Assembly (NCBI RefSeq): GCF_009729855.1
Contig: NZ_WODA01000014.1
Span: 62,001-126,000, forward strand
Length of the DNA stretch: 64,000 bases
DNA from: Agromyces luteolus
GTDB lineage: Bacteria > Actinomycetota > Actinomycetes > Actinomycetales > Microbacteriaceae
Direction of reading: 5' to 3'
Made by a program: the position numbers and the translations under genes. The notes below the pieces were generated by a model. It did no database searches and had not been told where the DNA came from. It worked only from the letters and a program-made list of their open reading frames with translations. Shown here one piece after another: positions 1 to 64,000 of the stretch (the stretch's first letter is position 1; each line of letters begins with the position of its first letter).

Positions 1-313
1 TCTCGATCGCGGAGTTGGTGACGGCCTGCACGGTCGCCCGGTCGGTGGCGTCCGACGCGTCGAGGGCGCTCTGCGCGGCCGCGGCGGCCGTCGACGACGC
101 CCCCAGCGCGTCCTCGACCTGGGCCTGGAACAGGTTCGACGCGACCGTGAACGAGATCGTGAAGCCGATGACGAGGATGGCGAGGCTCGACAGGCCGAGC
201 GTGATGAGCACGGTGCGGAACTGCAGCGACCGGCGCCACAGCGTGGAGAAGCGTCGGACGCGCTCGCGCAGCCATCCGGCGGCGCGCTGCGCCGGGGTGG
301 CCGCGGTGGACAT
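1..313 (-). CDS. mtrB: Sensor histidine kinase MtrB, N-terminal part only
   Basis: This is the first 104 codons of a membrane sensor kinase; the rest lies beyond the left edge. The start is ATG at 313, with a GAGGCGGG-like ribosome site overlapping the mtrA stop. After about 30 basic residues comes one membrane segment (VLITLGLSSLAILVIGF) and the start of an extracytoplasmic domain rich in Ala, Ser and Asp. The kinase core is not in the window, so the name rests on its place 13 bases downstream of mtrA, the usual mtrA-mtrB order in actinobacteria, where the pair controls wall metabolism and division. Confidence in the partner assignment is good, but the sequence seen here is not diagnostic by itself. 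Confidence 0.85.
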   Translation of the reverse strand, partial: MSTAATPAQRAAGWLRERVRRFSTLWRRSLQFRTVLITLGLSSLAILVIGFTISFTVASNLFQAQVEDALGASSTAAAAAQSALDASDATDRATVQAVTNSAIE

Positions 314-326
314 GGCGCGACCCGCC

Positions 327-1007
327 TCAGGTCGTGGTGCCGGCGCGATAGCCCACGCCGCGGACGGTCATCACGATCCGCGGGTTGTCCGGATCGTGCT
401 CGACCTTCGCGCGCAGCCGCTGCACGTGCACGTTCACGAGTCGCGTGTCGGCCTTGTAGTGGTAGCCCCACACCTGCTCGAGGAGCATCTCGCGCGTGAA
501 CACCTGCTGCGGCTTCGATGCGAGGGTGAGCAGGAGGTCGAACTCGAGCGGCGTGAGGTTGATGCGCTCGTCGCCGCGACGGACCTCGTGGCCGGCCGCG
601 TCGATCTCGAGGTCGCCGACCGTGATCGTGTCGACGACGGTCTCGGGCGCCGGGCGAAGCCTCGTCCGGATGCGGGCCACGAGCTCCTTCGGGTTGAAGG
701 GCTTGACCATGTAGTCGTCGGCACCGGACTCCAGGCCCTTGACGACGTCGGCGGTGTCGCTCTTGGCGGTCAGCATGATGATCGGCGTGCCGCTCTCGGC
801 GCGGATGCGGCCGCACACCTCGATGCCGTCCATCCCCGGCAGCATGAGGTCGAGGAGCACGAGGTCGGGCTTGGCCTCGCGGAACGCGCCGAGCGCGCCT
901 CCACCGTCGGCGCAGAACACCGGATCGAACCCCTCCGTGCGCAGCACGATGCCGATCATCTCGGCGAGGGCCGTGTCGTCGTCGACGACGAGTACGCGAG
1001 GCGTCAT
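327..1007 (-). CDS. mtrA: Response regulator MtrA (OmpR/PhoB family)
   Basis: This 226-residue DNA-binding response regulator has the usual MtrA length. The receiver domain (about residues 4-115) shows the acidic pocket VVDDD at 7-11, the phosphoacceptor Asp53 in LLDLMLPG, a Thr in MLTAKSD and Lys in MVKPF. The winged-helix output domain (about 130-225) ends with the typical VWGYHYKADTRLVNVHVQRL and VRGVGYR motifs. The start at 1007 has GGAG eight bases upstream, and a TACGCT -10 lies further upstream. It is transcribed first, with mtrB directly after. In actinobacteria MtrA regulates cell-wall hydrolases, division and osmotic response; that role is known for the family, not shown here. Confidence 0.97.
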   Translation of the reverse strand: MTPRVLVVDDDTALAEMIGIVLRTEGFDPVFCADGGGALGAFREAKPDLVLLDLMLPGMDGIEVCGRIRAESGTPIIMLTAKSDTADVVKGLESGADDYMVKPFNPKELVARIRTRLRPAPETVVDTITVGDLEIDAAGHEVRRGDERINLTPLEFDLLLTLASKPQQVFTREMLLEQVWGYHYKADTRLVNVHVQRLRAKVEHDPDNPRIVMTVRGVGYRAGTTT

Positions 1008-1062
1008 GCGTTCGTTCTCCGTGGGTTCCGGCGGGCGGGCCGGGCGGCAGTCCAGTGGCACC

Positions 1063-1068
1063 AGCGTA
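1063..1068 (-). promoter_or_regulatory. mtrA -10 element
   Basis: On the minus strand TACGCT fits the actinobacterial TANNNT -10 element. It would start an mRNA near 1056, giving a leader of about 49 bases that carries the mtrA ribosome site. No convincing -35 is visible. Confidence 0.5.
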
Positions 1069-1145
1069 GCCGTTCGCATGGACGGGTCGGCCGTGGGCGG
1101 CCTGTGGCAGCATTGTGGAATCCCCCGGGAAGGAGCACGACGCAC

Positions 1146-2339
1146 GTGTCGGATCAGCAGTGGCATCCCCCCACTCCCCCGGCGAGCGCCGGATACGGAC
1201 CGCCCCCGCTCCCACCGGGAGCCGCCGCACCGCCGCCCGCACCCGCACCGGGGTACGGCGCGACGACGGCGCCCGGCTACGGCGCGCCGCCCGGCGGGTG
1301 GACGCCGCCGCCGAAGCCCGGGCTGCTGCCGCTCCGGCCGATGGGCTTCGGCACGCTGCTGTGGGCGCCGTTCCGCACCCTCCGCCGGAACCCCGCACCC
1401 GTGTTCGGCACGGGCCTCGTCGTCCAGCTCGCCTCGGCCATCGCGACCGCCGCCGTCTTCGTGCCGTTCCTCGTGCTCGCGATCGGTCGCATCGAGTCCG
1501 CGAGCGCCGAGGACCTCGACGCGGTCATGACGGGGACGATCGGATGGCTCATCCTGCTCACGCTCGTCCCGGTCGCCGTCGGCGTGGTGGCCGGGGCCTT
1601 CCTGCAGGGCGTCATGGTCGTCGAGGTCGCGAGCGGCACGCTCGGCGAGAAGCTCGGGTTCGGCGCGCTGTGGCGGCGCGCCGCGGGCCGGATCGGCCCC
1701 CTGATCGGCTGGACGCTGCTCGTGAGCGTCGTCGTGCTCGGGGCCTTCGTCCTGCTCGCCGCGATCATCGTCATGACGGCCCTGATCGCGCCCGACCCGC
1801 TCACCGTCGTCGGCGTGGTCCTCGTCCTCCTGCTGCTCCTCCTCGGGCTCGCCGTGCTCGGCGCCTGGCTCGGGACGAAGCTCGCTCTCGTGCCGAGCGT
1901 CATCGTGCTCGAACGTGCGGGCATCGCGCAGTCGGTCCGCCGGTCGTGGCAGCTGACGACGGGGTACTTCTGGCGGACGTTCGGGCTGATCCTGCTCGTC
2001 GGCCTCATCGTCTCCACGATCGGCCAGACCGTCGTGCAGGTGCCCGTGCTGGGCGGTACGATCCTGGCCGTCATCCTCGACCCCACGGGGGGCGCGACGT
2101 ACGAGGCGGTGACGATCGGGTCGACCATCGTCGGCACCGTGCTCTCGATCCTCGTGGGCGCGATCATCGCGGTCGTGCAGGCCGCGCTGATCGCCGTCAT
2201 CTACATCGACCTCAGGATGCGTTCCGAGGGGCTCGACCTCGAGCTCGAGCGGCACGTCGAGGAGCGGGAGGCGGGCCGTCCCGTCTCGGATCCGTTCGCT
2301 CCCCCGCCGGCGGGTGACGCGGTCCCGACGTGGTCCTGA
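1146..2339 (+). CDS. GPDPase membrane-domain-like integral membrane protein
   Basis: The protein has 397 residues. The GTG start at 1146 is chosen because GGGAAGGAG lies about ten bases upstream. The first 60 residues are a flexible Pro/Gly/Tyr-rich tail with repeated PGYGAP-like units. The rest holds about six hydrophobic segments and resembles the membrane domain of glycerophosphodiester phosphodiesterases, but no catalytic phosphodiesterase domain is present. It is the first gene of an operon with DUF4129, DUF4350, MoxR and DUF58 and overlaps the next gene by 10 bases. Function is unknown; the operon context suggests envelope-associated complex assembly. Confidence 0.8.
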   Translation: MSDQQWHPPTPPASAGYGPPPLPPGAAAPPPAPAPGYGATTAPGYGAPPGGWTPPPKPGLLPLRPMGFGTLLWAPFRTLRRNPAPVFGTGLVVQLASAIATAAVFVPFLVLAIGRIESASAEDLDAVMTGTIGWLILLTLVPVAVGVVAGAFLQGVMVVEVASGTLGEKLGFGALWRRAAGRIGPLIGWTLLVSVVVLGAFVLLAAIIVMTALIAPDPLTVVGVVLVLLLLLLGLAVLGAWLGTKLALVPSVIVLERAGIAQSVRRSWQLTTGYFWRTFGLILLVGLIVSTIGQTVVQVPVLGGTILAVILDPTGGATYEAVTIGSTIVGTVLSILVGAIIAVVQAALIAVIYIDLRMRSEGLDLELERHVEEREAGRPVSDPFAPPPAGDAVPTWS

Positions 2340-2998
2340 CGGCCCTCGCGCGGCTGGAGCCGCCGCTCGACCCCGACGCGCCGGAGGCGCGGCGGTGGGT
2401 GGTCGAGGAACTCGCCGACCCGGAGTACCGCGCGGCCGAACCGACGCTCTTCGACCTCGCGGCGCAGGCGGTGCGCGACTGGATCGCGAGCCTGTTCAGC
2501 GGCGCCACGGGGCTGCCGGTCCCGACGCTCGCGCTCATCGCGGTGCTCGTCGTCGCCGGGCTCATCGGCCTCGGTCTCCTCGTGTTCGGCCTGCCGCGCC
2601 TGCGGCGCCGCTCGCCCGGCTCCGTTCCGCTCTTCGACGACGGCGACCTGCGCGACGCCGCCACGCTCCGGCGTGCCGCCGAACGGGCCGCGGCGTCCGG
2701 AGACTGGGCGCTCGCGATCGAGGAGCGCTTCCGCGCCCTCGTGCGGGGGCTCGTCGAGCGCGAACTCGTCCGCGTGCACCCCGGCACGACGGCCCACGGC
2801 ATGGCGCGCGCGGCGTCCCAGCCCTTCCCCGGGCACGGCGCAGCGCTCGAACGGGCGGCCGACGCGTTCGACGGCGTGCGCTACCTGGGTCGTGCCGGCG
2901 ACGCCCGGACGCACGCCGAGGTGGCCGCGCTCGACGCTGAGCTCGAGACGGCGCGGGCGGCCGCGGCGACGGGCGCGGCCGTCGGAGCGGACGCGTGA
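2330..2998 (+). CDS. DUF4129 domain protein
   Basis: A 222-residue protein starting at GTG 2330 inside the end of the previous gene. One membrane segment lies at about residues 67-90 (LALIAVLVVAGLIGLGLLVFGL). The C-terminal cytoplasmic part (AAERAAASGDWALAIEERFRALVRGLVER) matches the DUF4129 pattern, with the late RYLGRAG motif. In actinobacteria this family travels with MoxR, DUF58 and DUF4350 genes, as here. The overlap with both neighbours points to translational coupling. Its biochemical role is not known. Confidence 0.85.
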   Translation: MVLTALARLEPPLDPDAPEARRWVVEELADPEYRAAEPTLFDLAAQAVRDWIASLFSGATGLPVPTLALIAVLVVAGLIGLGLLVFGLPRLRRRSPGSVPLFDDGDLRDAATLRRAAERAAASGDWALAIEERFRALVRGLVERELVRVHPGTTAHGMARAASQPFPGHGAALERAADAFDGVRYLGRAGDARTHAEVAALDAELETARAAAATGAAVGADA

Positions 2999-4275
2999 GC
3001 GCGGTGCGCGAGGACCCCGCGGTCCCGTCGGCATCCGAGTCCGGTCCCGTGCCCGCCCGCGCCGCTCGGGCGGTCTCACCCGGCGTGCGGGCGTCGCTCA
3101 GCCGCAGGCGCACGTGGGTCGTCGTGGCCGTTGCGCTCCTCGCCGGCGCACTCGTCCTCGTGGCGCTGCAGGGTGCGATCCGCGCTCCCGGACCGCCGCT
3201 CGCCGCCGACGATCCGGCGCCGGGCGGCGCGCAGGCCCTCGCGCGGGTGCTGGAGGGCCGCGGGGTCGAGGTCCGGCAGGTGCGCAGCCTCGACGCCGCC
3301 CTGGACGAGGCACGGCGCGGCGCGACCGTGTTCGTCCACGACGGGCTGGGCGTACTGGATCGGGAGCGGATCGGGGAGCTCGCCTCGGTCGCCGACGCCA
3401 TCGTGATCGCCCGACCCGACTTCGCGGCGCTCGAGGTGCTCGCTCCCGGCGTGCGGCTCGCCGGCGCCGCGGAGGGCGGGCCCGGTCCAGCGGCCTGCGC
3501 CGTGCCCGCCGCGGATCGGGCCGGGACGCTCTCGGACGGGCAGCGGCTGCTGGCGATCGACGACGACGCCGCGGCAGCCGGCTTCACCGGCTGCTTCCCG
3601 TCCGGCGACGGGTTCGCCGTGGTGGCCGGGACCGCGCCGGACGGCGCCGAGGTGGCGTTGGTGGGTGCGACGACGCCGTTCGCCAACGAAACCATCGACG
3701 AGGCGGGCAACGCGGCCCTCGCGATCGGCCTGCTCGGCGAGCGCGAGCGTCTCGCCTGGTACCTGCCCGGGCCGGGCGACGCGGATGCCGCGGGCGCGCC
3801 GACCCTCGCCGAGCTGACTCCCGGATGGGTGAGCCCGGTCCTCGTCCTCCTCGTCGTCGTCACGATCGCCGCCGGCGCCTGGCGCGGCCGGCGGTTCGGT
3901 CCGCTCGTGGTCGAGGACCTTCCCGTGCACGTGCCCGCGTCCGAGACGGGCGAGGGCCGGGCGCGCCTGTACGCGCGGAGCTCCGCGCGCCTCCGGTCGA
4001 TCGACCAGCTCCGGATCGGCACGATCCGCCGACTGTCCGCCGCGCTGCGACTGCCCCGCTCGGCCGAGGTCGACGCGGTCGTCGCCTCCGCGGCGGGCGC
4101 GACCGGGCGGCCCGCGGCATCCGTTCGCGCGCTGCTCGTCGACGCCGTGCCGCGCGACGACCGCGAGCTCGTCCGCCTCGCGCGCGACCTCGACGGGCTC
4201 GAACGCGCCGTGCACGCCGCGATCGCCCCCGATGCATCCCTCGAAGCCACCGACCCGACAGGAAGGCGACCATGA
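2995..4275 (+). CDS. DUF4350 domain protein
   Basis: A 426-residue protein beginning at GTG 2995, which overlaps the preceding stop codon (GTGA). A membrane anchor lies at about residues 41-60. It is followed by an extracytoplasmic DUF4350 domain with the typical opening of the family (DDPAPGGAQALARVLEGRGV, an alpha/beta fold related to the GATase-like proteins). A second membrane segment lies near residue 285, and a cytoplasmic tail follows. The C-terminus overlaps moxR by four bases (ATGA). It is probably part of a membrane complex served by the MoxR ATPase; this is inference from gene order. Confidence 0.85.
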   Translation: MSAVREDPAVPSASESGPVPARAARAVSPGVRASLSRRRTWVVVAVALLAGALVLVALQGAIRAPGPPLAADDPAPGGAQALARVLEGRGVEVRQVRSLDAALDEARRGATVFVHDGLGVLDRERIGELASVADAIVIARPDFAALEVLAPGVRLAGAAEGGPGPAACAVPAADRAGTLSDGQRLLAIDDDAAAAGFTGCFPSGDGFAVVAGTAPDGAEVALVGATTPFANETIDEAGNAALAIGLLGERERLAWYLPGPGDADAAGAPTLAELTPGWVSPVLVLLVVVTIAAGAWRGRRFGPLVVEDLPVHVPASETGEGRARLYARSSARLRSIDQLRIGTIRRLSAALRLPRSAEVDAVVASAAGATGRPAASVRALLVDAVPRDDRELVRLARDLDGLERAVHAAIAPDASLEATDPTGRRP

Positions 4276-5243
4276 CCGACCCGATCCCCGACGACGCGCA
4301 GCTGCGCGGCGCGCTCGACCGCGTCCGCACCGAGGTGGGCAAGGCCGTCGTCGGCCAGGACGGCGCCGTGACCGGCCTCATCATCGCGCTCCTCGCCGAC
4401 GGGCACGTGCTGCTCGAGGGCGTGCCCGGCGTCGCGAAGACGCTGCTCGTTCGCACGCTCAGCCGCACGCTCCGCCTCGAGACGCGGCGCGTGCAGTTCA
4501 CCCCCGACCTCATGCCCGGCGATGTCACGGGCTCGCTCGCGTACGACCCGCGGTCGGGCGAGTTCGCCTTCCGCGAGGGACCCGTGTTCACGAACCTGCT
4601 GCTCGCCGACGAGATCAACCGGACGCCGCCGAAGACGCAGTCCGCACTGCTCGAGGCCATGGAGGAGCGACAGGTGTCGGTCGACGGCGTGACGAGGCCG
4701 CTGCCCGCACCGTTCCTCGTGGCCGCGACCCAGAACCCGATCGAGTACGAGGGCACCTACGCCCTGCCGGAGGCGCAGCTCGACCGGTTCCTGCTGAAGC
4801 TCGTGCTCGAGGTCCCGGAGCGCGACGCCGAGGTGGCGATGCTCCGCCGCCACGCCGACGGCTTCGACCCGCACGACCTCGCCGCCGCGGGCGTCGAGCC
4901 GGTCCTCGGCGCGGCCGACCTGCTCGCCGCGCGCGCCGCGGCCCGCCGCGTCGGCGTCGCCGACGACGTGCTCGCGTACGTCGTCGACCTCGCCCGCGCC
5001 ACGCGCCGGAGCCCGTCGATGCGGCTCGGCGTCAGCCCCCGCGCCGTCGCGGGCCTCCTGGCCGCGGCGAAGGCCTGGGCGTGGCTGAACGGCGTCGAGC
5101 GGGTGACGCCCGATCACGTCCAGGCCATGCTGCTTCCGGCGTGGCGCCACCGCGTGCAGCTCCGGCCCGAGGCCGAGCTCGAGGGCGTGTCGGTCGACCA
5201 GGTGCTGCGGTCGATCGTGCAGCAGGTCCAGGTCCCGCTCTGA
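4272..5243 (+). CDS. MoxR-family AAA+ ATPase
   Basis: A 323-residue ATPase. Walker A is GVPGVAKT at residues 50-57 and Walker B is LLLADEIN at about 109-116, followed by the family motif of NRTPPKTQSALLEAMEE and the sensor region ATQNPIEYEGTYALPEAQLDRF. This identifies the AAA_3/MoxR group, whose members act as chaperones that insert cofactors or assemble complexes together with von Willebrand-type partner proteins. The neighbour DUF58 protein is the usual partner. The start ATG overlaps the DUF4350 stop, and two bases separate its stop from the DUF58 start codon. Confidence 0.96.
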   Translation: MTDPIPDDAQLRGALDRVRTEVGKAVVGQDGAVTGLIIALLADGHVLLEGVPGVAKTLLVRTLSRTLRLETRRVQFTPDLMPGDVTGSLAYDPRSGEFAFREGPVFTNLLLADEINRTPPKTQSALLEAMEERQVSVDGVTRPLPAPFLVAATQNPIEYEGTYALPEAQLDRFLLKLVLEVPERDAEVAMLRRHADGFDPHDLAAAGVEPVLGAADLLAARAAARRVGVADDVLAYVVDLARATRRSPSMRLGVSPRAVAGLLAAAKAWAWLNGVERVTPDHVQAMLLPAWRHRVQLRPEAELEGVSVDQVLRSIVQQVQVPL

Positions 5244-5245
5244 CG

Positions 5246-6580
5246 ATGGCCCTCACCGGACGCTTCAGCCTGCTCGTCGCCCTCGGCGTCGTGCCCGTAG
5301 TGCTGCTCGGCGCCGACGCTGCCATCGCGTGGGCGACGCTGCTGGGCTGGCTGCTCCTGGCCCTGGCGCTCGGCGGAATCGATCTCGCGCTCGCGGCATC
5401 CCCTCGCCGCGTCGCCGTCGAACGCGACCTTCCGTCGCGGCTGCGCCTCGGCGAGACGGCCCGGTCGGAGCTGGTGCTGCGCAACCTCGGGCGGCGGATG
5501 CTGCGTGCCGAGGTCCGCGACGGATGGCCGCCGTCGGCGGGCGTGCACGGTCGGAACCGGTCGCGGGTCGACGTGCCGGCGGGCGAGGGGGGGCGCGTGA
5601 CGCTCGCCCTGACGCCGACGCGGCGCGGCGACCGCGTCACCGAGGCGATCACGGTGCGCTCGCACGGTCCGCTCGGCCTGTGGGCGCGTCAGGCGACGCT
5701 CGCCGCACCCGGCCGGCTCCGCGTGCTGCCGCCGTTCCACTCCCGCGCGCACCTGCCGTCGCGCCTCACCCGGCTCCGCGAGCTCGAGGGCCGCACCCCG
5801 ATCCTCGTCCGCGGACAGGGCACCGAGTTCGACTCGCTCCGCGAGTACGTGCGCGGCGACGACGTCCGTTCGATCGACTGGCGCGCGACGGCCCGACGCG
5901 CCGACCCGGAGTCCCCGGGGGCGGCGAAGCTCATGGTCCGCACGTGGCGGCCCGAGCGGGACCGGCGCATCGTGATCGTCGTCGACACCTCGCGCACCGC
6001 GGCGGCGCGCATCGCCGACGAGCCGCGACTCGACACGGCCTACGAGGCGGCGCTCCTCCTCGCGGCGCTCGCGACACATGCGGGCGACCGGGTGGACCTG
6101 CTGCTCTGGGACCGGCGTCGGCGCGGCCGCGTCCACGGCGCGAGCGGGGCGGACCTGCTGGCCCGCATGGTCGACACGATGGCCGACGTCGAGGCCGAGC
6201 TCATCGAGGCCGATTGGGCGGGGGTTCCCGCGCAGGTCCGCAGCGTCACGAGCCGGCGGGCGCTCGTGGTGCTGCTCACGGCAGCGGACTCCCCCGGCAG
6301 CGCGCGCGGCCTGCTGTCCGTGCTGCCCCAGCTGACCGCGCGGCACCGCGTGATCGTGGCCTCCGTCACCGATCCGACGCTCGGTGCCGCGGTGTCGCGG
6401 CGCGACGAGCTGGCCGACGTCTACGCGGCGGCGGCCGCGGAGCGCACCCGCCTCGACGGCGACCGCGTGGCCGCGGCGGCGCGGCGGCTCGGCGCGACGA
6501 CCGTGGCCGCCGGTCCGGCCGACCTGCCTCCGGCGCTCGCCGATCGGTACCTCGAGCTCAAGGCCGCCGGGCAGCTCTGA
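5246..6580 (+). CDS. DUF58 domain protein, MoxR partner
   Basis: A 444-residue protein starting at ATG 5246. Two hydrophobic segments occupy residues 7-50. Then come a beta-rich domain and the DUF58 signature around SIDWRATARR (about residue 210), followed by a von Willebrand-A-like stretch with DTSRTAA at about 250. The VWA-like portion suggests metal-dependent protein binding. This is the last gene of the operon that begins at 1146. A hairpin lies between it and the convergent SpoIIM-like gene. Confidence 0.93.
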   Translation: MALTGRFSLLVALGVVPVVLLGADAAIAWATLLGWLLLALALGGIDLALAASPRRVAVERDLPSRLRLGETARSELVLRNLGRRMLRAEVRDGWPPSAGVHGRNRSRVDVPAGEGGRVTLALTPTRRGDRVTEAITVRSHGPLGLWARQATLAAPGRLRVLPPFHSRAHLPSRLTRLRELEGRTPILVRGQGTEFDSLREYVRGDDVRSIDWRATARRADPESPGAAKLMVRTWRPERDRRIVIVVDTSRTAAARIADEPRLDTAYEAALLLAALATHAGDRVDLLLWDRRRRGRVHGASGADLLARMVDTMADVEAELIEADWAGVPAQVRSVTSRRALVVLLTAADSPGSARGLLSVLPQLTARHRVIVASVTDPTLGAAVSRRDELADVYAAAAAERTRLDGDRVAAAARRLGATTVAAGPADLPPALADRYLELKAAGQL

Positions 6581-6617
6581 GCGGATGCCGCGGGGCTCGC
6601 CGCACGGCCGGCCGTCC

Positions 6618-6651
6618 GCGGGCGACCGGGACTCAGCCGGCGGTCGCCCGC
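6618..6651. terminator. Hairpin between convergent DUF58 and SpoIIM genes
   Basis: GCGGGCGACCG at 6618-6628 pairs perfectly with CGGTCGCCCGC at 6641-6651 around a 12-base loop. It spans the SpoIIM stop codon at the tail-to-tail junction, so it could end transcripts from both sides. There is no T-tract, as is common in GC-rich actinobacteria. Confidence 0.45.
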
Positions 6652-7628
6652 CGCGCGCCCGCGTCGAAGGCGGCGAGGTCGCCCGTCTCGCCCGCCCTCG
6701 CCGCGCGCCGGCCGAGGACGAGCATCGCGAAGAGCAGCAGCCCGAGGGCGAGCGCGCCGATGCCGATCTTGACCGGCCACGGCCAGGGCGCCGGCGTCAC
6801 GAAGCCCTCGATGACGCCGGCGAGCAGCAGGAAGAAGACGAGCCCGATCGCGACGGAGAAGAGCGCCCGGGCGTCCTCCGCGACGGCGGCGCCCCGCGTG
6901 CGGGCACCGGGAGCGACCCAGGCCCAGAAGATCCGAAGGCCGGCCGCCGCCGCGACGAAGACGCACGTCAGCTCGAGCAGGCCGTGCGGGGCGATGTAGA
7001 GGAAGAAGGTGTCGGCCTCGTCGTAGGCGAACATGATCGCCGCGGTCAGGCCGAGGTTCTGCGCGTTCTGGAGGATCACCCACGGCACCCAGACCCCCGT
7101 GATGCCGAACGCCACGCACTGCGCCGCGATCCAGGCGTTGTTGGTCCACACGGCCCCGGCGAACGACGCGGCGGGATTCTCGGAGTAGTACGCGACGAAG
7201 CCCTCCTCGGCGATCTGCCGGAGTTCCTCCTCGCTGCCGAGGTTCGCCATGACCCGCGGGTCGGCGAGCACCCAGGCCGCGTACAGCCCCGCCACCGCGA
7301 ACGTCGCGAGGGCGACGGCGAGGGTGAGCCAGCGCACCCGGTACAGGGCGGCGGGCAGCCCGACGAGCGCGAAGTGCGAGAGCTGCCGCAGCGGGTTCTC
7401 GGAGACGCCGGTGAAGCGCAGCCGGGCCCGGGCGAGGATGAGCGAGAGCCGCTCCCCCAGTGCCGTCGATCCCGCGGTGGCCTGCACGAGCGAGAGGTCG
7501 GCGGCCGCGGACTGGTAGCGCTCGATGAGCTCGTCGGCCTCGGCGCCGCTCGGGCGCGACCGCCGCGAGAGCGCGTCGAGACGCTCCCAGTCGTCGTGTC
7601 GGGCGGTCGCGAGCGCGTCGAGGTCCAT
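6633..7628 (-). CDS. Stage II sporulation protein M-like membrane protein
   Basis: A 331-residue protein starting at ATG 7628. The N-terminal third is helical and soluble; the rest holds about six membrane segments and the SpoIIM family motif region (VLADPRVMANLGSEEELRQIAEEGFVAYYSENPAASFAGAVWTNNAWIA). The organism class does not make endospores of the Bacillus type, so the name only marks the fold family. In actinobacteria this gene sits beside MoxR/DUF58/DUF4129/RDD genes, as here. It has no leader: a TAGTAT element lies eight bases before the ATG. Confidence 0.88.
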   Translation of the reverse strand: MDLDALATARHDDWERLDALSRRSRPSGAEADELIERYQSAAADLSLVQATAGSTALGERLSLILARARLRFTGVSENPLRQLSHFALVGLPAALYRVRWLTLAVALATFAVAGLYAAWVLADPRVMANLGSEEELRQIAEEGFVAYYSENPAASFAGAVWTNNAWIAAQCVAFGITGVWVPWVILQNAQNLGLTAAIMFAYDEADTFFLYIAPHGLLELTCVFVAAAAGLRIFWAWVAPGARTRGAAVAEDARALFSVAIGLVFFLLLAGVIEGFVTPAPWPWPVKIGIGALALGLLLFAMLVLGRRAARAGETGDLAAFDAGARRATAG

Positions 7629-7636
7629 CTGCTTGA

Positions 7637-7642
7637 ATACTA
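7637..7642 (-). promoter_or_regulatory. -10 of leaderless SpoIIM-like gene
   Basis: TAGTAT on the minus strand lies eight bases before ATG 7628, so transcription should start at or next to the start codon. The intergenic gap to the divergent RDD gene is only 17 bases (7629-7645), so the RDD gene must also have a leader of almost no length. Confidence 0.6.
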
Positions 7643-7645
7643 GCC

Positions 7646-8494
7646 ATGCCCGCCGACGCCGCCCCGACGCGGACCGCGACCGCGACCGCGATCGACGACG
7701 AGGCCGTGCTCACGGGCGAGGCGGTCGCGCTCGACCTCCGCCCCGCGAGCGCCGTCATGCGCGCCGGCGGCGCCGCGATCGACGTGGCCCTGACGATCGT
7801 CGTCGGCCTGCTCTCCCTCCTCGCGATCTCGGGGCTCGACCTCGACGAGGCCGCGTTCCGCGCGGTCGGCATCGCGCTGCTCGTCTCGTGCATCGTCGTG
7901 CTGCCGACGGCCGTCGAGACGGCCTCGCGCGGCCGTTCGCTCGGCAAGCTGGCGATGGGCATCCGCGTGGTCCGCGACGACGGCGGCTCGATCGGCTTCC
8001 GGCACGCCCTCATCCGCGCGCTCACGGGCGTGCTCGAGATCTGGCTCACCTTCGGCGGTCTCGCCGTGCTCGTCGGGTTCCTGAACCCCGACTCGAAGCG
8101 CCTCGGCGACATCCTCGCCGGCACGCACGGCCAGGTCGAGCGCGTGAAGGCCTACGTGCCGGCCGCGTTCGGCGTGCCCGGGGAGCTCTCGGGCTGGGCG
8201 GCCGTCGCCGACGTCGGTCGGATGCCGGATCCGCTCGCCCGCCGGGTCGCATCGTTCCTGCGCAACGCCCCGCACCTCGCGCCCGCGAGCCGGCAGCGCG
8301 TCGCAGCAGCGCTCGCGGCCGAGGTCGCCCCCTTCGTCTCGCCGGTGCCGCACGTCGAACCCGAGCTCCTGCTCGCCGGCGTCGCAGCGCTGCGGCGCGA
8401 GCGCGATCTCGCGGCGCTGGCGCTCGTCGATGCGCGCATGCGCGCCCTCGCGCCCGTGCTCGAGTCGCGGCCGATCGGCTTCCCCGAACGCTGA
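7646..8494 (+). CDS. RDD-family membrane protein
   Basis: A 282-residue protein. The RDD family signature is visible as LRPASAVMRAGGAAIDVAL near residue 35, followed by three membrane segments up to about residue 165 and the common SRGRSLGKLAMGIRVVRDDG motif. The last 110 residues are a soluble helical extension that RDD proteins often lack. It starts 17 bases from the divergent SpoIIM-like gene. RDD proteins are sometimes transporters or antiporters; the substrate here is unknown. Confidence 0.88.
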   Translation: MPADAAPTRTATATAIDDEAVLTGEAVALDLRPASAVMRAGGAAIDVALTIVVGLLSLLAISGLDLDEAAFRAVGIALLVSCIVVLPTAVETASRGRSLGKLAMGIRVVRDDGGSIGFRHALIRALTGVLEIWLTFGGLAVLVGFLNPDSKRLGDILAGTHGQVERVKAYVPAAFGVPGELSGWAAVADVGRMPDPLARRVASFLRNAPHLAPASRQRVAAALAAEVAPFVSPVPHVEPELLLAGVAALRRERDLAALALVDARMRALAPVLESRPIGFPER

Positions 8495-8549
8495 ACGGCC
8501 GCCCGCGTGCGGGCCCGCGAAGCTCGCCGGCCCTCGCACGAGCCGAGAC

Positions 8550-8590
8550 GGCGGATGCCGCGGCGCACGTCGCGCGCCGCGGCATCCGCC
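8550..8590. terminator. Strong terminator made from inverted GGATGCCGC motifs
   Basis: A perfect 17-base stem pairs 8550-8566 with 8574-8590 around a seven-base loop, between the convergent RDD and ahcY genes. Each arm contains one copy of the 9-mer GGATGCCGC that recurs across the window. The position and strength make a bidirectional terminator very likely. Confidence 0.85.
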
Positions 8591-8595
8591 CGTGT

Positions 8596-10083
8596 TCAGT
8601 ACCGGTAGTGGTCGACCTTGTACGGACCCTCGACCGGCACGCCGATGTAGGCCGCCTGTTCGGGCGTGAGCACGGTGAGCTCGACGCCGAGCGCGTCGAG
8701 GTGCAGGCGCGCGACCTTCTCGTCGAGGTGCTTCGGCAGCACGTAGACCCCGATCGGGTAGGCGTCCGGCCGGGTCCAGAGCTCGATCTGGGCCAGCACC
8801 TGGTTCGCGAACGAGTTCGACATCACGAACGACGGGTGGCCGGTCGCGTTGCCCAGGTTCATGAGGCGGCCCTCGGAGAGCACGAGGATGCTGCGCCCCG
8901 TCGGCAGGCGCCACTCGTGCACCTGCGGCTTGATCTCGACCCGCTCGGCACCCTCGAGCGACTCGAGCGAGGCCATGTCGATCTCGTTGTCGAAGTGGCC
9001 GACGTTCGCGACGACCGCGAGGTGCTTCAGCGCGAGGAGGTGCTCGAGCCGCACGACGTCCTTGTTGCCCGTGCCCGTGACGAGGATGTCGACCTGGTCG
9101 GCGACGGACTCGAGCCTCGCCACCCGGTAGCCGTCCATCGCGGCCTGCAGCGCGTTGATGGGGTCGATCTCGGAGACGATGACGCGCGCGCCCTGGCCGC
9201 GCAGCGCCTCGGCCGCACCCTTGCCGACGTCGCCGTAGCCCGCGACGAACGCGACCTTGCCGCCCATGAGCACGTCGGTCGCACGGTTCAGGCCGTCGGG
9301 CAGCGAGTGGCGGATGCCGTACTTGTTGTCGAACTTCGACTTCGTCACCGAGTCGTTGACGTTGATCGCCGGGAAGAGCAGCTCGCCGTCGGCGTGCAGC
9401 TCGTACAGACGGTGCACGCCGGTCGTGGTCTCCTCGGTGACGCCCCGCAGCTCGGTCGCGATGCGGGTCCAGCGGTCGGGGCTCGCGGCGAGCGAGCGGC
9501 GGAGCGTGTCGAGCACGACGCGGTACTCCGCGCTCGCGTCATCCGCCGCCGCCGGAACCGAGCCCGCCGCCTCGAACTCGCGCCCGCGGTGCACGAGCAG
9601 CGTGGCGTCGCCGCCGTCGTCGAGGATCATGTTCGGGCCGACCCAGTCGGCGCCCGCGGCCTCGGCCTCGGCCGACCAGTCGAAGATGCGGTCGGTGCAC
9701 CACCAGTACTCCTCGAGCGTCTCGCCCTTCCAGGCGAAGACGGGCACGCCGGCGGGCTCGTCGACCGTGCCGTCCGGGCCGACGACGACCGCGGCGGCCG
9801 CTTCATCCTGCGTGGAGAAGATGTTGCAGCTCGCCCAGCGCACCTCGGCGCCGAGCGCGACGAGCGTCTCGATGAGCACCGCGGTCTGCACGGTCATGTG
9901 CAGGCTCCCCGCGATGCGGGCGCCGGCGAGCGGCTTCGACTCGCCGTACTCCGCGCGGAGCGCCATGAGGCCCGGCATCTCGTTCTCCGCGAGGCGGAGC
10001 TGGTGCCGGCCCGCCTCGGCGAGCGAGAGGTCGGCGACCTTGAAGGGCAGGGCGGATGTCGCGGAGGGCGTGACGAGGGTCAT
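8596..10083 (-). CDS. ahcY: Adenosylhomocysteinase
   Basis: This 495-residue NAD-dependent enzyme splits S-adenosylhomocysteine into adenosine and homocysteine and so keeps methylation running. The N-terminal substrate domain ([30 protein letters not shown]) and the Rossmann motif GYGDVGKG are present, and the C-terminus ends in the typical KVDHYRY. Two in-frame ATGs exist at 10092 and 10083. I prefer 10083 because GAGAAT lies seven bases before it and could be a leaderless -10. The mtrA/ahcY/manA/manB neighbourhood is conserved in actinobacteria. Confidence 0.97.
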
Positions 10084-10138
10084 GGCGTCCATTCTCGCAG
10101 CCGCGTGGGCCCGAGGCATCCGCCCGCCGCGCGAACGG

Positions 10139-11572
10139 CTACGCGCGGATGAGCGCGAGCACCTCGTCGCGGACCGCGGTCATCGTCGCGACGTCCTCGC
10201 CCTCGACGTTGAGCCGCAGCAGCGGCTCGGTGTTCGAGGGCCGCACGTTGAACCACCAGAACGGCTCGTCCTCGGCGGTGATGCCCGTCGCGGTGAGCCC
10301 GTCGAGCTCGTCGAACTCGACGCGGCCCGTGAACGCCTCGACGATCCGCGTGTAGGCGGCCGGCACGTCGGCGACGGTCGAGTTGATCTCGCCGGAGAGC
10401 GCGTACGGCGTGAACCGCGCGGACATCTCGGAGAGCGGCGCGTCCTGGGCGCCGAACTCGGCGAGGAGGTGCATGGCCGCGAGCATGCCGTTGTCGGCAC
10501 CCCAGAAGTCGCGGAAGTAGTAGTGGGCGGAGTGCTCGCCGCCGAACACCGCGCCGGTCTCGTTCATGCGGTCCTTGATGAGCGAGTGCCCGACGCGCGT
10601 GCGGACCGGGATCGCGCCCACGGCCTCGATCGTCTCGGGCACGAAGCGCGAGGTGATGAGGTTGTGGATGACGGTGGGCTCGGGCTCGCCGAGGGCGCGG
10701 ACGCGGGCGATCTCGCGGAGCGCCACGATCGCGGCGACCGCCGACGGGTCGACCGCCTCGCCGCGCTCGTCGACGACGAAGCAACGGTCGGCGTCGCCGT
10801 CGAACGCGAGCCCGAGGTCGGCGCCCTGCTCGAGCACCGCGCGCTGCAGGTCGACGAGGTTGGCGGGGTCGAGCGGGTTCGCCTCGTGGTTCGGGAAGGT
10901 GCCGTCGAGCTCGAAGTAGAGCGGGACGATCTCGAGCGGGAGGGCGGGCAGGCCCGCCGCCTCGCCCAGGACCGCGGGCACCGTGAGCCCGCCCATGCCG
11001 TTGCCGGCGTCGACGACCACCTTCAGCGGGCGGATGCCGCCGAGGTCGACGAGGGTGCGGAGGTGCTCGGCGTAGTCGGCGAGGACGTCGGCCCGCTCGA
11101 CGCGACCGGGCTCGGGCACGACGGGGACGCCGGCCTCGAGGTAGTCGGCGGCGCGGTCGCGGATGGCCGCGAGCCCGGTGTCGAGCGAGATGCCCTGGGC
11201 CCCCGCCCGGGAGAACTTGATGCCGTTGTAGGCGGCCGGGTTGTGGCTGGCGGTGAACATCGCCGCGGGCGCGTGCAGCGAACCCGAGGCGAAGTAGCTC
11301 TCGTCGGTCGAGCAGAGGCCGATCGCGACGACGTCGGCGCCGCGTGCGGCGGCGCCGCGGGCGAACGCCTCGGCGAATCCCGGCGACGAGTCGCGCATGT
11401 CGTGGCCGACGACGACGCGGCCGCCCCCGGCGCCGACCTCGTCGACGAACCCGGCCCCGAGCGCCTCGACGACCTCGGCGGTCAGCGCCTCGCCGACGAT
11501 GCCCCGGACGTCGTAGGCCTTCACGATCGTTTCGAGGCGCGCGAGAGCACCCGGCTGCACGGGGGGATTCAT
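10139..11572 (-). CDS. manB: Phosphomannomutase/phosphoglucomutase
   Basis: This 477-residue alpha-D-phosphohexomutase converts mannose-6-phosphate to mannose-1-phosphate, the step before GDP-mannose. The catalytic phosphoserine is Ser109 in FTASHNP. The metal site is DGDADRC (about residue 260), the sugar-binding [10 protein letters not shown] loop is present, and the phosphate-binding RPSNTEP stretch lies near the C-terminus. The start overlaps the stop of the DUF3499 gene (ATGA), so the two are coupled. Together with manA it can feed the glycosyltransferases of the polysaccharide locus. Confidence 0.95.
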
Positions 11573-11784
11573 GCCGTGAACCCTACCTCACCGAGGGTGA
11601 CGTGCCGGATGATCTGCCAGCCGCGCGGAGCGGACGTGCGCTCGGCATGGCGCGCGCACAGGTCGTAGGAGTGCGGCTCGCGCGTGAACGACAGCGGCCC
11701 GAGGACGGCGAGCGAATCGGCGTAGTCGTACGTCAGGGTCGCGACCGCCTCAGCGGTGCATGCGGTGCGCGAACAACGTCTCAT
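11569..11784 (-). CDS. DUF3499 small zinc-ribbon-like protein
   Basis: A 71-residue protein beginning MRRCSRTAC at 11784. Cys4, Cys9, Cys43 and His46 are spaced like a small metal-binding fold. The family is actinobacterial and is found directly upstream of manB (in M. tuberculosis, the gene beside manB and next to the Zincin_1 gene), which is exactly the order here. It shares its last four bases with the manB start. A TACGCT -10 ten bases before the ATG gives an mRNA with almost no leader. Function is unknown. Confidence 0.88.
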   Translation of the reverse strand: MRRCSRTACTAEAVATLTYDYADSLAVLGPLSFTREPHSYDLCARHAERTSAPRGWQIIRHVTLGEVGFTA

Positions 11785-11794
11785 GGCGACCCCC

Positions 11795-11800
11795 AGCGTA
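11795..11800 (-). promoter_or_regulatory. -10 of DUF3499-manB operon
   Basis: TACGCT on the minus strand, ten bases before the DUF3499 start. The predicted start of transcription leaves only about three leader bases. It lies back to back with the promoter of the divergent Zincin_1 gene, 18 bases away. Confidence 0.5.
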
Positions 11801-11817
11801 GCGATCCGACCGGCCGC

Positions 11818-11823
11818 TACGAT
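11818..11823 (+). promoter_or_regulatory. -10 of leaderless Zincin_1 gene
   Basis: TACGAT followed by exactly seven bases and ATG 11831. This supports ATG 11831 rather than ATG 11822, which lies inside the -10 itself. Confidence 0.6.
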
Positions 11824-11830
11824 GGAGGCC

Positions 11831-12274
11831 ATGCCCCGTTCCCGTCGTGTCGCCGCGACGTCGGCCTCGCGGAGACGCCTGTCGCGCGACCGTCACGGCC
11901 GCGGCATGCGGTCCGCGGTGACCGGCCCCCACCTCCCGCCGCTCCGGACCCGGATCGACGAGTTCGACGTCACGCTCGCCTCGACGGCGGCCTACCTGCG
12001 GGGGCTCTGGCCCGACCTCGAGGGCGTCGCGTTCCAGGTCGCCGACGCTCCGGCCGAGGCGATCCACGACGACCACGTCGACCGGTGGCGGGTCTACCAC
12101 GACGAGCGCCGGATCGTCTTCTTCCGGCTGCCGATCGTGCGCTTCCTCCGCACGCAGGAGGGCGAGGAGAAGGACGAGCGGCTCCTCGTGGAGAGCTGCG
12201 TGTTCCGCGCGGTCGCCGACTTCCTCGGCCGCGACCCGTGGGAACTCGCACCGGGTCGGTACCGCCACCTCTGA
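11831..12274 (+). CDS. Zincin_1 (DUF1025)-family protein lacking the HExxH motif
   Basis: A 147-residue protein. The N-terminus is strongly basic (SRRRLSRDRHGRGMR). The remainder fits the small Zincin_1 metallopeptidase family found beside DUF3499 and manB in actinobacteria. At the place where the active family has HExxHHFG, this protein reads VESCVFRA at residues 120-127: the Glu is kept but the zinc-binding His residues are gone. It is therefore probably not an active metalloprotease. The start is chosen by the TACGAT -10 seven bases upstream. Confidence 0.75.
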   Translation: MPRSRRVAATSASRRRLSRDRHGRGMRSAVTGPHLPPLRTRIDEFDVTLASTAAYLRGLWPDLEGVAFQVADAPAEAIHDDHVDRWRVYHDERRIVFFRLPIVRFLRTQEGEEKDERLLVESCVFRAVADFLGRDPWELAPGRYRHL

Positions 12275-12322
12275 CGCGCCGGCTCGGCTCGACGGCACAC
12301 CGCCGGGACCGAGCACGCCGCC

Positions 12323-13762
12323 CTACTGCGGGAACACGCGCACCGGGCTGTCGAGGGGACCCGGCGGCGCGACCGGGATCGAGGCGAGCGCGTCGTCGGC
12401 CTCGAAGGTGACCGCGGCGTGCGCGCCCTCGACGCCGTCGAGGATCACGCGGTCGCCGCCCTGCACGGCCACGGAGGCCGTGCCGCCGGCCGGGACGGTC
12501 ACCGAGCGCTCGGCCCCGCCGATCGCGACCGTCGCGGTGACCTCCGCGTCGCCGGGGTTCGCCAGTCGGAGGCTCGCTCCCGGCCCCTCGGGGATCGCGA
12601 CCGCGGCGCGCTCGAGGAGCGGACCGGTTGCGGCCGACCAGGCCAGGTCGGCGAGGATCGGGTCGTCGCCGTCGCCGAGGACCGTGGAGCGCGCGGCCGC
12701 CACGACGGGTGCGTCCGCGTCGACGACCACGGTGTACGAGCCGGGATCGAGCGCGCCGAGCGGGAGGTCGGTGGTCTGGCCCGCGGCGAGCGTGACGTCG
12801 ATCCGCGAGACGGCCGCGCCGCCCTCGTCCCGGACCTCGACGACCGCGGAGGCCTCGGCGTCGTCGGGCGCGAACAAGCGCAGTGCGGCGAAGTCGTCGC
12901 CCTCGGCGTGGTCCTCGTCGGGCGCCACGCCCTGGAGGTCGGTCACGACGAGCCCGGGCACGACCTGGCGGGTCGCGGGCGGGGCGACCGGCGTCGACAG
13001 CTCGACACCCGCGGGTTCGAGGCCCAGCACGACCGAGTGCTGCAGCGCCGCGGCGATCGGCGCGCCCGAGCTCGTGACGTGGACGACCGGCGTGCGCACG
13101 CTCGGCGCGAGGCCGGCGAGCGAGACGACGCGCTGGCTCGCCGGGGGCACGACGATGCCGAGGCCGGCCGGCGCCTCGACCGCCCCGGCCTCGCCGACCA
13201 CCCGGACGTCGACCGTGGAGGCGACCTCGCCGGGGTTGGCGAGCAGCACCAGCCCCGATCGTCCGACCTCGGTGGCGCCCGCGACGAGCCACGAGTCGGA
13301 TGCCGGCTCGACGCACGCCGCGGCGGCGAGGCCGCTCAGCGACTCGGTCGCCGCGGCCTGCGACTGCGCACCCGCGAGCATCCCGGCCAGCACCGCCCCG
13401 GGCTCGGCGGAGATCGCGACCGGACCGCCGTCCGCGGCCGCCCCGGCGTTGTCCGGCGCGTCGAGGGGAACCTGCTCGATGGCCGCGCTCTCCGGGTCGG
13501 CCGCGACGACGAGCTCCGGTGCACCGACCGACCGGGCGGTGGCCGCCGCCGCGGCGTCGTCCGCGAGCGAGAGCAGCGGACCCGGACAGACCCGGAGCTG
13601 CCGGCTCTCCGCCGGCTGCACCACCGTCGACGGCGGTTCGGCCGCGACCTCGGGCAGCGCCGCGACGGATGCCGCGAGCAGCGCGCCCGCGACGAGGCCG
13701 CCCGCGGCCACGACCGCGACGCCCCGAACGACCCCCCGGATCACGTCACGCCTCGTCGGCAC
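12323..13762 (-). CDS. DUF5719 membrane-anchored extracytoplasmic protein
   Basis: A 479-residue protein. I chose GTG 13762 because GGAGG lies eight bases upstream; in that reading it overlaps the end of the upstream glycosyltransferase gene by 17 bases. Residues 9-35 form one membrane anchor (VVRGVAVVAAGGLVAGALLAASVAAL). The remainder is a chain of beta-rich extracytoplasmic segments rich in Val, Ala and Gly. DUF5719 proteins in this family accompany the large glycosyltransferase/membrane protein encoded upstream, so the two probably work together at the cell surface. The precise role is unknown. Confidence 0.82.
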   Translation of the reverse strand: MPTRRDVIRGVVRGVAVVAAGGLVAGALLAASVAALPEVAAEPPSTVVQPAESRQLRVCPGPLLSLADDAAAAATARSVGAPELVVAADPESAAIEQVPLDAPDNAGAAADGGPVAISAEPGAVLAGMLAGAQSQAAATESLSGLAAAACVEPASDSWLVAGATEVGRSGLVLLANPGEVASTVDVRVVGEAGAVEAPAGLGIVVPPASQRVVSLAGLAPSVRTPVVHVTSSGAPIAAALQHSVVLGLEPAGVELSTPVAPPATRQVVPGLVVTDLQGVAPDEDHAEGDDFAALRLFAPDDAEASAVVEVRDEGGAAVSRIDVTLAAGQTTDLPLGALDPGSYTVVVDADAPVVAAARSTVLGDGDDPILADLAWSAATGPLLERAAVAIPEGPGASLRLANPGDAEVTATVAIGGAERSVTVPAGGTASVAVQGGDRVILDGVEGAHAAVTFEADDALASIPVAPPGPLDSPVRVFPQ

Positions 13763-16700
13763 CGCGGCCACCTCCGTCCTCGTCCACGAGTTCCCCGGGC
13801 CCCGCGGCCGCAGCGACCGGCTGCGCGCCCGACGACGCGTCGTCGCGGCTCGACGACCCGGACTGCGCCGCATGCGTCGCCTCCGGCGCGGCCGCGCCGG
13901 GCTCGGTCGTCGTCTGCTCGTCCGTCGCCGCTGGTCGCTCCCGGACCGGCCGTCGACGACGCCGCACCGACGGCGGCCGGCGGTCGGGCTCCCGACCCCC
14001 GCCCGTCGGGATCGACAGCAGGAGCGCCGCGCCGATCACGACGAGCTGGCCCGCCACGACCCATCCGGCGACGGGTCCGGGATCGGGGATGCGGGCACCG
14101 GGCGCGTTCGGCTCGGCGCCGACGAAGCGCCAGATCGGGCCGAAGTCCGTCTCGCCGATCGCGACGACCTGCGGATTCCCGTCGAGCGCCGCGCGAGCGC
14201 GCTGCTCGACCGCGACCGCGGCGGTGTCCTCGGGTGCCGCGGACCCGACCAGCACGAACGACAGGCCGAACTCCTCGACGGCCGCGGTCGCGTCGTAGCC
14301 GCTCCGCGAGGCGAGGTTCCCGGCGAGCGTGGCGATCGACTCGGTCCGCTGGGTGAGGTCGCGCCGCGTGGAGGCGAGGGTGGACTGCTCGTCGAGCGTG
14401 GCGCCCGTGCCGCGCTCGATGGTGGCGCGGATGCCGCCGTCGGCCGTCGGCTGCATCCGCAGCGTCCCGACGCGCGGATCCGACGCCGCCTCGGCCTCGA
14501 CGAACGCCGGGAGCGTCCGCTCCGGAGCCGGCCCCACCGCCGTGCGGCCCAGCGCGATCGCTGCGACCGTCGGCGCCACGGCGACGATCCCGAAGGCGGC
14601 CACGACCGTGGCCGCGAGCGCCGCCCCTCGTCGCAGGGTGCTGAGCGCGAGGATCGCGGCGGCCAGCAGGCCGAGCCACATCACGCTGATGCCGGCCCCC
14701 GCCCATACGGGCACCGTGCGATCGCCCGAGAAGGCGACGTGCACGAGGGTGGCACCGAGTGCGGTGGCGAAGCCCGCCGCGGCGAGGGCCAGCGCGAGCA
14801 GGCCTCCGCGCAGGCGGCGCGTCGCCACGACCCCGATCGCGGCGAGCGCGAGCGGGGCGAGGAGGACCGCGAGGACGATCGGGGGCGGTACGAGGTCGGC
14901 GACGAGCCCGCCGAGGGCGTCCTCCCAGCGGCCCCACGTGCCGTTCGCCTGTCCGAGCGCCACCTGCGCCACCGTCGGCTCGCCGCCGCCGTGCGGCACG
15001 CCCGGGTCCGCGAGGAGGGAGAGCGGCGCGCCGCGCCCGACCTGCTGGACGATCAACGGCAGGGCCAGCGCGAGCGCCGGCAGCGGGATGCCCGCGAGCC
15101 GGACGGCCGCGCGACCGGCGAGCGGCAGCGCCACCAGCCAGGCCAGCACGAGCGCGGGCGCGAGGACCGGGGCGCACGCGACGATCGCCGCGAACACGAG
15201 CGAGGCGGCCGCGGCGGCCGCCCAGGAGGTCCCGGCGGCGAACATCAGCACTGCGAGCCAGGGCAGCAGGACGTGCACGAGCACCGCGGCCGGGCGGCCC
15301 GCGGCGAGCGCATCGAGGAGCGGGGGCGCGACCGCCCACGCCAGTCCGCCGAGCACGCGCAGCGAGGCACGCTCGGTGAGGCGGGACGCCGCGAACCATC
15401 CGCCGAGGCCGGACAGCGGGATGGCGAGCAGCCACAGTCCGAGCAGCGCGGCTGAGGGGTTCCAGAACGCCGCGCTCCCGAGGACCGCGAGCACGCCGGC
15501 GAACGGGTCGGCCGCGCCGGCGAACCCGCCGCCGACGTCCCGCCACCCCGCGGACGCGTTGCGCCAGAGCGAGGCGACGTCGTCGGAGAGCGGCAGCAGG
15601 CCGCCGCCGGAGATCCCGCCGGACGCGATCAGCGGCGCGTACAGGATCGCGGCCAGCGCGATCGTGGCGAGCAGGACCCATCCCCCGCCCGTCTGCAGGA
15701 ACTGCAGGTCGTCGACTCGGCCCCGCGCGCGCTGGCGGCGCGCCTCGGCCGCGAGCTGGCGTCGCACGCGGACCTCATCGGGCCGGATCCGGAGCGGGGC
15801 GAGCGCGGACCACTTCGCGGTCTTCACGCGCGCGATGCCCCGCCGCGAGCGCGCGACGCGCTGCGGCGTGACCATGACCTCGATCGCGGCGGCGAACTCG
15901 CCGGGAATGGAACCCGGGGTCTTGACGAGCAGGTGCCGGAGCGACCGGAGCACCGCGATCGGCAGGAGGGCGAGCCAGTGCACGGGCACGAGCACCACGG
16001 GTGCGTCGGCGAGCCGCCGATGGAGCCAGGCGGTCCGGGCCGCGCGTGCGCGGTGCCGCGCGGCGCGGCCGCCCGGCTCGGAGCCGGGGCCGGCGATGCC
16101 GGCGTCGGCGAACCGGATCGCCGCCGACGGCACCGCGATCACGCGATGTCCGGCGAGCCGTGCGCGCATGCCGAGGTCGAGGCCGTCGTCGACGACCGGG
16201 AGGGCCGGATCGAAGCCGTCGAGGTGGCGCCAGACGGCGTGCCGGACGAGCAGCCCGACGGGGTCGGCCCCGAGGACGTCGGAGAGGTCGTCGTGCTGCC
16301 CCTGGTCGAGTTCGCCGTCGACGATCGGCAGGCTCCGACCGCCTCGCGTGACCGATCGGCCGAAGCGCACGATGCGCTTCGGATCGTCCCACGCGAGGAG
16401 CTTCGGTGCGGCGATCGCGGCGGTGCGCGCGTTCTCGAGCGCCGCGACGAGCGACTCCAGCGCACGGGGCTCCGGAGCGGAGTCCTCGGTCAGCAGCCAG
16501 AGCGACGACCGGTCGTCGGGCGGCTCGGGGAGGGTCCGCTCCACGGCCGCGACCGCAGCGCCGAACGGCTGCGACGCCCCGAGCGAGACGACGTGCGAGG
16601 GCCGCAGCGCTTCGACCACGCGCCGGGTGGCGTCGTCGGCGTCCATGAGCACGACGGCGAGGTCGTCGTGCGGGCGCGTCTGCGACCGCAGCGCGTCGAG

Positions 16701-16763
16701 CGTGGCGCGGAGCCGGTCCCCGCCGTGCTGCACGACGAGGACGGCGGTGACTCTGGGGAACAT
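13746..16763 (-). CDS. Large GT2 glycosyltransferase fused to multi-pass membrane domain
   Basis: A 1005-residue protein. Residues 1-270 form a family-2 glycosyltransferase-like domain opening with VTAVLVVQHGGDRLRATLDALRSQT and containing VVDDGLDLGMRARLAG. From about residue 345 there follow roughly a dozen membrane segments, then an extracytoplasmic part and a last membrane segment near 920. The final 60 residues are charged and low in complexity. It probably transfers a sugar from a lipid or nucleotide donor at the membrane. Synteny with whiB2 and DUF5719 marks it as a conserved actinobacterial gene rather than a recent import. The start ATG 16763 follows a TAGGCT -10 by seven bases (leaderless). 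Confidence 0.85.
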   Translation of the reverse strand: MFPRVTAVLVVQHGGDRLRATLDALRSQTRPHDDLAVVLMDADDATRRVVEALRPSHVVSLGASQPFGAAVAAVERTLPEPPDDRSSLWLLTEDSAPEPRALESLVAALENARTAAIAAPKLLAWDDPKRIVRFGRSVTRGGRSLPIVDGELDQGQHDDLSDVLGADPVGLLVRHAVWRHLDGFDPALPVVDDGLDLGMRARLAGHRVIAVPSAAIRFADAGIAGPGSEPGGRAARHRARAARTAWLHRRLADAPVVLVPVHWLALLPIAVLRSLRHLLVKTPGSIPGEFAAAIEVMVTPQRVARSRRGIARVKTAKWSALAPLRIRPDEVRVRRQLAAEARRQRARGRVDDLQFLQTGGGWVLLATIALAAILYAPLIASGGISGGGLLPLSDDVASLWRNASAGWRDVGGGFAGAADPFAGVLAVLGSAAFWNPSAALLGLWLLAIPLSGLGGWFAASRLTERASLRVLGGLAWAVAPPLLDALAAGRPAAVLVHVLLPWLAVLMFAAGTSWAAAAAASLVFAAIVACAPVLAPALVLAWLVALPLAGRAAVRLAGIPLPALALALPLIVQQVGRGAPLSLLADPGVPHGGGEPTVAQVALGQANGTWGRWEDALGGLVADLVPPPIVLAVLLAPLALAAIGVVATRRLRGGLLALALAAAGFATALGATLVHVAFSGDRTVPVWAGAGISVMWLGLLAAAILALSTLRRGAALAATVVAAFGIVAVAPTVAAIALGRTAVGPAPERTLPAFVEAEAASDPRVGTLRMQPTADGGIRATIERGTGATLDEQSTLASTRRDLTQRTESIATLAGNLASRSGYDATAAVEEFGLSFVLVGSAAPEDTAAVAVEQRARAALDGNPQVVAIGETDFGPIWRFVGAEPNAPGARIPDPGPVAGWVVAGQLVVIGAALLLSIPTGGGREPDRRPPSVRRRRRPVRERPAATDEQTTTEPGAAAPEATHAAQSGSSSRDDASSGAQPVAAAAGPGELVDEDGGGRGADEA

Positions 16764-16770
16764 CGGGGCA

Positions 16771-16776
16771 AGCCTA
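16771..16776 (-). promoter_or_regulatory. -10 of leaderless large GT2 gene
   Basis: TAGGCT on the minus strand, seven bases before ATG 16763; no ribosome site is visible, as expected for a leaderless mRNA. Confidence 0.6.
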
Positions 16777-16810
16777 GGCGGCCGCCCCCGCGGCATCCGT
16801 CAGCACTGCG

Positions 16811-16838
16811 GGCGTGCCGTGAGCACGCACCGCACGCC
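16811..16838 (-). terminator. Hairpin after whiB2
   Basis: GGCGTGC at 16811-16817 pairs with GCACGCC at 16832-16838 around a 14-base loop that can itself fold. It lies 12 bases beyond the whiB2 stop and before the promoter of the next gene on the same strand. Confidence 0.4.
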
Positions 16839-16849
16839 TCGCAGGACGG

Positions 16850-17170
16850 TCAGCCGGCCTGCCGACGGAGCTTGCGTCGCTCGCGCTCGGAGAGCCCGCC
16901 CCAGATGCCGAACCGCTCGTCGTTCGCCAGCGCGTACTCGAGGCATTCCGAACGGACCTCGCAGCCCGTGCAGATGCGCTTGGCGTCGCGCGTCGAACCG
17001 CCCTTCTCGGGGAAGAACGCCTCCGGATCGGTCTGCGCGCACAGCGCATCGGTCTGCCACGCCAGTTGGTTGTCGTCGTCTGCGACCCCGCGAACCCCCG
17101 GTACGCCGAGCCGCACGGGGTCGACGAACCAATCCTCAGGTACCCCAGAACGATATTCAGGCTTGCCCAT
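16850..17170 (-). CDS. whiB2: WhiB-family iron-sulfur regulator, WhiB2/WhmD type
   Basis: A 106-residue regulator. Four cysteines (44, 67, 70, 76) in the pattern C-x22-CxxC-x5-C bind a [4Fe-4S] cluster. GIWGG at 88-92 is the family turn, and SERERRKLRRQ is the basic DNA- or sigma-contacting tail. The WhiB2 assignment rests on gene order with manB, DUF3499 and the Zincin_1 gene; WhiB2/WhmD proteins act in septation. ATG 17170 is chosen because GGGAG lies six bases upstream. A well-formed promoter with an overlapping palindrome precedes it. Confidence 0.9.
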   Translation of the reverse strand: MGKPEYRSGVPEDWFVDPVRLGVPGVRGVADDDNQLAWQTDALCAQTDPEAFFPEKGGSTRDAKRICTGCEVRSECLEYALANDERFGIWGGLSERERRKLRRQAG

Positions 17171-17219
17171 ATCGTCTCCCACCCAGTTGTACCGACATCC
17201 CCGAGGGGTGTGTCTCACC

Positions 17220-17249
17220 AATTACATCGGTGTAATTCGGTGGAGTCAA
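17220..17249 (-). promoter_or_regulatory. whiB2 promoter with overlapping palindromic operator candidate
   Basis: On the minus strand TTGACT (17249-17244), a 17-base spacer and TGTAAT (17226-17221) form an almost consensus sigma-70-type promoter. The predicted start near 17214 gives a leader of about 43 bases. A perfect inverted repeat, AATTACA-N4-TGTAATT at 17220-17237, covers the -10 and part of the spacer. A protein bound there would block RNA polymerase. Confidence 0.65.
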
Positions 17250-17334
17250 GTCGCGGATGGAGAACCCTCAATACCTCGTCGAGGCTTGACAACCGACGCG
17301 ACACGCTGGATGTGTGTCCGAGTCGTGATCGGGC

Positions 17335-18303
17335 TCACTCGACGGATGCCGCGCGGCGGGCCGACCACGCGCTCGCGACCATCTCGCGGAGGCTGTGGCG
17401 CATCCGCCAGTCGAGGTCGCGCGCGGCGAGCTCGCCCGACGCGACGATGCGCGCGGGGTCGCCCGCCCGGCGCGGCCCGACCTCGGGGGTGAAGGGCGTG
17501 CCCGTCACCGCGGCCACCTCGCGCATGATCTCGCCGACCGACACGCCGTCGCCGGATCCGAGGTTGTAGACCGCCTCGATCGGCTCGCCGGCGTCGAGGC
17601 GGCGCGCCGCCGCCACGTGCGCGTCGGCGAGGTCCGCGACGTGGATGTAGTCGCGCACGCACGTGCCGTCGGGCGTCGGGTAGTCGTCGCCGTTGATGCG
17701 CGGCGTGCGGCCCTCGAGCAGCGCGTCGAAGACGAGCGGGAAGAGGTTGTGCGGACTCGGGTCGAAGACCTCGTCGGTGCCGGAGCCGACGACGTTGAAG
17801 TAGCGGAGCGAGGTGTGCCGGAGGCCGGCCGCCCGCGCCTGGTCGGCGAGCAGCCACTCGCCGATCAGCTTCGACTCGCCGTACGGCGACTCCGGGCGCT
17901 TGGGCGTGCCCTCGGTCACGAGGTCGACGTCGGGCGTGCCGTAGACCGCGGCGCTCGACGAGAACACGATGCGGTCGACGCCGGAGGCGGCCATCGCGCC
18001 GAGGAGCCGCGCGGTCCCAGTGACGTTCTGCTCGTAGGTGTGGAGGGGGCGCTGCATCGAGACCCCGGCGTACTTGAACCCGGCGAGGTGGACGACGCCC
18101 CGGACGTCGTGCGCCTGCATCGTGTCCTCGAGGAGGGCGCCGTCGAGGATCGAGCCCCGCACGAACGGCGAACCCTCGGGCACGAAGGTCCTCCGGCCGG
18201 AGGAGAGGTCGTCGACGACGACCGTGTCGATGCCCCGGGCCCGGAACGCCCGGACGACGTGCGCCCCGATGTAGCCCGCGCCCCCGGTGACCAGCCAGCT
18301 CAT
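17335..18303 (-). CDS. galE: UDP-glucose 4-epimerase
   Basis: This 322-residue extended short-chain dehydrogenase interconverts UDP-glucose and UDP-galactose. The NAD motif is VTGGAGYIG at residues 5-13. The catalytic Ser lies in FSSSAAVYG (114-122) and Tyr141-x3-Lys145 is in PYGESK. The GalE-like FKYAGVSM loop and the DGTCVRDYIHV stretch are present. The start ATG 18303 has GGAGGG about eight bases upstream, and a TAGCAT -10 lies 40 bases upstream. It can supply galactose to the polysaccharide locus that begins 4 kb away. Confidence 0.93.
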   Translation of the reverse strand: MSWLVTGGAGYIGAHVVRAFRARGIDTVVVDDLSSGRRTFVPEGSPFVRGSILDGALLEDTMQAHDVRGVVHLAGFKYAGVSMQRPLHTYEQNVTGTARLLGAMAASGVDRIVFSSSAAVYGTPDVDLVTEGTPKRPESPYGESKLIGEWLLADQARAAGLRHTSLRYFNVVGSGTDEVFDPSPHNLFPLVFDALLEGRTPRINGDDYPTPDGTCVRDYIHVADLADAHVAAARRLDAGEPIEAVYNLGSGDGVSVGEIMREVAAVTGTPFTPEVGPRRAGDPARIVASGELAARDLDWRMRHSLREMVASAWSARRAASVE

Positions 18304-18317
18304 GTCCCGCCCTCCGC

Positions 18318-18334
18318 CGCCGGAGTCTCCGGCG
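18318..18334. repeat. Perfect palindrome in the galE leader
   Basis: CGCCGGAG and CTCCGGCG separated by one base (8+1+8), lying at the very 5' end of the predicted galE mRNA. It could be an operator or an mRNA 5' hairpin; nothing in the sequence decides between them. Confidence 0.5.
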
Positions 18335-18342
18335 TCGTGACG

Positions 18343-18348
18343 ATGCTA
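18343..18348 (-). promoter_or_regulatory. galE -10 element
   Basis: TAGCAT on the minus strand, giving a predicted start near 18336 and a leader of about 33 bases with the galE ribosome site. Confidence 0.5.
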
Positions 18349-18359
18349 GCGGCCGGGGA

Positions 18360-18509
18360 TCAGGCGCGAGGCAGCGGGGTCCGCTCGACGTGACGCACGC
18401 GGTCCCGGATCTCCGGCCGGCCGTAGCCGTCGGAGTCGAGCCGGAGCAGCGTCGCGACGACGCCCCACGCCGCGAGTCCCGCGAGGATCAGAAACACGAT
18501 GATGTCCAT
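18360..18509 (-). CDS. 49-residue single-pass membrane microprotein
   Basis: ATG 18509 to TGA 18362 encodes MDIIVFLILAGLAAWGVVAT, then a short cytoplasmic tail (LLRLDSDGYGRPEIRDRVRH and a few more residues). The layout is one N-terminal membrane helix and a charged tail. GC-rich third positions and the absence of rare codons support coding. It is divergent from the DJ-1/AraC regulator gene and stops just before the galE promoter. AGAATT lies six bases before the ATG and may act as a leaderless -10. I do not recognise the family; it could be a small envelope protein regulated together with its divergent neighbour. Confidence 0.65.
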   Translation of the reverse strand: MDIIVFLILAGLAAWGVVATLLRLDSDGYGRPEIRDRVRHVERTPLPRA

Positions 18510-18535
18510 GGCAGGAATTCTGCGCCTTGCAAGAT

Positions 18536-18592
18536 CCTGCCGAAAGTGGCAGACTCGCCACTGATCGACACATTCCTGCCACCCTGTGGCGG
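18536..18592. promoter_or_regulatory. Cluster of paired CCTGCC/TGGC sites in divergent promoter region
   Basis: Two similar sites, CCTGCC-N5-TGGCAG at 18536-18552 and CCTGCC-N6-TGGCGG at 18575-18592, are 39 bases apart. Between them AGTGGC-N6-GCCACT at 18545-18562 forms a further inverted repeat. They occupy the gap between the microprotein and the DJ-1/AraC regulator, which is where an autoregulator would bind. Confidence 0.5.
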
Positions 18593-18607
18593 TATCGAGG
18601 AGGATCC

Positions 18608-19564
18608 GTGCTCCGGAGCATCGCCTGCATCGCCGTCCCGCAGATGGCGCCGTTCGAGTTCGGCGTGATCTGCGAGGTCTTCGGCATCGACCGGACCGAG
18701 CACGGCGGCCCGACGTTCGACTTCCACGTGGTCGCCGCCGAACCCGGCCCCATCTCCACGAAGCTCGGCTTCGACGTCGTCGTGCACGAGGGGCTCGAGG
18801 CCGCCGAGACCGCCGACCTCGTCGCCGTCCCGGCCTCGCTCATCGACGAGCCGGCCCACCCCGAGGTCCTGCGGGTCATCCGCGAGGCGGTCGACCGCGG
18901 CGCCTGGGTGCTGAGCGTCTGCTCGGGGGCCTTCACGCTCGGCCGCGCCGGCGTCCTCGACGGGCGGCGCGCGACGACGCACTGGATGTACACCGACCGC
19001 ATGGCCGAGATGTTCCCCGAGACCGAGGTCGACCCCGACGTGCTGTTCGTGCAGGACGGCAAGGTCGTCACCGGCGCGGGCACCGCCGCCGGTATCGACG
19101 CGGCGCTGCACATCGTCCGAACCGAGCTCGGGGCCAGCGCCGCGAACATCGTCGCCCGCCGCATGGTGGTCCCGCCGCAGCGCGACGGCGGCCAGTCCCA
19201 GTTCATCCAGACCCCCGTGGTGGACGCCAGGAGCGACTCGTTCGCGCTGGTCACCGAGTGGATGCTCGAGCACCTCGACGAGGACCTCACGGTCGACCGC
19301 CTCGCCCGCAAGGCGCTCATGTCGCCCAGGACCTTCGCACGCAAGTTCCGCGCCGAGACCGGGACGACGCCGAACGCCTGGCTCAACCGCCAGCGCCTCC
19401 TCCGTGCCCAGCAGCTGCTGGAGGAGACGGACTTCACGCTCGAGGAGATCGCCCGCGAGACGGGCTTCGGCGCGGCGGCCGTCATGCGACACCACTTCGT
19501 GAAGACGCTGCAGACCACGCCGACCCAGTACCGGCGCGTGTTCGGGCCGCGACAGGCCGGGTGA
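18608..19564 (+). CDS. GlxA-type transcriptional regulator (DJ-1/PfpI plus AraC HTH)
   Basis: A 318-residue protein. Residues 3-175 are a DJ-1/PfpI-like domain with the nucleophile-elbow Cys105 in SVCSGAF and the HWMYTDRM motif. Residues 215-315 hold the two helix-turn-helix units of the AraC family (LARKALMSPRTFARKFRAET; LEEIARETGFGAAAVMRHHF). Such regulators sense small metabolites, often amino-acid-like compounds. GTG 18608 is chosen because GAGGAGG lies four bases upstream. The clustered TGGC sites just upstream suggest autoregulation. Its ligand cannot be read from the sequence. Confidence 0.92.
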   Translation: MLRSIACIAVPQMAPFEFGVICEVFGIDRTEHGGPTFDFHVVAAEPGPISTKLGFDVVVHEGLEAAETADLVAVPASLIDEPAHPEVLRVIREAVDRGAWVLSVCSGAFTLGRAGVLDGRRATTHWMYTDRMAEMFPETEVDPDVLFVQDGKVVTGAGTAAGIDAALHIVRTELGASAANIVARRMVVPPQRDGGQSQFIQTPVVDARSDSFALVTEWMLEHLDEDLTVDRLARKALMSPRTFARKFRAETGTTPNAWLNRQRLLRAQQLLEETDFTLEEIARETGFGAAAVMRHHFVKTLQTTPTQYRRVFGPRQAG

Positions 19565-19571
19565 ACGGCGG

Positions 19572-19591
19572 GCGGATGCCGCGGCATCCGC
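19572..19591. terminator. Terminator from face-to-face GGATGCCGC motifs
   Basis: A 20-base perfect palindrome (arms GCGGATGCCG and CGGCATCCGC) in the 34-base gap between the convergent regulator and manA genes. Both arms are the recurrent 9-mer, as in the terminators at 8550 and 52907. Confidence 0.7.
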
Positions 19592-19598
19592 TCGGCGG

Positions 19599-20843
19599 TC
19601 AGCCCTGCGCCGGCGGCACGGTGGCCACCCACGCGACGCCGTCGCCGCCGAACGCGAGCGACGCCTCGTCGGGTGAGACGAACGCGGCCTCGCCGCGCGC
19701 GATCGCGATCGACCCGTGCGCACCGGCGACCTGCACGTCGCCGCCCTCGGCGAGGACGATCGCGGGTCCGGCGAGCGCGATGCGCGCCGCGTCGTCGGCC
19801 CCCTCCACGCGGAACAGGGTGAAGTCCGGTGCGGCCGGCCGGTACTCGAGGACGCCCGGGGCGGCCTCGACAGGAGACAGCACCGGCGGCTCGATCGGCG
19901 TGAAGTCGAGCACCTCGAGGAGCTCGGGCACGTCGACGTGCTTCGGCGTGAGGCCGCCGCGCAGCACGTTGTCGCTCGCGGCCATCAGCTCGATCCCGAG
20001 GCCCGAGAGGTAGGCGTGGATGTTCCCGGCGTCGAGGAAGAGCGCTTCGCCGCGACCGAGGGTCACCCGGTTCAGCAGCAGGGAGATCACGATCCCGGGG
20101 TCGCCCGGGTACTCCTCGGCGAGGTCCAGCACGGTGCGGAACGACGCCGCGTACGGCGAGTCGAGCGCCGCATCGCTCGCGGCGAGGGCCGTCACCCGCT
20201 CGACGAGCCAGGCGGCCTCGCCGCTGTCGTCCCCCCGGCCGTCCTGGAGGAGCCAGCCGACGCTCTCGCGCAGGCCGTCGGGTCCGTCGAGTCGCGAGGC
20301 GAGCAGGTCGAGCGCGCCGGGCTGCGGCTCGGGCGAGGCCGCGTCCGCGGTCCGGAGCGCGTCGAGGACCCCGCGGACCTCGTCGCGCCGGCGGAAGCCC
20401 GAGAGCGCCTCGAAGGACTCGCTGACCGCGACGATCAGCTCGGGCTTGGCGAACGGGTCCTTGTAGTTGCGGTCGAAGGCGTCGATCGGCACGCCCTCGG
20501 CCTCCTCGCGGCCGAAGCCCGTCCGCGCCTGGTCGGGCGTCGGGTGCGCCTGCAGCGAGAGCGGGCGGGCGGCGGCGAGCACCTTGAGCAGGAACGGCAG
20601 CCGCGCCCCCTCGCGCGCGTGCGCGGGCCCGAGCGCGAGCGCGGGGTTCGCCGCGATGAGCTCGGCGAGATCCGCCGCGCCCGCGTCATCCGGCTCGACC
20701 ACCTCGGCGGGCGACCCCGCGTGCGCGCCGAGCCACAGCTCGGCCTCCGGGGATCCGCTCGGCTCCACACCTCGGAACTCCGCGATCGCGGTGTGGGAAC
20801 CCCACGCATAGTCTCGGGGCGTGTTGCGGATCGCGACAAACAT
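19599..20843 (-). CDS. manA: Mannose-6-phosphate isomerase, class I
   Basis: This 414-residue zinc enzyme interconverts fructose-6-phosphate and mannose-6-phosphate. The cupin metal site shows as LQAHPTPDQA (about 95-105) and later DAGNIHAYLSG; the N-terminal NTPRDYAWGS stretch and the SDNVLRGGLTPKHVDV motif are typical of the family. The start ATG 20843 has AAAGGA about 11 bases upstream. A TAGTTT -10 covered by a GTTTGG/CCAAAC inverted repeat precedes it. It supplies mannose-6-phosphate to manB. It is divergent from the acyl-CoA dehydrogenase gene. Confidence 0.95.
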   Translation of the reverse strand: MFVAIRNTPRDYAWGSHTAIAEFRGVEPSGSPEAELWLGAHAGSPAEVVEPDDAGAADLAELIAANPALALGPAHAREGARLPFLLKVLAAARPLSLQAHPTPDQARTGFGREEAEGVPIDAFDRNYKDPFAKPELIVAVSESFEALSGFRRRDEVRGVLDALRTADAASPEPQPGALDLLASRLDGPDGLRESVGWLLQDGRGDDSGEAAWLVERVTALAASDAALDSPYAASFRTVLDLAEEYPGDPGIVISLLLNRVTLGRGEALFLDAGNIHAYLSGLGIELMAASDNVLRGGLTPKHVDVPELLEVLDFTPIEPPVLSPVEAAPGVLEYRPAAPDFTLFRVEGADDAARIALAGPAIVLAEGGDVQVAGAHGSIAIARGEAAFVSPDEASLAFGGDGVAWVATVPPAQG

Positions 20844-20864
20844 GCGGAGTGGGGTCCTTTCGCG

Positions 20865-20880
20865 GTTTGGCCCCAAACTA
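20865..20880 (-). promoter_or_regulatory. manA -10 with overlapping inverted repeat
   Basis: TAGTTT on the minus strand at 20880-20875 fits TANNNT. GTTTGG-N2-CCAAAC at 20865-20878 covers most of it, so it may be an operator; the arms are only six bases long. Confidence 0.45.
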
Positions 20881-20912
20881 CCAAGCGCTCCGCCCGCGGG
20901 CCGGTGGCTGCC

Positions 20913-20918
20913 TAGGCT
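20913..20918 (+). promoter_or_regulatory. -10 of acyl-CoA dehydrogenase gene
   Basis: TAGGCT on the plus strand with a predicted leader of about 25 bases carrying the AGGAG ribosome site at 20940-20944. Confidence 0.5.
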
Positions 20919-20950
20919 CGGCCCGTCCCGCCGATGAATGAGGAGCCGTC

Positions 20951-22129
20951 ATGTCCTTCGAGCCGCTCGCGAGCGACTTCTACTCGTACGCGTCCCTGCT
21001 GACCGACCGCGAGCAGGAGGCGCTCGCGTCCCTCCGCACCTGGCTCGAGCGCGACGTCCGGCCGATCGTCAACGACCACTGGGAGCGCGCCGAGTTCCCG
21101 ATGGAGGTCGTGAAGCCCCTCGCCGAGCACGGCGTGCTCGCGTACGCCTGGGACGAGACGACGCCGTTCGAGAACTCGGCGGTCTTCCGCGGGTTCGTGG
21201 CGCTCGAGCTCGCTCGCGTCGACGCCTCGGTCGGCACGTTCGTCGGCGTGCAGAACGGACTCGCGACCGGCTCGATCTCGATCGCGGGGTCGGCCGAGCA
21301 GCGGCGGGAGTGGATCCCGCGCCTCGCCTCGGGCGAGATCGTCGGCGCGTTCGGCCTCACCGAGCCGCTCTCCGGCTCCGACTCCGCGCGCGGCCTGCGC
21401 ACGACCGCTCGCCGCGAGGGCGACGAGTGGGTGCTGAACGGCGAGAAGCGCTGGATCGGCAACGCGACCTTCTCGGACATCACGATCATCTGGGCGAAGG
21501 ACGAGGCGGACGGCCAGGTCAAGGGCTTCATCGTGCCCACCTCGACGCCCGGCTACGAGGCGACCAAGATCGAGGGCAAGATCAGCCTGCGGATCGTGCA
21601 GAACGCCGACATCACCCTCACCGACGTCCGCGTGCCCGAGTCGCTGCGCCTCCAGAACGCGGACTCCTTCCGCGACACCGCCGCCGTGCTGCGCCAGACC
21701 CGCGCCGAGGTCGCCTGGGCGGCGGTCGGCACCGCGATCGGCGCCTACGAGGCCGCGGTCCGCTACGCGACCGAGCGCGTGCAGTTCGGCAAGCCGATCG
21801 CCGGGCACCAGCTCGTCCAGGACCTGCTCGTGAAGTGCCTCGGCAACATCACCGCCTCACTCGCCATGGTCGTCCGGGTGTCGGAGATGCAGGATCGCGG
21901 CGAGCAGCGCGACGAGCACTCATCGCTCGCGAAGACGTACGCGACGGAGCGCATGCGCGAGACGGTCGGCTGGGCCCGCGAGGTGTGCGGTGGCAACGGG
22001 ATCGTCCTCGACTACGACGTCGCACGGTTCTTCGCGGATGCCGAGGCGCTCTACTCGTACGAGGGCACCCGTGAGATGAACACGCTCATCGTCGGTCGCG
22101 CCATCACGGGCGAGGCGGCCTTCGTCTAG
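20951..22129 (+). CDS. Acyl-CoA dehydrogenase, glutaryl-CoA dehydrogenase-like
   Basis: A 392-residue flavoprotein that oxidises acyl-CoA to enoyl-CoA and passes electrons to ETF. The family motifs GAFGLTEPLSGSD and WVLNGEKRWIGNATFSD bind FAD and substrate. RVQFGKPIAGHQLVQDLLVK and VCGGNGI follow. The catalytic Glu lies in SYEGTREMNTLIVGRAITG at about residue 370, the position used by glutaryl-CoA and medium-chain dehydrogenases. The overall layout is closest to glutaryl-CoA dehydrogenase. ATG 20951 has AGGAG six bases upstream. It has no clear link with the neighbouring sugar genes. Confidence 0.93.
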   Translation: MSFEPLASDFYSYASLLTDREQEALASLRTWLERDVRPIVNDHWERAEFPMEVVKPLAEHGVLAYAWDETTPFENSAVFRGFVALELARVDASVGTFVGVQNGLATGSISIAGSAEQRREWIPRLASGEIVGAFGLTEPLSGSDSARGLRTTARREGDEWVLNGEKRWIGNATFSDITIIWAKDEADGQVKGFIVPTSTPGYEATKIEGKISLRIVQNADITLTDVRVPESLRLQNADSFRDTAAVLRQTRAEVAWAAVGTAIGAYEAAVRYATERVQFGKPIAGHQLVQDLLVKCLGNITASLAMVVRVSEMQDRGEQRDEHSSLAKTYATERMRETVGWAREVCGGNGIVLDYDVARFFADAEALYSYEGTREMNTLIVGRAITGEAAFV

Positions 22130-22165
22130 CCCCTCCCGGCGGCCGGTCCGACCCGGCCGCCGCGA

Positions 22166-22171
22166 TACCCT
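22166..22171 (+). promoter_or_regulatory. -10 of leaderless first O-antigen-ligase-like gene
   Basis: TACCCT followed by seven bases and ATG 22179; no ribosome site is present. This fixes the start at 22179 rather than the in-frame GTG at 22173. Confidence 0.6.
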
Positions 22172-22178
22172 TGTGCGC

Positions 22179-23543
22179 ATGACCCTCGGACGACGGCCGG
22201 TGCTGGAGAGCGCGTTCGCCACGTTCGTGTTCTTCACCGCGTTCGCCGGCCAGTTCTGGCGGAACCTGCTCGGGTGGTGGGGATTCGGCGCCGTCGTCGC
22301 CGTGGTGCTGGTCGGGTCCGTCTGGCTGTGGATCGCCCGACGTCCCCGCCCGACCTGGCGCCGGACGCCGAAGTCGACGCTGTTCTTCCTCGGCATCGCG
22401 ACCCTCTCCCTCGCCTGGTCGCACTACCCGGGCGGCACGGCACTCGGCCTCGCGATCCTCTTCACCACGACGATCGCCGCACTCTCGCTGACGCTCTCGC
22501 TCGGCTGGCACGGAGTGCTGCGCGCCGCGAGCGGAGCGCTCAAGTGGGTGCTCGCGCTCTCCCTGCTCTTCGAGCTCTGGGTCGCCGTCTTCGTCCGCGA
22601 GCCGCTGCTGCCGAACTTCCCCGACTTCGACCCGTCGGCGGACGACCTGCCGATGGCGTTCTTCTGGTCGAGGGGGCTGCTCTTCGACGGAGGCCCGATC
22701 GAGGGCATCGTCGCGAACCGCAACCTGCTCGGCATGGCGGCGCTGATCGCGGCGATCCTCTTCGCGGCGCTCCTCGCGAGCGGCGGCACGCGCCGCGCGC
22801 AGGGCATCGGCTGGCTGGCGGTGAGCGGGGTCGTGCTCCTGCTCACGAGGTCCGCGACGGTGGTGCTCGTCGGCGTGCTCGTGCTCGCCGCGTACGGGTT
22901 CGCGATGTGGGCACGCCGGGTCGGCCCGGACGGCCGGCGCATCGTGTACGTCTCCGCGGCCGCGGCGCTCGCGGCATCCGTCGCCGTGCTCGCCCTCGCC
23001 TGGAACGCGCTGCTCGAGCTCTTCGGCAAGGGCGACGACCTGACGGGGCGCCTCGACATCTGGGCGTCGGTGAGCGGCCTCGCCGCCGAGCGCCCGGTGG
23101 TCGGCTGGGGCTACATCGGCTACTGGCAGCCGTGGGTCGAGCCCTTCGACGGCCTCGCCGTCCGCAACGGCGTCGAGTACCTGCAGGCCCACAACGCGTG
23201 GCTCGACGTCTGGATGCAGCTCGGCGTCGTCGGGCTCATCGCCTTCGCGTCGATCGTCGTCGGCGCGCTCTGGCGCTCGTGGTTCCTCGCGGTCGACCGG
23301 CCGAGGGACGAGCGCGGGCACGCCGTGGGCTTCTCGGCGATCGCGCTGGTCCCGCTGCTCGTCCTCGTCGCGCTGATCGGCCAGTCGCTCGCCGAGAGCC
23401 GGCTGCTCATCGAATCGGGATGGATCCTGCTCCTCGCGATCGCCTGGGGGACGAAGCAGCGGCAGTGGTCGCCCGAGCCCCTCCCGGCCATGCCGCCGAC
23501 CCGCTCGCCGCGCCGATGGTCGCGCACGGAGGTACCCCGGTGA
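22179..23543 (+). CDS. O-antigen ligase/polymerase-like membrane protein (first copy)
   Basis: A 454-residue protein with about 10-12 membrane segments. The Wzy_C/RfaL-type signature appears as GRLDIWASVSGLAAERPVVGWGYIGYW followed by an extracytoplasmic loop and HNAWLDVWMQLGVVGLIAF, where the conserved Arg and His sit. Such proteins join undecaprenyl- or lipid-linked glycans, either as polymerases or as ligases. The downstream paralogue overlaps its stop (GTGA), so the two are made together. This gene opens the polysaccharide locus. Polymerase and ligase cannot be told apart from sequence alone. Confidence 0.88.
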   Translation: MTLGRRPVLESAFATFVFFTAFAGQFWRNLLGWWGFGAVVAVVLVGSVWLWIARRPRPTWRRTPKSTLFFLGIATLSLAWSHYPGGTALGLAILFTTTIAALSLTLSLGWHGVLRAASGALKWVLALSLLFELWVAVFVREPLLPNFPDFDPSADDLPMAFFWSRGLLFDGGPIEGIVANRNLLGMAALIAAILFAALLASGGTRRAQGIGWLAVSGVVLLLTRSATVVLVGVLVLAAYGFAMWARRVGPDGRRIVYVSAAAALAASVAVLALAWNALLELFGKGDDLTGRLDIWASVSGLAAERPVVGWGYIGYWQPWVEPFDGLAVRNGVEYLQAHNAWLDVWMQLGVVGLIAFASIVVGALWRSWFLAVDRPRDERGHAVGFSAIALVPLLVLVALIGQSLAESRLLIESGWILLLAIAWGTKQRQWSPEPLPAMPPTRSPRRWSRTEVPR

Positions 23544-24811
23544 GGTCGGCCCTGCGCGAGTTCGCCGGCTCGGCGCGCTTCGCGCAGGCGGTCACGCTCA
23601 TGTCCGTCGGACTGGCGTTCTCGACGTACGCCGTGCGCGCGCTCGTCGGCTGGCCGGGGCTCATCGCCGCCGTGGCGACGCTCATCGTGCTCTCCGGCCT
23701 CTCGCTCGTCGCTCGCTGGCGGGCCGTCGAGTGGTACGGCATCCTCCCCCTCACCATCCTCGTCTTCGTCGGCTGGTGCGGCGCCTCGGTGATCTGGAGC
23801 GACACGCCAGGCCTCACGGTCCTCGGCGTGGGCTACCTCGTCGCCTTCGGCGTGCTCGGGGTCTACGTCGCCCTCATGCGCGACACGATCCAGATCGTGC
23901 GGGCGTTCGGCGACGTGCTGCGAGTCCTGCTCGGCATCTCGCTCGCGCTCGAGGTGCTCTCCGGCATCCTGCTCGACCTGCCGATCGCGTTCCTCGGGAT
24001 CCAGGGCAACCTCGCGTCCCTCGGCCCGTTGCAGGGCATGTTCGGCTCGCGCAACATGCTCGGCTTCGTCGCCCTGATCGGCCTCATCACGTTCATCGTC
24101 GAATGGCGCACCCGCAGCGTGCTCCGGGGCCGCGCGATCGCGTCCGTCGTGCTCGCGGGACTGCTGCTCCTGCTCTCCGGATCGCCGACCACGTTCGTCG
24201 CCCTCGGCATCACCCTCCTGGCGCTCGCCGCGCTCTACGGCCTGCGTCGCGTCTCGGCGGAGACGCGCTGGCGGTGGCAGCTCGCGCTGCTGATCTCGGC
24301 GGTCGCCATGATCGTCGTCGGCTGGATCACCCGGATCCGCATCCTGGAGCTGCTCGACGCCCGCGGCGAGTTCGACGTGCGCCTCGACGTCTGGCGCGAG
24401 GTGTCCCGGTACCTCGCGGTGAACCCGCTGCAGGGCTGGGGCTGGGTCGGTCGCTGGCCGGATGCCGCGCCCTACGTCTGGGTCCAGCGAGGCGTCGGAC
24501 GCGACCACGCGTCCGCGCTCAGCGCCTACATCGACGCCTACTTCCAGGTCGGGGTCATCGGGGTGCTCCTCTTCGCCGGGCTCGTGGGCGTCGCACTCGT
24601 GCGCGCCTGGCTCCTGGCCTCGTCGCGGCGGAGCGTCGTCTACCTCTGGCCCGCGCTCGCCCTCGTCGCCCTCGCCGTCACGAGCTTCGCGGAGAGCTTC
24701 GCCCTCGTCGAGGGCGGGTGGATGCTGCTCGTCGTGTGCGCTGTGAAGGCCGCGCGCGACATGAGCTGGCGCGACGCGCTCGCGGGCACGGCGACCGCGC
24801 GACCGTCGTGA
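23540..24811 (+). CDS. O-antigen ligase/polymerase-like membrane protein (second copy)
   Basis: A 423-residue multi-pass protein with the same plan as its upstream neighbour: RLDVWREVSRYLAVNPLQGWGWVG, then a loop with DHASALSAYIDAYFQVGVIGVLLF where the first copy has HNAWLDVWMQ. Here the position of the first copy's His is taken by DHAS, so the His is kept but shifted in context. GTG 23540 has GGAGG seven bases upstream and overlaps the preceding stop. The pair could be a polymerase plus a ligase, or two ligases for different acceptors. It ends 13 bases from the convergent glycosyltransferase. Confidence 0.87.
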   Translation: MRSALREFAGSARFAQAVTLMSVGLAFSTYAVRALVGWPGLIAAVATLIVLSGLSLVARWRAVEWYGILPLTILVFVGWCGASVIWSDTPGLTVLGVGYLVAFGVLGVYVALMRDTIQIVRAFGDVLRVLLGISLALEVLSGILLDLPIAFLGIQGNLASLGPLQGMFGSRNMLGFVALIGLITFIVEWRTRSVLRGRAIASVVLAGLLLLLSGSPTTFVALGITLLALAALYGLRRVSAETRWRWQLALLISAVAMIVVGWITRIRILELLDARGEFDVRLDVWREVSRYLAVNPLQGWGWVGRWPDAAPYVWVQRGVGRDHASALSAYIDAYFQVGVIGVLLFAGLVGVALVRAWLLASSRRSVVYLWPALALVALAVTSFAESFALVEGGWMLLVVCAVKAARDMSWRDALAGTATARPS

Positions 24812-24824
24812 GCTCCGCGCGCGA

Positions 24825-25862
24825 TCAGACGGGCTGGACGAGATCGCGCAGGACGTCCTGAGGACCCAGGCCGTACCGCGTGTACCGGCCGGTGCGCCAC
24901 TCGCGGAGCACGGGCCCGATCCGAGCGAGGCGCGCCGCGGGCAGGCTCGAGCGCGCCCGCTCGTGCGCGAGCTTGTCGCCCGTCACGGTGGCCACGAACT
25001 CGGGCGCGACCCTGCCGGCGCGCTCGGCGATCACGGGCAGGCGCTCGGCGAGCGCGACCGCCCGCGCCAGCAACCGGCCGTTGCGTCCGGTGCGCGGTGC
25101 CCGCAGCCGGTCGATGCGGCCGCCCCAGCCCAGCGTCGTCACGCCGATCTGGTTGGCGCCGTGCTGCCGGTAGCCGATGAGCTGCTCCGGACGGACGCCG
25201 ACGCCCCCTGAGACGGCGGCCACGATCGCCAGCCATTCGTCGTGGACCCAGCTCGGAGGGAAGGGCGCGGCGAGTTCGACGAGGTCGCGGCGGAGCATCA
25301 CCGTCGCGCCGGTCAGGAGGTTGCGCCGGAGCAGTTCGTCGAACGCGGCGGGACCGTCGACCGCGGCGCGGAGCGCCTCGTCGATCCCGAGCGTCCCGAA
25401 CAGCGACGCCGGCAGCCGGGACCCCTCCGCGTCGACGAGATCGGCGTCGCTCGCGACGAGGCGCAGCGACGGACGCTGGTCGAAGGCGGCGAGCGCGAGC
25501 GCGATCCGATCGGGGCGCCACACGTCGTCCTGGTCGGCGAGCGCGACGAGGTCGCCCGTCGCGGCGCGGAGCGCCTGCTCGAAGTTCGCGGTCACGCCGA
25601 GGGGCTCGGGGTTCCGCAGGACGACCAGGTCGACGGCGCCCCCGCCGCGCCGGTGCTCGGCCACGGCGCGCTCGACGATCTCGAGCGTGTCGTCCGTCGA
25701 GGCGTCGTCGCTCACGACGATCTCGTCCACCGGCCTCGACTGGCCGAGGATGGTGCGGACCTGCTCCTCGACGAAGCGCGCGCCGTTGTGCGTGCCGATC
25801 GCGACCGAGACCCGCGCCGTCCGGGCCGCGGGCCGCGCCGTGGCATCCGCCCTCGCGCTCAT
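24825..25862 (-). CDS. GT2 glycosyltransferase (rhamnosyltransferase-like)
   Basis: A 345-residue cytoplasmic enzyme. The GT-A fold opens with VSVAIGTHNGARFVEEQVRTIL and VSDDASTDDT. ADQDDVWRPDRI (about 115) gives the metal-binding DxD-like motif, and FPPSWVHDEWLAIVAA the late acidic site. The ADQDDVW form is common in enzymes that add rhamnose or other deoxysugars, so a rhamnosyl donor is plausible given the rfb genes. The start ATG overlaps the stop of the next gene upstream (ATGA). Confidence 0.88.
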   Translation of the reverse strand: MSARADATARPAARTARVSVAIGTHNGARFVEEQVRTILGQSRPVDEIVVSDDASTDDTLEIVERAVAEHRRGGGAVDLVVLRNPEPLGVTANFEQALRAATGDLVALADQDDVWRPDRIALALAAFDQRPSLRLVASDADLVDAEGSRLPASLFGTLGIDEALRAAVDGPAAFDELLRRNLLTGATVMLRRDLVELAAPFPPSWVHDEWLAIVAAVSGGVGVRPEQLIGYRQHGANQIGVTTLGWGGRIDRLRAPRTGRNGRLLARAVALAERLPVIAERAGRVAPEFVATVTGDKLAHERARSSLPAARLARIGPVLREWRTGRYTRYGLGPQDVLRDLVQPV

Positions 25863-27031
25863 TCCCTGCGGAGCCCGACCTTGAGGACGCCGAGGAACAT
25901 GCCCGCCATGATGGTCTGCGAGCCGAGCATCATGAAGAGCGCGGCGAGCACCGCCGTCCGGGTCGTGGTGCCGGGATCGAGCGGGCCGAAGTCGGCCGCA
26001 CCCCAGGCGACGAACTGCCAGATCGCGATCCCGAGGCCGACGAGGAACAGCGCGAGCCCGGCGAGCGCACCGCTCTCGAGGCTGATCCGGCGTTCCAGCC
26101 GATCGAAGTTGCGCGACCTCGGTATACGGAAGCCCTCGTGCTGCGCGTAGATCTTCGTCAGGATCGCGAACAGCACCGACTGGTAGCCGACGACGGTGAG
26201 CGCGGCGAGGTACACCTGGCTCGACAGGTCGAATCCGACGTCGCCGAAGACGACCGGCCCGAAGGCGAGCGCGAACGTGCCGAGGAGGCCGATGAGGAAG
26301 GCGACGGTGCCGGGGATGAGGAAGAGCCATCGCGGGCTGAAGATGAGCAGGAACCGCAGGTGGCGCCACCCGTCCCGCCAGCTGCGCAGGTGCGGTGGCC
26401 GGCTGCGGCCGTCCTTGTCGAGCGTGGTCGGCACCTCGGTCACCCGGAGGCCGCCGAGGGTCGACTTCACGACGACCTCGCTCGCGAACTCCATGCCCGT
26501 GGTCTGCAGGTGCAGGTCGAGCATCGACTGCCGGTGGAAGCCGCGGAGCCCGCAGTGGAAGTCGCCGATGGGCGAGCGGAAGAGGACGCGGCCGACCCAC
26601 GACAGCACCGGATTGCCGAGGTACTTGTGCAGGGGCGGCATCGCCCCCTCGGCGATGCCGCCGCGGAACCGGTTGCCCATCACGAGCTGGTCGCCGGCGC
26701 GAAGGCGCTCGACGAACGCGTCGAGCCTCGAGAAGTCGTAGCTGTCGTCGGCGTCGCCCATGATGACGTAGGTGCCGCGCGCCGCTTCGATGCCCCCGAG
26801 CAGCGCGCTGCCGTAGCCCTTCGCGGGCACGTCGACCACGCGGGCGCCGTGCGCCAGGGCGATCTCCTGCGACCCGTCGGTCGAGCCGTTGTCGGCGACG
26901 ACCACCTCGCCGACGACGCCGCTGCGTTCGAGGTACCCGTTCGCCTTGTCGATGCAGGTCGCGAGGGTCTCGGCCTCGTTCAAGCACGGCATCACGATCG
27001 AGAGCTCGATCGTGTCGGTCGCAGCGGGCAT
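25859..27031 (-). CDS. Dolichyl-phosphate-type GT2 with membrane domain
   Basis: A 390-residue protein. Residues 8-230 form a GT2 domain of the dolichol-phosphate mannosyltransferase type (SIVMPCLNEAETL, ADNGSTDGSQEIA, IMGDADDSYDF, FHCGLRGF). The C-terminal part holds four membrane segments. Such enzymes load a sugar onto polyprenyl phosphate for use outside the membrane, which the GtrA, YfhO and PIG-V-type proteins of this window could employ. A TACGAT -10 lies about 37 bases upstream of ATG 27031. It is translationally coupled to the glycosyltransferase that follows. Confidence 0.9.
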   Translation of the reverse strand: MPAATDTIELSIVMPCLNEAETLATCIDKANGYLERSGVVGEVVVADNGSTDGSQEIALAHGARVVDVPAKGYGSALLGGIEAARGTYVIMGDADDSYDFSRLDAFVERLRAGDQLVMGNRFRGGIAEGAMPPLHKYLGNPVLSWVGRVLFRSPIGDFHCGLRGFHRQSMLDLHLQTTGMEFASEVVVKSTLGGLRVTEVPTTLDKDGRSRPPHLRSWRDGWRHLRFLLIFSPRWLFLIPGTVAFLIGLLGTFALAFGPVVFGDVGFDLSSQVYLAALTVVGYQSVLFAILTKIYAQHEGFRIPRSRNFDRLERRISLESGALAGLALFLVGLGIAIWQFVAWGAADFGPLDPGTTTRTAVLAALFMMLGSQTIMAGMFLGVLKVGLRRE

Positions 27032-27067
27032 GTCGCGGTGGGTCCTGTCGTGTGGGAGGGCGAGTTC

Positions 27068-27073
27068 ATCGTA
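27068..27073 (-). promoter_or_regulatory. -10 of the 27031-24825 glycosyltransferase pair
   Basis: TACGAT on the minus strand; the predicted mRNA start near 27060 gives a leader of about 29 bases. The divergent plus-strand gene starts only 15 bases away at 27088. Confidence 0.5.
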
Positions 27074-27087
27074 CAGAATGAGACATC

Positions 27088-27969
27088 GTGGAACTCGGAC
27101 TGGTGGTCTCGACGCTCGGACGCGTCGGACCGCTGCAGCGCCTCCTCGATTCGCTGTCGGGCCGGCTCGGTCCGGGCGACGAGCTCGTGATCGTCGCCCA
27201 GCGCAACCTGGCGGAGGTCGAGGCGATGGTCGAGCGCTTCGACGCGGGCGGCGGACGTGCCGTCGTCACGACGAGCGACCCCGGAGCCGCCCGAGGGCGC
27301 AACCACGGCGTGGCCGCGCTGGGCGCGGCCGTCGACCCGCTCCTCGTGTTCCCCAACGACACGACCTGGTTCCCCGCCGGCACCCTCGAGGCCCTCCGGG
27401 CGCTGCCCGGGACGACGCGCCTCGCGGCGATGACCGTCGTCGACGAGCACGGCCCGAAGTTCGACCTCCCCTCCCCCGGCACGCCGTTCGACCGGTGGAA
27501 CGCGTGGAGCGTCATCGAGATGGGCCTGCTCGTGCGGCGCAGCCTCTTCGACGCCGTCGGCGGCTTCGACGCCGACCTGGGCACCGGAGCACCCACCCCG
27601 TGGCAGGCGGGCGAGGCGACCGACCTGCTGCTGCGCGTCGACGCGCACGACCCGCGGGCGACCGCCCGGATCACGTGGCTGCCGCCGTCGGTCGCCGTCG
27701 GCGGGATCGCCGACGCGCACGGGCTCGGCCGCGCCGACCGCCGACGGAAGCTCCGCGCCTACGGCCGGGGCCTCGGCCTCGTCGTCACGCGCTGGCACTA
27801 CCCGTGGCCGTGGCGGGTCGCGTTCGTCGGCGGCGGCCTCGCCTTCGGACTGCGACACGGGCGCGACTACGGGGTCCTCGACGGCTGGTGGGTCTTCCTC
27901 GGCCGGCTCGAGGGCGCGCTCGGCCGGACGTTCGGGGGCCCGGCCCGGGTGGAGGCGGTGCGCCGATGA
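27088..27969 (+). CDS. GT2-like glycosyltransferase
   Basis: A 293-residue protein starting at GTG 27088. ELGLVVSTLGRVGPLQRLLDSL, the DPGAARGRNHGV motif and FPNDTTWFPAGTLEAL match a GT-A enzyme in which the DxD position reads NDT. RRSLFDAVGGFDADLGTGAPTPWQAGE is the acceptor-side motif. The C-terminus is amphipathic and may touch the membrane. The start codon lacks a ribosome site; CAGAAT lies eight bases upstream, so a leaderless mRNA is possible. The stop overlaps the flippase-like gene by four bases. Confidence 0.8.
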   Translation: MELGLVVSTLGRVGPLQRLLDSLSGRLGPGDELVIVAQRNLAEVEAMVERFDAGGGRAVVTTSDPGAARGRNHGVAALGAAVDPLLVFPNDTTWFPAGTLEALRALPGTTRLAAMTVVDEHGPKFDLPSPGTPFDRWNAWSVIEMGLLVRRSLFDAVGGFDADLGTGAPTPWQAGEATDLLLRVDAHDPRATARITWLPPSVAVGGIADAHGLGRADRRRKLRAYGRGLGLVVTRWHYPWPWRVAFVGGGLAFGLRHGRDYGVLDGWWVFLGRLEGALGRTFGGPARVEAVRR

Positions 27970-29219
27970 GCCTCGAGTCCCCCGCCCCGATGCGCCTGCG
28001 CCGCGCCACGATGAGTGCGATCACGCTGCTCGGCGGCGTCTCGCTCGCGGTGATCCCGGCGGCGACCGTGTCCATCGCCTCCCGCCTCTTCACGACCGCC
28101 GAGCAGGGCGTCATCGCGGTCGCGGTCACCGTCGCGACCTTCGCGGGGCAGCTCGCGTTCGCCGTCATCGTCGAGTCGCGGCTGAGCTCGGCCGGCACCG
28201 AGCGACGCGTGGTCTTCCCGCTGTGGCTCGCCGCGGCATCCGTCGTCGCCGGCGTCGCCGTCGTCGTCACCGGGCCGAACGTGGTCTCGCTGTGCATCGG
28301 GCTGCCGGTCCTCGTTGCGGCCCTCGAGGTCGGCCGCGGCGTGTCGGTCGCCGAGCGCCTCGATCGCCGCGAGATCTGGGCCTCGATCCTCGTCGGCGCG
28401 GGCGCACTCGCGGGCGTGCTCGCGGGCTTCGCGGGCCAGGCGTGGGCGCTGGTGCCGCTCGTCGCGGGCATCGTCACGGCGACCATCGTGCGGTGCCTCC
28501 CGGTCGAGCACCGCGCGAGCCGGCCCGAGCGGCGCGTCATGGGCTGGGTCGTCGCCGACACCGCGATCACCGGAGCCGTGTACCCGCTGCTCAACTCGAT
28601 GATCCTCGCGTTCCTCGGCCCGAACGAGGCAGTGCTGTTCGCGGCGATCTCGACCGTGTCCGGCCTGCTCGCGATCCCCCTGAACTTCATGCGGCTGAGA
28701 CTGCTCAAGGAGCATTCGGGCCTCGACATCGTCGTGTCGGCGGGCGCCGTCGTCGCGGCGGTCGCCGCGCTCCTCGTCGCCGAGTGGCTCGGCGTCTTCG
28801 GCTTCCTCTTCGGCGAGGCGTGGACCGCCTCGGCGACCCTCCTCCCGCTCCTCGTCGCGTGCGCGTGGCGCGCGGCGTCGCTCGCGACCACCATCCCGTT
28901 CGCCTCGTTGCGCCGACGCGGCGAGGTGCGGCTCGTGACCGGCCTCCGCGCGCTCGTCTCGGTGATCACGTTCGCGCTGGCGGGGCTCGCCCTGCTCACC
29001 GGGTCGCTCGCCGCGGTCTTCGCCGGGCTGCTCCTCGCCGAGCTGGTCTCGGCGGTCGTGTACGAGGCCGCGCGACGGCGGCGCGTCGCCGCCGGGCGGG
29101 CGGTGGCGGATGCCGCCGGCGCCGCGGGCACGGCGCATGCGGCGGGCACGGCGCGTGCGGATGCCGCGGGGCCGGCGCGCCACGTCCGCGACGAGCATCC
29201 GGAGGGCGACGCGTCGTGA
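27966..29219 (+). CDS. Wzx-like polysaccharide flippase candidate
   Basis: A 417-residue membrane protein with about 12 hydrophobic segments and the general look of the MOP/Wzx export superfamily: a conserved N-terminal membrane bundle beginning near SAITLLGGVSLAVIPAATVSIASRLF, and a loop around LNSMILAFLGPNEAVLFAAIS. The last 45 residues are a low-complexity Ala/Gly/Thr tail. Part of that tail comes from an 18-base tandem duplication at 29124-29159. It is flanked by glycosyltransferases with overlapping start and stop codons. Flipping a lipid-linked repeat unit is the most likely job; the family match is weak. Confidence 0.65.
   Translation: MSLESPAPMRLRRATMSAITLLGGVSLAVIPAATVSIASRLFTTAEQGVIAVAVTVATFAGQLAFAVIVESRLSSAGTERRVVFPLWLAAASVVAGVAVVVTGPNVVSLCIGLPVLVAALEVGRGVSVAERLDRREIWASILVGAGALAGVLAGFAGQAWALVPLVAGIVTATIVRCLPVEHRASRPERRVMGWVVADTAITGAVYPLLNSMILAFLGPNEAVLFAAISTVSGLLAIPLNFMRLRLLKEHSGLDIVVSAGAVVAAVAALLVAEWLGVFGFLFGEAWTASATLLPLLVACAWRAASLATTIPFASLRRRGEVRLVTGLRALVSVITFALAGLALLTGSLAAVFAGLLLAELVSAVVYEAARRRRVAAGRAVADAAGAAGTAHAAGTARADAAGPARHVRDEHPEGDAS
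29124..29159. repeat. 18-base tandem duplication in the flippase tail
   Basis: Two direct copies of 18 bases (29124-29141 and 29142-29159) differ at one position and encode AAGTAH-like and AAGTAR-like units. They are followed directly by the recurrent GGATGCCGC motif. Confidence 0.8.
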
Positions 29220-30316
29220 CCCGGATCCTCGTCGACCTGCTGTTCATGACCGGCCGGAAGGGCGGGATGGAGTCGTACGTCCGCGAGCTCTACCCTCGCC
29301 TGGGCGCGCTCCGGCCCGACCTCGAGTTCGTGGGGCTGGCCTCGACCGAGCTCGCAACGGCGGGCGCGCCGTGGTTCCCCGGCGAGCTCGTGGCATCCGG
29401 TCGCTCCGGGGAGGACCGCGTCGCCTGGGCCCGCGGCGAGGTGCTCGACGTGTCCCGGCACGCCGCTCGACTCGGCGCCGACCTGGTGCACGCGCCCGCG
29501 AACCTCGGACCCGTGCGCTCCCGCACCCCGATGGTCCTCACCGTGCACGACCTGCTCCCCTTCCGCCATCCGGAGTTCGTGCCCGGCCCGTACGCCCCGG
29601 TGCTGCGCTGGATGATCCGCGGCGCCGCGCGCGCCGCGCGCCGCGTGCTGACCGTGAGCGAGTCGACCGCGGCCGACCTCAGGGCCCTGCTCGGCGTCGA
29701 ACGGGAGCGCATCGACGTGGTTCCCCTCGCGGGAGGCACCCCGGGTGCCGCGACGGGCGCCTCCGCGGACGCGGTCCGGTCGGACGACCTCGTCCTCGCG
29801 ATCGGCAACCGGATGCCGCACAAGAACTTCGTGGCGCTCCTCGAGGCGGTGGCCCTCATCCCGGCCGACCGCCGTCCGCACGTGGTCGTGACGGGCAGCC
29901 ACGACGACGACCCGCTCGCGCCCGAGGTGCGCCGGCTCGGGCTCGAGGACCGCGTCCGGCTCGAGGGCTGGGTGGCGCCCGACGAACTGGAGCGGCTCTA
30001 CGCCCAGGCGGCGCTCTTCGCCTTCCCGACCCGGTTCGAGGGCTTCGGGCTGCCGCTCATCGAGGCGATGGCCCGCGGGGTGCCGGTCGTGGCCTCCGAC
30101 CTGCCCGTGCTCCGCGAGGCGGGCGGCGACGCGGCCCGATGGTTCGATCCCGACGACACGGCGGAGCTCGCTCGGACGATCGACGAGCTCCTGGCGGATC
30201 GGGGCGCGCGCGAGCGGATGTCGCGGGCCGGCCTCGAGCGATCGGCGCGATTCTCGTGGGAGCGCACCGCACGCGGAACGCTCGAGTCGTTCGAACGCGC
30301 GCTCGCCTCCGGCTGA
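29216..30316 (+). CDS. GT4 glycosyltransferase
   Basis: A 366-residue GT-B enzyme starting at GTG 29216, four bases inside the preceding gene. The N-terminal domain shows GRKGGMESYVRELYPRL and the loop TVHDLLPFRHPEF; the C-terminal donor domain shows IGNRMPHKNFVALLEA and the nucleotide-sugar motif FPTRFEGFGLPLIEAMARGVPV with the two catalytic-site Glu residues. This is typical of mannosyl- or rhamnosyl-transferring GT4 enzymes. It ends three bases from a convergent GT4 gene. Confidence 0.92.
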   Translation: MTRILVDLLFMTGRKGGMESYVRELYPRLGALRPDLEFVGLASTELATAGAPWFPGELVASGRSGEDRVAWARGEVLDVSRHAARLGADLVHAPANLGPVRSRTPMVLTVHDLLPFRHPEFVPGPYAPVLRWMIRGAARAARRVLTVSESTAADLRALLGVERERIDVVPLAGGTPGAATGASADAVRSDDLVLAIGNRMPHKNFVALLEAVALIPADRRPHVVVTGSHDDDPLAPEVRRLGLEDRVRLEGWVAPDELERLYAQAALFAFPTRFEGFGLPLIEAMARGVPVVASDLPVLREAGGDAARWFDPDDTAELARTIDELLADRGARERMSRAGLERSARFSWERTARGTLESFERALASG

Positions 30317-30319
30317 GCG

Positions 30320-31519
30320 TCACCGGCGCAGGCGATCCGCCCGACGCAGGAGTTCGTCCACGGAGCCCGCGAGGTTCCGGGCCGCGCGCTCGCGCGCGAA
30401 CCACTCGGCCGTCGATCGGCGCAGCTCTCCGCCGGCCTCGACGACCTCGCGGATCGCGGCGCCGAGCGTCTCGGGCGAGGCATCCGTCGCCACCGCCCCG
30501 TTCACGCCCGGTTCGACGAGTTCGGCCGACGCGTTGTCGTCGCCGGCGACGACCACCGACGGCACGCCGACGGCGGCGGCCTCGGCGACGACGAGCCCGA
30601 ACCCCTCTCGAGCGGACGGGTTCACGAGCGCCGCCGCCCCGGAGACGACCGCGTCGAGGTCGTCGTCGTCGAGGCGACCGAGGAAGTGCACGGCGTCGGC
30701 GACGCCCGCCGCAGCGGCCGCGGCGCGCACGCGCTCGGTCTCCGGGCCGGTGCCGACCACACGCGCCTCGAGGCCGGGGATCGCCCGGCGTGCGACCGCG
30801 AGCGCGGGCGGCAGCGCCTCGAGGCGCTTGTCGGCGATGTGGCGGCCGACGAAGGCGACGTAGGGGGTGTCGGCCTCCCGACCGCTCCGCTCGCGCGACG
30901 CGGCGTCGAGCGCCGCGGGATCGACCGAGGTGCGAGGCGGACCGGCGAGGTCGAGCAGTCCGAGCACGATCGGGTCGACGCCGGGGAGCGCCGCCCGCAG
31001 CCGGGTCCGCGTGAATCCGCTGTTCACGAGTCGGAGGTCGCCGATCCGGACCGCGAGCCACTGCAGCACCGCCGCGACCGTGCCCGTCGCCGCCCCCGCG
31101 TAGGTGCGCCACTTGCGTGCGGGCCACACCTCGAGCCAGTCCACGGCGATCACGACCGGGCGGCCGAGCAGCGCGGCGCGGACGGCGAAGACGTTGAGCA
31201 CCGGCAGCGCGGCCACGACCACGAGGTCGACGTCCCGGCGGCGCCGCACGAAGTGGCGGAACAGGCCGACGGCGAACGCGACGGCGCTTCCCGTCGTGCG
31301 CACGCCGGCGTCGTCGTAGATCTCGCCGCGCCACACCGACACGAGGTCGAACGGAGCCGGCGGCGGCGCCGACGGCGGCCACTGCGCGCGGGTGACGTAG
31401 GTCACGTGCGCGCCGCGCGCCACGAGCTCCTCCGCCATGCGCCGGTAGACGCGCTCCCCGCCGCCGGTGTTCACTGGGAAGACGCAGTCGTAGGCGATCG
31501 ACACCCGCCGCGCGCTCAT
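30320..31519 (-). CDS. GT4 glycosyltransferase
   Basis: A 399-residue GT-B enzyme. SIAYDCVFPVNTGGGERVYRRMAEEL binds at the N-terminal face, FVGRHIADKRLEALPPALA starts the donor domain, and VNPSAREGFGLVVAEAAAVGVPSVVV is the nucleotide-sugar motif. The start ATG overlaps the DUF2142 stop (ATGA), so both are read from the promoter at 33150. Donor and acceptor sugars are unknown. Confidence 0.9.
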   Translation of the reverse strand: MSARRVSIAYDCVFPVNTGGGERVYRRMAEELVARGAHVTYVTRAQWPPSAPPPAPFDLVSVWRGEIYDDAGVRTTGSAVAFAVGLFRHFVRRRRDVDLVVVAALPVLNVFAVRAALLGRPVVIAVDWLEVWPARKWRTYAGAATGTVAAVLQWLAVRIGDLRLVNSGFTRTRLRAALPGVDPIVLGLLDLAGPPRTSVDPAALDAASRERSGREADTPYVAFVGRHIADKRLEALPPALAVARRAIPGLEARVVGTGPETERVRAAAAAAGVADAVHFLGRLDDDDLDAVVSGAAALVNPSAREGFGLVVAEAAAVGVPSVVVAGDDNASAELVEPGVNGAVATDASPETLGAAIREVVEAGGELRRSTAEWFARERAARNLAGSVDELLRRADRLRR

Positions 31520-33114
31520 GCGCGGGCGCTCCCCGGGGCATCCGCGTCGGTCGCGTCGTCGACGGCGGGTTGCCCGGCCGCCGCACCACCGGAGTCGAGC
31601 CGCGCCGCCGCGACGCCGAGCCGTCCGACGAACACCGCGAACGCGGCCGAGGCCAGCGCGTACAGCGCCACGAGCAGCGGCCACCCGCCGGGCGGCTGCC
31701 ACTCCGGCGCGAGCACCATCTCGGTGATGCGGTCGTCCAGCCCGACCACGTAGCGGTACATCACGAACAGGAACGCGTAGGCGCCGAACGCCGAGAGCAG
31801 CACGGCGCCGAGCCAGGTGTACCGCACCGAGAGCCGCGCGATGCGATCCGCGGGCCGGACGGAGAGCAGCCGGCAGATCACGATGAGCGCGCCGAGGTAC
31901 AGGAACAGGCCGTACCGGCCCTGCCAGATGATCCCGGTCTGCCCGACCGACCGCGCCTGGACCAGCACCGGCACCACGACGCAGGCGGCGATCGCGACGG
32001 AGACCACCACGGCGTCGCGACGCGACGCGGATCCGACCGCCAGGAACACGATCGCGCCGACCACCGCCGCCACCGACCACAGCGCCCAGGCGGGGAGGAT
32101 GGCGTCGAGCCATCCGAACTCGCCGATCGCCTGCTGGAGGAGCTCGTCGGTGAGGCGCAGCATGTAGACGACGCCCTCGAGGAAGCCCGCGCCGACGAGC
32201 GGGGCGTCCCCCTCCCTGGCCTGGCTCGAGAGGCTGCCGCCGACGAAGGTCCACCCGAGCGAGAAGAGCCCGGAGACGGCGATGATCGCCAGCCACACGT
32301 AGCTCCGAGCCGTCGTGAACAGGCGCCGGACCGGCGCCCACCCCACCGCCAGCGCGGCGATCGCGACGATGACGACCAGCCAGAGCGGGCCGAGCGCGCG
32401 CGCCGTCACGAGTGCGGCCGACGCCAGGGTCACGACCACCCACATCCAGGTTCGCGAGAACACCGGCCCGGGGTCGTCGCCGTGCGCCTCGAAGAGTCGC
32501 AGCACGCCGACCCACAGCGCGACGGATGCCGCGATCTCGAGTCCGTTCGGATTGACCGAGCCCATGAGGTAGACGCACATCGGCAGCGCCGAGAACGCGA
32601 GCGCCAGCGGCATCCACCGCGCCCTCGTGCCCGCCATCGCGAGCTGGAACGCGGCGCCGACGAAGAGCGCCCCGAGCAGGGCGCTGACGACGCGCATCGC
32701 GATCACGCCCGCGTCGCCGCCGATGAGGAGCGAGGGCCAGCCCACCAGCGCGTAGTAGACGGGGTTGTAGGCGCCGGTCCACGTGTTGAACCAGTCCTGG
32801 CCCCCCTCGTCGCCGAGGGAGACGCCGCAGTCGGCCGAGCGGTTCTCGTCGTCGACGTAGCACAGCAGCGCCGGGTCGTACCGGTACTCGGCCGGCAGGC
32901 GCACCACGAGGTGGAGGACCCCGTCGACCTCGGCGCCGATCACCTGCCCGCGCACCTGCGCGATCGCCTTCGTGGCGTGCGCGTTCTCGTCGGGCACCGA
33001 GAAGATCGGGCTCGCGAACGCCCACAGGATGCCGAGGAGGGCGGTCAGGGCGAAGCCGACGAGTCCCGCGCGGTTCGCGGCGGTGCGGCGAGCGGCCGTC
33101 GTCGGTGCGTTCAC
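31516..33114 (-). CDS. DUF2142 multi-pass membrane protein
   Basis: A 532-residue protein with about 11 membrane segments. The hallmark of DUF2142 is the first periplasmic loop, FSVPDENAHATKAIAQVRGQ, where the DE(N/P)xH stretch resembles the active site of GT-C glycosyltransferases using polyprenyl-linked donors. GTG 33114 is chosen because GGGAG lies about five bases upstream, and a TAGACT -10 lies 36 bases before it. It probably adds a sugar to the glycan outside the membrane. Confidence 0.88.
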   Translation of the reverse strand: MNAPTTAARRTAANRAGLVGFALTALLGILWAFASPIFSVPDENAHATKAIAQVRGQVIGAEVDGVLHLVVRLPAEYRYDPALLCYVDDENRSADCGVSLGDEGGQDWFNTWTGAYNPVYYALVGWPSLLIGGDAGVIAMRVVSALLGALFVGAAFQLAMAGTRARWMPLALAFSALPMCVYLMGSVNPNGLEIAASVALWVGVLRLFEAHGDDPGPVFSRTWMWVVVTLASAALVTARALGPLWLVVIVAIAALAVGWAPVRRLFTTARSYVWLAIIAVSGLFSLGWTFVGGSLSSQAREGDAPLVGAGFLEGVVYMLRLTDELLQQAIGEFGWLDAILPAWALWSVAAVVGAIVFLAVGSASRRDAVVVSVAIAACVVVPVLVQARSVGQTGIIWQGRYGLFLYLGALIVICRLLSVRPADRIARLSVRYTWLGAVLLSAFGAYAFLFVMYRYVVGLDDRITEMVLAPEWQPPGGWPLLVALYALASAAFAVFVGRLGVAAARLDSGGAAAGQPAVDDATDADAPGSARA

Positions 33115-33149
33115 CCCTGCTCCCGCTCGATCTCTGGCATGACCGCCCG

Positions 33150-33155
33150 AGTCTA
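33150..33155 (-). promoter_or_regulatory. -10 of the DUF2142-GT4 operon
   Basis: TAGACT on the minus strand; predicted leader of about 29 bases that includes the ribosome site of the DUF2142 gene. Confidence 0.5.
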
Positions 33156-33188
33156 GCAACGCGGGAGCTGCCGGAACCGGCGATGCGC

Positions 33189-34400
33189 CTAGGGCACCGT
33201 GACGGTCCGGCATCCCGCGGAGGTGGTCGAGCCGGGACCGGCCTTGTTGATCGCGTACACGCAGATCGAATGCGCTCCCGGGCCGAGCCCCGCGAGGTCG
33301 GCGCGGAACCCGTGCAGATCGCCGATCCCGGGGAACACGTCGCCGAGGCCCTCCTTGACGAGGCTCGCCTCGACGGATGCCGCGCCGACGCCGTCGACGT
33401 ACACGTGCACGCGGATCGGATCGATCGTGTCGGGATCGAACGCCCATCCGCGCACGAACGCGGTGCCCGGGGCGGATCCCGCCGCCGCTTCGTCGACCCA
33501 GATCTTCGGCGAGCCCTGCGGCATCGTCACGTCGATGCATCCGAGCCCGGCATTGCCGCCCGCGCCGACGTTGATCGCGTAGGCGCAGACGCGATGCGAT
33601 CCGGGGGCGAGGCCGGACAGGCGGGTCGAGAACCCGTGCGCGGTGCCGTAGCCCGGCCAGGTCGGCGACGTGCGCTCGACGTCCGCGGCGATCGACGCCC
33701 AGCCGCGCCCGTCGACGTACAGGTGCACGCGGATCGGATCGACGACGTCGGGGTCGTAGGCCCACCCGGTCACGTCGATCACGCCGACGTCCGGGGCCAC
33801 GGCCGATTCGAACGCTCCGGTCGGGGATCCGCTCGGCATGCTCACCCGGTCGCATCCGATCCGCGTGTTCGATCCCGCCAGGACGTTGATCGCGTAGACG
33901 CACACGGTGTGAGCGCCGGGAGTCACGCCGCCGATCGTCCCGGCGAACCCGTGCCGGTCGCCGAAGCCCGGCTTGGCCCCGTCGAGCCCGGCCTTCACGC
34001 CGTCGGCCGCGATCGAGGCGCGCCCGACGCCGTCGACGTACACGTGCACGCGGATCGGGTCGACCGTGTCGGGGTCGATCGCCCATCCGCGGAACGTGAA
34101 CTGCCCGGGGGCGCCGGCGGCCTCGTCGATCACGCCGAACGGATTCGCCGAGGGGATCGCGACCCGGACGCAGCGGAGCAGCGTGTTCGATCCTGCGCCG
34201 ACGTTGATGCCGAACACGCAGACCGACCGCACGCCCGGGTCCAGCCCGCCGACGCGCGCCGTGAACCCGTTCGCACCGGTCGAGGTCGACCGGTCCGCCA
34301 CCACCGAGGCCTTGCCGACGCCGTCGACGTACACGTGGACGCGGATGGGCGAGCTGGAGTTCGGGTCGGACGCCGTACCGCTGACCTCGATCGCACGGTA
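33189..34400 (-). repeat. Four tandem protein repeats of about 300 bases
   Basis: The coding sequence of the PIRVH(V/L)YVDG motif recurs at plus-strand positions 33391, 33709, 34030 and 34321, spaced 318, 321 and 291 bases. The copies have diverged in sequence, so they are old, not a recent expansion. Confidence 0.85.
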
Positions 34401-35240
34401 CCCGCCGACCGCGCGGGTCACGTCGCCGCTCGGCGAGTCGTTCCCCTTCGTCGATCCGAACCAGTCGGTGAACAACCGCCAGAAGTTGCGGTTGCCGTAG
34501 CTCGAGCACGAGTCCCCCGTGCCGTAGAGCTTGGCCAGCGCGGCGGCGTTCGGGGTGTAGGGCGTGTAGAGATAGAGCCCCGCGGTCGCCTGGTTCTTGA
34601 TGTAGACGGTCTTCGTGCCGCACGCCGTGTTCGGGTGGTACAGGATCGAGTTGTTCCGTCCGGCCTCGTAGGCGCGCCCGGTCGGGGCCGCCGCGTAGCG
34701 CTTGAACTGGAGCGCCGCGGAGTACACCTGGTTGAAGAATCCGTAGTACTGGCTGTCGCAGTCGGCCGTGTCGGGGCATCCGTAGCCCGTGGCGCTCCGG
34801 TACTGCCGGTCGGTCGGCGAGGAATCGGTGACGAGGCTCTGCTCCTTCTCGAGGAGGACGATGAGCGAGCGGGGGTTGATGCCGCAGACCTGGGCGACGT
34901 CGTAGATGATCTGCGCCGCCGACTGGTTCGACCTCCCCGCGTACGCGCTGCAGCGGCCCGACTCGCCGGGCTTGCTCGTCGTGTTCGTGCGGTAGCTCTT
35001 GAGGCACGTCGGACCGGAGGTCGCGGCGCAGGTCGGAACCCGCGCGTTGAGGAACGACTGGATCGCGGAGACGCTCATGGTCGACCGGTCGTAGAAGACC
35101 TGGTCGCTGATGATCATGCCGGGATCGAAGTCGCGCGCATCCGCCGCCGCGGCCGTCGAGTCGCTCGAGACGGCGTCGACCACCGTCACGCCGCCGACGG
35201 CGACGAGGGCGGCGACGACCGCGAGCACGATTCGCTTCAT
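33189..35240 (-). CDS. Secreted protein with four carboxy-terminal repeats
   Basis: A 683-residue exported protein. Residues 1-25 form a signal sequence (KRIVLAVVAALVAVGGVTVV). Residues 38-285 are a domain widespread in actinobacterial secreted proteins, often labelled hemagglutinin-like (MIISDQVFYDRSTMSVSAIQ; GINPRSLIVLLEKEQSLVT; GYGCPDTADCDSQYYGFFNQ) with several Cys pairs. Four repeats of about 97-107 residues follow, each with PIRVHVYVDG (one copy PIRVHLYVDG) and a VCVYAIN-type strand. The KEQS motif looks like a lysozyme-like active site, but this is inference. No sorting signal or anchor is visible. It is coupled to the upstream lipoprotein gene by a four-base overlap. Confidence 0.88.
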   Translation of the reverse strand: MKRIVLAVVAALVAVGGVTVVDAVSSDSTAAAADARDFDPGMIISDQVFYDRSTMSVSAIQSFLNARVPTCAATSGPTCLKSYRTNTTSKPGESGRCSAYAGRSNQSAAQIIYDVAQVCGINPRSLIVLLEKEQSLVTDSSPTDRQYRSATGYGCPDTADCDSQYYGFFNQVYSAALQFKRYAAAPTGRAYEAGRNNSILYHPNTACGTKTVYIKNQATAGLYLYTPYTPNAAALAKLYGTGDSCSSYGNRNFWRLFTDWFGSTKGNDSPSGDVTRAVGGYRAIEVSGTASDPNSSSPIRVHVYVDGVGKASVVADRSTSTGANGFTARVGGLDPGVRSVCVFGINVGAGSNTLLRCVRVAIPSANPFGVIDEAAGAPGQFTFRGWAIDPDTVDPIRVHVYVDGVGRASIAADGVKAGLDGAKPGFGDRHGFAGTIGGVTPGAHTVCVYAINVLAGSNTRIGCDRVSMPSGSPTGAFESAVAPDVGVIDVTGWAYDPDVVDPIRVHLYVDGRGWASIAADVERTSPTWPGYGTAHGFSTRLSGLAPGSHRVCAYAINVGAGGNAGLGCIDVTMPQGSPKIWVDEAAAGSAPGTAFVRGWAFDPDTIDPIRVHVYVDGVGAASVEASLVKEGLGDVFPGIGDLHGFRADLAGLGPGAHSICVYAINKAGPGSTTSAGCRTVTVP

Positions 35241-35689
35241 TCCGGGACCTCCACCGTCGCCTCGTCGCTCCGCGCGTCGCCGTATCGCAGGACGATCGTC
35301 CATGCTCCCGGCCCGAGCTCATCCCCGGGGACGAACACGGAACCGCAGTCGAGGCTGCTCGGACCGGGCTGCGGCGTCGCCGTCCGCGAGACGGCGGCGC
35401 CGTCGATCGAGAACTCGAACTCGCAGTCGACGGCGTCGTCGAGGGAGCCGTCGACGAGGCCGGACGCGATCACCTCGCCCGAGGGTTCGTTCCACTCGAC
35501 GTGCGTGAGCAACGGCGTCGCCGTCGGTGCGCCCGTCGGCGGCGACGTCGGATCGGGCGACGCCGTCTCGACCGAACCGGGGGTGGAGGGCGTCGGCCCT
35601 CCACCGGGCCCGGACACGCCGCAGGCCGCCATCGTCGCGAGGCATGCCGCGGCGACCAGTACCGCGATGGCCGAGTCCGTCGCACGCAT
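35237..35689 (-). CDS. Small putative lipoprotein
   Basis: A 150-residue protein. The hydrophobic N-terminus ends in ATMAAC at about residue 23, an acceptable though not ideal lipobox. A Pro/Thr/Ser-rich linker (PTPSTPGSVETASPDPTSPP) leads to a small beta-rich domain. GGAGGGGG lies five bases before ATG 35689 and TAGCCT lies upstream. It overlaps the secreted repeat protein gene by four bases. The pair may form a surface complex; function is unknown. Confidence 0.8.
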   Translation of the reverse strand: MRATDSAIAVLVAAACLATMAACGVSGPGGGPTPSTPGSVETASPDPTSPPTGAPTATPLLTHVEWNEPSGEVIASGLVDGSLDDAVDCEFEFSIDGAAVSRTATPQPGPSSLDCGSVFVPGDELGPGAWTIVLRYGDARSDEATVEVPE

Positions 35690-35726
35690 GGACGCCCCCT
35701 CCCGCTCGCACGCCGTCCGCGCGGTC

Positions 35727-35732
35727 AGGCTA
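35727..35732 (-). promoter_or_regulatory. -10 of the lipoprotein-repeat protein operon
   Basis: TAGCCT on the minus strand; predicted leader of about 31 bases with a strong ribosome site. Confidence 0.5.
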
Positions 35733-35779
35733 GCCGCGATGCGAGCCGGCGCGGGGAGGCCACGCCCGGGCCGCCGGGC

Positions 35780-38614
35780 TCAGTCCGACTGCCCCGGGGA
35801 GCGCCGCCTCGACCGGAACCACCAGGCGCCGTACCCCGCCGCCAGTCCGAGCAGGGTGATGAGCGTCGCGATCGTGCCGGCCGCCAATCCCGGGGGCGAG
35901 TACGAGAGGACCACCTCGTGCTGCCCCTCGTCGAGCGCGACCGCGGCCGCGACGTGGTCCGCCGCGATCATCTCGACCGGCTCGCCGTCGACCGTGGCCG
36001 ACCAGCCCGGGCGCCGGAAGGAGTCCTCGACCACGAGGAGCCCGTCGCCGTCCTCGACGACGACCCGGAACTGCTGCCGATCCGTCGAACCGGAGTCGAC
36101 GACCTCGATGGCGGCGTTCGAGCCGGAGTCGACCGACGCCGATGGCGCCTCGTCGAGCACGGCCGTGGCAGCCCCCAGGCTCCCGGAGGCGAGGAGCTCG
36201 ACGCGCGCGTCGGAATCCTCCTCGACGACGGCATCGTCGGCCCAGTGCACGCGCTCCGCGGCGTCCTGTCGCTCCAGGATGGTGGCGTCGCCGGTGTGCA
36301 CGATCCGCAGACCGTCGTCGGCGGGCCGGATGACGTCGACGGCGAGGTCCGCGTCCGCGGAGCTCGCGACGCGGTACTCCGAGTCGGCCCCCTCGATCGT
36401 GAGGCGCGCGAACCACTCCGCGTCATCGGCGAGGTCCTCGCCCATGACGGCGATCGATCGCGTCCCGGAGGTCGCGGGAATCCAGGTGGACGTCTCCGTC
36501 AGCACCGATCCCGACGCGGCGTCCACGATCTCGACCACGAGTCGGATGCCGTCGGCGGAGGATGCGACCCCCTCGTCGATCGTGTAGGCGACGCCGCGGA
36601 CCGGACCGCGTTGCACTCCGCTCTCGAAGCTGCCCTCGCCGGCGGTCCGGACGCCGCCGACGCGCGTGCCGGCGTCCACGTCGCCCGGAAGGGCGACCCC
36701 GGGGTCGACGACGAGGTACCGGACGGCGAGGCGATCCAGCACGGCCGAGCGCCCGTACTCCCCGAGCCGGTCCGACGGCAGGCTCGAGTACGTCGGGCTC
36801 TGCAGCGCACGGTCGTCGACCGCGAGCATCAGGTCCTTCCACTGCGGCGTCATGAACGCGTGACCGCCCACCGCACGCTGCCGGTACAGCGAACTGGAAC
36901 CCGGCAGCGTCACCTGTCCGACCGATGCGTAGCGGCCCTCTCCGAGGTTGTCGTCCAGGAACTCGTGCGTCGGACTGCTCGGGTAGAACGTCGAGGTCTC
37001 GGACTTCGGCCACCACGCCGACGCGACGAGGGTCGCCGGAACCACCAGCACGATCGGGATGACCACCGCCGCGATCACCCGGAAGGTCGCACGACGCCAG
37101 AAGTAGGTCAGCACGACCATCGCGACCGCGAGCAGCGCGGTGATCGCGATCGCCGCGACCTGGTGCCGGACCTCGCCGAGTCGTTCGCCCGGGACCCGGC
37201 GGAGTGCGTAGAGCACGATGCCGATCGCGCCGAGCGCGAGCAGGGTGGGCACGGCGAGGCGGAGGGTGAGCGCGAGCCGGCCGCGCAGGCCGGCGCTCGC
37301 CCAGGTCTGCCGCAGGTCGGCCCCGGGAGCATCCGACGACAGCATCCGGTCGAACCCGATCGCGGCGAGGATCGCCGCACTGAAGCCGACGATCACGCGC
37401 AGGCGGCCGACCGGGTTGTTCGAGAAGATCGGCAGCTCCTGCGCCATGCCGAGCAGCGGTCCCCCCACGTAGACGAGCACGACGGAGACGCCGAGCGCGA
37501 CGGCGAAGAAGATCGCGACACCCCGCTGCCGCGCCGCGCCGCGCCGGAACAGCGCGACGGTGGCGAGCAGCACCAGCGCCACGGCGCTCGCGTAGGACAG
37601 GTGCTCGACGGGATGCCCGCCCCAGCTGCCGATCGTCGGTCCGCCGTTGATGTCGGGCACGAGCGCGGAGGCGAGATCCTCGATGGGCAGGTGGGATTCG
37701 GGCGACTGGCGCCTGATCGACAGGTCGATGACGTTGAGCGCATTGACCGCGAACGGCACGAGTTGCCACGCCGAGAGCAGCAGGCCCAGCAGCACGCCGC
37801 CGGCCGAGACGAGCCCGGAGCGGATGACGGCCCGCACGCCGGAACGCATCGACAGCGCGCGCACGATGACGTAGGCGCCGCCGAGGTAGAGGGCGTACCC
37901 GGCGATGGCGGGGAACCCGCCGAGCATCATGCCCGCGACGGCCACCCCGACCGGCAGGATGTCGCGCAGGCGCGCCTCGACGGCGGCGCGCTCCAGTGCC
38001 CAGAAGAGCAGGGGGATGAAGGCGGCCACCCGGTTCTGGGGCCAGTTGGTCCACGCGATCATGAACCCCGACGCCGCGAACAGGATGCTCGCCACGGGCC
38101 AGGTCTCCTGCCGGATCCCGAGCCGGCGCAGGAAGAGGGACATGCCGAGGGTGATGAGCGCGATCTCGAGGAGCTTGACGAACGCGGGCGCCAGCGCGCC
38201 GGGGAGGACCCACCACGGAAGCGAGAGCGGCGAGTACACGCCGAAGTTCGGCAGTCCGCCCAGCTCGGCGCCGCCCGCGACGTAGGGGTTCCATCCCGCG
38301 GGGCTGCCGGCTCGCACGGAGTCGACGAACAGGAGGGTCTGCGGCGCGATCGTGTCGATCGTGTCGCCGATGAGCCGGTTCGTGATCGGCGACATGTCGG
38401 CGAGCTCGGACTGCCACGGGGGCACCGCGGCCAGGAACTGCGTGCCGAGGAAGGTCCCGATGCCGACGAGCGGGAGTCCGATGCTGAGCACCGTGAACAG
38501 CACGAGCGCGCCCCAGGCCACGACGAGCCCCCAGGGGACGCTCGCGAGACGGGTGAGGATCGCGGGCGCGCCCGATGACGGGCGTCGGCGGTGCGGGGGC
38601 GTGGCCGTCGACAC
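35780..38614 (-). CDS. YfhO-family membrane protein
   Basis: A 944-residue protein of the YfhO type, with about 13 membrane segments in the first 560 residues, a large extracytoplasmic beta-rich domain and one last membrane segment near residue 920. YfhO proteins are GT-C-like enzymes; Bacillus and Listeria relatives add sugars to wall or lipoteichoic polymers. The first periplasmic loop carries LAAVPPWQSELADMSPITNR in the place of the usual acidic motif. GTG 38614 has AAGGAGAG six bases upstream. A TAGAAT -10 precedes it. It shares a divergent region with a polyprenyl-phosphate glycosyltransferase gene, which could make its donor. Confidence 0.9.
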   Translation of the reverse strand: MSTATPPHRRRPSSGAPAILTRLASVPWGLVVAWGALVLFTVLSIGLPLVGIGTFLGTQFLAAVPPWQSELADMSPITNRLIGDTIDTIAPQTLLFVDSVRAGSPAGWNPYVAGGAELGGLPNFGVYSPLSLPWWVLPGALAPAFVKLLEIALITLGMSLFLRRLGIRQETWPVASILFAASGFMIAWTNWPQNRVAAFIPLLFWALERAAVEARLRDILPVGVAVAGMMLGGFPAIAGYALYLGGAYVIVRALSMRSGVRAVIRSGLVSAGGVLLGLLLSAWQLVPFAVNALNVIDLSIRRQSPESHLPIEDLASALVPDINGGPTIGSWGGHPVEHLSYASAVALVLLATVALFRRGAARQRGVAIFFAVALGVSVVLVYVGGPLLGMAQELPIFSNNPVGRLRVIVGFSAAILAAIGFDRMLSSDAPGADLRQTWASAGLRGRLALTLRLAVPTLLALGAIGIVLYALRRVPGERLGEVRHQVAAIAITALLAVAMVVLTYFWRRATFRVIAAVVIPIVLVVPATLVASAWWPKSETSTFYPSSPTHEFLDDNLGEGRYASVGQVTLPGSSSLYRQRAVGGHAFMTPQWKDLMLAVDDRALQSPTYSSLPSDRLGEYGRSAVLDRLAVRYLVVDPGVALPGDVDAGTRVGGVRTAGEGSFESGVQRGPVRGVAYTIDEGVASSADGIRLVVEIVDAASGSVLTETSTWIPATSGTRSIAVMGEDLADDAEWFARLTIEGADSEYRVASSADADLAVDVIRPADDGLRIVHTGDATILERQDAAERVHWADDAVVEEDSDARVELLASGSLGAATAVLDEAPSASVDSGSNAAIEVVDSGSTDRQQFRVVVEDGDGLLVVEDSFRRPGWSATVDGEPVEMIAADHVAAAVALDEGQHEVVLSYSPPGLAAGTIATLITLLGLAAGYGAWWFRSRRRSPGQSD

Positions 38615-38641
38615 ATTCTCTCCTTGGTGGGGGACCGGGTC

Positions 38642-38647
38642 ATTCTA
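38642..38647 (-). promoter_or_regulatory. -10 of the YfhO gene
   Basis: TAGAAT on the minus strand, predicted leader about 21 bases with an AAGGAGAG ribosome site. Confidence 0.55.
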
Positions 38648-38694
38648 CGGACACGCGGCGGGGAGGAGGCGGCGAGCCCGTCCCCGTGAACTGA

Positions 38695-38717
38695 GATAAT
38701 GACGTGCACATCACGTC
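38695..38717 (+). promoter_or_regulatory. Promoter and inverted repeat of the 38751 glycosyltransferase
   Basis: GATAAT at 38695-38700 is a good -10. Directly after it GACGTG-N5-CACGTC (38701-38717) forms an inverted repeat across the predicted transcription start, a position suited to an operator or a 5' hairpin. Confidence 0.5.
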
Positions 38718-38750
38718 GGTGTGCGTGCCGCGTCCCCACCAGAGAGCCCC

Positions 38751-39692
38751 ATGAAGGTATTCGTCCAGATCCCCTGCCTGAACGAGGAGGAGACCCTCCC
38801 CGCAGTGCTGAAGTCCATCCCCCGCGAGATCCCGGGCGTCGACGAGGTCGAGATCCTCGTCATCGACGACGGGTCGACCGATCGGACGGTCGAGGTCGCC
38901 AAGGAGCTCGGCGTCACGCACTTCGTCCGGCACGCCCGCAACATGGGGCTGGCACGGTCGTTCGCCGACGGCGTCGACTACGCGCTCCTGCACGGTGCCG
39001 ATGTCGTCGTCAACACCGACGGCGACAACCAGTACCCGCAGGCGCGGATCGCCGACCTCGTCCAGCCGATCATCGAGCGCCGGGCCGAGATCGTGGTGGC
39101 GGACCGCCAGACGCAGAAGGTGGAGCACTTCTCACGGTTCAAGAAGGTCATGCAGCGCTTCGGCAGCTGGGTGGTCAACAAGGCCGCCGGAACCGACCTC
39201 CCGGATGCGGCGAGCGGCTTCCGCGCCTACTCGAAGGAGTCGCTGATCCGGCTGAACGTCGTCACGAGGTTCAGCTACACCATGGAGACCATCATCCAGG
39301 CGGGGTACAAGCGCCTCGCGATCACGAGCATCCCGATCGAGACGAACCCGAAGACCCGCGAGTCGCGGCTCTTCAAGAACATCTGGCAGCACATGGCGCT
39401 GTCCGGATCCGCGATCGTCCGTGCCTACCTCATGTACCGCCCGTACATCGTGTTCGCCTCGCTGGGCGCGATCCTCGCCGTGCTCGCGCTCATCCCGTTC
39501 GTCCGCTACCTCACGCTGCTGGCGCTCGAGGTCCAGGGCGATCACATCCAGTCCCTCCTCATCGGCGCGATCCTGGCGACCGGTGCCCTGCTGTCGTTCG
39601 CGCTCGGCGTCATCGCCGACCTCACGAGGATCAACCGATCACTCAGCGAGGACTCGCTCGACCTGCTCAAGCGGCAACGGTACGGTCGCTAG
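38751..39692 (+). CDS. Polyprenyl-phosphate GT2 (DPM/GtrB type)
   Basis: A 313-residue protein. GT2 domain: FVQIPCLNEEETLPAVLKSIPR, VIDDGSTDRTVEVA, NTDGDNQYPQARI (metal site), LPDAASGFRAYSKESL. Two C-terminal membrane segments (about 230-300) follow. This is the plan of enzymes that transfer a sugar to polyprenyl phosphate to feed GT-C transferases such as the divergent YfhO protein. ATG 38751 has only a weak AGAGAG ribosome site. The stop lies two bases from the epimerase start. Confidence 0.92.
   Translation: MKVFVQIPCLNEEETLPAVLKSIPREIPGVDEVEILVIDDGSTDRTVEVAKELGVTHFVRHARNMGLARSFADGVDYALLHGADVVVNTDGDNQYPQARIADLVQPIIERRAEIVVADRQTQKVEHFSRFKKVMQRFGSWVVNKAAGTDLPDAASGFRAYSKESLIRLNVVTRFSYTMETIIQAGYKRLAITSIPIETNPKTRESRLFKNIWQHMALSGSAIVRAYLMYRPYIVFASLGAILAVLALIPFVRYLTLLALEVQGDHIQSLLIGAILATGALLSFALGVIADLTRINRSLSEDSLDLLKRQRYGR
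39681..39686 (+). promoter_or_regulatory. Internal -10 of leaderless epimerase gene
   Basis: TACGGT inside the last codons of the preceding gene, seven bases before GTG 39694. It would allow the epimerase to be made without read-through. Confidence 0.45.
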
Positions 39693-39693
39693 C

Positions 39694-40614
39694 GTGCGGG
39701 CCCTCGTCGTCGGGGCGAACGGATTCCTCGGCTCCCACCTGGTCGACGCCCTCGCCGTGCGCGGGCACGACGTGACCGCGTTCGACCGGTTCAGCACCGA
39801 CCGCCGCGCGTTCGACGCCGACGTGCCGGTCGTCCGCGGGGACTTCACGGACACCGAGGCCGTCGCGCGAGCGGTCTCGGGACACGATCGGGTCTTCCAC
39901 TTCGTGTCCTCGACGACGCCCGCGACCGCCGGCAGCGATCCCGTCCTGGACGTGCGGGGCAACGTCATCCCCTCGATCGCGCTGCTTCGCGCGTGCGCCG
40001 AGCAGGGCGTCGAACGGGTCTACTTCGCCTCGTCCGGCGGGGCGGTCTACGGCGACCTCGGCGCCTCGCCGGTCCATGAGGAGCGGTCACCGCACCCCGT
40101 CTCGCCCTACGGAATCGGGAAGCTCACCGTCGAGTCCTACCTCGGCTACTTCGCACGCACGGCGGGGCTCGCCTCGGTGGCGCTGCGGATCTCGAACCCG
40201 TACGGCCCCAGGCAGCGCGCCACCCACGGCCAGGGGCTCATCCCCATCGCCCTCCGCGCGATCGCCGCGGGCGATCCCGTGCTGCGGTTCGGCGACGGAT
40301 CGATGGTCCGCGACTACCTCTACGTCGACGACGCCATCCGCATGATCGGCTCGATCGTGGAGGCCGAGCCGGACCACCTCGTGTACAACATCGGCAGCGG
40401 TCACGGCACGACCGTCAACGAGGTCATCGCGGGCCTGTCCGCGGTGACCGGGATCGACCCCCGCGTCGAGCAGCGCGACCAGCCGCCGACGTTCGTGCAG
40501 GCGTCGGTGCTCGACATCTCCCGGTTCGCCGCCGAGTTCGGCCGGCCGGAGCTCACGCCCCTCCACGAGGGTCTCGAACGGACGTGGGCGGCATTGCGCG
40601 GCCCAGCGGCCTGA
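39694..40614 (+). CDS. NAD-dependent sugar epimerase/dehydratase
   Basis: A 306-residue extended SDR enzyme. The cofactor motif is VVGANGFLGSHL at residues 5-16, the Ser in FASSGGAVYGD (about 105-115) and the catalytic Tyr-x3-Lys in PYGIGK. The RISNPYGPRQ and DGSMVRDYLYVDD motifs resemble UDP-glucose epimerases and dTDP-sugar dehydratases. It probably makes a nucleotide sugar for the locus, but the substrate cannot be assigned. It starts at GTG two bases after the preceding stop. Confidence 0.88.
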   Translation: MRALVVGANGFLGSHLVDALAVRGHDVTAFDRFSTDRRAFDADVPVVRGDFTDTEAVARAVSGHDRVFHFVSSTTPATAGSDPVLDVRGNVIPSIALLRACAEQGVERVYFASSGGAVYGDLGASPVHEERSPHPVSPYGIGKLTVESYLGYFARTAGLASVALRISNPYGPRQRATHGQGLIPIALRAIAAGDPVLRFGDGSMVRDYLYVDDAIRMIGSIVEAEPDHLVYNIGSGHGTTVNEVIAGLSAVTGIDPRVEQRDQPPTFVQASVLDISRFAAEFGRPELTPLHEGLERTWAALRGPAA

Positions 40615-40623
40615 ACCTCGTCG

Positions 40624-41814
40624 TCAGCGCGCGTCGACGCTCGACAGGGTCCCCAGGAGCTCGCGGTACCGGGCGCCGACGGCGTCCGCCGAATACCCCT
40701 CGGCCGTCTCGCGGGCGGCCGCTCCCAGCCGTGCCCGCAGCTCGGGGTCGGCGATCAGCGAGTCGAGCACGGCGGTGAGCCGCTCGGTCTCGCCCGGGGG
40801 CACCAGAACGCCGTTCGTGCCGTCCTCGACGGCTTCGTTGATCCCCGGGACGTCTGATGCGACGATCGTGCATCCGGCCGACATCGCCTCGAGCAGCGCC
40901 ACCGGGAGGCCGTCCTTGTCACCCGAGGCGGCGAGCACCGACGGGAACACCGCGAGGTCGCACGCCGCATAGCGTCGCACGAGTTCCGCGCGACCGAGCT
41001 GCCCTGCGAACGTGACGTCGAGGCCGCGGGCTCGGGCCTCGAGCGAGGCCCGCAACGGACCGTCGCCGACCACGGTGAGCGAGACCGCCGAATCCGTTCC
41101 GAGTCCGCGGAGCGAGTCGAGGAGCACCTCGACGCCCTTCTTCTCGACGAGTCGCCCGACGAACAGGATCCGCGTCCGTCCCGGCTCGGCCGGGACCGCG
41201 GGCGCGGCCTGGACCGCCGAGAGGTCGGCGCCCATCGGGAGGATGCGGACCGCCTCGGGTGCCGCACCGAGCTCGATCACGCGTTCGCGCATCTCCGCGT
41301 TCATCACCGTCACGGCGCGCGCCCAGCGGATCACCCAGGACTTCAGCGCCCGCAGCGGCCGCGCGTTCAGTGCGTAGAGGTCGCCGCCGAGTGTGGTGAG
41401 GAGCGCGGGCGTCCGTCGCAGCGCGACCCGGGCGACGACGCCCTGCGGGATGATCCAGTGGACGTGCGCGACGTCGGGTCGCCAGTCGCGAGCGGCCCGG
41501 CGCGTCGCGAGGAACTGGGCGACGAAGAACGGGACCACCTGCAGCCACCGCGACCGCTTCTCGCGGAGGTTCTCGATGATGGCGCCGTCGGCCAGGCTTT
41601 CCCACCGGCGCGGGAAGTAGCCGTACCGGCGGACCTCGAGCTCGCCCACCCGCTCGCGCGCGGGCGCGCCCGGCACGCGCGGGACGACCACCATGACGTC
41701 GAAGCGCTCGGCCTCGCGCTCGGCGAGGTCCCGGACGAACGCGGGGGTGCCGTCGGAGGCGTGCGCGGGGAAGGTGGACGCGAGGACGAGCAGTCGCGGC
41801 TTCTGGCCAGCCAT
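40624..41814 (-). CDS. GT4 glycosyltransferase
   Basis: A 396-residue GT-B enzyme. LLVLASTFPAHASDGTPAFVRDL starts the acceptor domain, VHWIIPQGVVARVA and GGDLYALNARP follow, and FVGRLVEKKGVEVLLDSL opens the donor domain; FPSVLAASGDKDGLPVALLEAMSAG is the sugar-nucleotide motif. ATG 41814 has GGAGG nine bases upstream. An in-frame ATG 11 codons earlier (41847) has no ribosome site. It is divergent from the LPG-synthase-type gene. Confidence 0.9.
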   Translation of the reverse strand: MAGQKPRLLVLASTFPAHASDGTPAFVRDLAEREAERFDVMVVVPRVPGAPARERVGELEVRRYGYFPRRWESLADGAIIENLREKRSRWLQVVPFFVAQFLATRRAARDWRPDVAHVHWIIPQGVVARVALRRTPALLTTLGGDLYALNARPLRALKSWVIRWARAVTVMNAEMRERVIELGAAPEAVRILPMGADLSAVQAAPAVPAEPGRTRILFVGRLVEKKGVEVLLDSLRGLGTDSAVSLTVVGDGPLRASLEARARGLDVTFAGQLGRAELVRRYAACDLAVFPSVLAASGDKDGLPVALLEAMSAGCTIVASDVPGINEAVEDGTNGVLVPPGETERLTAVLDSLIADPELRARLGAAARETAEGYSADAVGARYRELLGTLSSVDAR

Positions 41815-41872
41815 GTATCGGGACCTCCGGGGTGGGCGTTCGGCCATCGGATTCCGCCGGACGGCCGCAGAC

Positions 41873-41878
41873 AGTCTA
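41873..41878 (-). promoter_or_regulatory. -10 of the 41814 GT4 gene
   Basis: TAGACT on the minus strand, with a predicted leader of about 50 bases that holds the GGAGG site. Confidence 0.5.
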
Positions 41879-41917
41879 CGGATGCCCGAGCTGTGCGAAT
41901 CCGCAGTGCGCATCCGG

Positions 41918-41923
41918 GATAAT
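41918..41923 (+). promoter_or_regulatory. -10 of leaderless LPG-synthase-type gene
   Basis: GATAAT eight bases before ATG 41932, with no ribosome site between them. Confidence 0.55.
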
Positions 41924-41931
41924 CGGTCCGG

Positions 41932-42915
41932 ATGAGCACCCTGTCCCGTTATCGCAAGCCCCTGCAGTACGCCTTCGCCCTCGTGGCACTCGCGGCGATC
42001 GTGTGGATCGTCGCGGCCAACTGGGACGCCTTCTCGAGCGCGGTGCTCGGAATGGATCCGTGGTGGCTGCTGGGATCGCTCGTCGCGGGCGCGGTCGCGG
42101 TCGTGTTCTCGATGCTCGCCTGGCGCTCGGTCGTGATCGCGTTCGGCCACCGGGTGACGCGCGCCGACGCCGCGCGGATCATCTTCATCTCGCAGATCGG
42201 CAAGTACATCCCGGGCGGCGTCTGGCCGATCGTGGCCGGCACGGCCCTGGGCATCCGCGCGGGAATCCCGGGACCCATCACCGCGGCGACGATCCTCGTC
42301 CAGCTCCTGGTGAGCGTCGCCACAGGATCCGTCGCGTCGATCGGCGTCCTGTTCGCGTTCCCGCAGCTGCAGGAGTTCGCCTGGCTCATCTGGGCGGCGG
42401 CGGCGCTCGGCATCGTCCTGCTGCTGCCCCCGGTGATGGAGCGGTGGCTCCGTTGGGGGTTCCGATTGATCCGGCGCGCATCGACGCTTCCCGAGTCGAT
42501 CGGCGCGGCACCGCTCGGTGCCGCGACGCTGTGGTCGTTCGCCAGCTGGGCGGCGTTCGGCGTGCACCTGTGGTGCGTGGTCTCGGCGACGGTCGGACCC
42601 GATCCCGCGCTGATCCTCATCTCGGTGTCGGCGTTCGCCTTCGCCTGGGTGGTCGGGTTCCTGTTCATCATCGCGCCCGCCGGCGCCGGGGTCCGGGAAC
42701 TCGTCCTCGGCGTCGTGCTGGCCTCCAGCGTCGGGTCGGCGGCGTTGCTCGGCATCGTGATCGTCAGTCGCATGATGCTCCTCGTCGTCGATCTCGCCAT
42801 GTTCGGGGGTGCGCTCCTCTCGGCCCGGCGCGAGACCGGGGGCGATCCGGCCGCGCTCCCGGACCGACCCGGACCGCGCAGCCCCGACGCACCCGCCGGT
42901 GCGCCCGCGGACTAG
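41932..42915 (+). CDS. Lysylphosphatidylglycerol synthase-type (UPF0104/AglD) membrane protein
   Basis: A 327-residue protein with about eight membrane segments and the family motifs FISQIGKYIPGGVWPIVAGTALGIR and IIAPAGAGVRELVLGVVLA. It has only the flippase-like membrane domain and no aminoacyl-transfer domain, so it does not add lysine to lipid. Relatives are common in surface-glycan loci, where they are thought to flip or handle lipid-linked sugars. A gap of 91 bases follows before the next gene. Confidence 0.87.
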   Translation: MSTLSRYRKPLQYAFALVALAAIVWIVAANWDAFSSAVLGMDPWWLLGSLVAGAVAVVFSMLAWRSVVIAFGHRVTRADAARIIFISQIGKYIPGGVWPIVAGTALGIRAGIPGPITAATILVQLLVSVATGSVASIGVLFAFPQLQEFAWLIWAAAALGIVLLLPPVMERWLRWGFRLIRRASTLPESIGAAPLGAATLWSFASWAAFGVHLWCVVSATVGPDPALILISVSAFAFAWVVGFLFIIAPAGAGVRELVLGVVLASSVGSAALLGIVIVSRMMLLVVDLAMFGGALLSARRETGGDPAALPDRPGPRSPDAPAGAPAD

Positions 42916-43006
42916 CGGCGCGACCCCCGCCGGGAGGCCGAGGTTCGCCCTCTCCCACCGGGTGTGGAAGGATCGAGTACCCGCCCCGCACACCCGAGAG
43001 CCCTGA

Positions 43007-44311
43007 ATGTCCCCGAACCGCACGGAATCCTCCGCGCCAGGCGTCGAGGGGGTCATCGCCGACCACCTCGCGATCTGCGACGGCGCGAAGGCGGACGGTC
43101 CCAGAGGAACCGTCGTCTTCTGCGTCTCCACCGACGACCCCGCCGAGGGAAAGGGCGACCTCTTCGTCGCCCTCGGCCTCGCCCGCGCACTCGGTCGCGC
43201 CGGGTGGGGCGTACGCCTCTGGCCCATGGATCGATGGAACGAGCCGCTCCCAGACGCCGACGTCGCCGTCAGCATGATCGAGTCCTTCGTCCCGGGCGGC
43301 GTCGCCGCTCGCACCGTGCTGCTCGGATGGGTCCGCAACTGGACCGAGCGCTGGGTCGAACTGCCGTTCCTCGCCGCATTCGACGGCTTCCTCGCCTCCT
43401 CGATCGCCACGGCCGACGAGCTGCGGAAGCGCTACGACGGGCCGATCGGCGTGCTCCCGATCGGCGTCGACACCGAACTCTTCGACGGCGTCGCCCCCTC
43501 GGCGCGCCCGTCCGACATCGTGACGACGGCGAACTTCTGGGGTGCCGAGCGGGAGCTGCAGGAGGCGATCCGCCCGGTGGCGGCGCGCCATCGCGTCGAC
43601 TGGTACGGCCAGAACGCGGAGCACCTCGTCCTCCCGGGCGGGGTCCTCCATCGCGGAGCGGTCACGTTCGAGGAGCTCCCCGCCGTGTACGGCTCGGCCA
43701 AGCTCGTGCTCGACGACCTGATCGAGCCCGCGAAGGCGTTCGGCAACCACAACAGCCGGCTCTTCGAGGCGCTCGCGTGCGGCGCGCTCCCCATCACCAA
43801 CACCGACGCCGGCCTCGACGAGCTCGGGCTCTCCGAGGTCCCGTCGTACGGCGAGCACGCCGCCCTCGTCGACGTCGTCGACGGACTGCTCGACGACGAC
43901 GAGCGGCGCGCAGCCCTCGCCGAGCGGCTCCGGTCGATCGTGCGGGATCGGCACTCGTACGCCTCGCGCGCCGAATCGTTCGACGGGTTCCTCGCGCCGA
44001 TCCGCTCATCGGACCGCCGGGTCCGTCCTGAGTGGCTGGGGTGGGCGACCGAGGTCCGCGAGTCGCTGCGCGACGCGGAGTTCGCACTCGACGAGACCAG
44101 GTCCGGCCTGCACGCCGAGCAGCAGCGCACCAGGCGCCTTCGGTCCGAACTCGACGAGACGCACGCCCGACTCAACGAGGTGGCCACCCGCCTGAGGGCG
44201 ATCGAGTCCCATCCGGTCTATCGCACGATGTCCAAGGCGGCCCGGGTCGCACGGCCGCTTCCGCGCCCTGCTCGGAGGGACGCGCAGGGAAGACCGAATT
44301 CGAGCGAATAG
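43007..44311 (+). CDS. Glycosyltransferase with C-terminal coiled coil
   Basis: A 434-residue protein. Residues 35-330 form a GT-B-like domain: STDDPAEGKGDLFVALGLARAL, LPIGVDTELFDG, and the late FGNHNSRLFEALACGALPITN sugar-binding motif. Residues 355-410 form a heptad-like coiled coil (DAEFALDETRSGLHAEQQRT, LRSELDETHARLNEVATRLR) and the end is strongly basic. The coil may dock to other transferases or to the membrane. It is the first of five same-strand genes that include the Wzm/Wzt exporter. Confidence 0.8.
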   Translation: MSPNRTESSAPGVEGVIADHLAICDGAKADGPRGTVVFCVSTDDPAEGKGDLFVALGLARALGRAGWGVRLWPMDRWNEPLPDADVAVSMIESFVPGGVAARTVLLGWVRNWTERWVELPFLAAFDGFLASSIATADELRKRYDGPIGVLPIGVDTELFDGVAPSARPSDIVTTANFWGAERELQEAIRPVAARHRVDWYGQNAEHLVLPGGVLHRGAVTFEELPAVYGSAKLVLDDLIEPAKAFGNHNSRLFEALACGALPITNTDAGLDELGLSEVPSYGEHAALVDVVDGLLDDDERRAALAERLRSIVRDRHSYASRAESFDGFLAPIRSSDRRVRPEWLGWATEVRESLRDAEFALDETRSGLHAEQQRTRRLRSELDETHARLNEVATRLRAIESHPVYRTMSKAARVARPLPRPARRDAQGRPNSSE

Positions 44312-44314
44312 ACT
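44309..44314 (+). promoter_or_regulatory. -10 of wzm
   Basis: TAGACT, whose first three bases are the stop codon of the preceding gene, nine bases before ATG 44324; it gives a transcript with almost no leader. Confidence 0.45.
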
Positions 44315-44323
44315 CTCCTCGTC

Positions 44324-45241
44324 ATGAGTACCTCCTCCGATGCCGCCGCGATCCGCGCTGCTCGATTCCGCACCCTCTCCGCCCTCCCCATGGAGGAGAC
44401 CGCCACGGACGGCGGCGGCTACAGCCTCCTCGGCTCGCTGAAGGAGATCCTCGGTCGGCGCGAGATGCTCGGCCTCATGGTGCGGCGCGACCTCAAGGCC
44501 CGGTACAAGGACTCCTCGCTCGGGTTCTTCTGGTCGCTCGTGCGTCCGCTCACCCAGCTGGCGATCTACTACGTCGTGCTCGGCCAGTTCCTCGGGGCGG
44601 CACGGGGCATCCCCGACTTCGCGATCTACGTCTTCACCGGCCTCACCGCGTACACGCTCTTCAGTGAGATCGTGCTCGGCGGCGCGGGGTCGATCGTCGG
44701 CAACGCGGGGCTCGTGAAGAAGATCTACCTCCCGCGCGAGATCTTCCCGCTCGCGTCGATCGGGTCGGCGATCTTCAACTTCACCATCCAGCTCGGCATC
44801 CTGCTCCTCGCCACGCTCGTGCTCGGGGCCTTCCCCATCCACCCCGGCCTCGCCTACGTCATCCCGTCGCTCGCGATCCTCCTCGTCTTCGGTGCCGCGC
44901 TCGCCCTGCTGCTCGCGGCGATCAACGTCTTCCTGCGCGACGTGCAGTACCTCATCGAGGTCGTCGTGATGCTGCTGATGTGGGCGTCCCCGATCGTCTA
45001 CAGCTGGTCCATGGTCAAGAACGTGGTCCAGCCCTGGGTCCTCGACCTCTACACGAACAACCCGATCACGCTCGCCGTGCTCGGCTTCCAGAAGGCGTTC
45101 TGGACGGCCGGCGCCGATGCGTCCTACCCCGACGACCTCCTGCTGCGCCAGGGCATCGCGATCCTCGTCGGACTGGTCGGCCTGGTCGCTGCGCACGCGG
45201 TGTTCAACCGCATGCAGGGCGACTTCGCGCAGGCGCTCTAG
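44324..45241 (+). CDS. wzm: Polysaccharide ABC exporter, membrane subunit
   Basis: A 305-residue ABC-2 type permease with six membrane segments. The cytoplasmic start LMVRRDLKARYKDSSLGFFWSL and the LVKKIYLPREIFPLASIGS motif are typical of Wzm/TagG proteins that export undecaprenyl-linked O-antigen, teichoic acid or galactan. Its ATPase is encoded two genes downstream. It forms the channel half of the exporter. Confidence 0.95.
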   Translation: MSTSSDAAAIRAARFRTLSALPMEETATDGGGYSLLGSLKEILGRREMLGLMVRRDLKARYKDSSLGFFWSLVRPLTQLAIYYVVLGQFLGAARGIPDFAIYVFTGLTAYTLFSEIVLGGAGSIVGNAGLVKKIYLPREIFPLASIGSAIFNFTIQLGILLLATLVLGAFPIHPGLAYVIPSLAILLVFGAALALLLAAINVFLRDVQYLIEVVVMLLMWASPIVYSWSMVKNVVQPWVLDLYTNNPITLAVLGFQKAFWTAGADASYPDDLLLRQGIAILVGLVGLVAAHAVFNRMQGDFAQAL

Positions 45242-45252
45242 GTGCACCGGCC

Positions 45253-46152
45253 GTGACCCGCGCGCACGTGACCACGATCGTCGTGGCGTACAACTCGAGC
45301 AGCGTCCTGCCGGACCTGCTCGGGTCCCTCGGGAAGGCGTCGACGGGCGACGTCGACCTCGACGTCCTGGTCGTCGACAACGACAGCCGCGACCGGGAGG
45401 CGAGCCGGCGGATCGCCGAGGCGGACGGAGCGCGCTTCCTCGCGCTCGACCGCAACGTCGGCTACGGCGGCGGGGTCAATGCGGGGGCCGGCACCGTCGC
45501 CGAGTCCGACGGGTACCTGCTCGTGTGCAACGCCGACCTCAGGTTCGAGCAGGGCTCCATCGACGAACTGGTGCGATTCGCGGAGGCCCACCCCGAGGTG
45601 GGCGCCCTCGGTCCCGCGATCCTCAACGAGGACGGCACCGTCTACCCGTCGGCTCGACGGTCCCCCACGCTCCGCGAGGGGATCGGCCATGCGCTGCTCG
45701 GCGGGATCGCACCGCGCAATCCGTGGTCGCGTCGGTACCGGGAGGAATCCGTTCGCACCGATCGTCCGAGGCCGGCGGGGTGGCTCTCGGGCGCCTGCCT
45801 GCTGGTCCGCGCCGACCTGTTCCACCGGCTCGGCGGCTTCGACGAGAGCTACTTCATGTACTTCGAGGACGTCGACCTGGGCGACCGCGTTCGCGCGGCC
45901 GGCCACGAGAACATGTACGTCCCCGCCGCGAAGGTGACCCACCTCGGCGCGCATTCGACGAGCGAGGTGTCGAGCCGGATGCTCGCGGTCCACCACGACA
46001 GCGCCTACCGCTACCTCTCGCGGCGCTACCCCGCGTGGTGGCAGGCGCCGATTCGTTGGGCGCTTCGGGCCGGGCTGTGGATCCGCCTCCGGTGGATCAC
46101 GCGCCGGGCCCGACCGATCGCGGCCGGCGCCGGACGGACGGCGCACTCCTGA
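45253..46152 (+). CDS. GT2 rhamnosyltransferase, WbbL-like
   Basis: A 299-residue enzyme. TTIVVAYNSSSVLPDLLGSL, VVDNDSRDREASR, RNVGYGGGVNAGA, VCNADLRFEQG and WLSGACLLVRADLFHRLGGF followed by FMYFEDVDLGDRVRAAG closely follow the plan of mycobacterial WbbL, which adds rhamnose to GlcNAc-PP-undecaprenol to start arabinogalactan. The presence of rmlD-type and LCP genes nearby agrees. GTG 45253 lies 11 bases after wzm. A priming rhamnosyltransferase is the best guess. Confidence 0.88.
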   Translation: MTRAHVTTIVVAYNSSSVLPDLLGSLGKASTGDVDLDVLVVDNDSRDREASRRIAEADGARFLALDRNVGYGGGVNAGAGTVAESDGYLLVCNADLRFEQGSIDELVRFAEAHPEVGALGPAILNEDGTVYPSARRSPTLREGIGHALLGGIAPRNPWSRRYREESVRTDRPRPAGWLSGACLLVRADLFHRLGGFDESYFMYFEDVDLGDRVRAAGHENMYVPAAKVTHLGAHSTSEVSSRMLAVHHDSAYRYLSRRYPAWWQAPIRWALRAGLWIRLRWITRRARPIAAGAGRTAHS

Positions 46153-46199
46153 ATCCCCCGCACTTCACCCCCACACACGCAGAAACGGAGCGACTCCGC

Positions 46200-47429
46200 A
46201 TGGCCAGCACTGGTTCGGTCAGCCCGGCCGGGCAGACTCCGGCTCCGGAGGTCATCAGCCTTCGCGACATCTCCAAGCGCTTCGTCATCCGCAAGGACAA
46301 CTCGCTCAAGGAGCGGCTCGTCACGCTCGGCCGCGCCGGCCGCCGGCACCGCGAGGAGTTCTGGGCGCTCCGCGGCCTGTCCGCCGACCTCGAGGCCGGG
46401 CAGACCGTCGCGCTCATCGGCCACAACGGCTCCGGCAAGAGCACGCTGCTGAAGATCATCGGCGGGATCATCGAACCGACGAAGGGCACGGTGCGTCGTC
46501 GTGGACGCATCGCGGCCCTGCTCGAACTGGGCGCCGGATTCCACCCCGACCTCACCGGTCGCGAGAACGTCTTCCTCAACGCCTCGATCCTCGGGATGTC
46601 GCAGTCTGAGACCGAGGCGAGGTTCGACGACATCGTCGCGTTCTCGGGGATCGGCGAGTTCATCGACACGCAGGTCAAGTTCTACTCCTCCGGCATGTAC
46701 GTGCGACTCGCCTTCGCCGTCGCCGTGCACACCGACCCCGACATCCTGCTCGTCGACGAGGTGCTCGCCGTCGGCGACGAGGCGTTCCAGCGGAAGTGCC
46801 TCGACACGATCAAGCGATTCCAGACCGAGGGCCGCACCATCATCCTGGTGACGCATTCGATGGGCCAGGTGTCCGAGCTGGCCGATCGCGCCATCCTGCT
46901 GCACCACGGCCAGGTGATCCAGGACGGCGATCCGAACGCCGCCATCGCGGCCTTCCGCGACCTGCTCGAGGGCGAACGCCGCGAGCAGGAGCGGGACGCG
47001 CCGAGCAATCCGGTGCTCGAGAACGGCCGGGTCCTGTCGGCGAGCGTCCACGTGGACGGACGCGCGTCCGGGGAGTCGTTCCAGCCGGGAGACGACATCG
47101 TCATCACCACGTCGCTCGAGCACACGACGGGCATCGACGAGTGGGTCTGCGCCGTGCAGATCGACAACGTCATGGGACAACCCGTGTGGGGGACGACCAC
47201 GCGTCGTGTCGGGCTCGAGCTCGCCCCGTTGGAGGGCACCCGGACGCTCTCGCTCACGGTCGACGACGCGATGTTCGCGGGCGGGAAGTACTTCGTGAAC
47301 GTCTCGCTCATGGACTTCGCCGGGCGGCACCTGCACGACCTCGTCCAGGCCACGAGCTTCAACGTCGCCGACCAGCCGGATGCCGCGGGCTCGGTGTACG
47401 CACGTCCCCGATTCACGGTCGTCGACTGA
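46200..47429 (+). CDS. wzt: Polysaccharide ABC exporter, ATPase with Wzt C-terminal domain
   Basis: A 409-residue ATPase. Walker A is GHNGSGKST (about 80), the signature is YSSGM, and Walker B is DILLVDEVLAVGDE. Residues 280-405 form a beta-sandwich Wzt carbohydrate-binding domain. In O9a-type systems that domain recognises the capped, finished chain, so chain length is set before export. ATG 46200 has GGAG about ten bases upstream. The TGATG overlap with the next gene suggests coupling. Partner of the wzm product. Confidence 0.95.
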   Translation: MASTGSVSPAGQTPAPEVISLRDISKRFVIRKDNSLKERLVTLGRAGRRHREEFWALRGLSADLEAGQTVALIGHNGSGKSTLLKIIGGIIEPTKGTVRRRGRIAALLELGAGFHPDLTGRENVFLNASILGMSQSETEARFDDIVAFSGIGEFIDTQVKFYSSGMYVRLAFAVAVHTDPDILLVDEVLAVGDEAFQRKCLDTIKRFQTEGRTIILVTHSMGQVSELADRAILLHHGQVIQDGDPNAAIAAFRDLLEGERREQERDAPSNPVLENGRVLSASVHVDGRASGESFQPGDDIVITTSLEHTTGIDEWVCAVQIDNVMGQPVWGTTTRRVGLELAPLEGTRTLSLTVDDAMFAGGKYFVNVSLMDFAGRHLHDLVQATSFNVADQPDAAGSVYARPRFTVVD

Positions 47430-48259
47430 TGGTCGTGCGCCGGATTCGGCGATTCGGCGCGCGCGTCGCGCGTCGCACCGCACGGGCCCGGCGGACGCTG
47501 CTGCTCCGACGCACCCAGCACGGACGGTTCGGCATGCGGGTGCTCGCGGGCGGTCCCGACGCCGACGCCCTGCCGGTCGTGATGGCGTTGTGGTCGCGTC
47601 CCGAACGCGCCGCCGCGATCCTCGAGGAACTCGCCGCCCAGGAGGGGACGCCTCCGATCCGGCTGTGCTGGTGGAACAACGCACCGCGTCACGATGCGGC
47701 CTACCGCACGGCCGTCCGTGGTCTGGCCCGGGCGGGCGCGATCGCCGGCATCGAGTACCGGTCGAGCCGGGTCAACATCGGCGGCCTCGCGCGATTCCTG
47801 GTGATCCGACGCCTCCGCCGCCAGGGGTACTCCGGCCCGGTCGTGCTCCTCGACGACGACCAGGTGATCGGAACCGACTTCGTCGCACGGCTCACGGCCG
47901 GCTTCGCACCGCGGTCGGTCCGCGGCGTGTACGCCTTCCGCCAGCACGACTCGTACTGGTCGCGTGAGCCGATCGAGGACGGCGACGCCGCGACCTACGT
48001 GGGCACCGGAGGCTGCGTCGTCGATGCGGCGATCGTCGACGATCCCGCCTTCTTCACGAGCCTCCCGGACCGGTACCGGTTCATCGAGGACCAGTGGATG
48101 AGCTTCCGGGCGCGGGTACGGGGGTGGACGCTCGCGAAGGCGGACGCCCCGTTCGAGTTCGTGCTCGACGAACGCAACCAGTACCACGGCCTCATCGAGC
48201 GCAAGGACGAGTTCTTCGCCTACCTCTACAACTCGCGGCCAGACCTTCGTCCGAGGTGA
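47429..48259 (+). CDS. GT2-like glycosyltransferase
   Basis: A 276-residue protein with a very basic N-terminus (VVRRIRRFGARVARRTARAR). VVMALWSRPERAAAILEELA, WWNNAPRHDAAYRTAV, LLDDDQVIGTDFVARL (metal site) and FIEDQWMSFRARV form a GT-A plan. Its start overlaps the wzt stop by one base. Because it is coupled to wzt, it may make the terminal residue that the Wzt domain reads; this is inference. The basic start may hold it at the membrane. Confidence 0.8.
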   Translation: MVVRRIRRFGARVARRTARARRTLLLRRTQHGRFGMRVLAGGPDADALPVVMALWSRPERAAAILEELAAQEGTPPIRLCWWNNAPRHDAAYRTAVRGLARAGAIAGIEYRSSRVNIGGLARFLVIRRLRRQGYSGPVVLLDDDQVIGTDFVARLTAGFAPRSVRGVYAFRQHDSYWSREPIEDGDAATYVGTGGCVVDAAIVDDPAFFTSLPDRYRFIEDQWMSFRARVRGWTLAKADAPFEFVLDERNQYHGLIERKDEFFAYLYNSRPDLRPR

Positions 48260-48267
48260 CCGGGCCC

Positions 48268-49137
48268 TCAGGCCTCCGTCGCGAGCAGGTGCTTCAGGTA
48301 CTGTCCGTAGCCGCTCTTGACGAGCGGGGCGGCCAGCTCGCCCAGCCGTGAGTCGTCGATCCAGCCGGCGCGCCAGGCGATCTCCTCGATGCAGCCGATC
48401 TTGAACCCCTGTCGGTCCTCGATGACGCGGACGTACTCCGACGCCTGCATCATCGACTCGAACGTGCCCGTGTCGAGCCAGGCGGTACCGCGGTCGAGCA
48501 CCTGGACGTTGAGCCTGCCGGCTTCGAGGTAGCGCTCGTTCACCGTCGAGATCTCGAGCTCCCCGCGCGCGCTCGGCTCGATCGTCTTCGCGATCTCGAC
48601 CACGTCGTTGTCGTAGAAGTACAGGCCCGGCACGGCGTAGTTGCTCTTCGGCTCCGCCGGCTTCTCCTCGATCGAGAGCGCCGTGAAGTCCTCGTCGAAC
48701 TCGACGACGCCGTACGCCGTGGGGTCGCTGACCTGGTAGGCGAAGATGACGGCGCCCTCGATGTCGTTGTGCTGTCGCAGCGCCGAGCCGAGGCCGGTGC
48801 CGTGGAAGATGTTGTCGCCGAGCACGAGCGCCACCGACTCGTCGCCGATGAACTCCTCGCCGATGATGAACGCCTGCGCGAGGCCGTCGGGCGAGGGCTG
48901 CACCGCGTACTCGAGGCGGATGCCGAGGCCGGAGCCGTCGCCGAGCAGCGCCTTGAACTGGGCGTTGTACTCGGGCGTCGTGATGATGAGGATCTCGTTG
49001 ATGCCGGCCATCATCAGCGTCGACAGCGGGTAGTAGATCATCGGCTTGTCGTAGATGGGCATGAGCTGCTTCGAGATGCCCTTGGTGATCGGCCAGAGCC
49101 GCGTGCCGGATCCACCGGCGAGGATGATGCCGCGCAT
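48268..49137 (-). CDS. rfbA: Glucose-1-phosphate thymidylyltransferase
   Basis: A 289-residue enzyme (normal length) that makes dTDP-glucose, the first step to dTDP-L-rhamnose. The start [20 protein letters not shown] holds the nucleotide motif, followed by [20 protein letters not shown] and the metal-binding LGDNIFHG. It lies three bases after rfbC on the same strand and ends eight bases from the convergent GT2 gene. Confidence 0.97.
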
Positions 49138-49140
49138 CGG

Positions 49141-49752
49141 TCAGTTCCCCTTGGAGTTCAGCGAGTCGTAGAAGGCGCGAGCGGCCTCCCAGGTGGGCAG
49201 CAGTCCGGATGCCGCGGCCTCGGCGAGGCTCGGAGCGTCGGTGTCCTTCGGCGAGAGCAGCAGGTCGCTCGAGTCGAGCGTGAAGTCCAGCCCGATCTCG
49301 CGGTCGAGCGGGTTCACGCCGTGCTCGCGTGGCGCGTTGAACGGCGCGGTGACGAGGTAGCTCACGGTCGCGTCGTCGCTCAGCGCGACGAAGCAGTGCC
49401 CGAGTCCCTCGGCGATGTAGATCGCCCGCCGGTCGTGCTCGTCGAGCAGCACCGAGTCCCACTGTCCGAACGTGGGCGAGCCCACGCGGATGTCGATCAC
49501 GAAGTCGAGGACCGCACCGCGGGTCGCCGTGACGTACTTCGCCTGGCTCGGCGGGATGTCGGCGAAGTGGATGCCGCGCACGACGCCGCGCTTGGACACC
49601 GAGGTGTTGGCCTGCGCGAGCGACAGCGGGTGCCCGATCGCCTCCTCGAGGCGATCGAAGCGGTACCACTCGAGGAAGACGCCGCGGTCGTCGCCGAACT
49701 GCTTCGGGGTGATCTCGTAGCTGTCGGGGATCTTCAGTTCGCGGATCTGCAC
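49141..49752 (-). CDS. rfbC: dTDP-4-dehydrorhamnose 3,5-epimerase
   Basis: A 203-residue cupin epimerase, third enzyme of the rhamnose pathway. The catalytic His sits in RGIHF and the Tyr in DDATVSYLVT; the GLGHCFVALSD motif is typical. The GTG start at 49752 follows a TAGACT -10 by six bases, so the rfbC-rfbA mRNA is leaderless. The PIG-V-type gene ends 30 bases upstream and may also read into it. Confidence 0.96.
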   Translation of the reverse strand: MQIRELKIPDSYEITPKQFGDDRGVFLEWYRFDRLEEAIGHPLSLAQANTSVSKRGVVRGIHFADIPPSQAKYVTATRGAVLDFVIDIRVGSPTFGQWDSVLLDEHDRRAIYIAEGLGHCFVALSDDATVSYLVTAPFNAPREHGVNPLDREIGLDFTLDSSDLLLSPKDTDAPSLAEAAASGLLPTWEAARAFYDSLNSKGN

Positions 49753-49758
49753 CCCGGA

Positions 49759-49764
49759 AGTCTA
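49759..49764 (-). promoter_or_regulatory. -10 of leaderless rfbC-rfbA operon
   Basis: TAGACT on the minus strand, six bases before GTG 49752, in the 30-base gap behind the PIG-V-type gene. Confidence 0.6.
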
Positions 49765-49782
49765 CCCAAGTCGAGCTTTCGG

Positions 49783-52025
<2,243 letters not shown>

Positions 52026-52027
52026 CC

Positions 52028-52876
52028 GTGCGCGTGCTCATCACCGGCGCGAACGGGATGCTGGGCCGGGACCTCCAGTCGGCGCTCGCTGGCCGCGAGG
52101 TGACCGCGCTCGGCCGTGCCGACCTCGACGTGACGGATGCCGCCGCCGTCGCCGCGGCCGTGGCGGGTCATGACGTGGTCGTCAACTGCGCCGCCTACAC
52201 GAAGGTCGACGACGCCGAGTCGCACGAGGAGCAGGCCTACGCCGTCAACGCCACCGGCACGGCGAACCTCGCCGCCGCGTGCGCGGCCGTCGGAGCGCGC
52301 TTCGCGACCGTCTCCACCGACTACGTGTTCGACGGGAACGCGACGGAGCCGTACGCCGAGGACCTCCCCCGCGATCCGATCAACGCCTACGGCCGCACCA
52401 AGGCCGCCGGCGAGGAGCTCGCGCTCGCCGCGCATCCTGACGGCACCTATGTCGTCCGCACGGCCTGGCTGTACGGCGAGCACGGCGCGAACTTCGCGCA
52501 GACCATGCTGAACCTCGCGAGGTCGAAGGACACGTGGTCGGTCGTCGACGACCAGCTCGGCCAGCCCACGTGGACGGCCGACCTCGCGGCGCAGATCGTC
52601 CTGCTGCTCGACGCCGACGCCCCCGCGGGCGTCTACCACGGCACCAACTCCGGCCAGGCCACCTGGTACGAGTTCGCGAGGGCCGTGCTCGAGGAATCCG
52701 GCCTCGACCCCGAGCGGATCACGCCGACGGACAGCTCGTCGTTCGTGCGCCCGGCTCCGCGTCCGTCGTACTCGGTGCTCGGGCACGCCGCGTGGGCGGC
52801 CGCCGGACTCGCCGAGATGCGGCCGTGGCGCGACGCGCTCGCCGACGCGGTCCGCTCCGGCGCGCTCACGGCCTGA
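52028..52876 (+). CDS. rfbD: dTDP-4-dehydrorhamnose reductase
   Basis: A 282-residue SDR that makes dTDP-L-rhamnose with NAD(P)H, the last step of the pathway. VLITGANGMLGRDLQSAL is the cofactor motif, VNCAAYTKVDDAE is typical of RmlD, STDYVFDGNATEPYAED and NAYGRTKAAGE hold the catalytic residues. GTG 52028 lies two bases after rfbB. It ends at a convergent junction with a motif-built terminator. Confidence 0.96.
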   Translation: MRVLITGANGMLGRDLQSALAGREVTALGRADLDVTDAAAVAAAVAGHDVVVNCAAYTKVDDAESHEEQAYAVNATGTANLAAACAAVGARFATVSTDYVFDGNATEPYAEDLPRDPINAYGRTKAAGEELALAAHPDGTYVVRTAWLYGEHGANFAQTMLNLARSKDTWSVVDDQLGQPTWTADLAAQIVLLLDADAPAGVYHGTNSGQATWYEFARAVLEESGLDPERITPTDSSSFVRPAPRPSYSVLGHAAWAAAGLAEMRPWRDALADAVRSGALTA

Positions 52877-52906
52877 CCCGCTCGACGCCGACGCACCGAG
52901 GTCGTC

Positions 52907-52950
52907 GCGTCGCGGCATCCGTCTTCGATACCGAGCGGATGCCGCGGCGC
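52907..52950. terminator. Terminator from inverted GGATGCCGC motifs
   Basis: A 15-base stem (52907-52921 with 52936-52950, one G-U pair) around a 14-base loop between convergent rfbD and the GT2 gene. Each arm contains the recurrent 9-mer, as at 8550 and 19572. Confidence 0.7.
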
Positions 52951-52958
52951 GCGTCGCC

Positions 52959-54476
52959 TCAGAGCATCCGGGAGTACATCTCGACCTGCATCCGGCGGGA
53001 CCACCGCGACTGGAGGGTGGAGATGTCGGTGTCGAGGATCTTCGGGTCGCGCGTCTTGGACTCGAAGTGGTACAGGCGGGCCCACGGCGAGAACACTGCG
53101 GAGCGACCGGTCGCGCGGATCTTCATGTTCAGGTCGACGTCGTTGTAGTTGCCGGGGAAGGCGAGGCTGAACCCGCCCACCTCCAGGAACACGTCGCGTC
53201 GGACCAGCGCGCAGGCGGCGGTGACGCCGGAGACCTCGTGGTCGACGCTGAGCGACTTGATCGAGTCGTCCCGGCCGCCCTCCCAGCCGAACGCGGCATG
53301 ACCGGCGACCCCGCCGGTGTACACCTGCCCGGAGTGCTGGAGGGTGCTGTCCTCGAAGTAGAGCTGCGCGCCGACGATGCCCACGCCCGGCTGGCGTGCG
53401 AGGCCGACCATCGTCTCGAGCCAGTCGGGCGTCACGATCTCGACGTCGTCGTTGAGGAGCATCAGGAACTCGCCGCGAGCCGCGGCAGCGCCGCGGTTCA
53501 TCTTGCCGCTGAAGTTGAACGGCGCGTCCCAGAGCACGAGGCGCAGCCGATCGCCGCAGATCCGCTCGAGCTCGTCGACGACGGGCCTCGGCGTCTCGGC
53601 GTCCGCGACGATCACGACCTCGACGTTGTCGTAGCCGGAGCCGTCGATCACTCCCCGGACGGCCTCGACGACCAGCGCCCGGTCGACGCCGCCGATCACC
53701 GCGCTGCTGCCGCGCGTGGGGATGACCACCGAGACGAGCGGCTGGTCGTCGACGTCGTAGCGCACCCGCCGGAGGAAGGGCTCGACCTCCTCGACGCGCG
53801 CGCGGATGCCGCGCGCGTCGAGTTCGTGCTCCACGACCCGACGCTGCGCGTCGGACGTTCCGGCGTAGTCGTCGTGGGCCAGGTCCTCGACCGCGAGGAC
53901 CTCGGGAACGAGCGCGACCGGTTCGCCGGCGCGATCGAGCCGCAGCACGAGGTCGAGCACCTGGGAGCGCCGGGCGTCGGCACGCAGGCCTCCGAGACGC
54001 CGCAGGGCATCGATCCGGATCGCGACGACCGGACCGAGGTAGTCGTTGCCGAGGAGACGCAGCGGCGAGAACAGGGGCCGGAGGAGCGGAGCGCCGGTCT
54101 CGGTGGTCGAGTCGCCGTAGACGGCCTGGACCGCCGGGAATCGTGCGAGGAAGCCGTCGAGCTTCGCGATGCCGTCGGGCACGATCCGGCCGCCGCGGAC
54201 GATGACGAGCGTCTCCGCGGAGGTTCGCGCGACGAGGTCGTCGAGGACGGCGGCATCCGCGACGGTCACGGCCGCGCCGGCCTGCCGCGCCGTCTCGGCG
54301 AGCTCGGCCCGCATCGACTCGTCGATGCCCTCGTGCGCGACGACCTGCACGGAGCCCGGCGCGACGCCCGCGGCCAGCACGGCGTCGACGGCGCGCTTCG
54401 CCTCGCCTTCGGCGAGGCCCGCCGCGTCGATCCACACGTCGAAGCGGTCCGTCGCCTGCGACCGGTCTTCGCTCAT
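52959..54476 (-). CDS. Two-part GT2 glycosyltransferase
   Basis: A 505-residue protein. Residues 10-215 look like a degenerate GT-A domain with no clear metal site, and residues 245-480 form a full GT2 domain: PLVSVVIPTRGSSAVIG, DNVEVVIVADAETPRPV, FNFSGKMNRGAAAARGEFLM and LLNDDVEIVTPDWLETMVGL. LVRRDVFLEVGGFSLAFPGN follows. Such double-domain enzymes occur in rhamnan and teichoic-acid-like loci. It is coupled to the small coiled-coil protein by an ATGA overlap. Confidence 0.87.
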   Translation of the reverse strand: MSEDRSQATDRFDVWIDAAGLAEGEAKRAVDAVLAAGVAPGSVQVVAHEGIDESMRAELAETARQAGAAVTVADAAVLDDLVARTSAETLVIVRGGRIVPDGIAKLDGFLARFPAVQAVYGDSTTETGAPLLRPLFSPLRLLGNDYLGPVVAIRIDALRRLGGLRADARRSQVLDLVLRLDRAGEPVALVPEVLAVEDLAHDDYAGTSDAQRRVVEHELDARGIRARVEEVEPFLRRVRYDVDDQPLVSVVIPTRGSSAVIGGVDRALVVEAVRGVIDGSGYDNVEVVIVADAETPRPVVDELERICGDRLRLVLWDAPFNFSGKMNRGAAAARGEFLMLLNDDVEIVTPDWLETMVGLARQPGVGIVGAQLYFEDSTLQHSGQVYTGGVAGHAAFGWEGGRDDSIKSLSVDHEVSGVTAACALVRRDVFLEVGGFSLAFPGNYNDVDLNMKIRATGRSAVFSPWARLYHFESKTRDPKILDTDISTLQSRWSRRMQVEMYSRML

Positions 54477-54757
54477 CCGAGCAGCCGCCGCTTGATGACG
54501 CGCGCCGCGCGGATCGGCAGGGTGACGACGCGTCCGGCGCGCCAGGTCATCGACGTCCGCATCGAGGCCAGGTTGCGCTCGACCGCGACCACCTCCGTCG
54601 GCCCGAGCAGGTCGGGGACGCGGAGTTCCCGGAGCTGCTCCTCGAGGCCGATGACCCGGTCGAGGAGCTCGAGATGCTGCTCCACCGCGCGTTCCTCGGG
54701 GCTGAGGCCCGTGTCGGACCTCCCCTCGGCCCAGTTCGCATCAGGGACGGCGCTCAC
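54473..54757 (-). CDS. Small coiled-coil protein ahead of GT2
   Basis: A 94-residue protein starting at GTG 54757, with GGAAGG a little upstream. Residues 20-45 form a heptad-rich coil (ERAVEQHLELLDRVIGLEEQ). The end, MTWRAGRVVTLPIRAARVIKRR, resembles the basic tails seen at the end of many polysaccharide glycosyltransferases. It may be a detached docking piece for the enzyme encoded next, with which it shares a four-base overlap. I do not recognise a named family. Confidence 0.7.
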   Translation of the reverse strand: MSAVPDANWAEGRSDTGLSPEERAVEQHLELLDRVIGLEEQLRELRVPDLLGPTEVVAVERNLASMRTSMTWRAGRVVTLPIRAARVIKRRLLG

Positions 54758-54787
54758 GCTCGATCTCTTCCTTCCGTCGGCGACACG

Positions 54788-54794
54788 TAAGCTA
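54788..54794. promoter_or_regulatory. Overlapping divergent -10 elements
   Basis: Seven bases (TAAGCTA) serve both strands: TAAGCT six bases before ATG 54800 on the plus strand (leaderless), and TAGCTT for GTG 54757 on the minus strand. Both polymerases could not bind at once, so the two operons may exclude each other. Confidence 0.55.
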
Positions 54795-54799
54795 GCCTA

Positions 54800-55780
54800 A
54801 TGCCCCGTTCGCGACCGCCCCGAGCACCACTGGCGACGGTCACGGCGTCGCCGACGACGACCGTCCCAGCCCGCGTCATCGCCGTCGTTCCGACCTTCCA
54901 CCCCGACGACGAGGTCGTCGAGAACATGCGGTCGCTGGCCGCGCAGGTCGACGAACTGATCATCGTCGACGACGGCACGGGCCCCGCCGCCGACGCCGTG
55001 CTCGCGAGGATCGGCGACGAGATCGCGAACAGCCGGCGCATCCGCCTCGACCGCAACTCCGGCATCGCGCGTGCCCTCAACGTCGGCGTCCGGGCCGCGC
55101 TGGAGGACGGCGCCGACTTCGTCGTGAACACCGATCAGGACACCGACCTGCCCGCCGGCTACGTCGAGGCGTGCCTGGACACGTTCGCCCGCGCGAATCG
55201 GGTCACCCGCGTCGGCATCGTCTGCACCGACCGGGTGAACGGCCAGCCCTCGATCCCGACCTGGTACTCGCCCGAGGGCCTGGGCCTCGTGCCGGAGGCC
55301 ATCCAGTCCGGCTTCGTCATCTCCCGCGACTGCCTCGAGTCCGCGGGCCTCTTCGACGAGCGCCTCGTCATCGACTGCGTCGACACGGAGTACTGCCTCC
55401 GCGTCCGCGACCACGGCTTCCGCATCGCGATCGCCGAGGACACCGACATCGCGCACGCGCTCGGCGAGATGGTCCCGTTCCGGCCCTTCGGCCTCCCGCT
55501 CACCCACCGCGACGGCGGCCACCTGTACCAGTACCACTCGCCGTTCCGGCAGTACTACATCATCCGCAACAACATCGACCTGGTGTTCCGGAACTTCATC
55601 CGGCGCCGGCGCTGGACCCTCGCGGTGGTCAAGCGCCAGATCGGCCCGACGTTCGATGCGATCGTGAGCGGGCCGAAGAGGACCAAGCATCTCGTCGCGA
55701 CGCTCGTCGGGGGCGTCCACGGACTGCTGCGCATCCGCGGGCCGATCCCGCCGGGCCTGCTGCGCTACCTCCGAGGCTGA
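54800..55780 (+). CDS. GT2 rhamnosyltransferase-like enzyme
   Basis: A 326-residue protein. VIAVVPTFHPDDEVVENMRSL, IIVDDGTGPAADAV, RNSGIARALNVGV, NTDQDTDLPAGYVEAC (metal site) and QSGFVISRDCLESAGLFDER follow the RfbF/WbbL-type plan. The C-terminal third is basic and amphipathic (YYIIRNNIDLVFRNFIRRRR), suggesting membrane contact. The first 25 residues are a disordered Pro/Thr/Arg stretch. The start is set by the leaderless -10. Confidence 0.88.
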   Translation: MPRSRPPRAPLATVTASPTTTVPARVIAVVPTFHPDDEVVENMRSLAAQVDELIIVDDGTGPAADAVLARIGDEIANSRRIRLDRNSGIARALNVGVRAALEDGADFVVNTDQDTDLPAGYVEACLDTFARANRVTRVGIVCTDRVNGQPSIPTWYSPEGLGLVPEAIQSGFVISRDCLESAGLFDERLVIDCVDTEYCLRVRDHGFRIAIAEDTDIAHALGEMVPFRPFGLPLTHRDGGHLYQYHSPFRQYYIIRNNIDLVFRNFIRRRRWTLAVVKRQIGPTFDAIVSGPKRTKHLVATLVGGVHGLLRIRGPIPPGLLRYLRG

Positions 55781-55828
55781 GCGCGTCGCTCCTGTGAGCG
55801 ATCGCGGCCGTCTCCGAGCGACCACCAC

Positions 55829-55834
55829 TAGTCT
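55829..55834 (+). promoter_or_regulatory. -10 of the 55896 glycosyltransferase
   Basis: TAGTCT with a predicted leader of about 55 bases containing AAGGAGAGG. Confidence 0.5.
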
Positions 55835-55895
55835 TGGGCCGTCGTACGCCCGAAGCCCGGCGAACCGCCCGACCCCGCCGAAGGAGAGGACCGAG

Positions 55896-57032
55896 GTGAC
55901 CACGACCCTCCGGTTGATCGTCGACCAGATCGTCGCGCCGGTGCCCGGCGCGATCGGCCGGTACACGCACGACCTCGGCCGTGCGCTGATCGCCGCCGCC
56001 CCTGCGGGCTGCGAGGTCGAGGGCATCGTCTCGTCGTCGCTGCCCGCCGACTACGCACGGGTCGAGGCCGAGCTGCCCGGGCTGTCCGGCCTGTACAAGT
56101 CCTCGCTCGCGCGCCGCGAACTCGCCGCGGCATGGCAGTTCGGCGTGACCACCTCCCCGGGCGGCGGCATGATCCACGGGACGAGCCTGTTCGCCCCGCT
56201 GCGCAAGCACGACGCCGACGCCGGCGACCAGACCGTCGTCACGGTCCACGACGTCCTCGCCTGGACCCATCCGGAGGCGCTGAGCTCGACGTCGGTCGCG
56301 TGGCAGAAGGGGATGCTGAAGCGCGCCCGCCGTCACGCCGACGCCGTGGTGGTCCCGACGCACGCGCTGGCCGACCGGCTCTCCATGATCGCCGACTTCG
56401 GCGACCGGGTCCGCGTGGTCGGCACCGCCCCCCGTGCCGGCCTGGTGGTCGGTTCCGACGCGGACGACCGCGCCGCTCGTCTCGGACTCCCCGATGCCTA
56501 CGTCGCCGTCTCGGGAACGCTCGAGCCGCGCAAGGGACTCGTCGACGTCCTGGCGGCGCTCGGGCGAAACGGCGTCCCCGACATCCCGATCGTGGTCATC
56601 GGCCCGGAGGGCTGGGGCGACCAGCACCTGGTTCAGGCCGCCGACGAGCTGGGGGTCGACGCCCGACGGATCCACCGCTTCGACGATCTCGCCGCCGAGG
56701 ACCTCGCGGTCGTGATCGCCGGCGCTGCGGCCTACCTCGCACCGGCGCACGACGACGACTCGGGCACCGAGCTCATCGAGGCGTTCTCCCTGGGGGCACC
56801 GGTCATCCACTCGGACACGCCGGCGTACCTCGAGGTCTCCGCGGGGGCCGGTCTCGTCGTGCCCGTCGGCGTCGGCGACGGCTTCGTCGATCGCCTCGCC
56901 GCCGCGATCACCCGCGTCGTCGAGGACCGCGACGCGGCGTACCGGCTCGCGGTGTCCGGGCACGATCGTTCCCGCGCGTACGACTGGCGGGACGCGGCCG
57001 AGCGGATCTGGCACCTCCACGCCGACCTTTGA
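55896..57032 (+). CDS. GT4 glycosyltransferase
   Basis: A 378-residue GT-B enzyme starting at GTG 55896 with AAGGAGAGG upstream. RLIVDQIVAPVPGAIGRYTHDL is the acceptor face, VTVHDVLAWTHPEAL the central loop, SGTLEPRKGLVDVLAAL opens the donor domain, and LAPAHDDDSGTELIEAFSLGAPV is a variant of the usual EGFGLPxxEA motif with DSGTEL, in which only the second Glu is in the standard place. A mannosyl or rhamnosyl donor is possible. It is convergent with the LCP gene. Confidence 0.88.
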   Translation: MTTTLRLIVDQIVAPVPGAIGRYTHDLGRALIAAAPAGCEVEGIVSSSLPADYARVEAELPGLSGLYKSSLARRELAAAWQFGVTTSPGGGMIHGTSLFAPLRKHDADAGDQTVVTVHDVLAWTHPEALSSTSVAWQKGMLKRARRHADAVVVPTHALADRLSMIADFGDRVRVVGTAPRAGLVVGSDADDRAARLGLPDAYVAVSGTLEPRKGLVDVLAALGRNGVPDIPIVVIGPEGWGDQHLVQAADELGVDARRIHRFDDLAAEDLAVVIAGAAAYLAPAHDDDSGTELIEAFSLGAPVIHSDTPAYLEVSAGAGLVVPVGVGDGFVDRLAAAITRVVEDRDAAYRLAVSGHDRSRAYDWRDAAERIWHLHADL

Positions 57033-57034
57033 GG

Positions 57035-57058
57035 CGACGGCGCGAGACGCGCCGCGTC
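57035..57058. terminator. Hairpin between convergent GT4 and LCP genes
   Basis: GGCGCG at 57039-57044 pairs with CGCGCC at 57048-57053 around AGA, extendable by three pairs with a two-base bulge. It is GC-rich and short. Confidence 0.4.
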
Positions 57059-57075
57059 AGCCCTGTCAGGCCGCG

Positions 57076-58440
57076 TCAGCCCTCCTCGGGCTCCGTCGTC
57101 GGGGGCACGAGCGCGTCCTGGACCATCTGCCGGATCAACTCGTAGTCGGGATCGAGCGGATCCACGCCGTTGTCCGGAACGAGCGGGACGTCGACGATCG
57201 GGAGCTCCCTGGTCTTGCCAGCGAGGTCGACGAAGTACCCGAGCATCGACTGCGGGACATCCGTCTTGACGACCTGCGAGCCGGCCGCGGCGACCTCCTG
57301 GAACTTCGAGAGCACGTTCGCGGCGTTGAACTGCGCGAGCACCGCCTCCTGGATCTGCAGCTGCCGCGCCATCCGGTCGTAGTCGCTGGTGCCGTGCCGC
57401 GAGCGGGCGTACCACAGCGCGTGGTAGCCGTCGAGGTGCTGCTCACCCGCCGGGATCCACTCGGCGACCGTCGTGAAGGTCTCGTCGGCGTGGATCGGCA
57501 CGTCGTGCGGGACGTCCACCGTGACGCCACCGAGCGCGTCGATGAGCTGCTGGAAGCCCGCCATGTCGATGAGCACGTAGTACTGGATCGTGAGCCCCGT
57601 GATGCCCTCGGCCGCGTCGCGCATCGCCTCGATGCCCGGCTCGCTGCCCTCGGCGACGGCGTTCGGGTAGAGGTCGGGGCTCTTCAGCTCGACCTCGGTG
57701 TAGATCGAGTTGAGCTGGCACACGTCGACGTCGCAGACGCCGTTGGCGCCGTAGCCCTCCGGGTACGTCGCGCGCAGCGGCGAGTCCTCGTCGAACGGCA
57801 CGTTCGCGAGGTCGCGCGGAAGGCCGATGGTCACCGCCTGGCCGGTGTCGGCGTCGACGCTCACGACGCGGATGCTGTCGGGACGCAGGCCCTCGCGGTC
57901 GGGTCCGGCGTCGCCGCCGAGCAGCAGGATGTTGTAGCGCCCGTCGACGGGCGGCTCGCTCGGCCCCGCGACGAAGACCGAGGACAGGAAGCCGCTCGCG
58001 GTGGTCGCCACGTACGCGCCGTAGGCGGCGCCGCCCGACACCAGCACCATGGCCGCGATCGCGAGCGCCGCGATCCCGCCGCGCGCCGCCGGCACCGTCT
58101 TGACGAGGCGGACGAGGCGCAGCGTGTCGAACGTGAGCACGACCCACAGCACGGCGTAGAAGACCGCGGCGATCGCGACGATCCAGAGGACGATGCTGTT
58201 GGACGCGAGCGTGTAGAGGACGGCGGGTGCGACGAGCCACGTCACGAACGCGGCGACGACGAGCGTCCACAGCGCGAGCGTGGCCCCGAGGCCGAGCCGT
58301 CCGAGCCGGTGGTTCCCGGCGAGCGACTGCGCGGACCCGGGGATCAGGATGTTGAGGCCGACGAGCCACCACCCGCGCCGCGTCATGATCGGGCGCGAAC
58401 CGGTGTCCGGGTAGCGGATCGGGCTGTCGGCGAGGCTCAT
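57076..58440 (-). CDS. LytR-CpsA-Psr (LCP) family glycopolymer transferase
   Basis: A 454-residue protein. LCP enzymes move a glycan from undecaprenyl pyrophosphate to peptidoglycan. The LCP domain (about 165-430) shows [28 protein letters not shown], the catalytic-pocket Arg in TIGLPRDL, and [20 protein letters not shown]. The N-terminus is unusual: four membrane segments starting with [20 protein letters not shown] instead of the usual one. It overlaps purE by four bases. Standing at the end of the polysaccharide locus, it is the best candidate for attaching the product. Confidence 0.92.
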
Positions 58441-58946
58441 CGGCTCGACTTCAGCCGTTCGTTCTTCTCCTCGACGAGCGCCGCGAGCGACGCGGCGTAC
58501 CCGGCGAGCGCGTCGCGCAGCGCGTCGTCGGCGGTGGCGAGGATCTTCACCGCGATGAGGCCGGCGTTCTTCGCGCCGCCGATCGACACGGTCGCCACCG
58601 GCACGCCGGCCGGCATCTGGACGATCGAGAGCAGCGAATCGAGCCCGTCGAGGCGCGACAGGGGCACGGGCACGCCCACGACCGGGAGGGTCGTCACCGA
58701 CGCGAGCATGCCGGGCAGGTGTGCGGCGCCGCCCGCGCCGGCGATGATGACGCGGATGCCGCGGGCGGCGGCCTCCTTGCCGTACGCGATCATCTTCTCG
58801 GGCGTGCGGTGCGCCGAGACCACCTCGACCTCGTGCGGGACGCCGAACTCGTCGAGGAGCTCCGAGGCGTCCTTCATCACGGACCAGTCGGAGTCCGAGC
58901 CCATGACGACGCCGACGAGGGGGGCGGTGGGGTTGCCTGCGATCAC
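58437..58946 (-). CDS. purE: N5-carboxyaminoimidazole ribonucleotide mutase
   Basis: A 169-residue purine enzyme that rearranges N5-CAIR to [41 protein letters not shown] and [14 protein letters not shown] are the class I PurE motifs. The GTG start at 58946 follows TAATAT by exactly seven bases, so the mRNA is leaderless. The LCP gene is coupled to it, so the wall enzyme is co-expressed with purine synthesis. Confidence 0.97.
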
Positions 58947-58953
58947 TCGATCG

Positions 58954-58959
58954 ATATTA
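58954..58959 (-). promoter_or_regulatory. -10 of leaderless purE-LCP operon
   Basis: TAATAT on the minus strand, seven bases before GTG 58946; close to the ideal -10. Confidence 0.65.
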
Positions 58960-59017
58960 GGGCCGACTGCTGCGAGTTCCCGCAGCGGCGCTCCGCCCGG
59001 GCGCTCGCCGGCGGGTC

Positions 59018-60148
59018 TCAGTCCTGCAACGCCGCGGCCGCCGCGCGCGCCTCGTAGACCGCGTCGTCGAGGTCGTCGCCGATCGCCGTCACGTGGCCCA
59101 CCTTCCGGCCCGGGCGCGGGGCCTTGCCGTAGTTGTGGATCTTCACCGTCGGGTGGGACGCGAGCGCCTCGGCGTACCGGTCGGCGAGGGTGCCCTCGGC
59201 GGGGCCGCCGAGCAGGTTCACCATGACCGCCCACTCGGCGTGGCATCCGGTGCCGCCGAGCGGCAGGTCGAGCACGGCGCGCAGGTGCTGCTCGAACTGC
59301 CCGGTGGTCGCGCCGTCCATGCTCCAGTGGCCGGAGTTGTGGGGTCGCATCGCCAGTTCGTTCACGAGCACGCGGTCGTCGGTCGTCTCGAACATCTCGA
59401 CCGCGAGCACGCCGGTGACGTCGAGCCCCTCGGCGATCGCGACGGCGACGTCGGCGGCGACGTCGGCGAGCCGGCCGGCGGAGTGGGGCGCCGGGGCGAT
59501 GACCTCGCTGCAGACGCCGCCGACCTGCACGGTCTCGACGAGCGGCCAGGCGACCACCTCGCCCGACGGGCGACGGGCGACGAGCTGGGCGAGCTCGCGG
59601 CGGAAGTCGACGAGCTCCTCCGCGAGGAGCGCACCGTCGCGACCGTCCTCCGCGATGGCCGCGAACCACTCGGCGACCTCGGCGGCGGCGCGCACCACGC
59701 GGACGCCCTTGCCGTCGTAGCCGCCCCGCGGCGTCTTCACGACGGCCGAGCCGCCGTGCTCGGCGATGAACGCGTCGAGCTCCTCGGGGCTCGACACCCG
59801 GGCCCACTCGGGGACCGGGAGACCGAGTTCGGCGAGGCGCTCGCGCATGAGGAGCTTGTCCTGCGCGAAGCGCAGGGCGTCGGGGCCCGGGTGCACCCGG
59901 ATCCCCGCGTCGACGAGCGCGCGCAGCACGTCCTGCGGCACGTGCTCGTGGTCGAAGGTGACGACGTCGACCTCGCGGGCGAACGGGAGCACCGCGTCGA
60001 GGTCGGTGTAGTCGCCGACGCGGTCGGCCGCGAGTCCGGCCGCCATCCCGTCGGCCTCAGCGAGCACCCGGAGCTCGACGCCGAGCTCGATCGCCGCGGG
60101 GATCATCATGCGGGCGAGCTGTCCTGCGCCGATCACTCCGACTCGCAC
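59018..60148 (-). CDS. purK: N5-carboxyaminoimidazole ribonucleotide synthase
   Basis: A 376-residue ATP-grasp enzyme that carboxylates AIR using ATP and bicarbonate. [22 protein letters not shown] opens the N-terminal domain; [17 protein letters not shown] is the ATP-grasp loop; [34 protein letters not shown] is the metal and substrate site. GTG 60148 has GAAGG eight bases upstream. It has its own TAGACT promoter and a 71-base gap to purE. Confidence 0.97.
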
Positions 60149-60192
60149 GTGCGCACCTTCCGTTCTCGCGACGCCGGTCGCCGCGACATCCC

Positions 60193-60198
60193 AGTCTA
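60193..60198 (-). promoter_or_regulatory. purK -10 element
   Basis: TAGACT on the minus strand; predicted leader of about 37 bases. The divergent GtrA-family promoter is 15 bases away. Confidence 0.5.
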
Positions 60199-60213
60199 GG
60201 GCGACCGCTCGTC

Positions 60214-60219
60214 TAGGAT
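60214..60219 (+). promoter_or_regulatory. -10 of leaderless GtrA-family gene
   Basis: TAGGAT followed by six bases and GTG 60226. Confidence 0.6.
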
Positions 60220-60225
60220 CGGGGG

Positions 60226-60861
60226 GTGTCCGAGACCGTCCGCACCCTCGCATCGCGGGCGTGGCACGGGTTCCTCGCCTACCTGCTGAAGTTCGGCATC
60301 GTCGGGCTCATCGGCTTCGTGATCGACGTCGCGCTCTTCAACGCGCTGCGGGTCGGGGTCTTCGGCACGGACACCTGGGCCCAGACGGCGATCGGGGCGA
60401 AGACGATCTCGACGAGCGTCGCGATCGTCTTCAACTGGCTCGGCAACCGCTACTGGACCTTCCGCCGCCATCGGCGACGCCACGTGCTGCGCGAGTTCGC
60501 CGAGTACCTCGTCGTCTCGCTCGGCGGCATGGCGATCTCGCTGATCTGCCTGTGGGTCAGCCACCACGTGCTCGGCTTCACGAGCCTGCTCGCCGACAAC
60601 ATCTCCTCGAACGTGATCGGCCTCGGGCTCGGCACCGCCTTCCGGTTCGTGCTGTACCGGTACTGGGTGTACGGGCACCACCGCAGCGACGGGCTGTCGA
60701 ACCTGGCCCGCGTCGAGGAGGCGCAGCGCGCGCTCTTCGAGCAGCCGCCGCTCGAGCACGCGCCGCTCGATCGCGGGCGGCCCGTCGCCGCGTCGCCGAG
60801 CCCGACCGACGACGGCCCGGACCGGGCTCAGTCGGAGGAGCCGAGGAACCAGGGCGGGTAG
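60226..60861 (+). CDS. GtrA-family membrane protein
   Basis: A 211-residue protein with four membrane segments (about 20-40, 60-75, 85-105, 125-145) and the family motifs KFGIVGLIGFVIDVALFNAL and FNWLGNRYWTF. GtrA-type proteins are thought to flip polyprenyl-linked sugars and to work with GT-C enzymes. In M. tuberculosis the homologue sits between purK and the PH/birA genes, as here. Its last 34 bases overlap the end of the convergent DarT-like gene. Confidence 0.92.
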   Translation: MSETVRTLASRAWHGFLAYLLKFGIVGLIGFVIDVALFNALRVGVFGTDTWAQTAIGAKTISTSVAIVFNWLGNRYWTFRRHRRRHVLREFAEYLVVSLGGMAISLICLWVSHHVLGFTSLLADNISSNVIGLGLGTAFRFVLYRYWVYGHHRSDGLSNLARVEEAQRALFEQPPLEHAPLDRGRPVAASPSPTDDGPDRAQSEEPRNQGG

Positions 60862-61682
60862 ACCGCGACGCGCGTCTTCGCCCCGACCGCGGCGAGCGCG
60901 GCGCGGACGCGATCGCGCACGCGGTCGTTCGACACCGCGATGAGCGCGATCCGCTCGAGCGGCACGCCGCCGCGCACGAGCAGCTCGCCGGTCCGCAGGC
61001 CCTCGCCGTCGTCGGCGAGTGTGAGCCGCACGACGGCGCGCGAGACCGCGGACCAGTCGGCTGCGAGCTCGGCGCCGCCGACCGAGGCATCCGTCGCGCT
61101 CACCACGACCTCGCCGTCGACCTCGCGTCGGGCCCCGGCCGCGGCCGCGACGGAGGACACGAGGATGACGTGATCGGCGGCGGCCCGTTCGACGGCCTCG
61201 GCCGCGAGCCGCGGGTCCGGCGTGCCGGTGCGGATCGCGTCCCACACGTGCGCGTCGGTGCTGAGCAGGAACGGGACGTACTCGGCGACGGTCGCGTCGG
61301 CGCCGGGCACGGTGGCGGTCCGGCGGTACGTCCGCGCGGCCGGCGCGGCGATGTCGACCGCGGGCGCCGCCGGCGGGTCGCCCGCGTCGGCGAGGATCGC
61401 TCCGGCGCCGAGGATCCGCCCGAGGTTCTCGATGTGCGTGACGTGGTAGATGCGGGAGGCCCCCACGTCGACCGGGGCGGCCGAGGCGCCGCTCGCCGCG
61501 CGGGCCGAACGGGCGGATGCCGCGGGCCCGGCGCCGCGGACCGCGGCGCGCTCCCTCGGGGCGCTCCGGCCGGTGGGCTTCCGCGTCGCGCGTGCGGGCT
61601 TCGGCGCGGCTGCGGGCTCAGGCGGGGGCGAGCAGATCGCGCAGAGGCCCTCGTCGAATCCGTGGATGCATTCCTCGCCCAA
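60828..61682 (-). CDS. DarT-like (DUF4433) ADP-ribosyltransferase family protein
   Basis: A 284-residue protein starting at TTG 61682, with GAAGGG about ten bases upstream. Residues 5-17 hold CIHG and CAIC (Cys5, His7, Cys14, Cys17), a small metal-site-like cluster. A low-complexity linker of about 55 residues follows. Residues 76-280 resemble the DarT fold: RIYHVTHIENLGRIL with the NAD-site His (YHVTH at 79-83), YVPFLLSTDAHVWDAI, and Glu233 in TGELLVRGGVPLERI where DarT has its catalytic Glu. DarT toxins ADP-ribosylate thymidine in single-stranded DNA. No DarG antitoxin macrodomain gene lies nearby. Confidence 0.72.
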   Translation of the reverse strand: MGEECIHGFDEGLCAICSPPPEPAAAPKPARATRKPTGRSAPRERAAVRGAGPAASARSARAASGASAAPVDVGASRIYHVTHIENLGRILGAGAILADAGDPPAAPAVDIAAPAARTYRRTATVPGADATVAEYVPFLLSTDAHVWDAIRTGTPDPRLAAEAVERAAADHVILVSSVAAAAGARREVDGEVVVSATDASVGGAELAADWSAVSRAVVRLTLADDGEGLRTGELLVRGGVPLERIALIAVSNDRVRDRVRAALAAVGAKTRVAVYPPWFLGSSD

Positions 61683-61735
61683 GTGGTCTCGCCCTTCGTC
61701 CCGAACGGCCCGACACCGTGCGCGGGCCGCGGACC

Positions 61736-61741
61736 AGAGTA
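61736..61741 (-). promoter_or_regulatory. -10 of the DarT-like gene
   Basis: TACTCT on the minus strand; predicted leader about 46 bases with a GAAGGG ribosome site. Confidence 0.4.
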
Positions 61742-61797
61742 CGCGCTCCGCCTCCGGGTGGGGTCCACGGTCGGTCCGGCGACCGCTCGGCGACCGC

Positions 61798-62358
61798 TCA
61801 GCGGCCGTTCCAGGGGAGCGCTTCGGCGGTCGTGAACGCCGCCGGGCGCGCGGCGGGTCCGACGGCGGGTCCGCCGAGTGCGTGCGCGCCGGCCATGAGC
61901 TCGTGCAGCGCGGCCTGCACCTCGAGCGGCTTCGGCACGTCGCGGATCACGACCGCGACCTCGTGCCCGGTCTCCAGCCGCACGTCGCCCGAACCCGACA
62001 TCCGCTGCAGCCAGGACCGGGTGACCTGGACGTCGTACCCCGAACGGTGCCAGAGCTCGCGCCTGACGCGGACGAACAGCCCGCGACGGACGATGACGCG
62101 ACGCGTGGTGATCGTGGTGCGCGAGCTGAGCCAGCCGAGGTAGGGCAGCAGGCTGCCGAGCACGACGACGAGCGACCCGGCGACGATCGCCGCGAGGCTC
62201 GGCCAGCCGTCCTCCAGCCACGGCACCGCGTACGCGGTGACGCCCGCGACGGCGATCAGCAGGACGGCGGGCAGCACGAGCGCGCGCCCGTGGCGGCGCA
62301 GTCGCGCCACGACGTGCTCGGCGCCGTCGGGCACGGGAACCTCGGCCGTCTCCCCCAT
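61798..62358 (-). CDS. PH-domain (bPH2) membrane protein
   Basis: A 186-residue protein with two membrane segments (about 27-45 and 53-75) followed by a bacterial PH-like domain containing TTITTRRVIVRRGLF and the usual late SGSGDVRLETG turn. It starts seven bases after birA and is probably cotranscribed with it. The same birA-PH pair occurs in mycobacteria next to accD5. Function is unknown; membrane association is clear. Confidence 0.9.
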   Translation of the reverse strand: MGETAEVPVPDGAEHVVARLRRHGRALVLPAVLLIAVAGVTAYAVPWLEDGWPSLAAIVAGSLVVVLGSLLPYLGWLSSRTTITTRRVIVRRGLFVRVRRELWHRSGYDVQVTRSWLQRMSGSGDVRLETGHEVAVVIRDVPKPLEVQAALHELMAGAHALGGPAVGPAARPAAFTTAEALPWNGR

Positions 62359-62365
62359 AGGCCCA

Positions 62366-63205
62366 TTAATACCTCAGGTGCGTGACGTCTCCCGCGGCGA
62401 CAGCCTGCTCCTCGCCGTTCTCGTCGTCGCGGACCACGAGGCGCCCGTCGGCGTCGATGCGCTCCGCGACGCCGACGAGCTCGCCGCCCCCCGGAAGCTC
62501 GACGCGCACGTCCTGTCCGAGCGTGCCGCACAGCGTCGTCACGCGGTCGGCGAGGCCGCTCGCGATCGGATCTCCGCCGGCGGCGGCGAACTCGGCCGTC
62601 GACGCGAGCAGGCGCTCCAGGTAGTCGGCGAGGACGGCGTCGGCGTCCGGCCGGACGCCCGTCGCCAGCTGCAGCGAGGTCGACGTCAGCGTCGGCAGGT
62701 CGTGCTCGTCGAGCGTGAGGTTGAGGCCCGCTCCGATCACGACGGTGTCCCCGGCGACGAGCTCCGAGAGGATGCCGCACACCTTGAACCCCGACACGAG
62801 CACGTCGTTGGGCCACTTCAGCCACGCCTCGACGCCGCCCGTGCCGTCCTCCTCGCCGCCCCGGTCGACGGATGCCGCGGCGAGCGCCCCGCGGACCGCC
62901 TCGGTCATCGCCGCGCCCGCGAGGAGCGGGAGCCAGCCGAGCGCGTCCGGCGGGAGCTTCGCGCCGCCGAGCTCGGATAGGCGGATGAGGACCGAGATCG
63001 CGAGCGTCTTCCCGGTCGGCGCGAGCCAGGTGCGTCCGAGGCGCCCGCGACCGCTCGTCTGGTCGTCGGTCACGACGGTCGCGCCGTGGGGCCAGCCCGC
63101 GGCATCCGCACCGGTGACGGCCTCGCGCAGGACGTCGTTCGTCGACCCGGTCGAGTCGAGCCACTCGAACCTCGGCACCGCTCGTCGCGATCGCTCCCAG
63201 TCCAT
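62366..63205 (-). CDS. birA: Biotin-[acetyl-CoA-carboxylase] ligase
   Basis: A 279-residue enzyme that charges biotin as biotinyl-AMP and attaches it to carrier proteins. The motif GRGRLGRTWLAPTGKTLAISVL binds biotinyl-AMP, and AWLKWPNDVLVSGFKVCGIL holds the catalytic Lys; the C-terminal SH3-like domain follows. It lacks the N-terminal helix-turn-helix, so it is a ligase only and not a repressor. GGGGAGG lies four bases before ATG 63205. Divergent from the carboxylase gene whose partner subunit it serves. Confidence 0.95.
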   Translation of the reverse strand: MDWERSRRAVPRFEWLDSTGSTNDVLREAVTGADAAGWPHGATVVTDDQTSGRGRLGRTWLAPTGKTLAISVLIRLSELGGAKLPPDALGWLPLLAGAAMTEAVRGALAAASVDRGGEEDGTGGVEAWLKWPNDVLVSGFKVCGILSELVAGDTVVIGAGLNLTLDEHDLPTLTSTSLQLATGVRPDADAVLADYLERLLASTAEFAAAGGDPIASGLADRVTTLCGTLGQDVRVELPGGGELVGVAERIDADGRLVVRDDENGEEQAVAAGDVTHLRY

Positions 63206-63230
63206 GCGACCTCCCCTTCCGTCGAGGTTC

Positions 63231-63236
63231 AGGGTA
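63231..63236 (-). promoter_or_regulatory. birA -10 element
   Basis: TACCCT on the minus strand with a predicted leader of about 18 bases holding the ribosome site. Confidence 0.5.
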
Positions 63237-63329
63237 GTGTCCGCCGGCGCCCCGGCGGTGGCGATCACCACCACGCACCGCCGGCTTTTTGTGGGAATCC
63301 GTCAACGAACCGGCCCGGAAGGGCGCCGG

Positions 63330-63335
63330 TAGAGT
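63330..63335 (+). promoter_or_regulatory. -10 of leaderless carboxylase gene
   Basis: TAGAGT followed by exactly seven bases and GTG 63343. Confidence 0.6.
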
Positions 63336-63342
63336 GAACGGC

Positions 63343-64000
63343 GTGACCGAATCGACGAACGACGGCCCCGACCTCTCCACCACCGCGGGCAAGCTCGCCG
63401 ACCTCAAGTATCGCTACCACGAAGCCGTGACGGCCTCCGGCGAGGCGGCCATCGAGAAGCAGCACGCCAAGGGCAAGATGACCGCGCGCGAGCGCATCGA
63501 CGAGCTCCTCGACCCGGGCTCGTTCGTCGAGCTCGACGAGTTCGTGCGGCACCGCACGCACGCGTTCGGGATGGACGCGAAGCGGCCGTACGGCGACGCC
63601 GTGGTGACCGGCCTCGGCACGATCCACGGCCGTCCGGTCGCGGTCTACTCGCAGGACTTCACGATCTTCGGCGGCTCGCTCGGCGAGGTCGCGGGCGAGA
63701 AGATCATCAAGGTCATGGAGCACGCCCTGAAGACGGGCGTCCCGATCATCGGCATCCTCGACTCCGGCGGCGCCCGCATCCAGGAGGGCGTCGTCGCCCT
63801 CGGCAAGTACGGCGAGATCTTCCGCCGCAACACGGCCGCCTCGGGGGTCATCCCGCAGATCTCGATCGTCTGCGGCCCCGCCGCCGGCGGGGCCGTGTAC
63901 TCGCCCGCGCTCACCGACTTCGTGATCATGGTCGACAAGACCAGCCAGATGTTCGTCACGGGCCCCGACGTCATCAAGACGGTCACCGGCGAGGACGTGG
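63343..64000 (+). CDS. accD5: Acyl-CoA carboxylase beta subunit (carboxyltransferase), 5' part
   Basis: The first 219 codons of a carboxyltransferase of about 530 residues; the gene runs past the right edge. [40 protein letters not shown], the oxyanion-forming [20 protein letters not shown] and [11 protein letters not shown] with [16 protein letters not shown] match propionyl/acetyl-CoA carboxylase beta chains (AccD5/PccB type). With biotin protein and BirA it makes malonyl- or methylmalonyl-CoA. Position beside birA, the PH gene, GtrA and purK agrees with AccD5. Acetyl and propionyl preference cannot be told from this part. Confidence 0.95.

Follow-up and report, generated by a model that had tools for sequence, protein, structure and literature searches.

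A family-restricted, over-represented DNA word in Agromyces luteolus: a probable dialect of an uptake-sequence-like tag

Why does one short word, GGATGCCGC, recur so often in the chromosome of Agromyces luteolus? In the window (the whole stretch of DNA analysed, 64,000 nucleotides), an exact recount gave 35 copies, 24 in plus and 11 in minus orientation, which replaces the count of 33 (22 and 11) from an earlier sequence-only reading. Several positions given in that reading were exact, and others were off by 1-4 bases (13667 not 13666, 24460 not 24462, 47378 not 47382, 49207 not 49206, 58754 not 58753 and 62870 not 62869). The exact copies of GGATGCCGC are as follows.

3783..3791, plus, within CDS 3124-4275(+)
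4114..4122, minus, within CDS
5393..5401, minus, within CDS 5246-6580
6583..6591, plus, intergenic, directly past the stop of 5246-6580
8552..8588, inverted CGGATGCCGCG pair forming a hairpin (8553-8561 plus, 8579-8587 minus), between convergent 7646-8494(+) and 8596-10092(-)
11032..11040, plus, within phosphomannomutase-like CDS 10139-11572(-)
13667..13675, plus, within CDS
14429..14437, plus, within CDS
16790..16798, minus, intergenic
17344..17352, plus, within CDS
19573..19590, 18-bp perfect palindrome CGGATGCCGCGGCATCCG (copies at 19574 plus, 19581 minus), between convergent 18608-19564(+) and 19599-20768(-)
22971..22979, minus, within CDS
24460..24468, plus, within CDS
28233..28241, minus, within CDS
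29108..29116, plus, within CDS
29159..29167, plus, within CDS
29811..29819, plus, within CDS
32524..32532, plus, within CDS
32607..32615, minus, within CDS
33375..33383, plus, within CDS
47378..47386, plus, within CDS
49207..49215, plus, within CDS
49569..49577, plus, within CDS
52135..52143, plus, within CDS
52912..52920, minus, gap between convergent 52028-52876(+) and 52959-54476(-)
52937..52945, plus, convergent gap 52876/52959, opposite in orientation to the 52912 copy
53804..53812, plus, within glycosyltransferase-like CDS 52959-54476(-)
54250..54258, minus, within glycosyltransferase-like CDS 52959-54476(-)
58754..58762, plus, within CDS
61515..61523, plus, intergenic
62770..62778, plus, within CDS
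62870..62878, plus, within CDS
63099..63107, minus, within CDS

Variant copies, defined as CGGATGCC without GC directly after it, are these.

3030..3037, minus, intergenic
7958..7965, minus, within CDS
8219..8226, plus, within CDS
9311..9318, plus, within CDS
10115..10122, minus, intergenic (CGGATGCCTCG)
13297..13304, plus, within CDS
22035..22042, plus, within CDS
25842..25849, minus, within CDS (CGGATGCCACG)
29392..29399, minus, within CDS (CGGATGCCACG)
30479..30486, minus, within CDS (CGGATGCCTCG)
31537..31544, minus, within CDS
34775..34782, minus, within CDS
36543..36550, plus, within CDS
41879..41886, plus, intergenic
42250..42257, minus, within CDS
48917..48924, plus, within CDS
59242..59249, minus, within CDS (CGGATGCCACG)
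61086..61093, minus, within CDS (CGGATGCCTCG)

The earlier estimate that only a few copies would arise by chance was borne out: dinucleotide-shuffled versions of the window held a mean of 2.47 (maximum 9 among 100 shuffles), and a third-order Markov model predicted 3.4. The 3.9-Mb genome carries 2538 copies of GGATGCCGC and 92 of the reversed word, and a 740-kb sample held 534 versus 32, 48 and 108 expected under Markov orders 2, 3 and 4, so that the excess is not one that such models reproduce. Copies occur at about 1 per kb genome-wide and on both strands. Only one of 146 5-kb bins lacked CGGATGCC, matching Poisson scatter, and the spacing between copies was randomly exponential (KS p 0.68), with no regular pattern. 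The two lowest-GC 5-kb bins had 0.2 copies per kb versus about 1 per kb.

The word acts at the DNA level. GGATGCCGC sits within a longer degenerate consensus of 11-12 nt, [AG]CGGATGCC[GTA]CG, beyond which the flanks are unrelated. It is found in all reading frames and on both strands at 3.6-12 times the synonymous-codon null (in genes, 204 sense and 215 antisense copies versus 17-25 and 43-59 in synonymous shuffles), and is denser between genes (1.33/kb) than within them (0.64/kb), with a peak in convergent gaps. These findings agree with the sequence-only reading, which had placed the signal beyond protein selection and noted the rare codons that the word imposes: in the 740-kb sample 8.9% of Asp codons are GAT, with CGGATGCC accounting for 205 of the 1262 GAT and 198 of the 1259 GCA codons. 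Single-mismatch forms of a DNA uptake sequence would be expected to be rare; those of CGGATGCCGCG (positions counted from 0) were near or below background at positions 1-5 and 9, and enriched at 0, 6, 7, 8 and 10. An uptake sequence would also be expected to thin out in foreign or accessory DNA; genes with atypical codon usage showed a slight drop only (0.66 copies per kb versus 0.75-0.80). The most codon-adapted genes had 0.11 copies/kb, a figure that is to some extent circular, since carrying the word in itself depresses the codon-adaptation score.

Could a functionless mutational or codon-pair bias produce such a pattern? Sense and antisense together, GGACGCCGC occurred 63 times versus a synonymous expectation of 122-127, about half, and neighbours of CGGATGCC at the second G and the A reached about 0.7 of expectation (60 versus 83, 167 versus 238). 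Since these neighbours are under expectation, part of the word's excess comes at their cost. However, the net deficit at strict positions is about 97 copies versus an excess of about 630, and the excess in all frames, its twofold intergenic level, conservation beyond neighbouring 8-mers in close relatives and sparsity in 19 sister families all argue against bias, which we consider the least probable of the alternatives. Enrichment of a restriction-modification or orphan methylation site, by selection or repair bias, is highly improbable as well. The core contains GGATG and the dialect of g35 and G164 contains GGATCC, both of which we take to be restriction sites; the Agromyces genome has two Vsr-like genes; and among the deamination-type neighbours of CGGATGCC, the one with G-to-A at its second G falls short of expectation (6 versus 13.7). 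Yet restriction sites are usually avoided, and enrichment runs against that tendency. Most deamination neighbours are undepleted, with C-to-T at positions 6 and 7 numbering 117 versus 63 and 63 versus 44 expected. Vsr genes, present in 11 of 32 genomes, are unrelated to the word, being absent from G315, G328, G057 and G063, which are dense in GGATGCC, and from the CGGATCC users G034, G109 and G164.

The arrangement of copies bears on a recombination signal (Chi-like) or a polar segregation or replication motif (KOPS-like). Such words are short, frequent and over-represented, as here, and we know of no actinobacterial Chi. Chi and KOPS are strongly strand-biased. Mild skews were indeed seen in the window (24/11, p 0.04) and in a sample of contig C9 (93/66, p 0.04), but contig C6 as a whole had 45/38 and a sample of C12 95/99. 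These counts are per contig rather than relative to the origin, and they reject a 75% bias in C6 (p 3e-5), C9 (p 4e-6) and C12 (p 6e-13), so that no strand polarity of Chi strength was found in these three contigs. Ten 20-kb samples on one 3.4-Mb contig of genome G238 gave 76/68 for GGATGCC. The genome-wide total of 1279/1259 is uninformative alone, because contig orientations are arbitrary. Pairing within 60 bp was orientated: 44 pairs were inverted and facing, whereas inverted pairs of the reverse arrangement and same-strand pairs numbered 10 each. Of the facing pairs 24 were intergenic, 22 of them at most 100 bp from a gene 3' end. Palindromic and hairpin pairs are unexpected for a polar motif, and with the strand counts they make a Chi- or KOPS-like role very unlikely. 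Among the three functions that the sequence-only reading had offered, polar recombination or segregation is thus disfavoured and uptake is the one we favour.

Copies are kept in close relatives. At 87-88% identity, 54-70% of copies were retained versus 31-35% of adjoining 8-mers (word and control retention of 70% versus 31% in G611 and 54% versus 35% in G622), and a third relative, G371, gave 45% versus 20%. In seven more distant relatives the word was retained slightly over, equal to or under the control (G606 27/16, G616 26/18, G643 20/17, A. cavernae 20/23, A. soli 14/17, G315 11/27, G079 9/26). G315 and G079 use another dialect, and each has 1 of 11 aligned copies in common. Free loss in orthologues, which would have told against a functional word, was thus not what G611, G622 and G371 showed, but in G315 and G079 the word is lost.

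Among 218 genomes of the order, abundance of the word was restricted to Microbacteriaceae (family f1), and 202 genomes from 19 other families lay near background. Within the family, dialects were found by genome sampling followed by genome-wide counts: CGGATGCCTCG in other genomes of genus g1, CCGGATGCC in g78, CGGATCC in g35 and one g85 species, and AGGAGGCGC in g36. CGGATCC, counted in 41 genomes, numbered 5503-6608 in six g35 genomes and G164 and at most 2222 in the others; AGGAGGCGC, counted in 40, numbered 811-1714 in nine g36 genomes and at most 522 elsewhere. Dialects are thus lineage-specific with one dominant word per genome, as in DNA uptake sequences (DUS); several sampled genera had no dominant word assigned. 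Sampled small-genome members (0.9-1.9 Mb) had 0.12-0.45 GGATGCC per kb. Word replacements would include GGATGCC to CGGATCC inside genus g85, and AGGAGGCGC in g36.

A site bound by a nucleoid-associated protein that organises the chromosome, or by a global DNA-binding protein, with a specificity that differs between lineages, would account for a word on both strands at about 1 per kb, for its Poisson-like presence in all bins but one and for retention in close relatives, and a co-evolving binding protein could drive dialects. Nonetheless, we consider it unlikely: nothing in the spacing is regular, copies lie mainly inside genes despite their codon cost, and the gene-end hairpins are left unexplained. 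A family-only range with whole-word replacement, as inside g85, is also unusual for a protein of this type.

We turn to the uptake reading, and consider it probable that the word is this Agromyces' dialect of a DUS-like self tag used across Microbacteriaceae, which would be a third, actinobacterial, system of this kind. The likeness rests on copy number, the absence of strong strand polarity, dialects and end-of-gene hairpins. During natural transformation, a surface DNA-binding protein of the competence pilus would favour word-bearing DNA and pass it to ComEA and ComEC, and RecA would recombine it. Word-bearing fragments would enter more often, so that copies would arise by substitution and stay by recombination, a drive that could yield the near-random scatter of about 1 per kb. 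A shift in receptor specificity would let a whole genome drift to a new dialect (CGGATGCCTCG, CCGGATGCC, CGGATCC or AGGAGGCGC).

The Agromyces genome has its own ComEA (SLBB and HHH domains), adjoining ComEC, and three TadE matches. ComEC was found in 80 of 80 genomes examined and is non-discriminating, because these include genomes without the GGATGCC word. Strong TadE occurred in 20 of the 22 genera whose GGATGCC density was 0.6 per kb or more and in 11 of 25 sparser genera, a comparison uncorrected for phylogeny, made in 80 hand-picked genomes with a cut-off (E 1e-7) picked post hoc with the data already seen. Exceptions are g8 and g12, dense in GGATGCC with TadE absent or weak, and 11 genera with TadE that are not dense in GGATGCC. 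A taxonomy check placed Rhodoluna lacicola and Aurantimicrobium photophilum, presumably of the small-genome type, in Microbacteriaceae. Both are naturally transformable according to a passage in PMC11577799. The pilus would probably be of the Tad/Flp type as in Micrococcus luteus, where tad genes are described as required in part of PMC4322843.

How does the word compare with known systems? HIP1 of cyanobacteria (GCGATCGC) is likewise a short, hugely over-represented word, but it is a palindrome, whereas the Microbacteriaceae word lacks that symmetry, has an extended consensus that is degenerate, and comes in dialects. Chi and KOPS are also frequent short chromosomal words, differing in their strand polarity. 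The parallel with DUS is closer than first proposed, given the dialects, hairpins, conservation, family restriction and competence genes. Neisseriaceae DUS are 10-12-mers in hundreds to thousands of copies, also inside genes, with inverted pairs at gene ends; a 2007 paper, by its title, reportedly treats such pairs as terminators, a function that is putative here. The Neisseria receptor is the pilin ComP; a ComP-like receptor here is putative and would probably be served by Tad rather than type IVa pili. The Microbacteriaceae word is unrelated, GC-rich and in Gram-positive actinobacteria, and some dialects (AGGAGGCGC) have little in common with the core. USS of Pasteurellaceae have A-rich flanks, which were not seen around the Agromyces word. 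Pasteurellaceae and Neisseriaceae are both Gram-negative. DUS copies number 943-5918 per genome, in lineage dialects with usually one dominant word, in the portion of PMC3630211 concerned; the 2538 copies of the 9-mer in Agromyces are of similar number. The USS is a different word, also of 9 nt, genome-wide and with dialects (a section of PMC5031613), its receptor being predicted in part of PMC12616744 to be the minor pilin ComN. The literature searched yielded no uptake tag for actinobacteria, and a passage of one review (PMC5031613) names Pasteurellaceae and Neisseriaceae as the two families of bacteria in which sequence-tagged uptake evolved. We regard as evenly balanced the broader proposition that sequence-specific uptake evolved in the Gram-positive Microbacteriaceae independently of those two families, the reader probably being a protein of a Tad/Flp pilus, with the word replaced several times and dialects acting as gene-exchange barriers between species. 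If true, this third, unrelated case, in Actinobacteria and with its dialect switches visible, would open to study the origin of uptake specificity, the identity of a Tad-type receptor and dialects as barriers between soil species, and in the laboratory Microbacteriaceae may be easier to transform with donor DNA that has been given the word.

The window holds 35 exact copies of the 9-mer GGATGCCGC, 24 on the plus strand and 11 on the minus strand. The over-representation described by the sequence-only reading therefore stands, with these figures replacing its count of 33 (22 plus, 11 minus). Its expectation that base composition alone would yield only a few copies is borne out, since dinucleotide-preserving shuffles of the window gave a mean of 2.5 copies (maximum 9) and a third-order Markov model predicts 3.4. 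In the Agromyces luteolus genome (3.90 Mb in 26 contigs, with the window at 62001-126000 of contig C6), we found 2538 copies versus 92 for the same word read backward. The form of the word was analyzed in 740 kb of this genome, consisting of the window and the sampled stretches L009-L043. The largest excess in number belongs to [AG] + CGGATGCC + [GTA] + CG, built around the 8-mer core CGGATGCC, so the 9-mer is over-represented as proposed but the word extends beyond it. For CGGATGCCGCG, 372 copies were found versus 5.8-9.8 expected under motif-masked third- and fourth-order models. Changing one base of CGGATGCCGCG (positions counted from 0) gives forms that occur at about background frequency or less for positions 1-5 (GGATG) and 9, and in excess for positions 0, 6, 7, 8 and 10. 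Outside the 12-mer the flanks are unrelated and carry almost no information, which rules out a dispersed repeat element.

A few REP-like words exceed the CGGATGCC-type word in z-score in the same 740 kb, on ~40 copies. A REP-like repeat around GGTCTCGATACGsGCGCTTCGCGysCTACTCGACCACCGG has 38 copies of GTCTCGATAC in L009-L043 and none in the window; those inspected tend to cluster, with some of them in inverted orientation, and related words also occur in samples of two other genomes (G045 and G265). A second element, starting ATGAGAATCCG, has 13 copies of ATGAGAATCC in L009-L043 and none in the window; in the ten copies inspected it usually reads GCATGAGAATCCG or ACATGAGAATCCG, and an inverted partner with CGGATTCTC or CGGATCCTC at its end often comes after it.

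The signal lies at the DNA level, and selection on proteins does not explain it. Using genes from a home-made codon-model caller (674 genes, 89% coding), we found GGATGCCGC in all six frames, with 204 sense and 215 antisense copies within genes versus 17-25 and 43-59, respectively, after synonymous-codon shuffling. This agrees with the earlier argument that protein selection is insufficient, as does the forcing of GAT and GCA codons noted then: 205 of the 1262 GAT and 198 of the 1259 GCA codons in the sample fall inside CGGATGCC. The most codon-adapted tenth of genes carries 0.11 copies per kb versus about 0.75, a comparison that is partly circular because the word's own codons depress the score. 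Density is 1.33 copies of GGATGCCGC per kb in intergenic DNA versus 0.64 per kb in genes. Among the 111 intergenic copies, 108 could be assigned to a gap type: 31 lie in convergent gaps (12.2 kb in all), 61 in codirectional gaps (40.3 kb) and 16 in divergent gaps (23.6 kb).

Copies also pair. Among pairs no more than 60 bp apart, 44 face each other, 10 have the opposite arrangement and 10 lie on the same strand; 24 of the 44 facing pairs are intergenic, and 22 of these 24 are no farther than 100 bp from the 3′ end of a gene. Two hairpin pairs are in the window:

8552-8588, hairpin pair between convergent genes
19573-19590, hairpin pair between convergent genes

Pairs aside, the spacing of copies matches random scatter (KS p = 0.68). 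Several palindromes coincide in lying ~272 bases from a gene end; the inspected genes are unrelated. Strand counts were 45/38 in contig C6 (window included), 95/99 in the C12 sample and 93/66 in the C9 sample, the last a mild skew (p = 0.04), as is that of the window (p = 0.04). A Chi-like 75% bias is rejected for all three contigs. Strand polarity, suggested by mostly-plus listings in some genomes, was discarded, as counts over sequence stretches gave both strands; the plus-heavy listings are read as a display effect.

Part of the excess comes at the cost of neighbouring words. GGACGCCGC occurs about half as often as synonymous codon choice predicts, and the neighbours of CGGATGCC that differ at its second G or its A reach about 0.7 of their expected counts. 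When the motif is masked, the observed-to-expected ratio of neighbours at the strict positions is 0.7-1.2; their net shortfall is about 97 copies, versus a word excess of about 630. Thus, single-step mutational conversion accounts for at most a part of the excess and is rejected as its full cause.

We compared the copies with those of relatives, as the sequence-only reading had proposed. Among named species, Agromyces cavernae (85%) and A. soli (83%) come closest when the phosphomannomutase protein is compared. In genome G611 (87% identity), 33 of 46 aligned CGGATGCC copies are shared. Retention was set against neighbouring 8-mers in the same phase, using only copies with enough control positions. 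It was above control in G611 (70% vs 31%, n = 44), G622 (54% vs 35%, n = 41) and G371 (45% vs 20%, n = 20). Values were 27% vs 16% in G606, 26% vs 18% in G616, 20% vs 17% in G643, 20% vs 23% in A. cavernae and 14% vs 17% in A. soli. In G315 (11% vs 27%) and G079 (9% vs 26%), both users of another dialect, that is, a lineage-specific version of the word, retention fell below control. Conservation of the copies is thus upheld in the first three genomes and reversed in the last two.

All 398 Microbacteriaceae genomes (85 genera) contain GGATGCCGC, with at least 5 and up to 3053 copies, but in some genera, g36 among them, the word is no commoner than its reversed control. Among 218 genomes of the order, with densities calculated by hand from copy counts, CGGATGCC reaches a density of 0.42-0.95 per kb in 14 of the 16 Microbacteriaceae, the two with low values being G164 and G380. 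In 202 genomes from 19 other families it is about 0.015-0.16 per kb, up to about 4x the reversed control versus about 20x in A. luteolus. In 80 genomes from 47 genera, picked for extremes rather than drawn at random, the shorter core GGATGCC occurs at 0.6 per kb or more in 40, at 0.35-0.6 in 12 and at lower density in 28. The densest is G057 (genus g58), whose genome of about 3.9 Mb holds 7364 copies, or 1.9 per kb.

Dialects, called from samples of 40-677 kb, differ among lineages. A. luteolus and G371 use CGGATGCCGCG, G238 uses CCGGATGCC, and G106, G063 and G102 use CGGATGCCG; CGGATGCCTCG is the most frequent form in G079 and in G315, and G240 is mixed. Beside GGATGCCTC, G315 (L174-L176) also has GGATGTCTC in abundance (17 vs 0.6 expected), possibly two dialects within one genome. 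In some of the genera with no more than background levels of GGATGCC, other words are raised: CGGATCC in G164 and genus g35, and AGGAGGCG in g36. The latter is also intergenic and occurs in five reading frames; a ribosome-binding-site origin was rejected, with 1 of 37 copies at such a place. Genome-wide, CGGATCC numbers 5503-6608 in six g35 genomes and 6303 in G164 versus at most 2222 in 34 others, and AGGAGGCGC numbers 811-1714 in nine g36 genomes versus at most 522 in 31 others. The g36 users of AGGAGGCGC instead of GGATGCC are:

G035, G110, G167, G218, G260, G298, G330, G357, G382

The word is replaced as a whole, as seen by comparing G164 with its genus-mates. CGGATCC numbers 606-1496 in seven of the eight compared and 370 in G599; GGATGCC numbers 3609-5725 in six of the seven compared and 1614 in G380, versus 812 in G164. 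G380 (genus g85) has intermediate counts and was assigned no word. The low-density genera g5, g46, g17, g51, g15, g14 and g52 showed no clear alternative word in 40-kb samples; the first four have 1554-2222 CGGATCC each. The first 20 kb of Microbacterium phage Min1 (L257, 1-20000) contain 20 copies of CGGATCC, the g35/G164 word, and 6 of GGATGCC; this single stretch does not count as evidence here.

The competence protein ComEC (PF03772) was found in all 80 picked genomes, and thus permits the word without explaining or discriminating it. In A. luteolus, ComEA (SLBB and helix-hairpin-helix) directly precedes ComEC, and the Tad-pilus protein TadE (PF07811) has three matches; TadE was matched in 337 of the 398 family genomes. 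A comparison of 28 family genomes (10/10 vs 11/18, p = 0.03) prompted a wider one, in which strong TadE matches (E 1e-7 or better, a cut-off set after data inspection) occurred in 20 of 22 GGATGCC-dense genera versus 11 of 25 sparser ones (Fisher p = 0.0008, kinship ignored), with the genera taken from the picked sample; genomes without a listed match, such as G320, were scored as no match. Genera g8 and g12 depart from the pattern. In g36, G035 and G110 have no TadE match, those of G167, G218 and G260 are weak, and that of G298 is stronger (5.9e-8); the PilB-type ATPase has strong matches in both genomes tested, G035 and G110. In this genus, the word may thus be linked to the type of pilus. 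Two further candidates were set aside: the T2SSE ATPase is in 32/32 genomes and so does not discriminate, and the repair protein Vsr, weighed under a methylation explanation, is in 11/32 and does not follow the word.

High copy number, occurrence on both strands without strong polarity, gene-end hairpins, selective retention and lineage-wise dialects of the whole word together form the signature of DNA uptake sequences (DUS). Transformation is documented nearby: Rhodoluna lacicola and Aurantimicrobium photophilum, both Microbacteriaceae, are reported to be naturally transformable (PMC11577799), and tad genes to be needed for transformation in the actinobacterium Micrococcus luteus (PMC4322843). 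Sampled small Microbacteriaceae genomes, however, carry 0.12-0.45 GGATGCC per kb. Based on this combined signature, the transformable relatives and the tad requirement, we consider it reasonably probable that the word is an uptake tag; the uptake step, the receptor and the drive are inferred. The main rival, a binding site for a nucleoid protein, seems unlikely. Within the open-licence literature, none of the matches listed described such a word or uptake sequences in Microbacteriaceae, and there was nothing pairing Microbacterium with "DNA uptake sequence". A review describes sequence-specific uptake as having evolved in Pasteurellaceae and Neisseriaceae (PMC5031613). The parallel with uptake sequences drawn from the window has gained support from copy number, gene-end hairpins, retention and whole-word dialects. 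The DUS of Neisseriaceae are reported at 943-5918 copies and in eight dialects (PMC3630211); likewise, the Agromyces word has many copies (2538) and lineage dialects.
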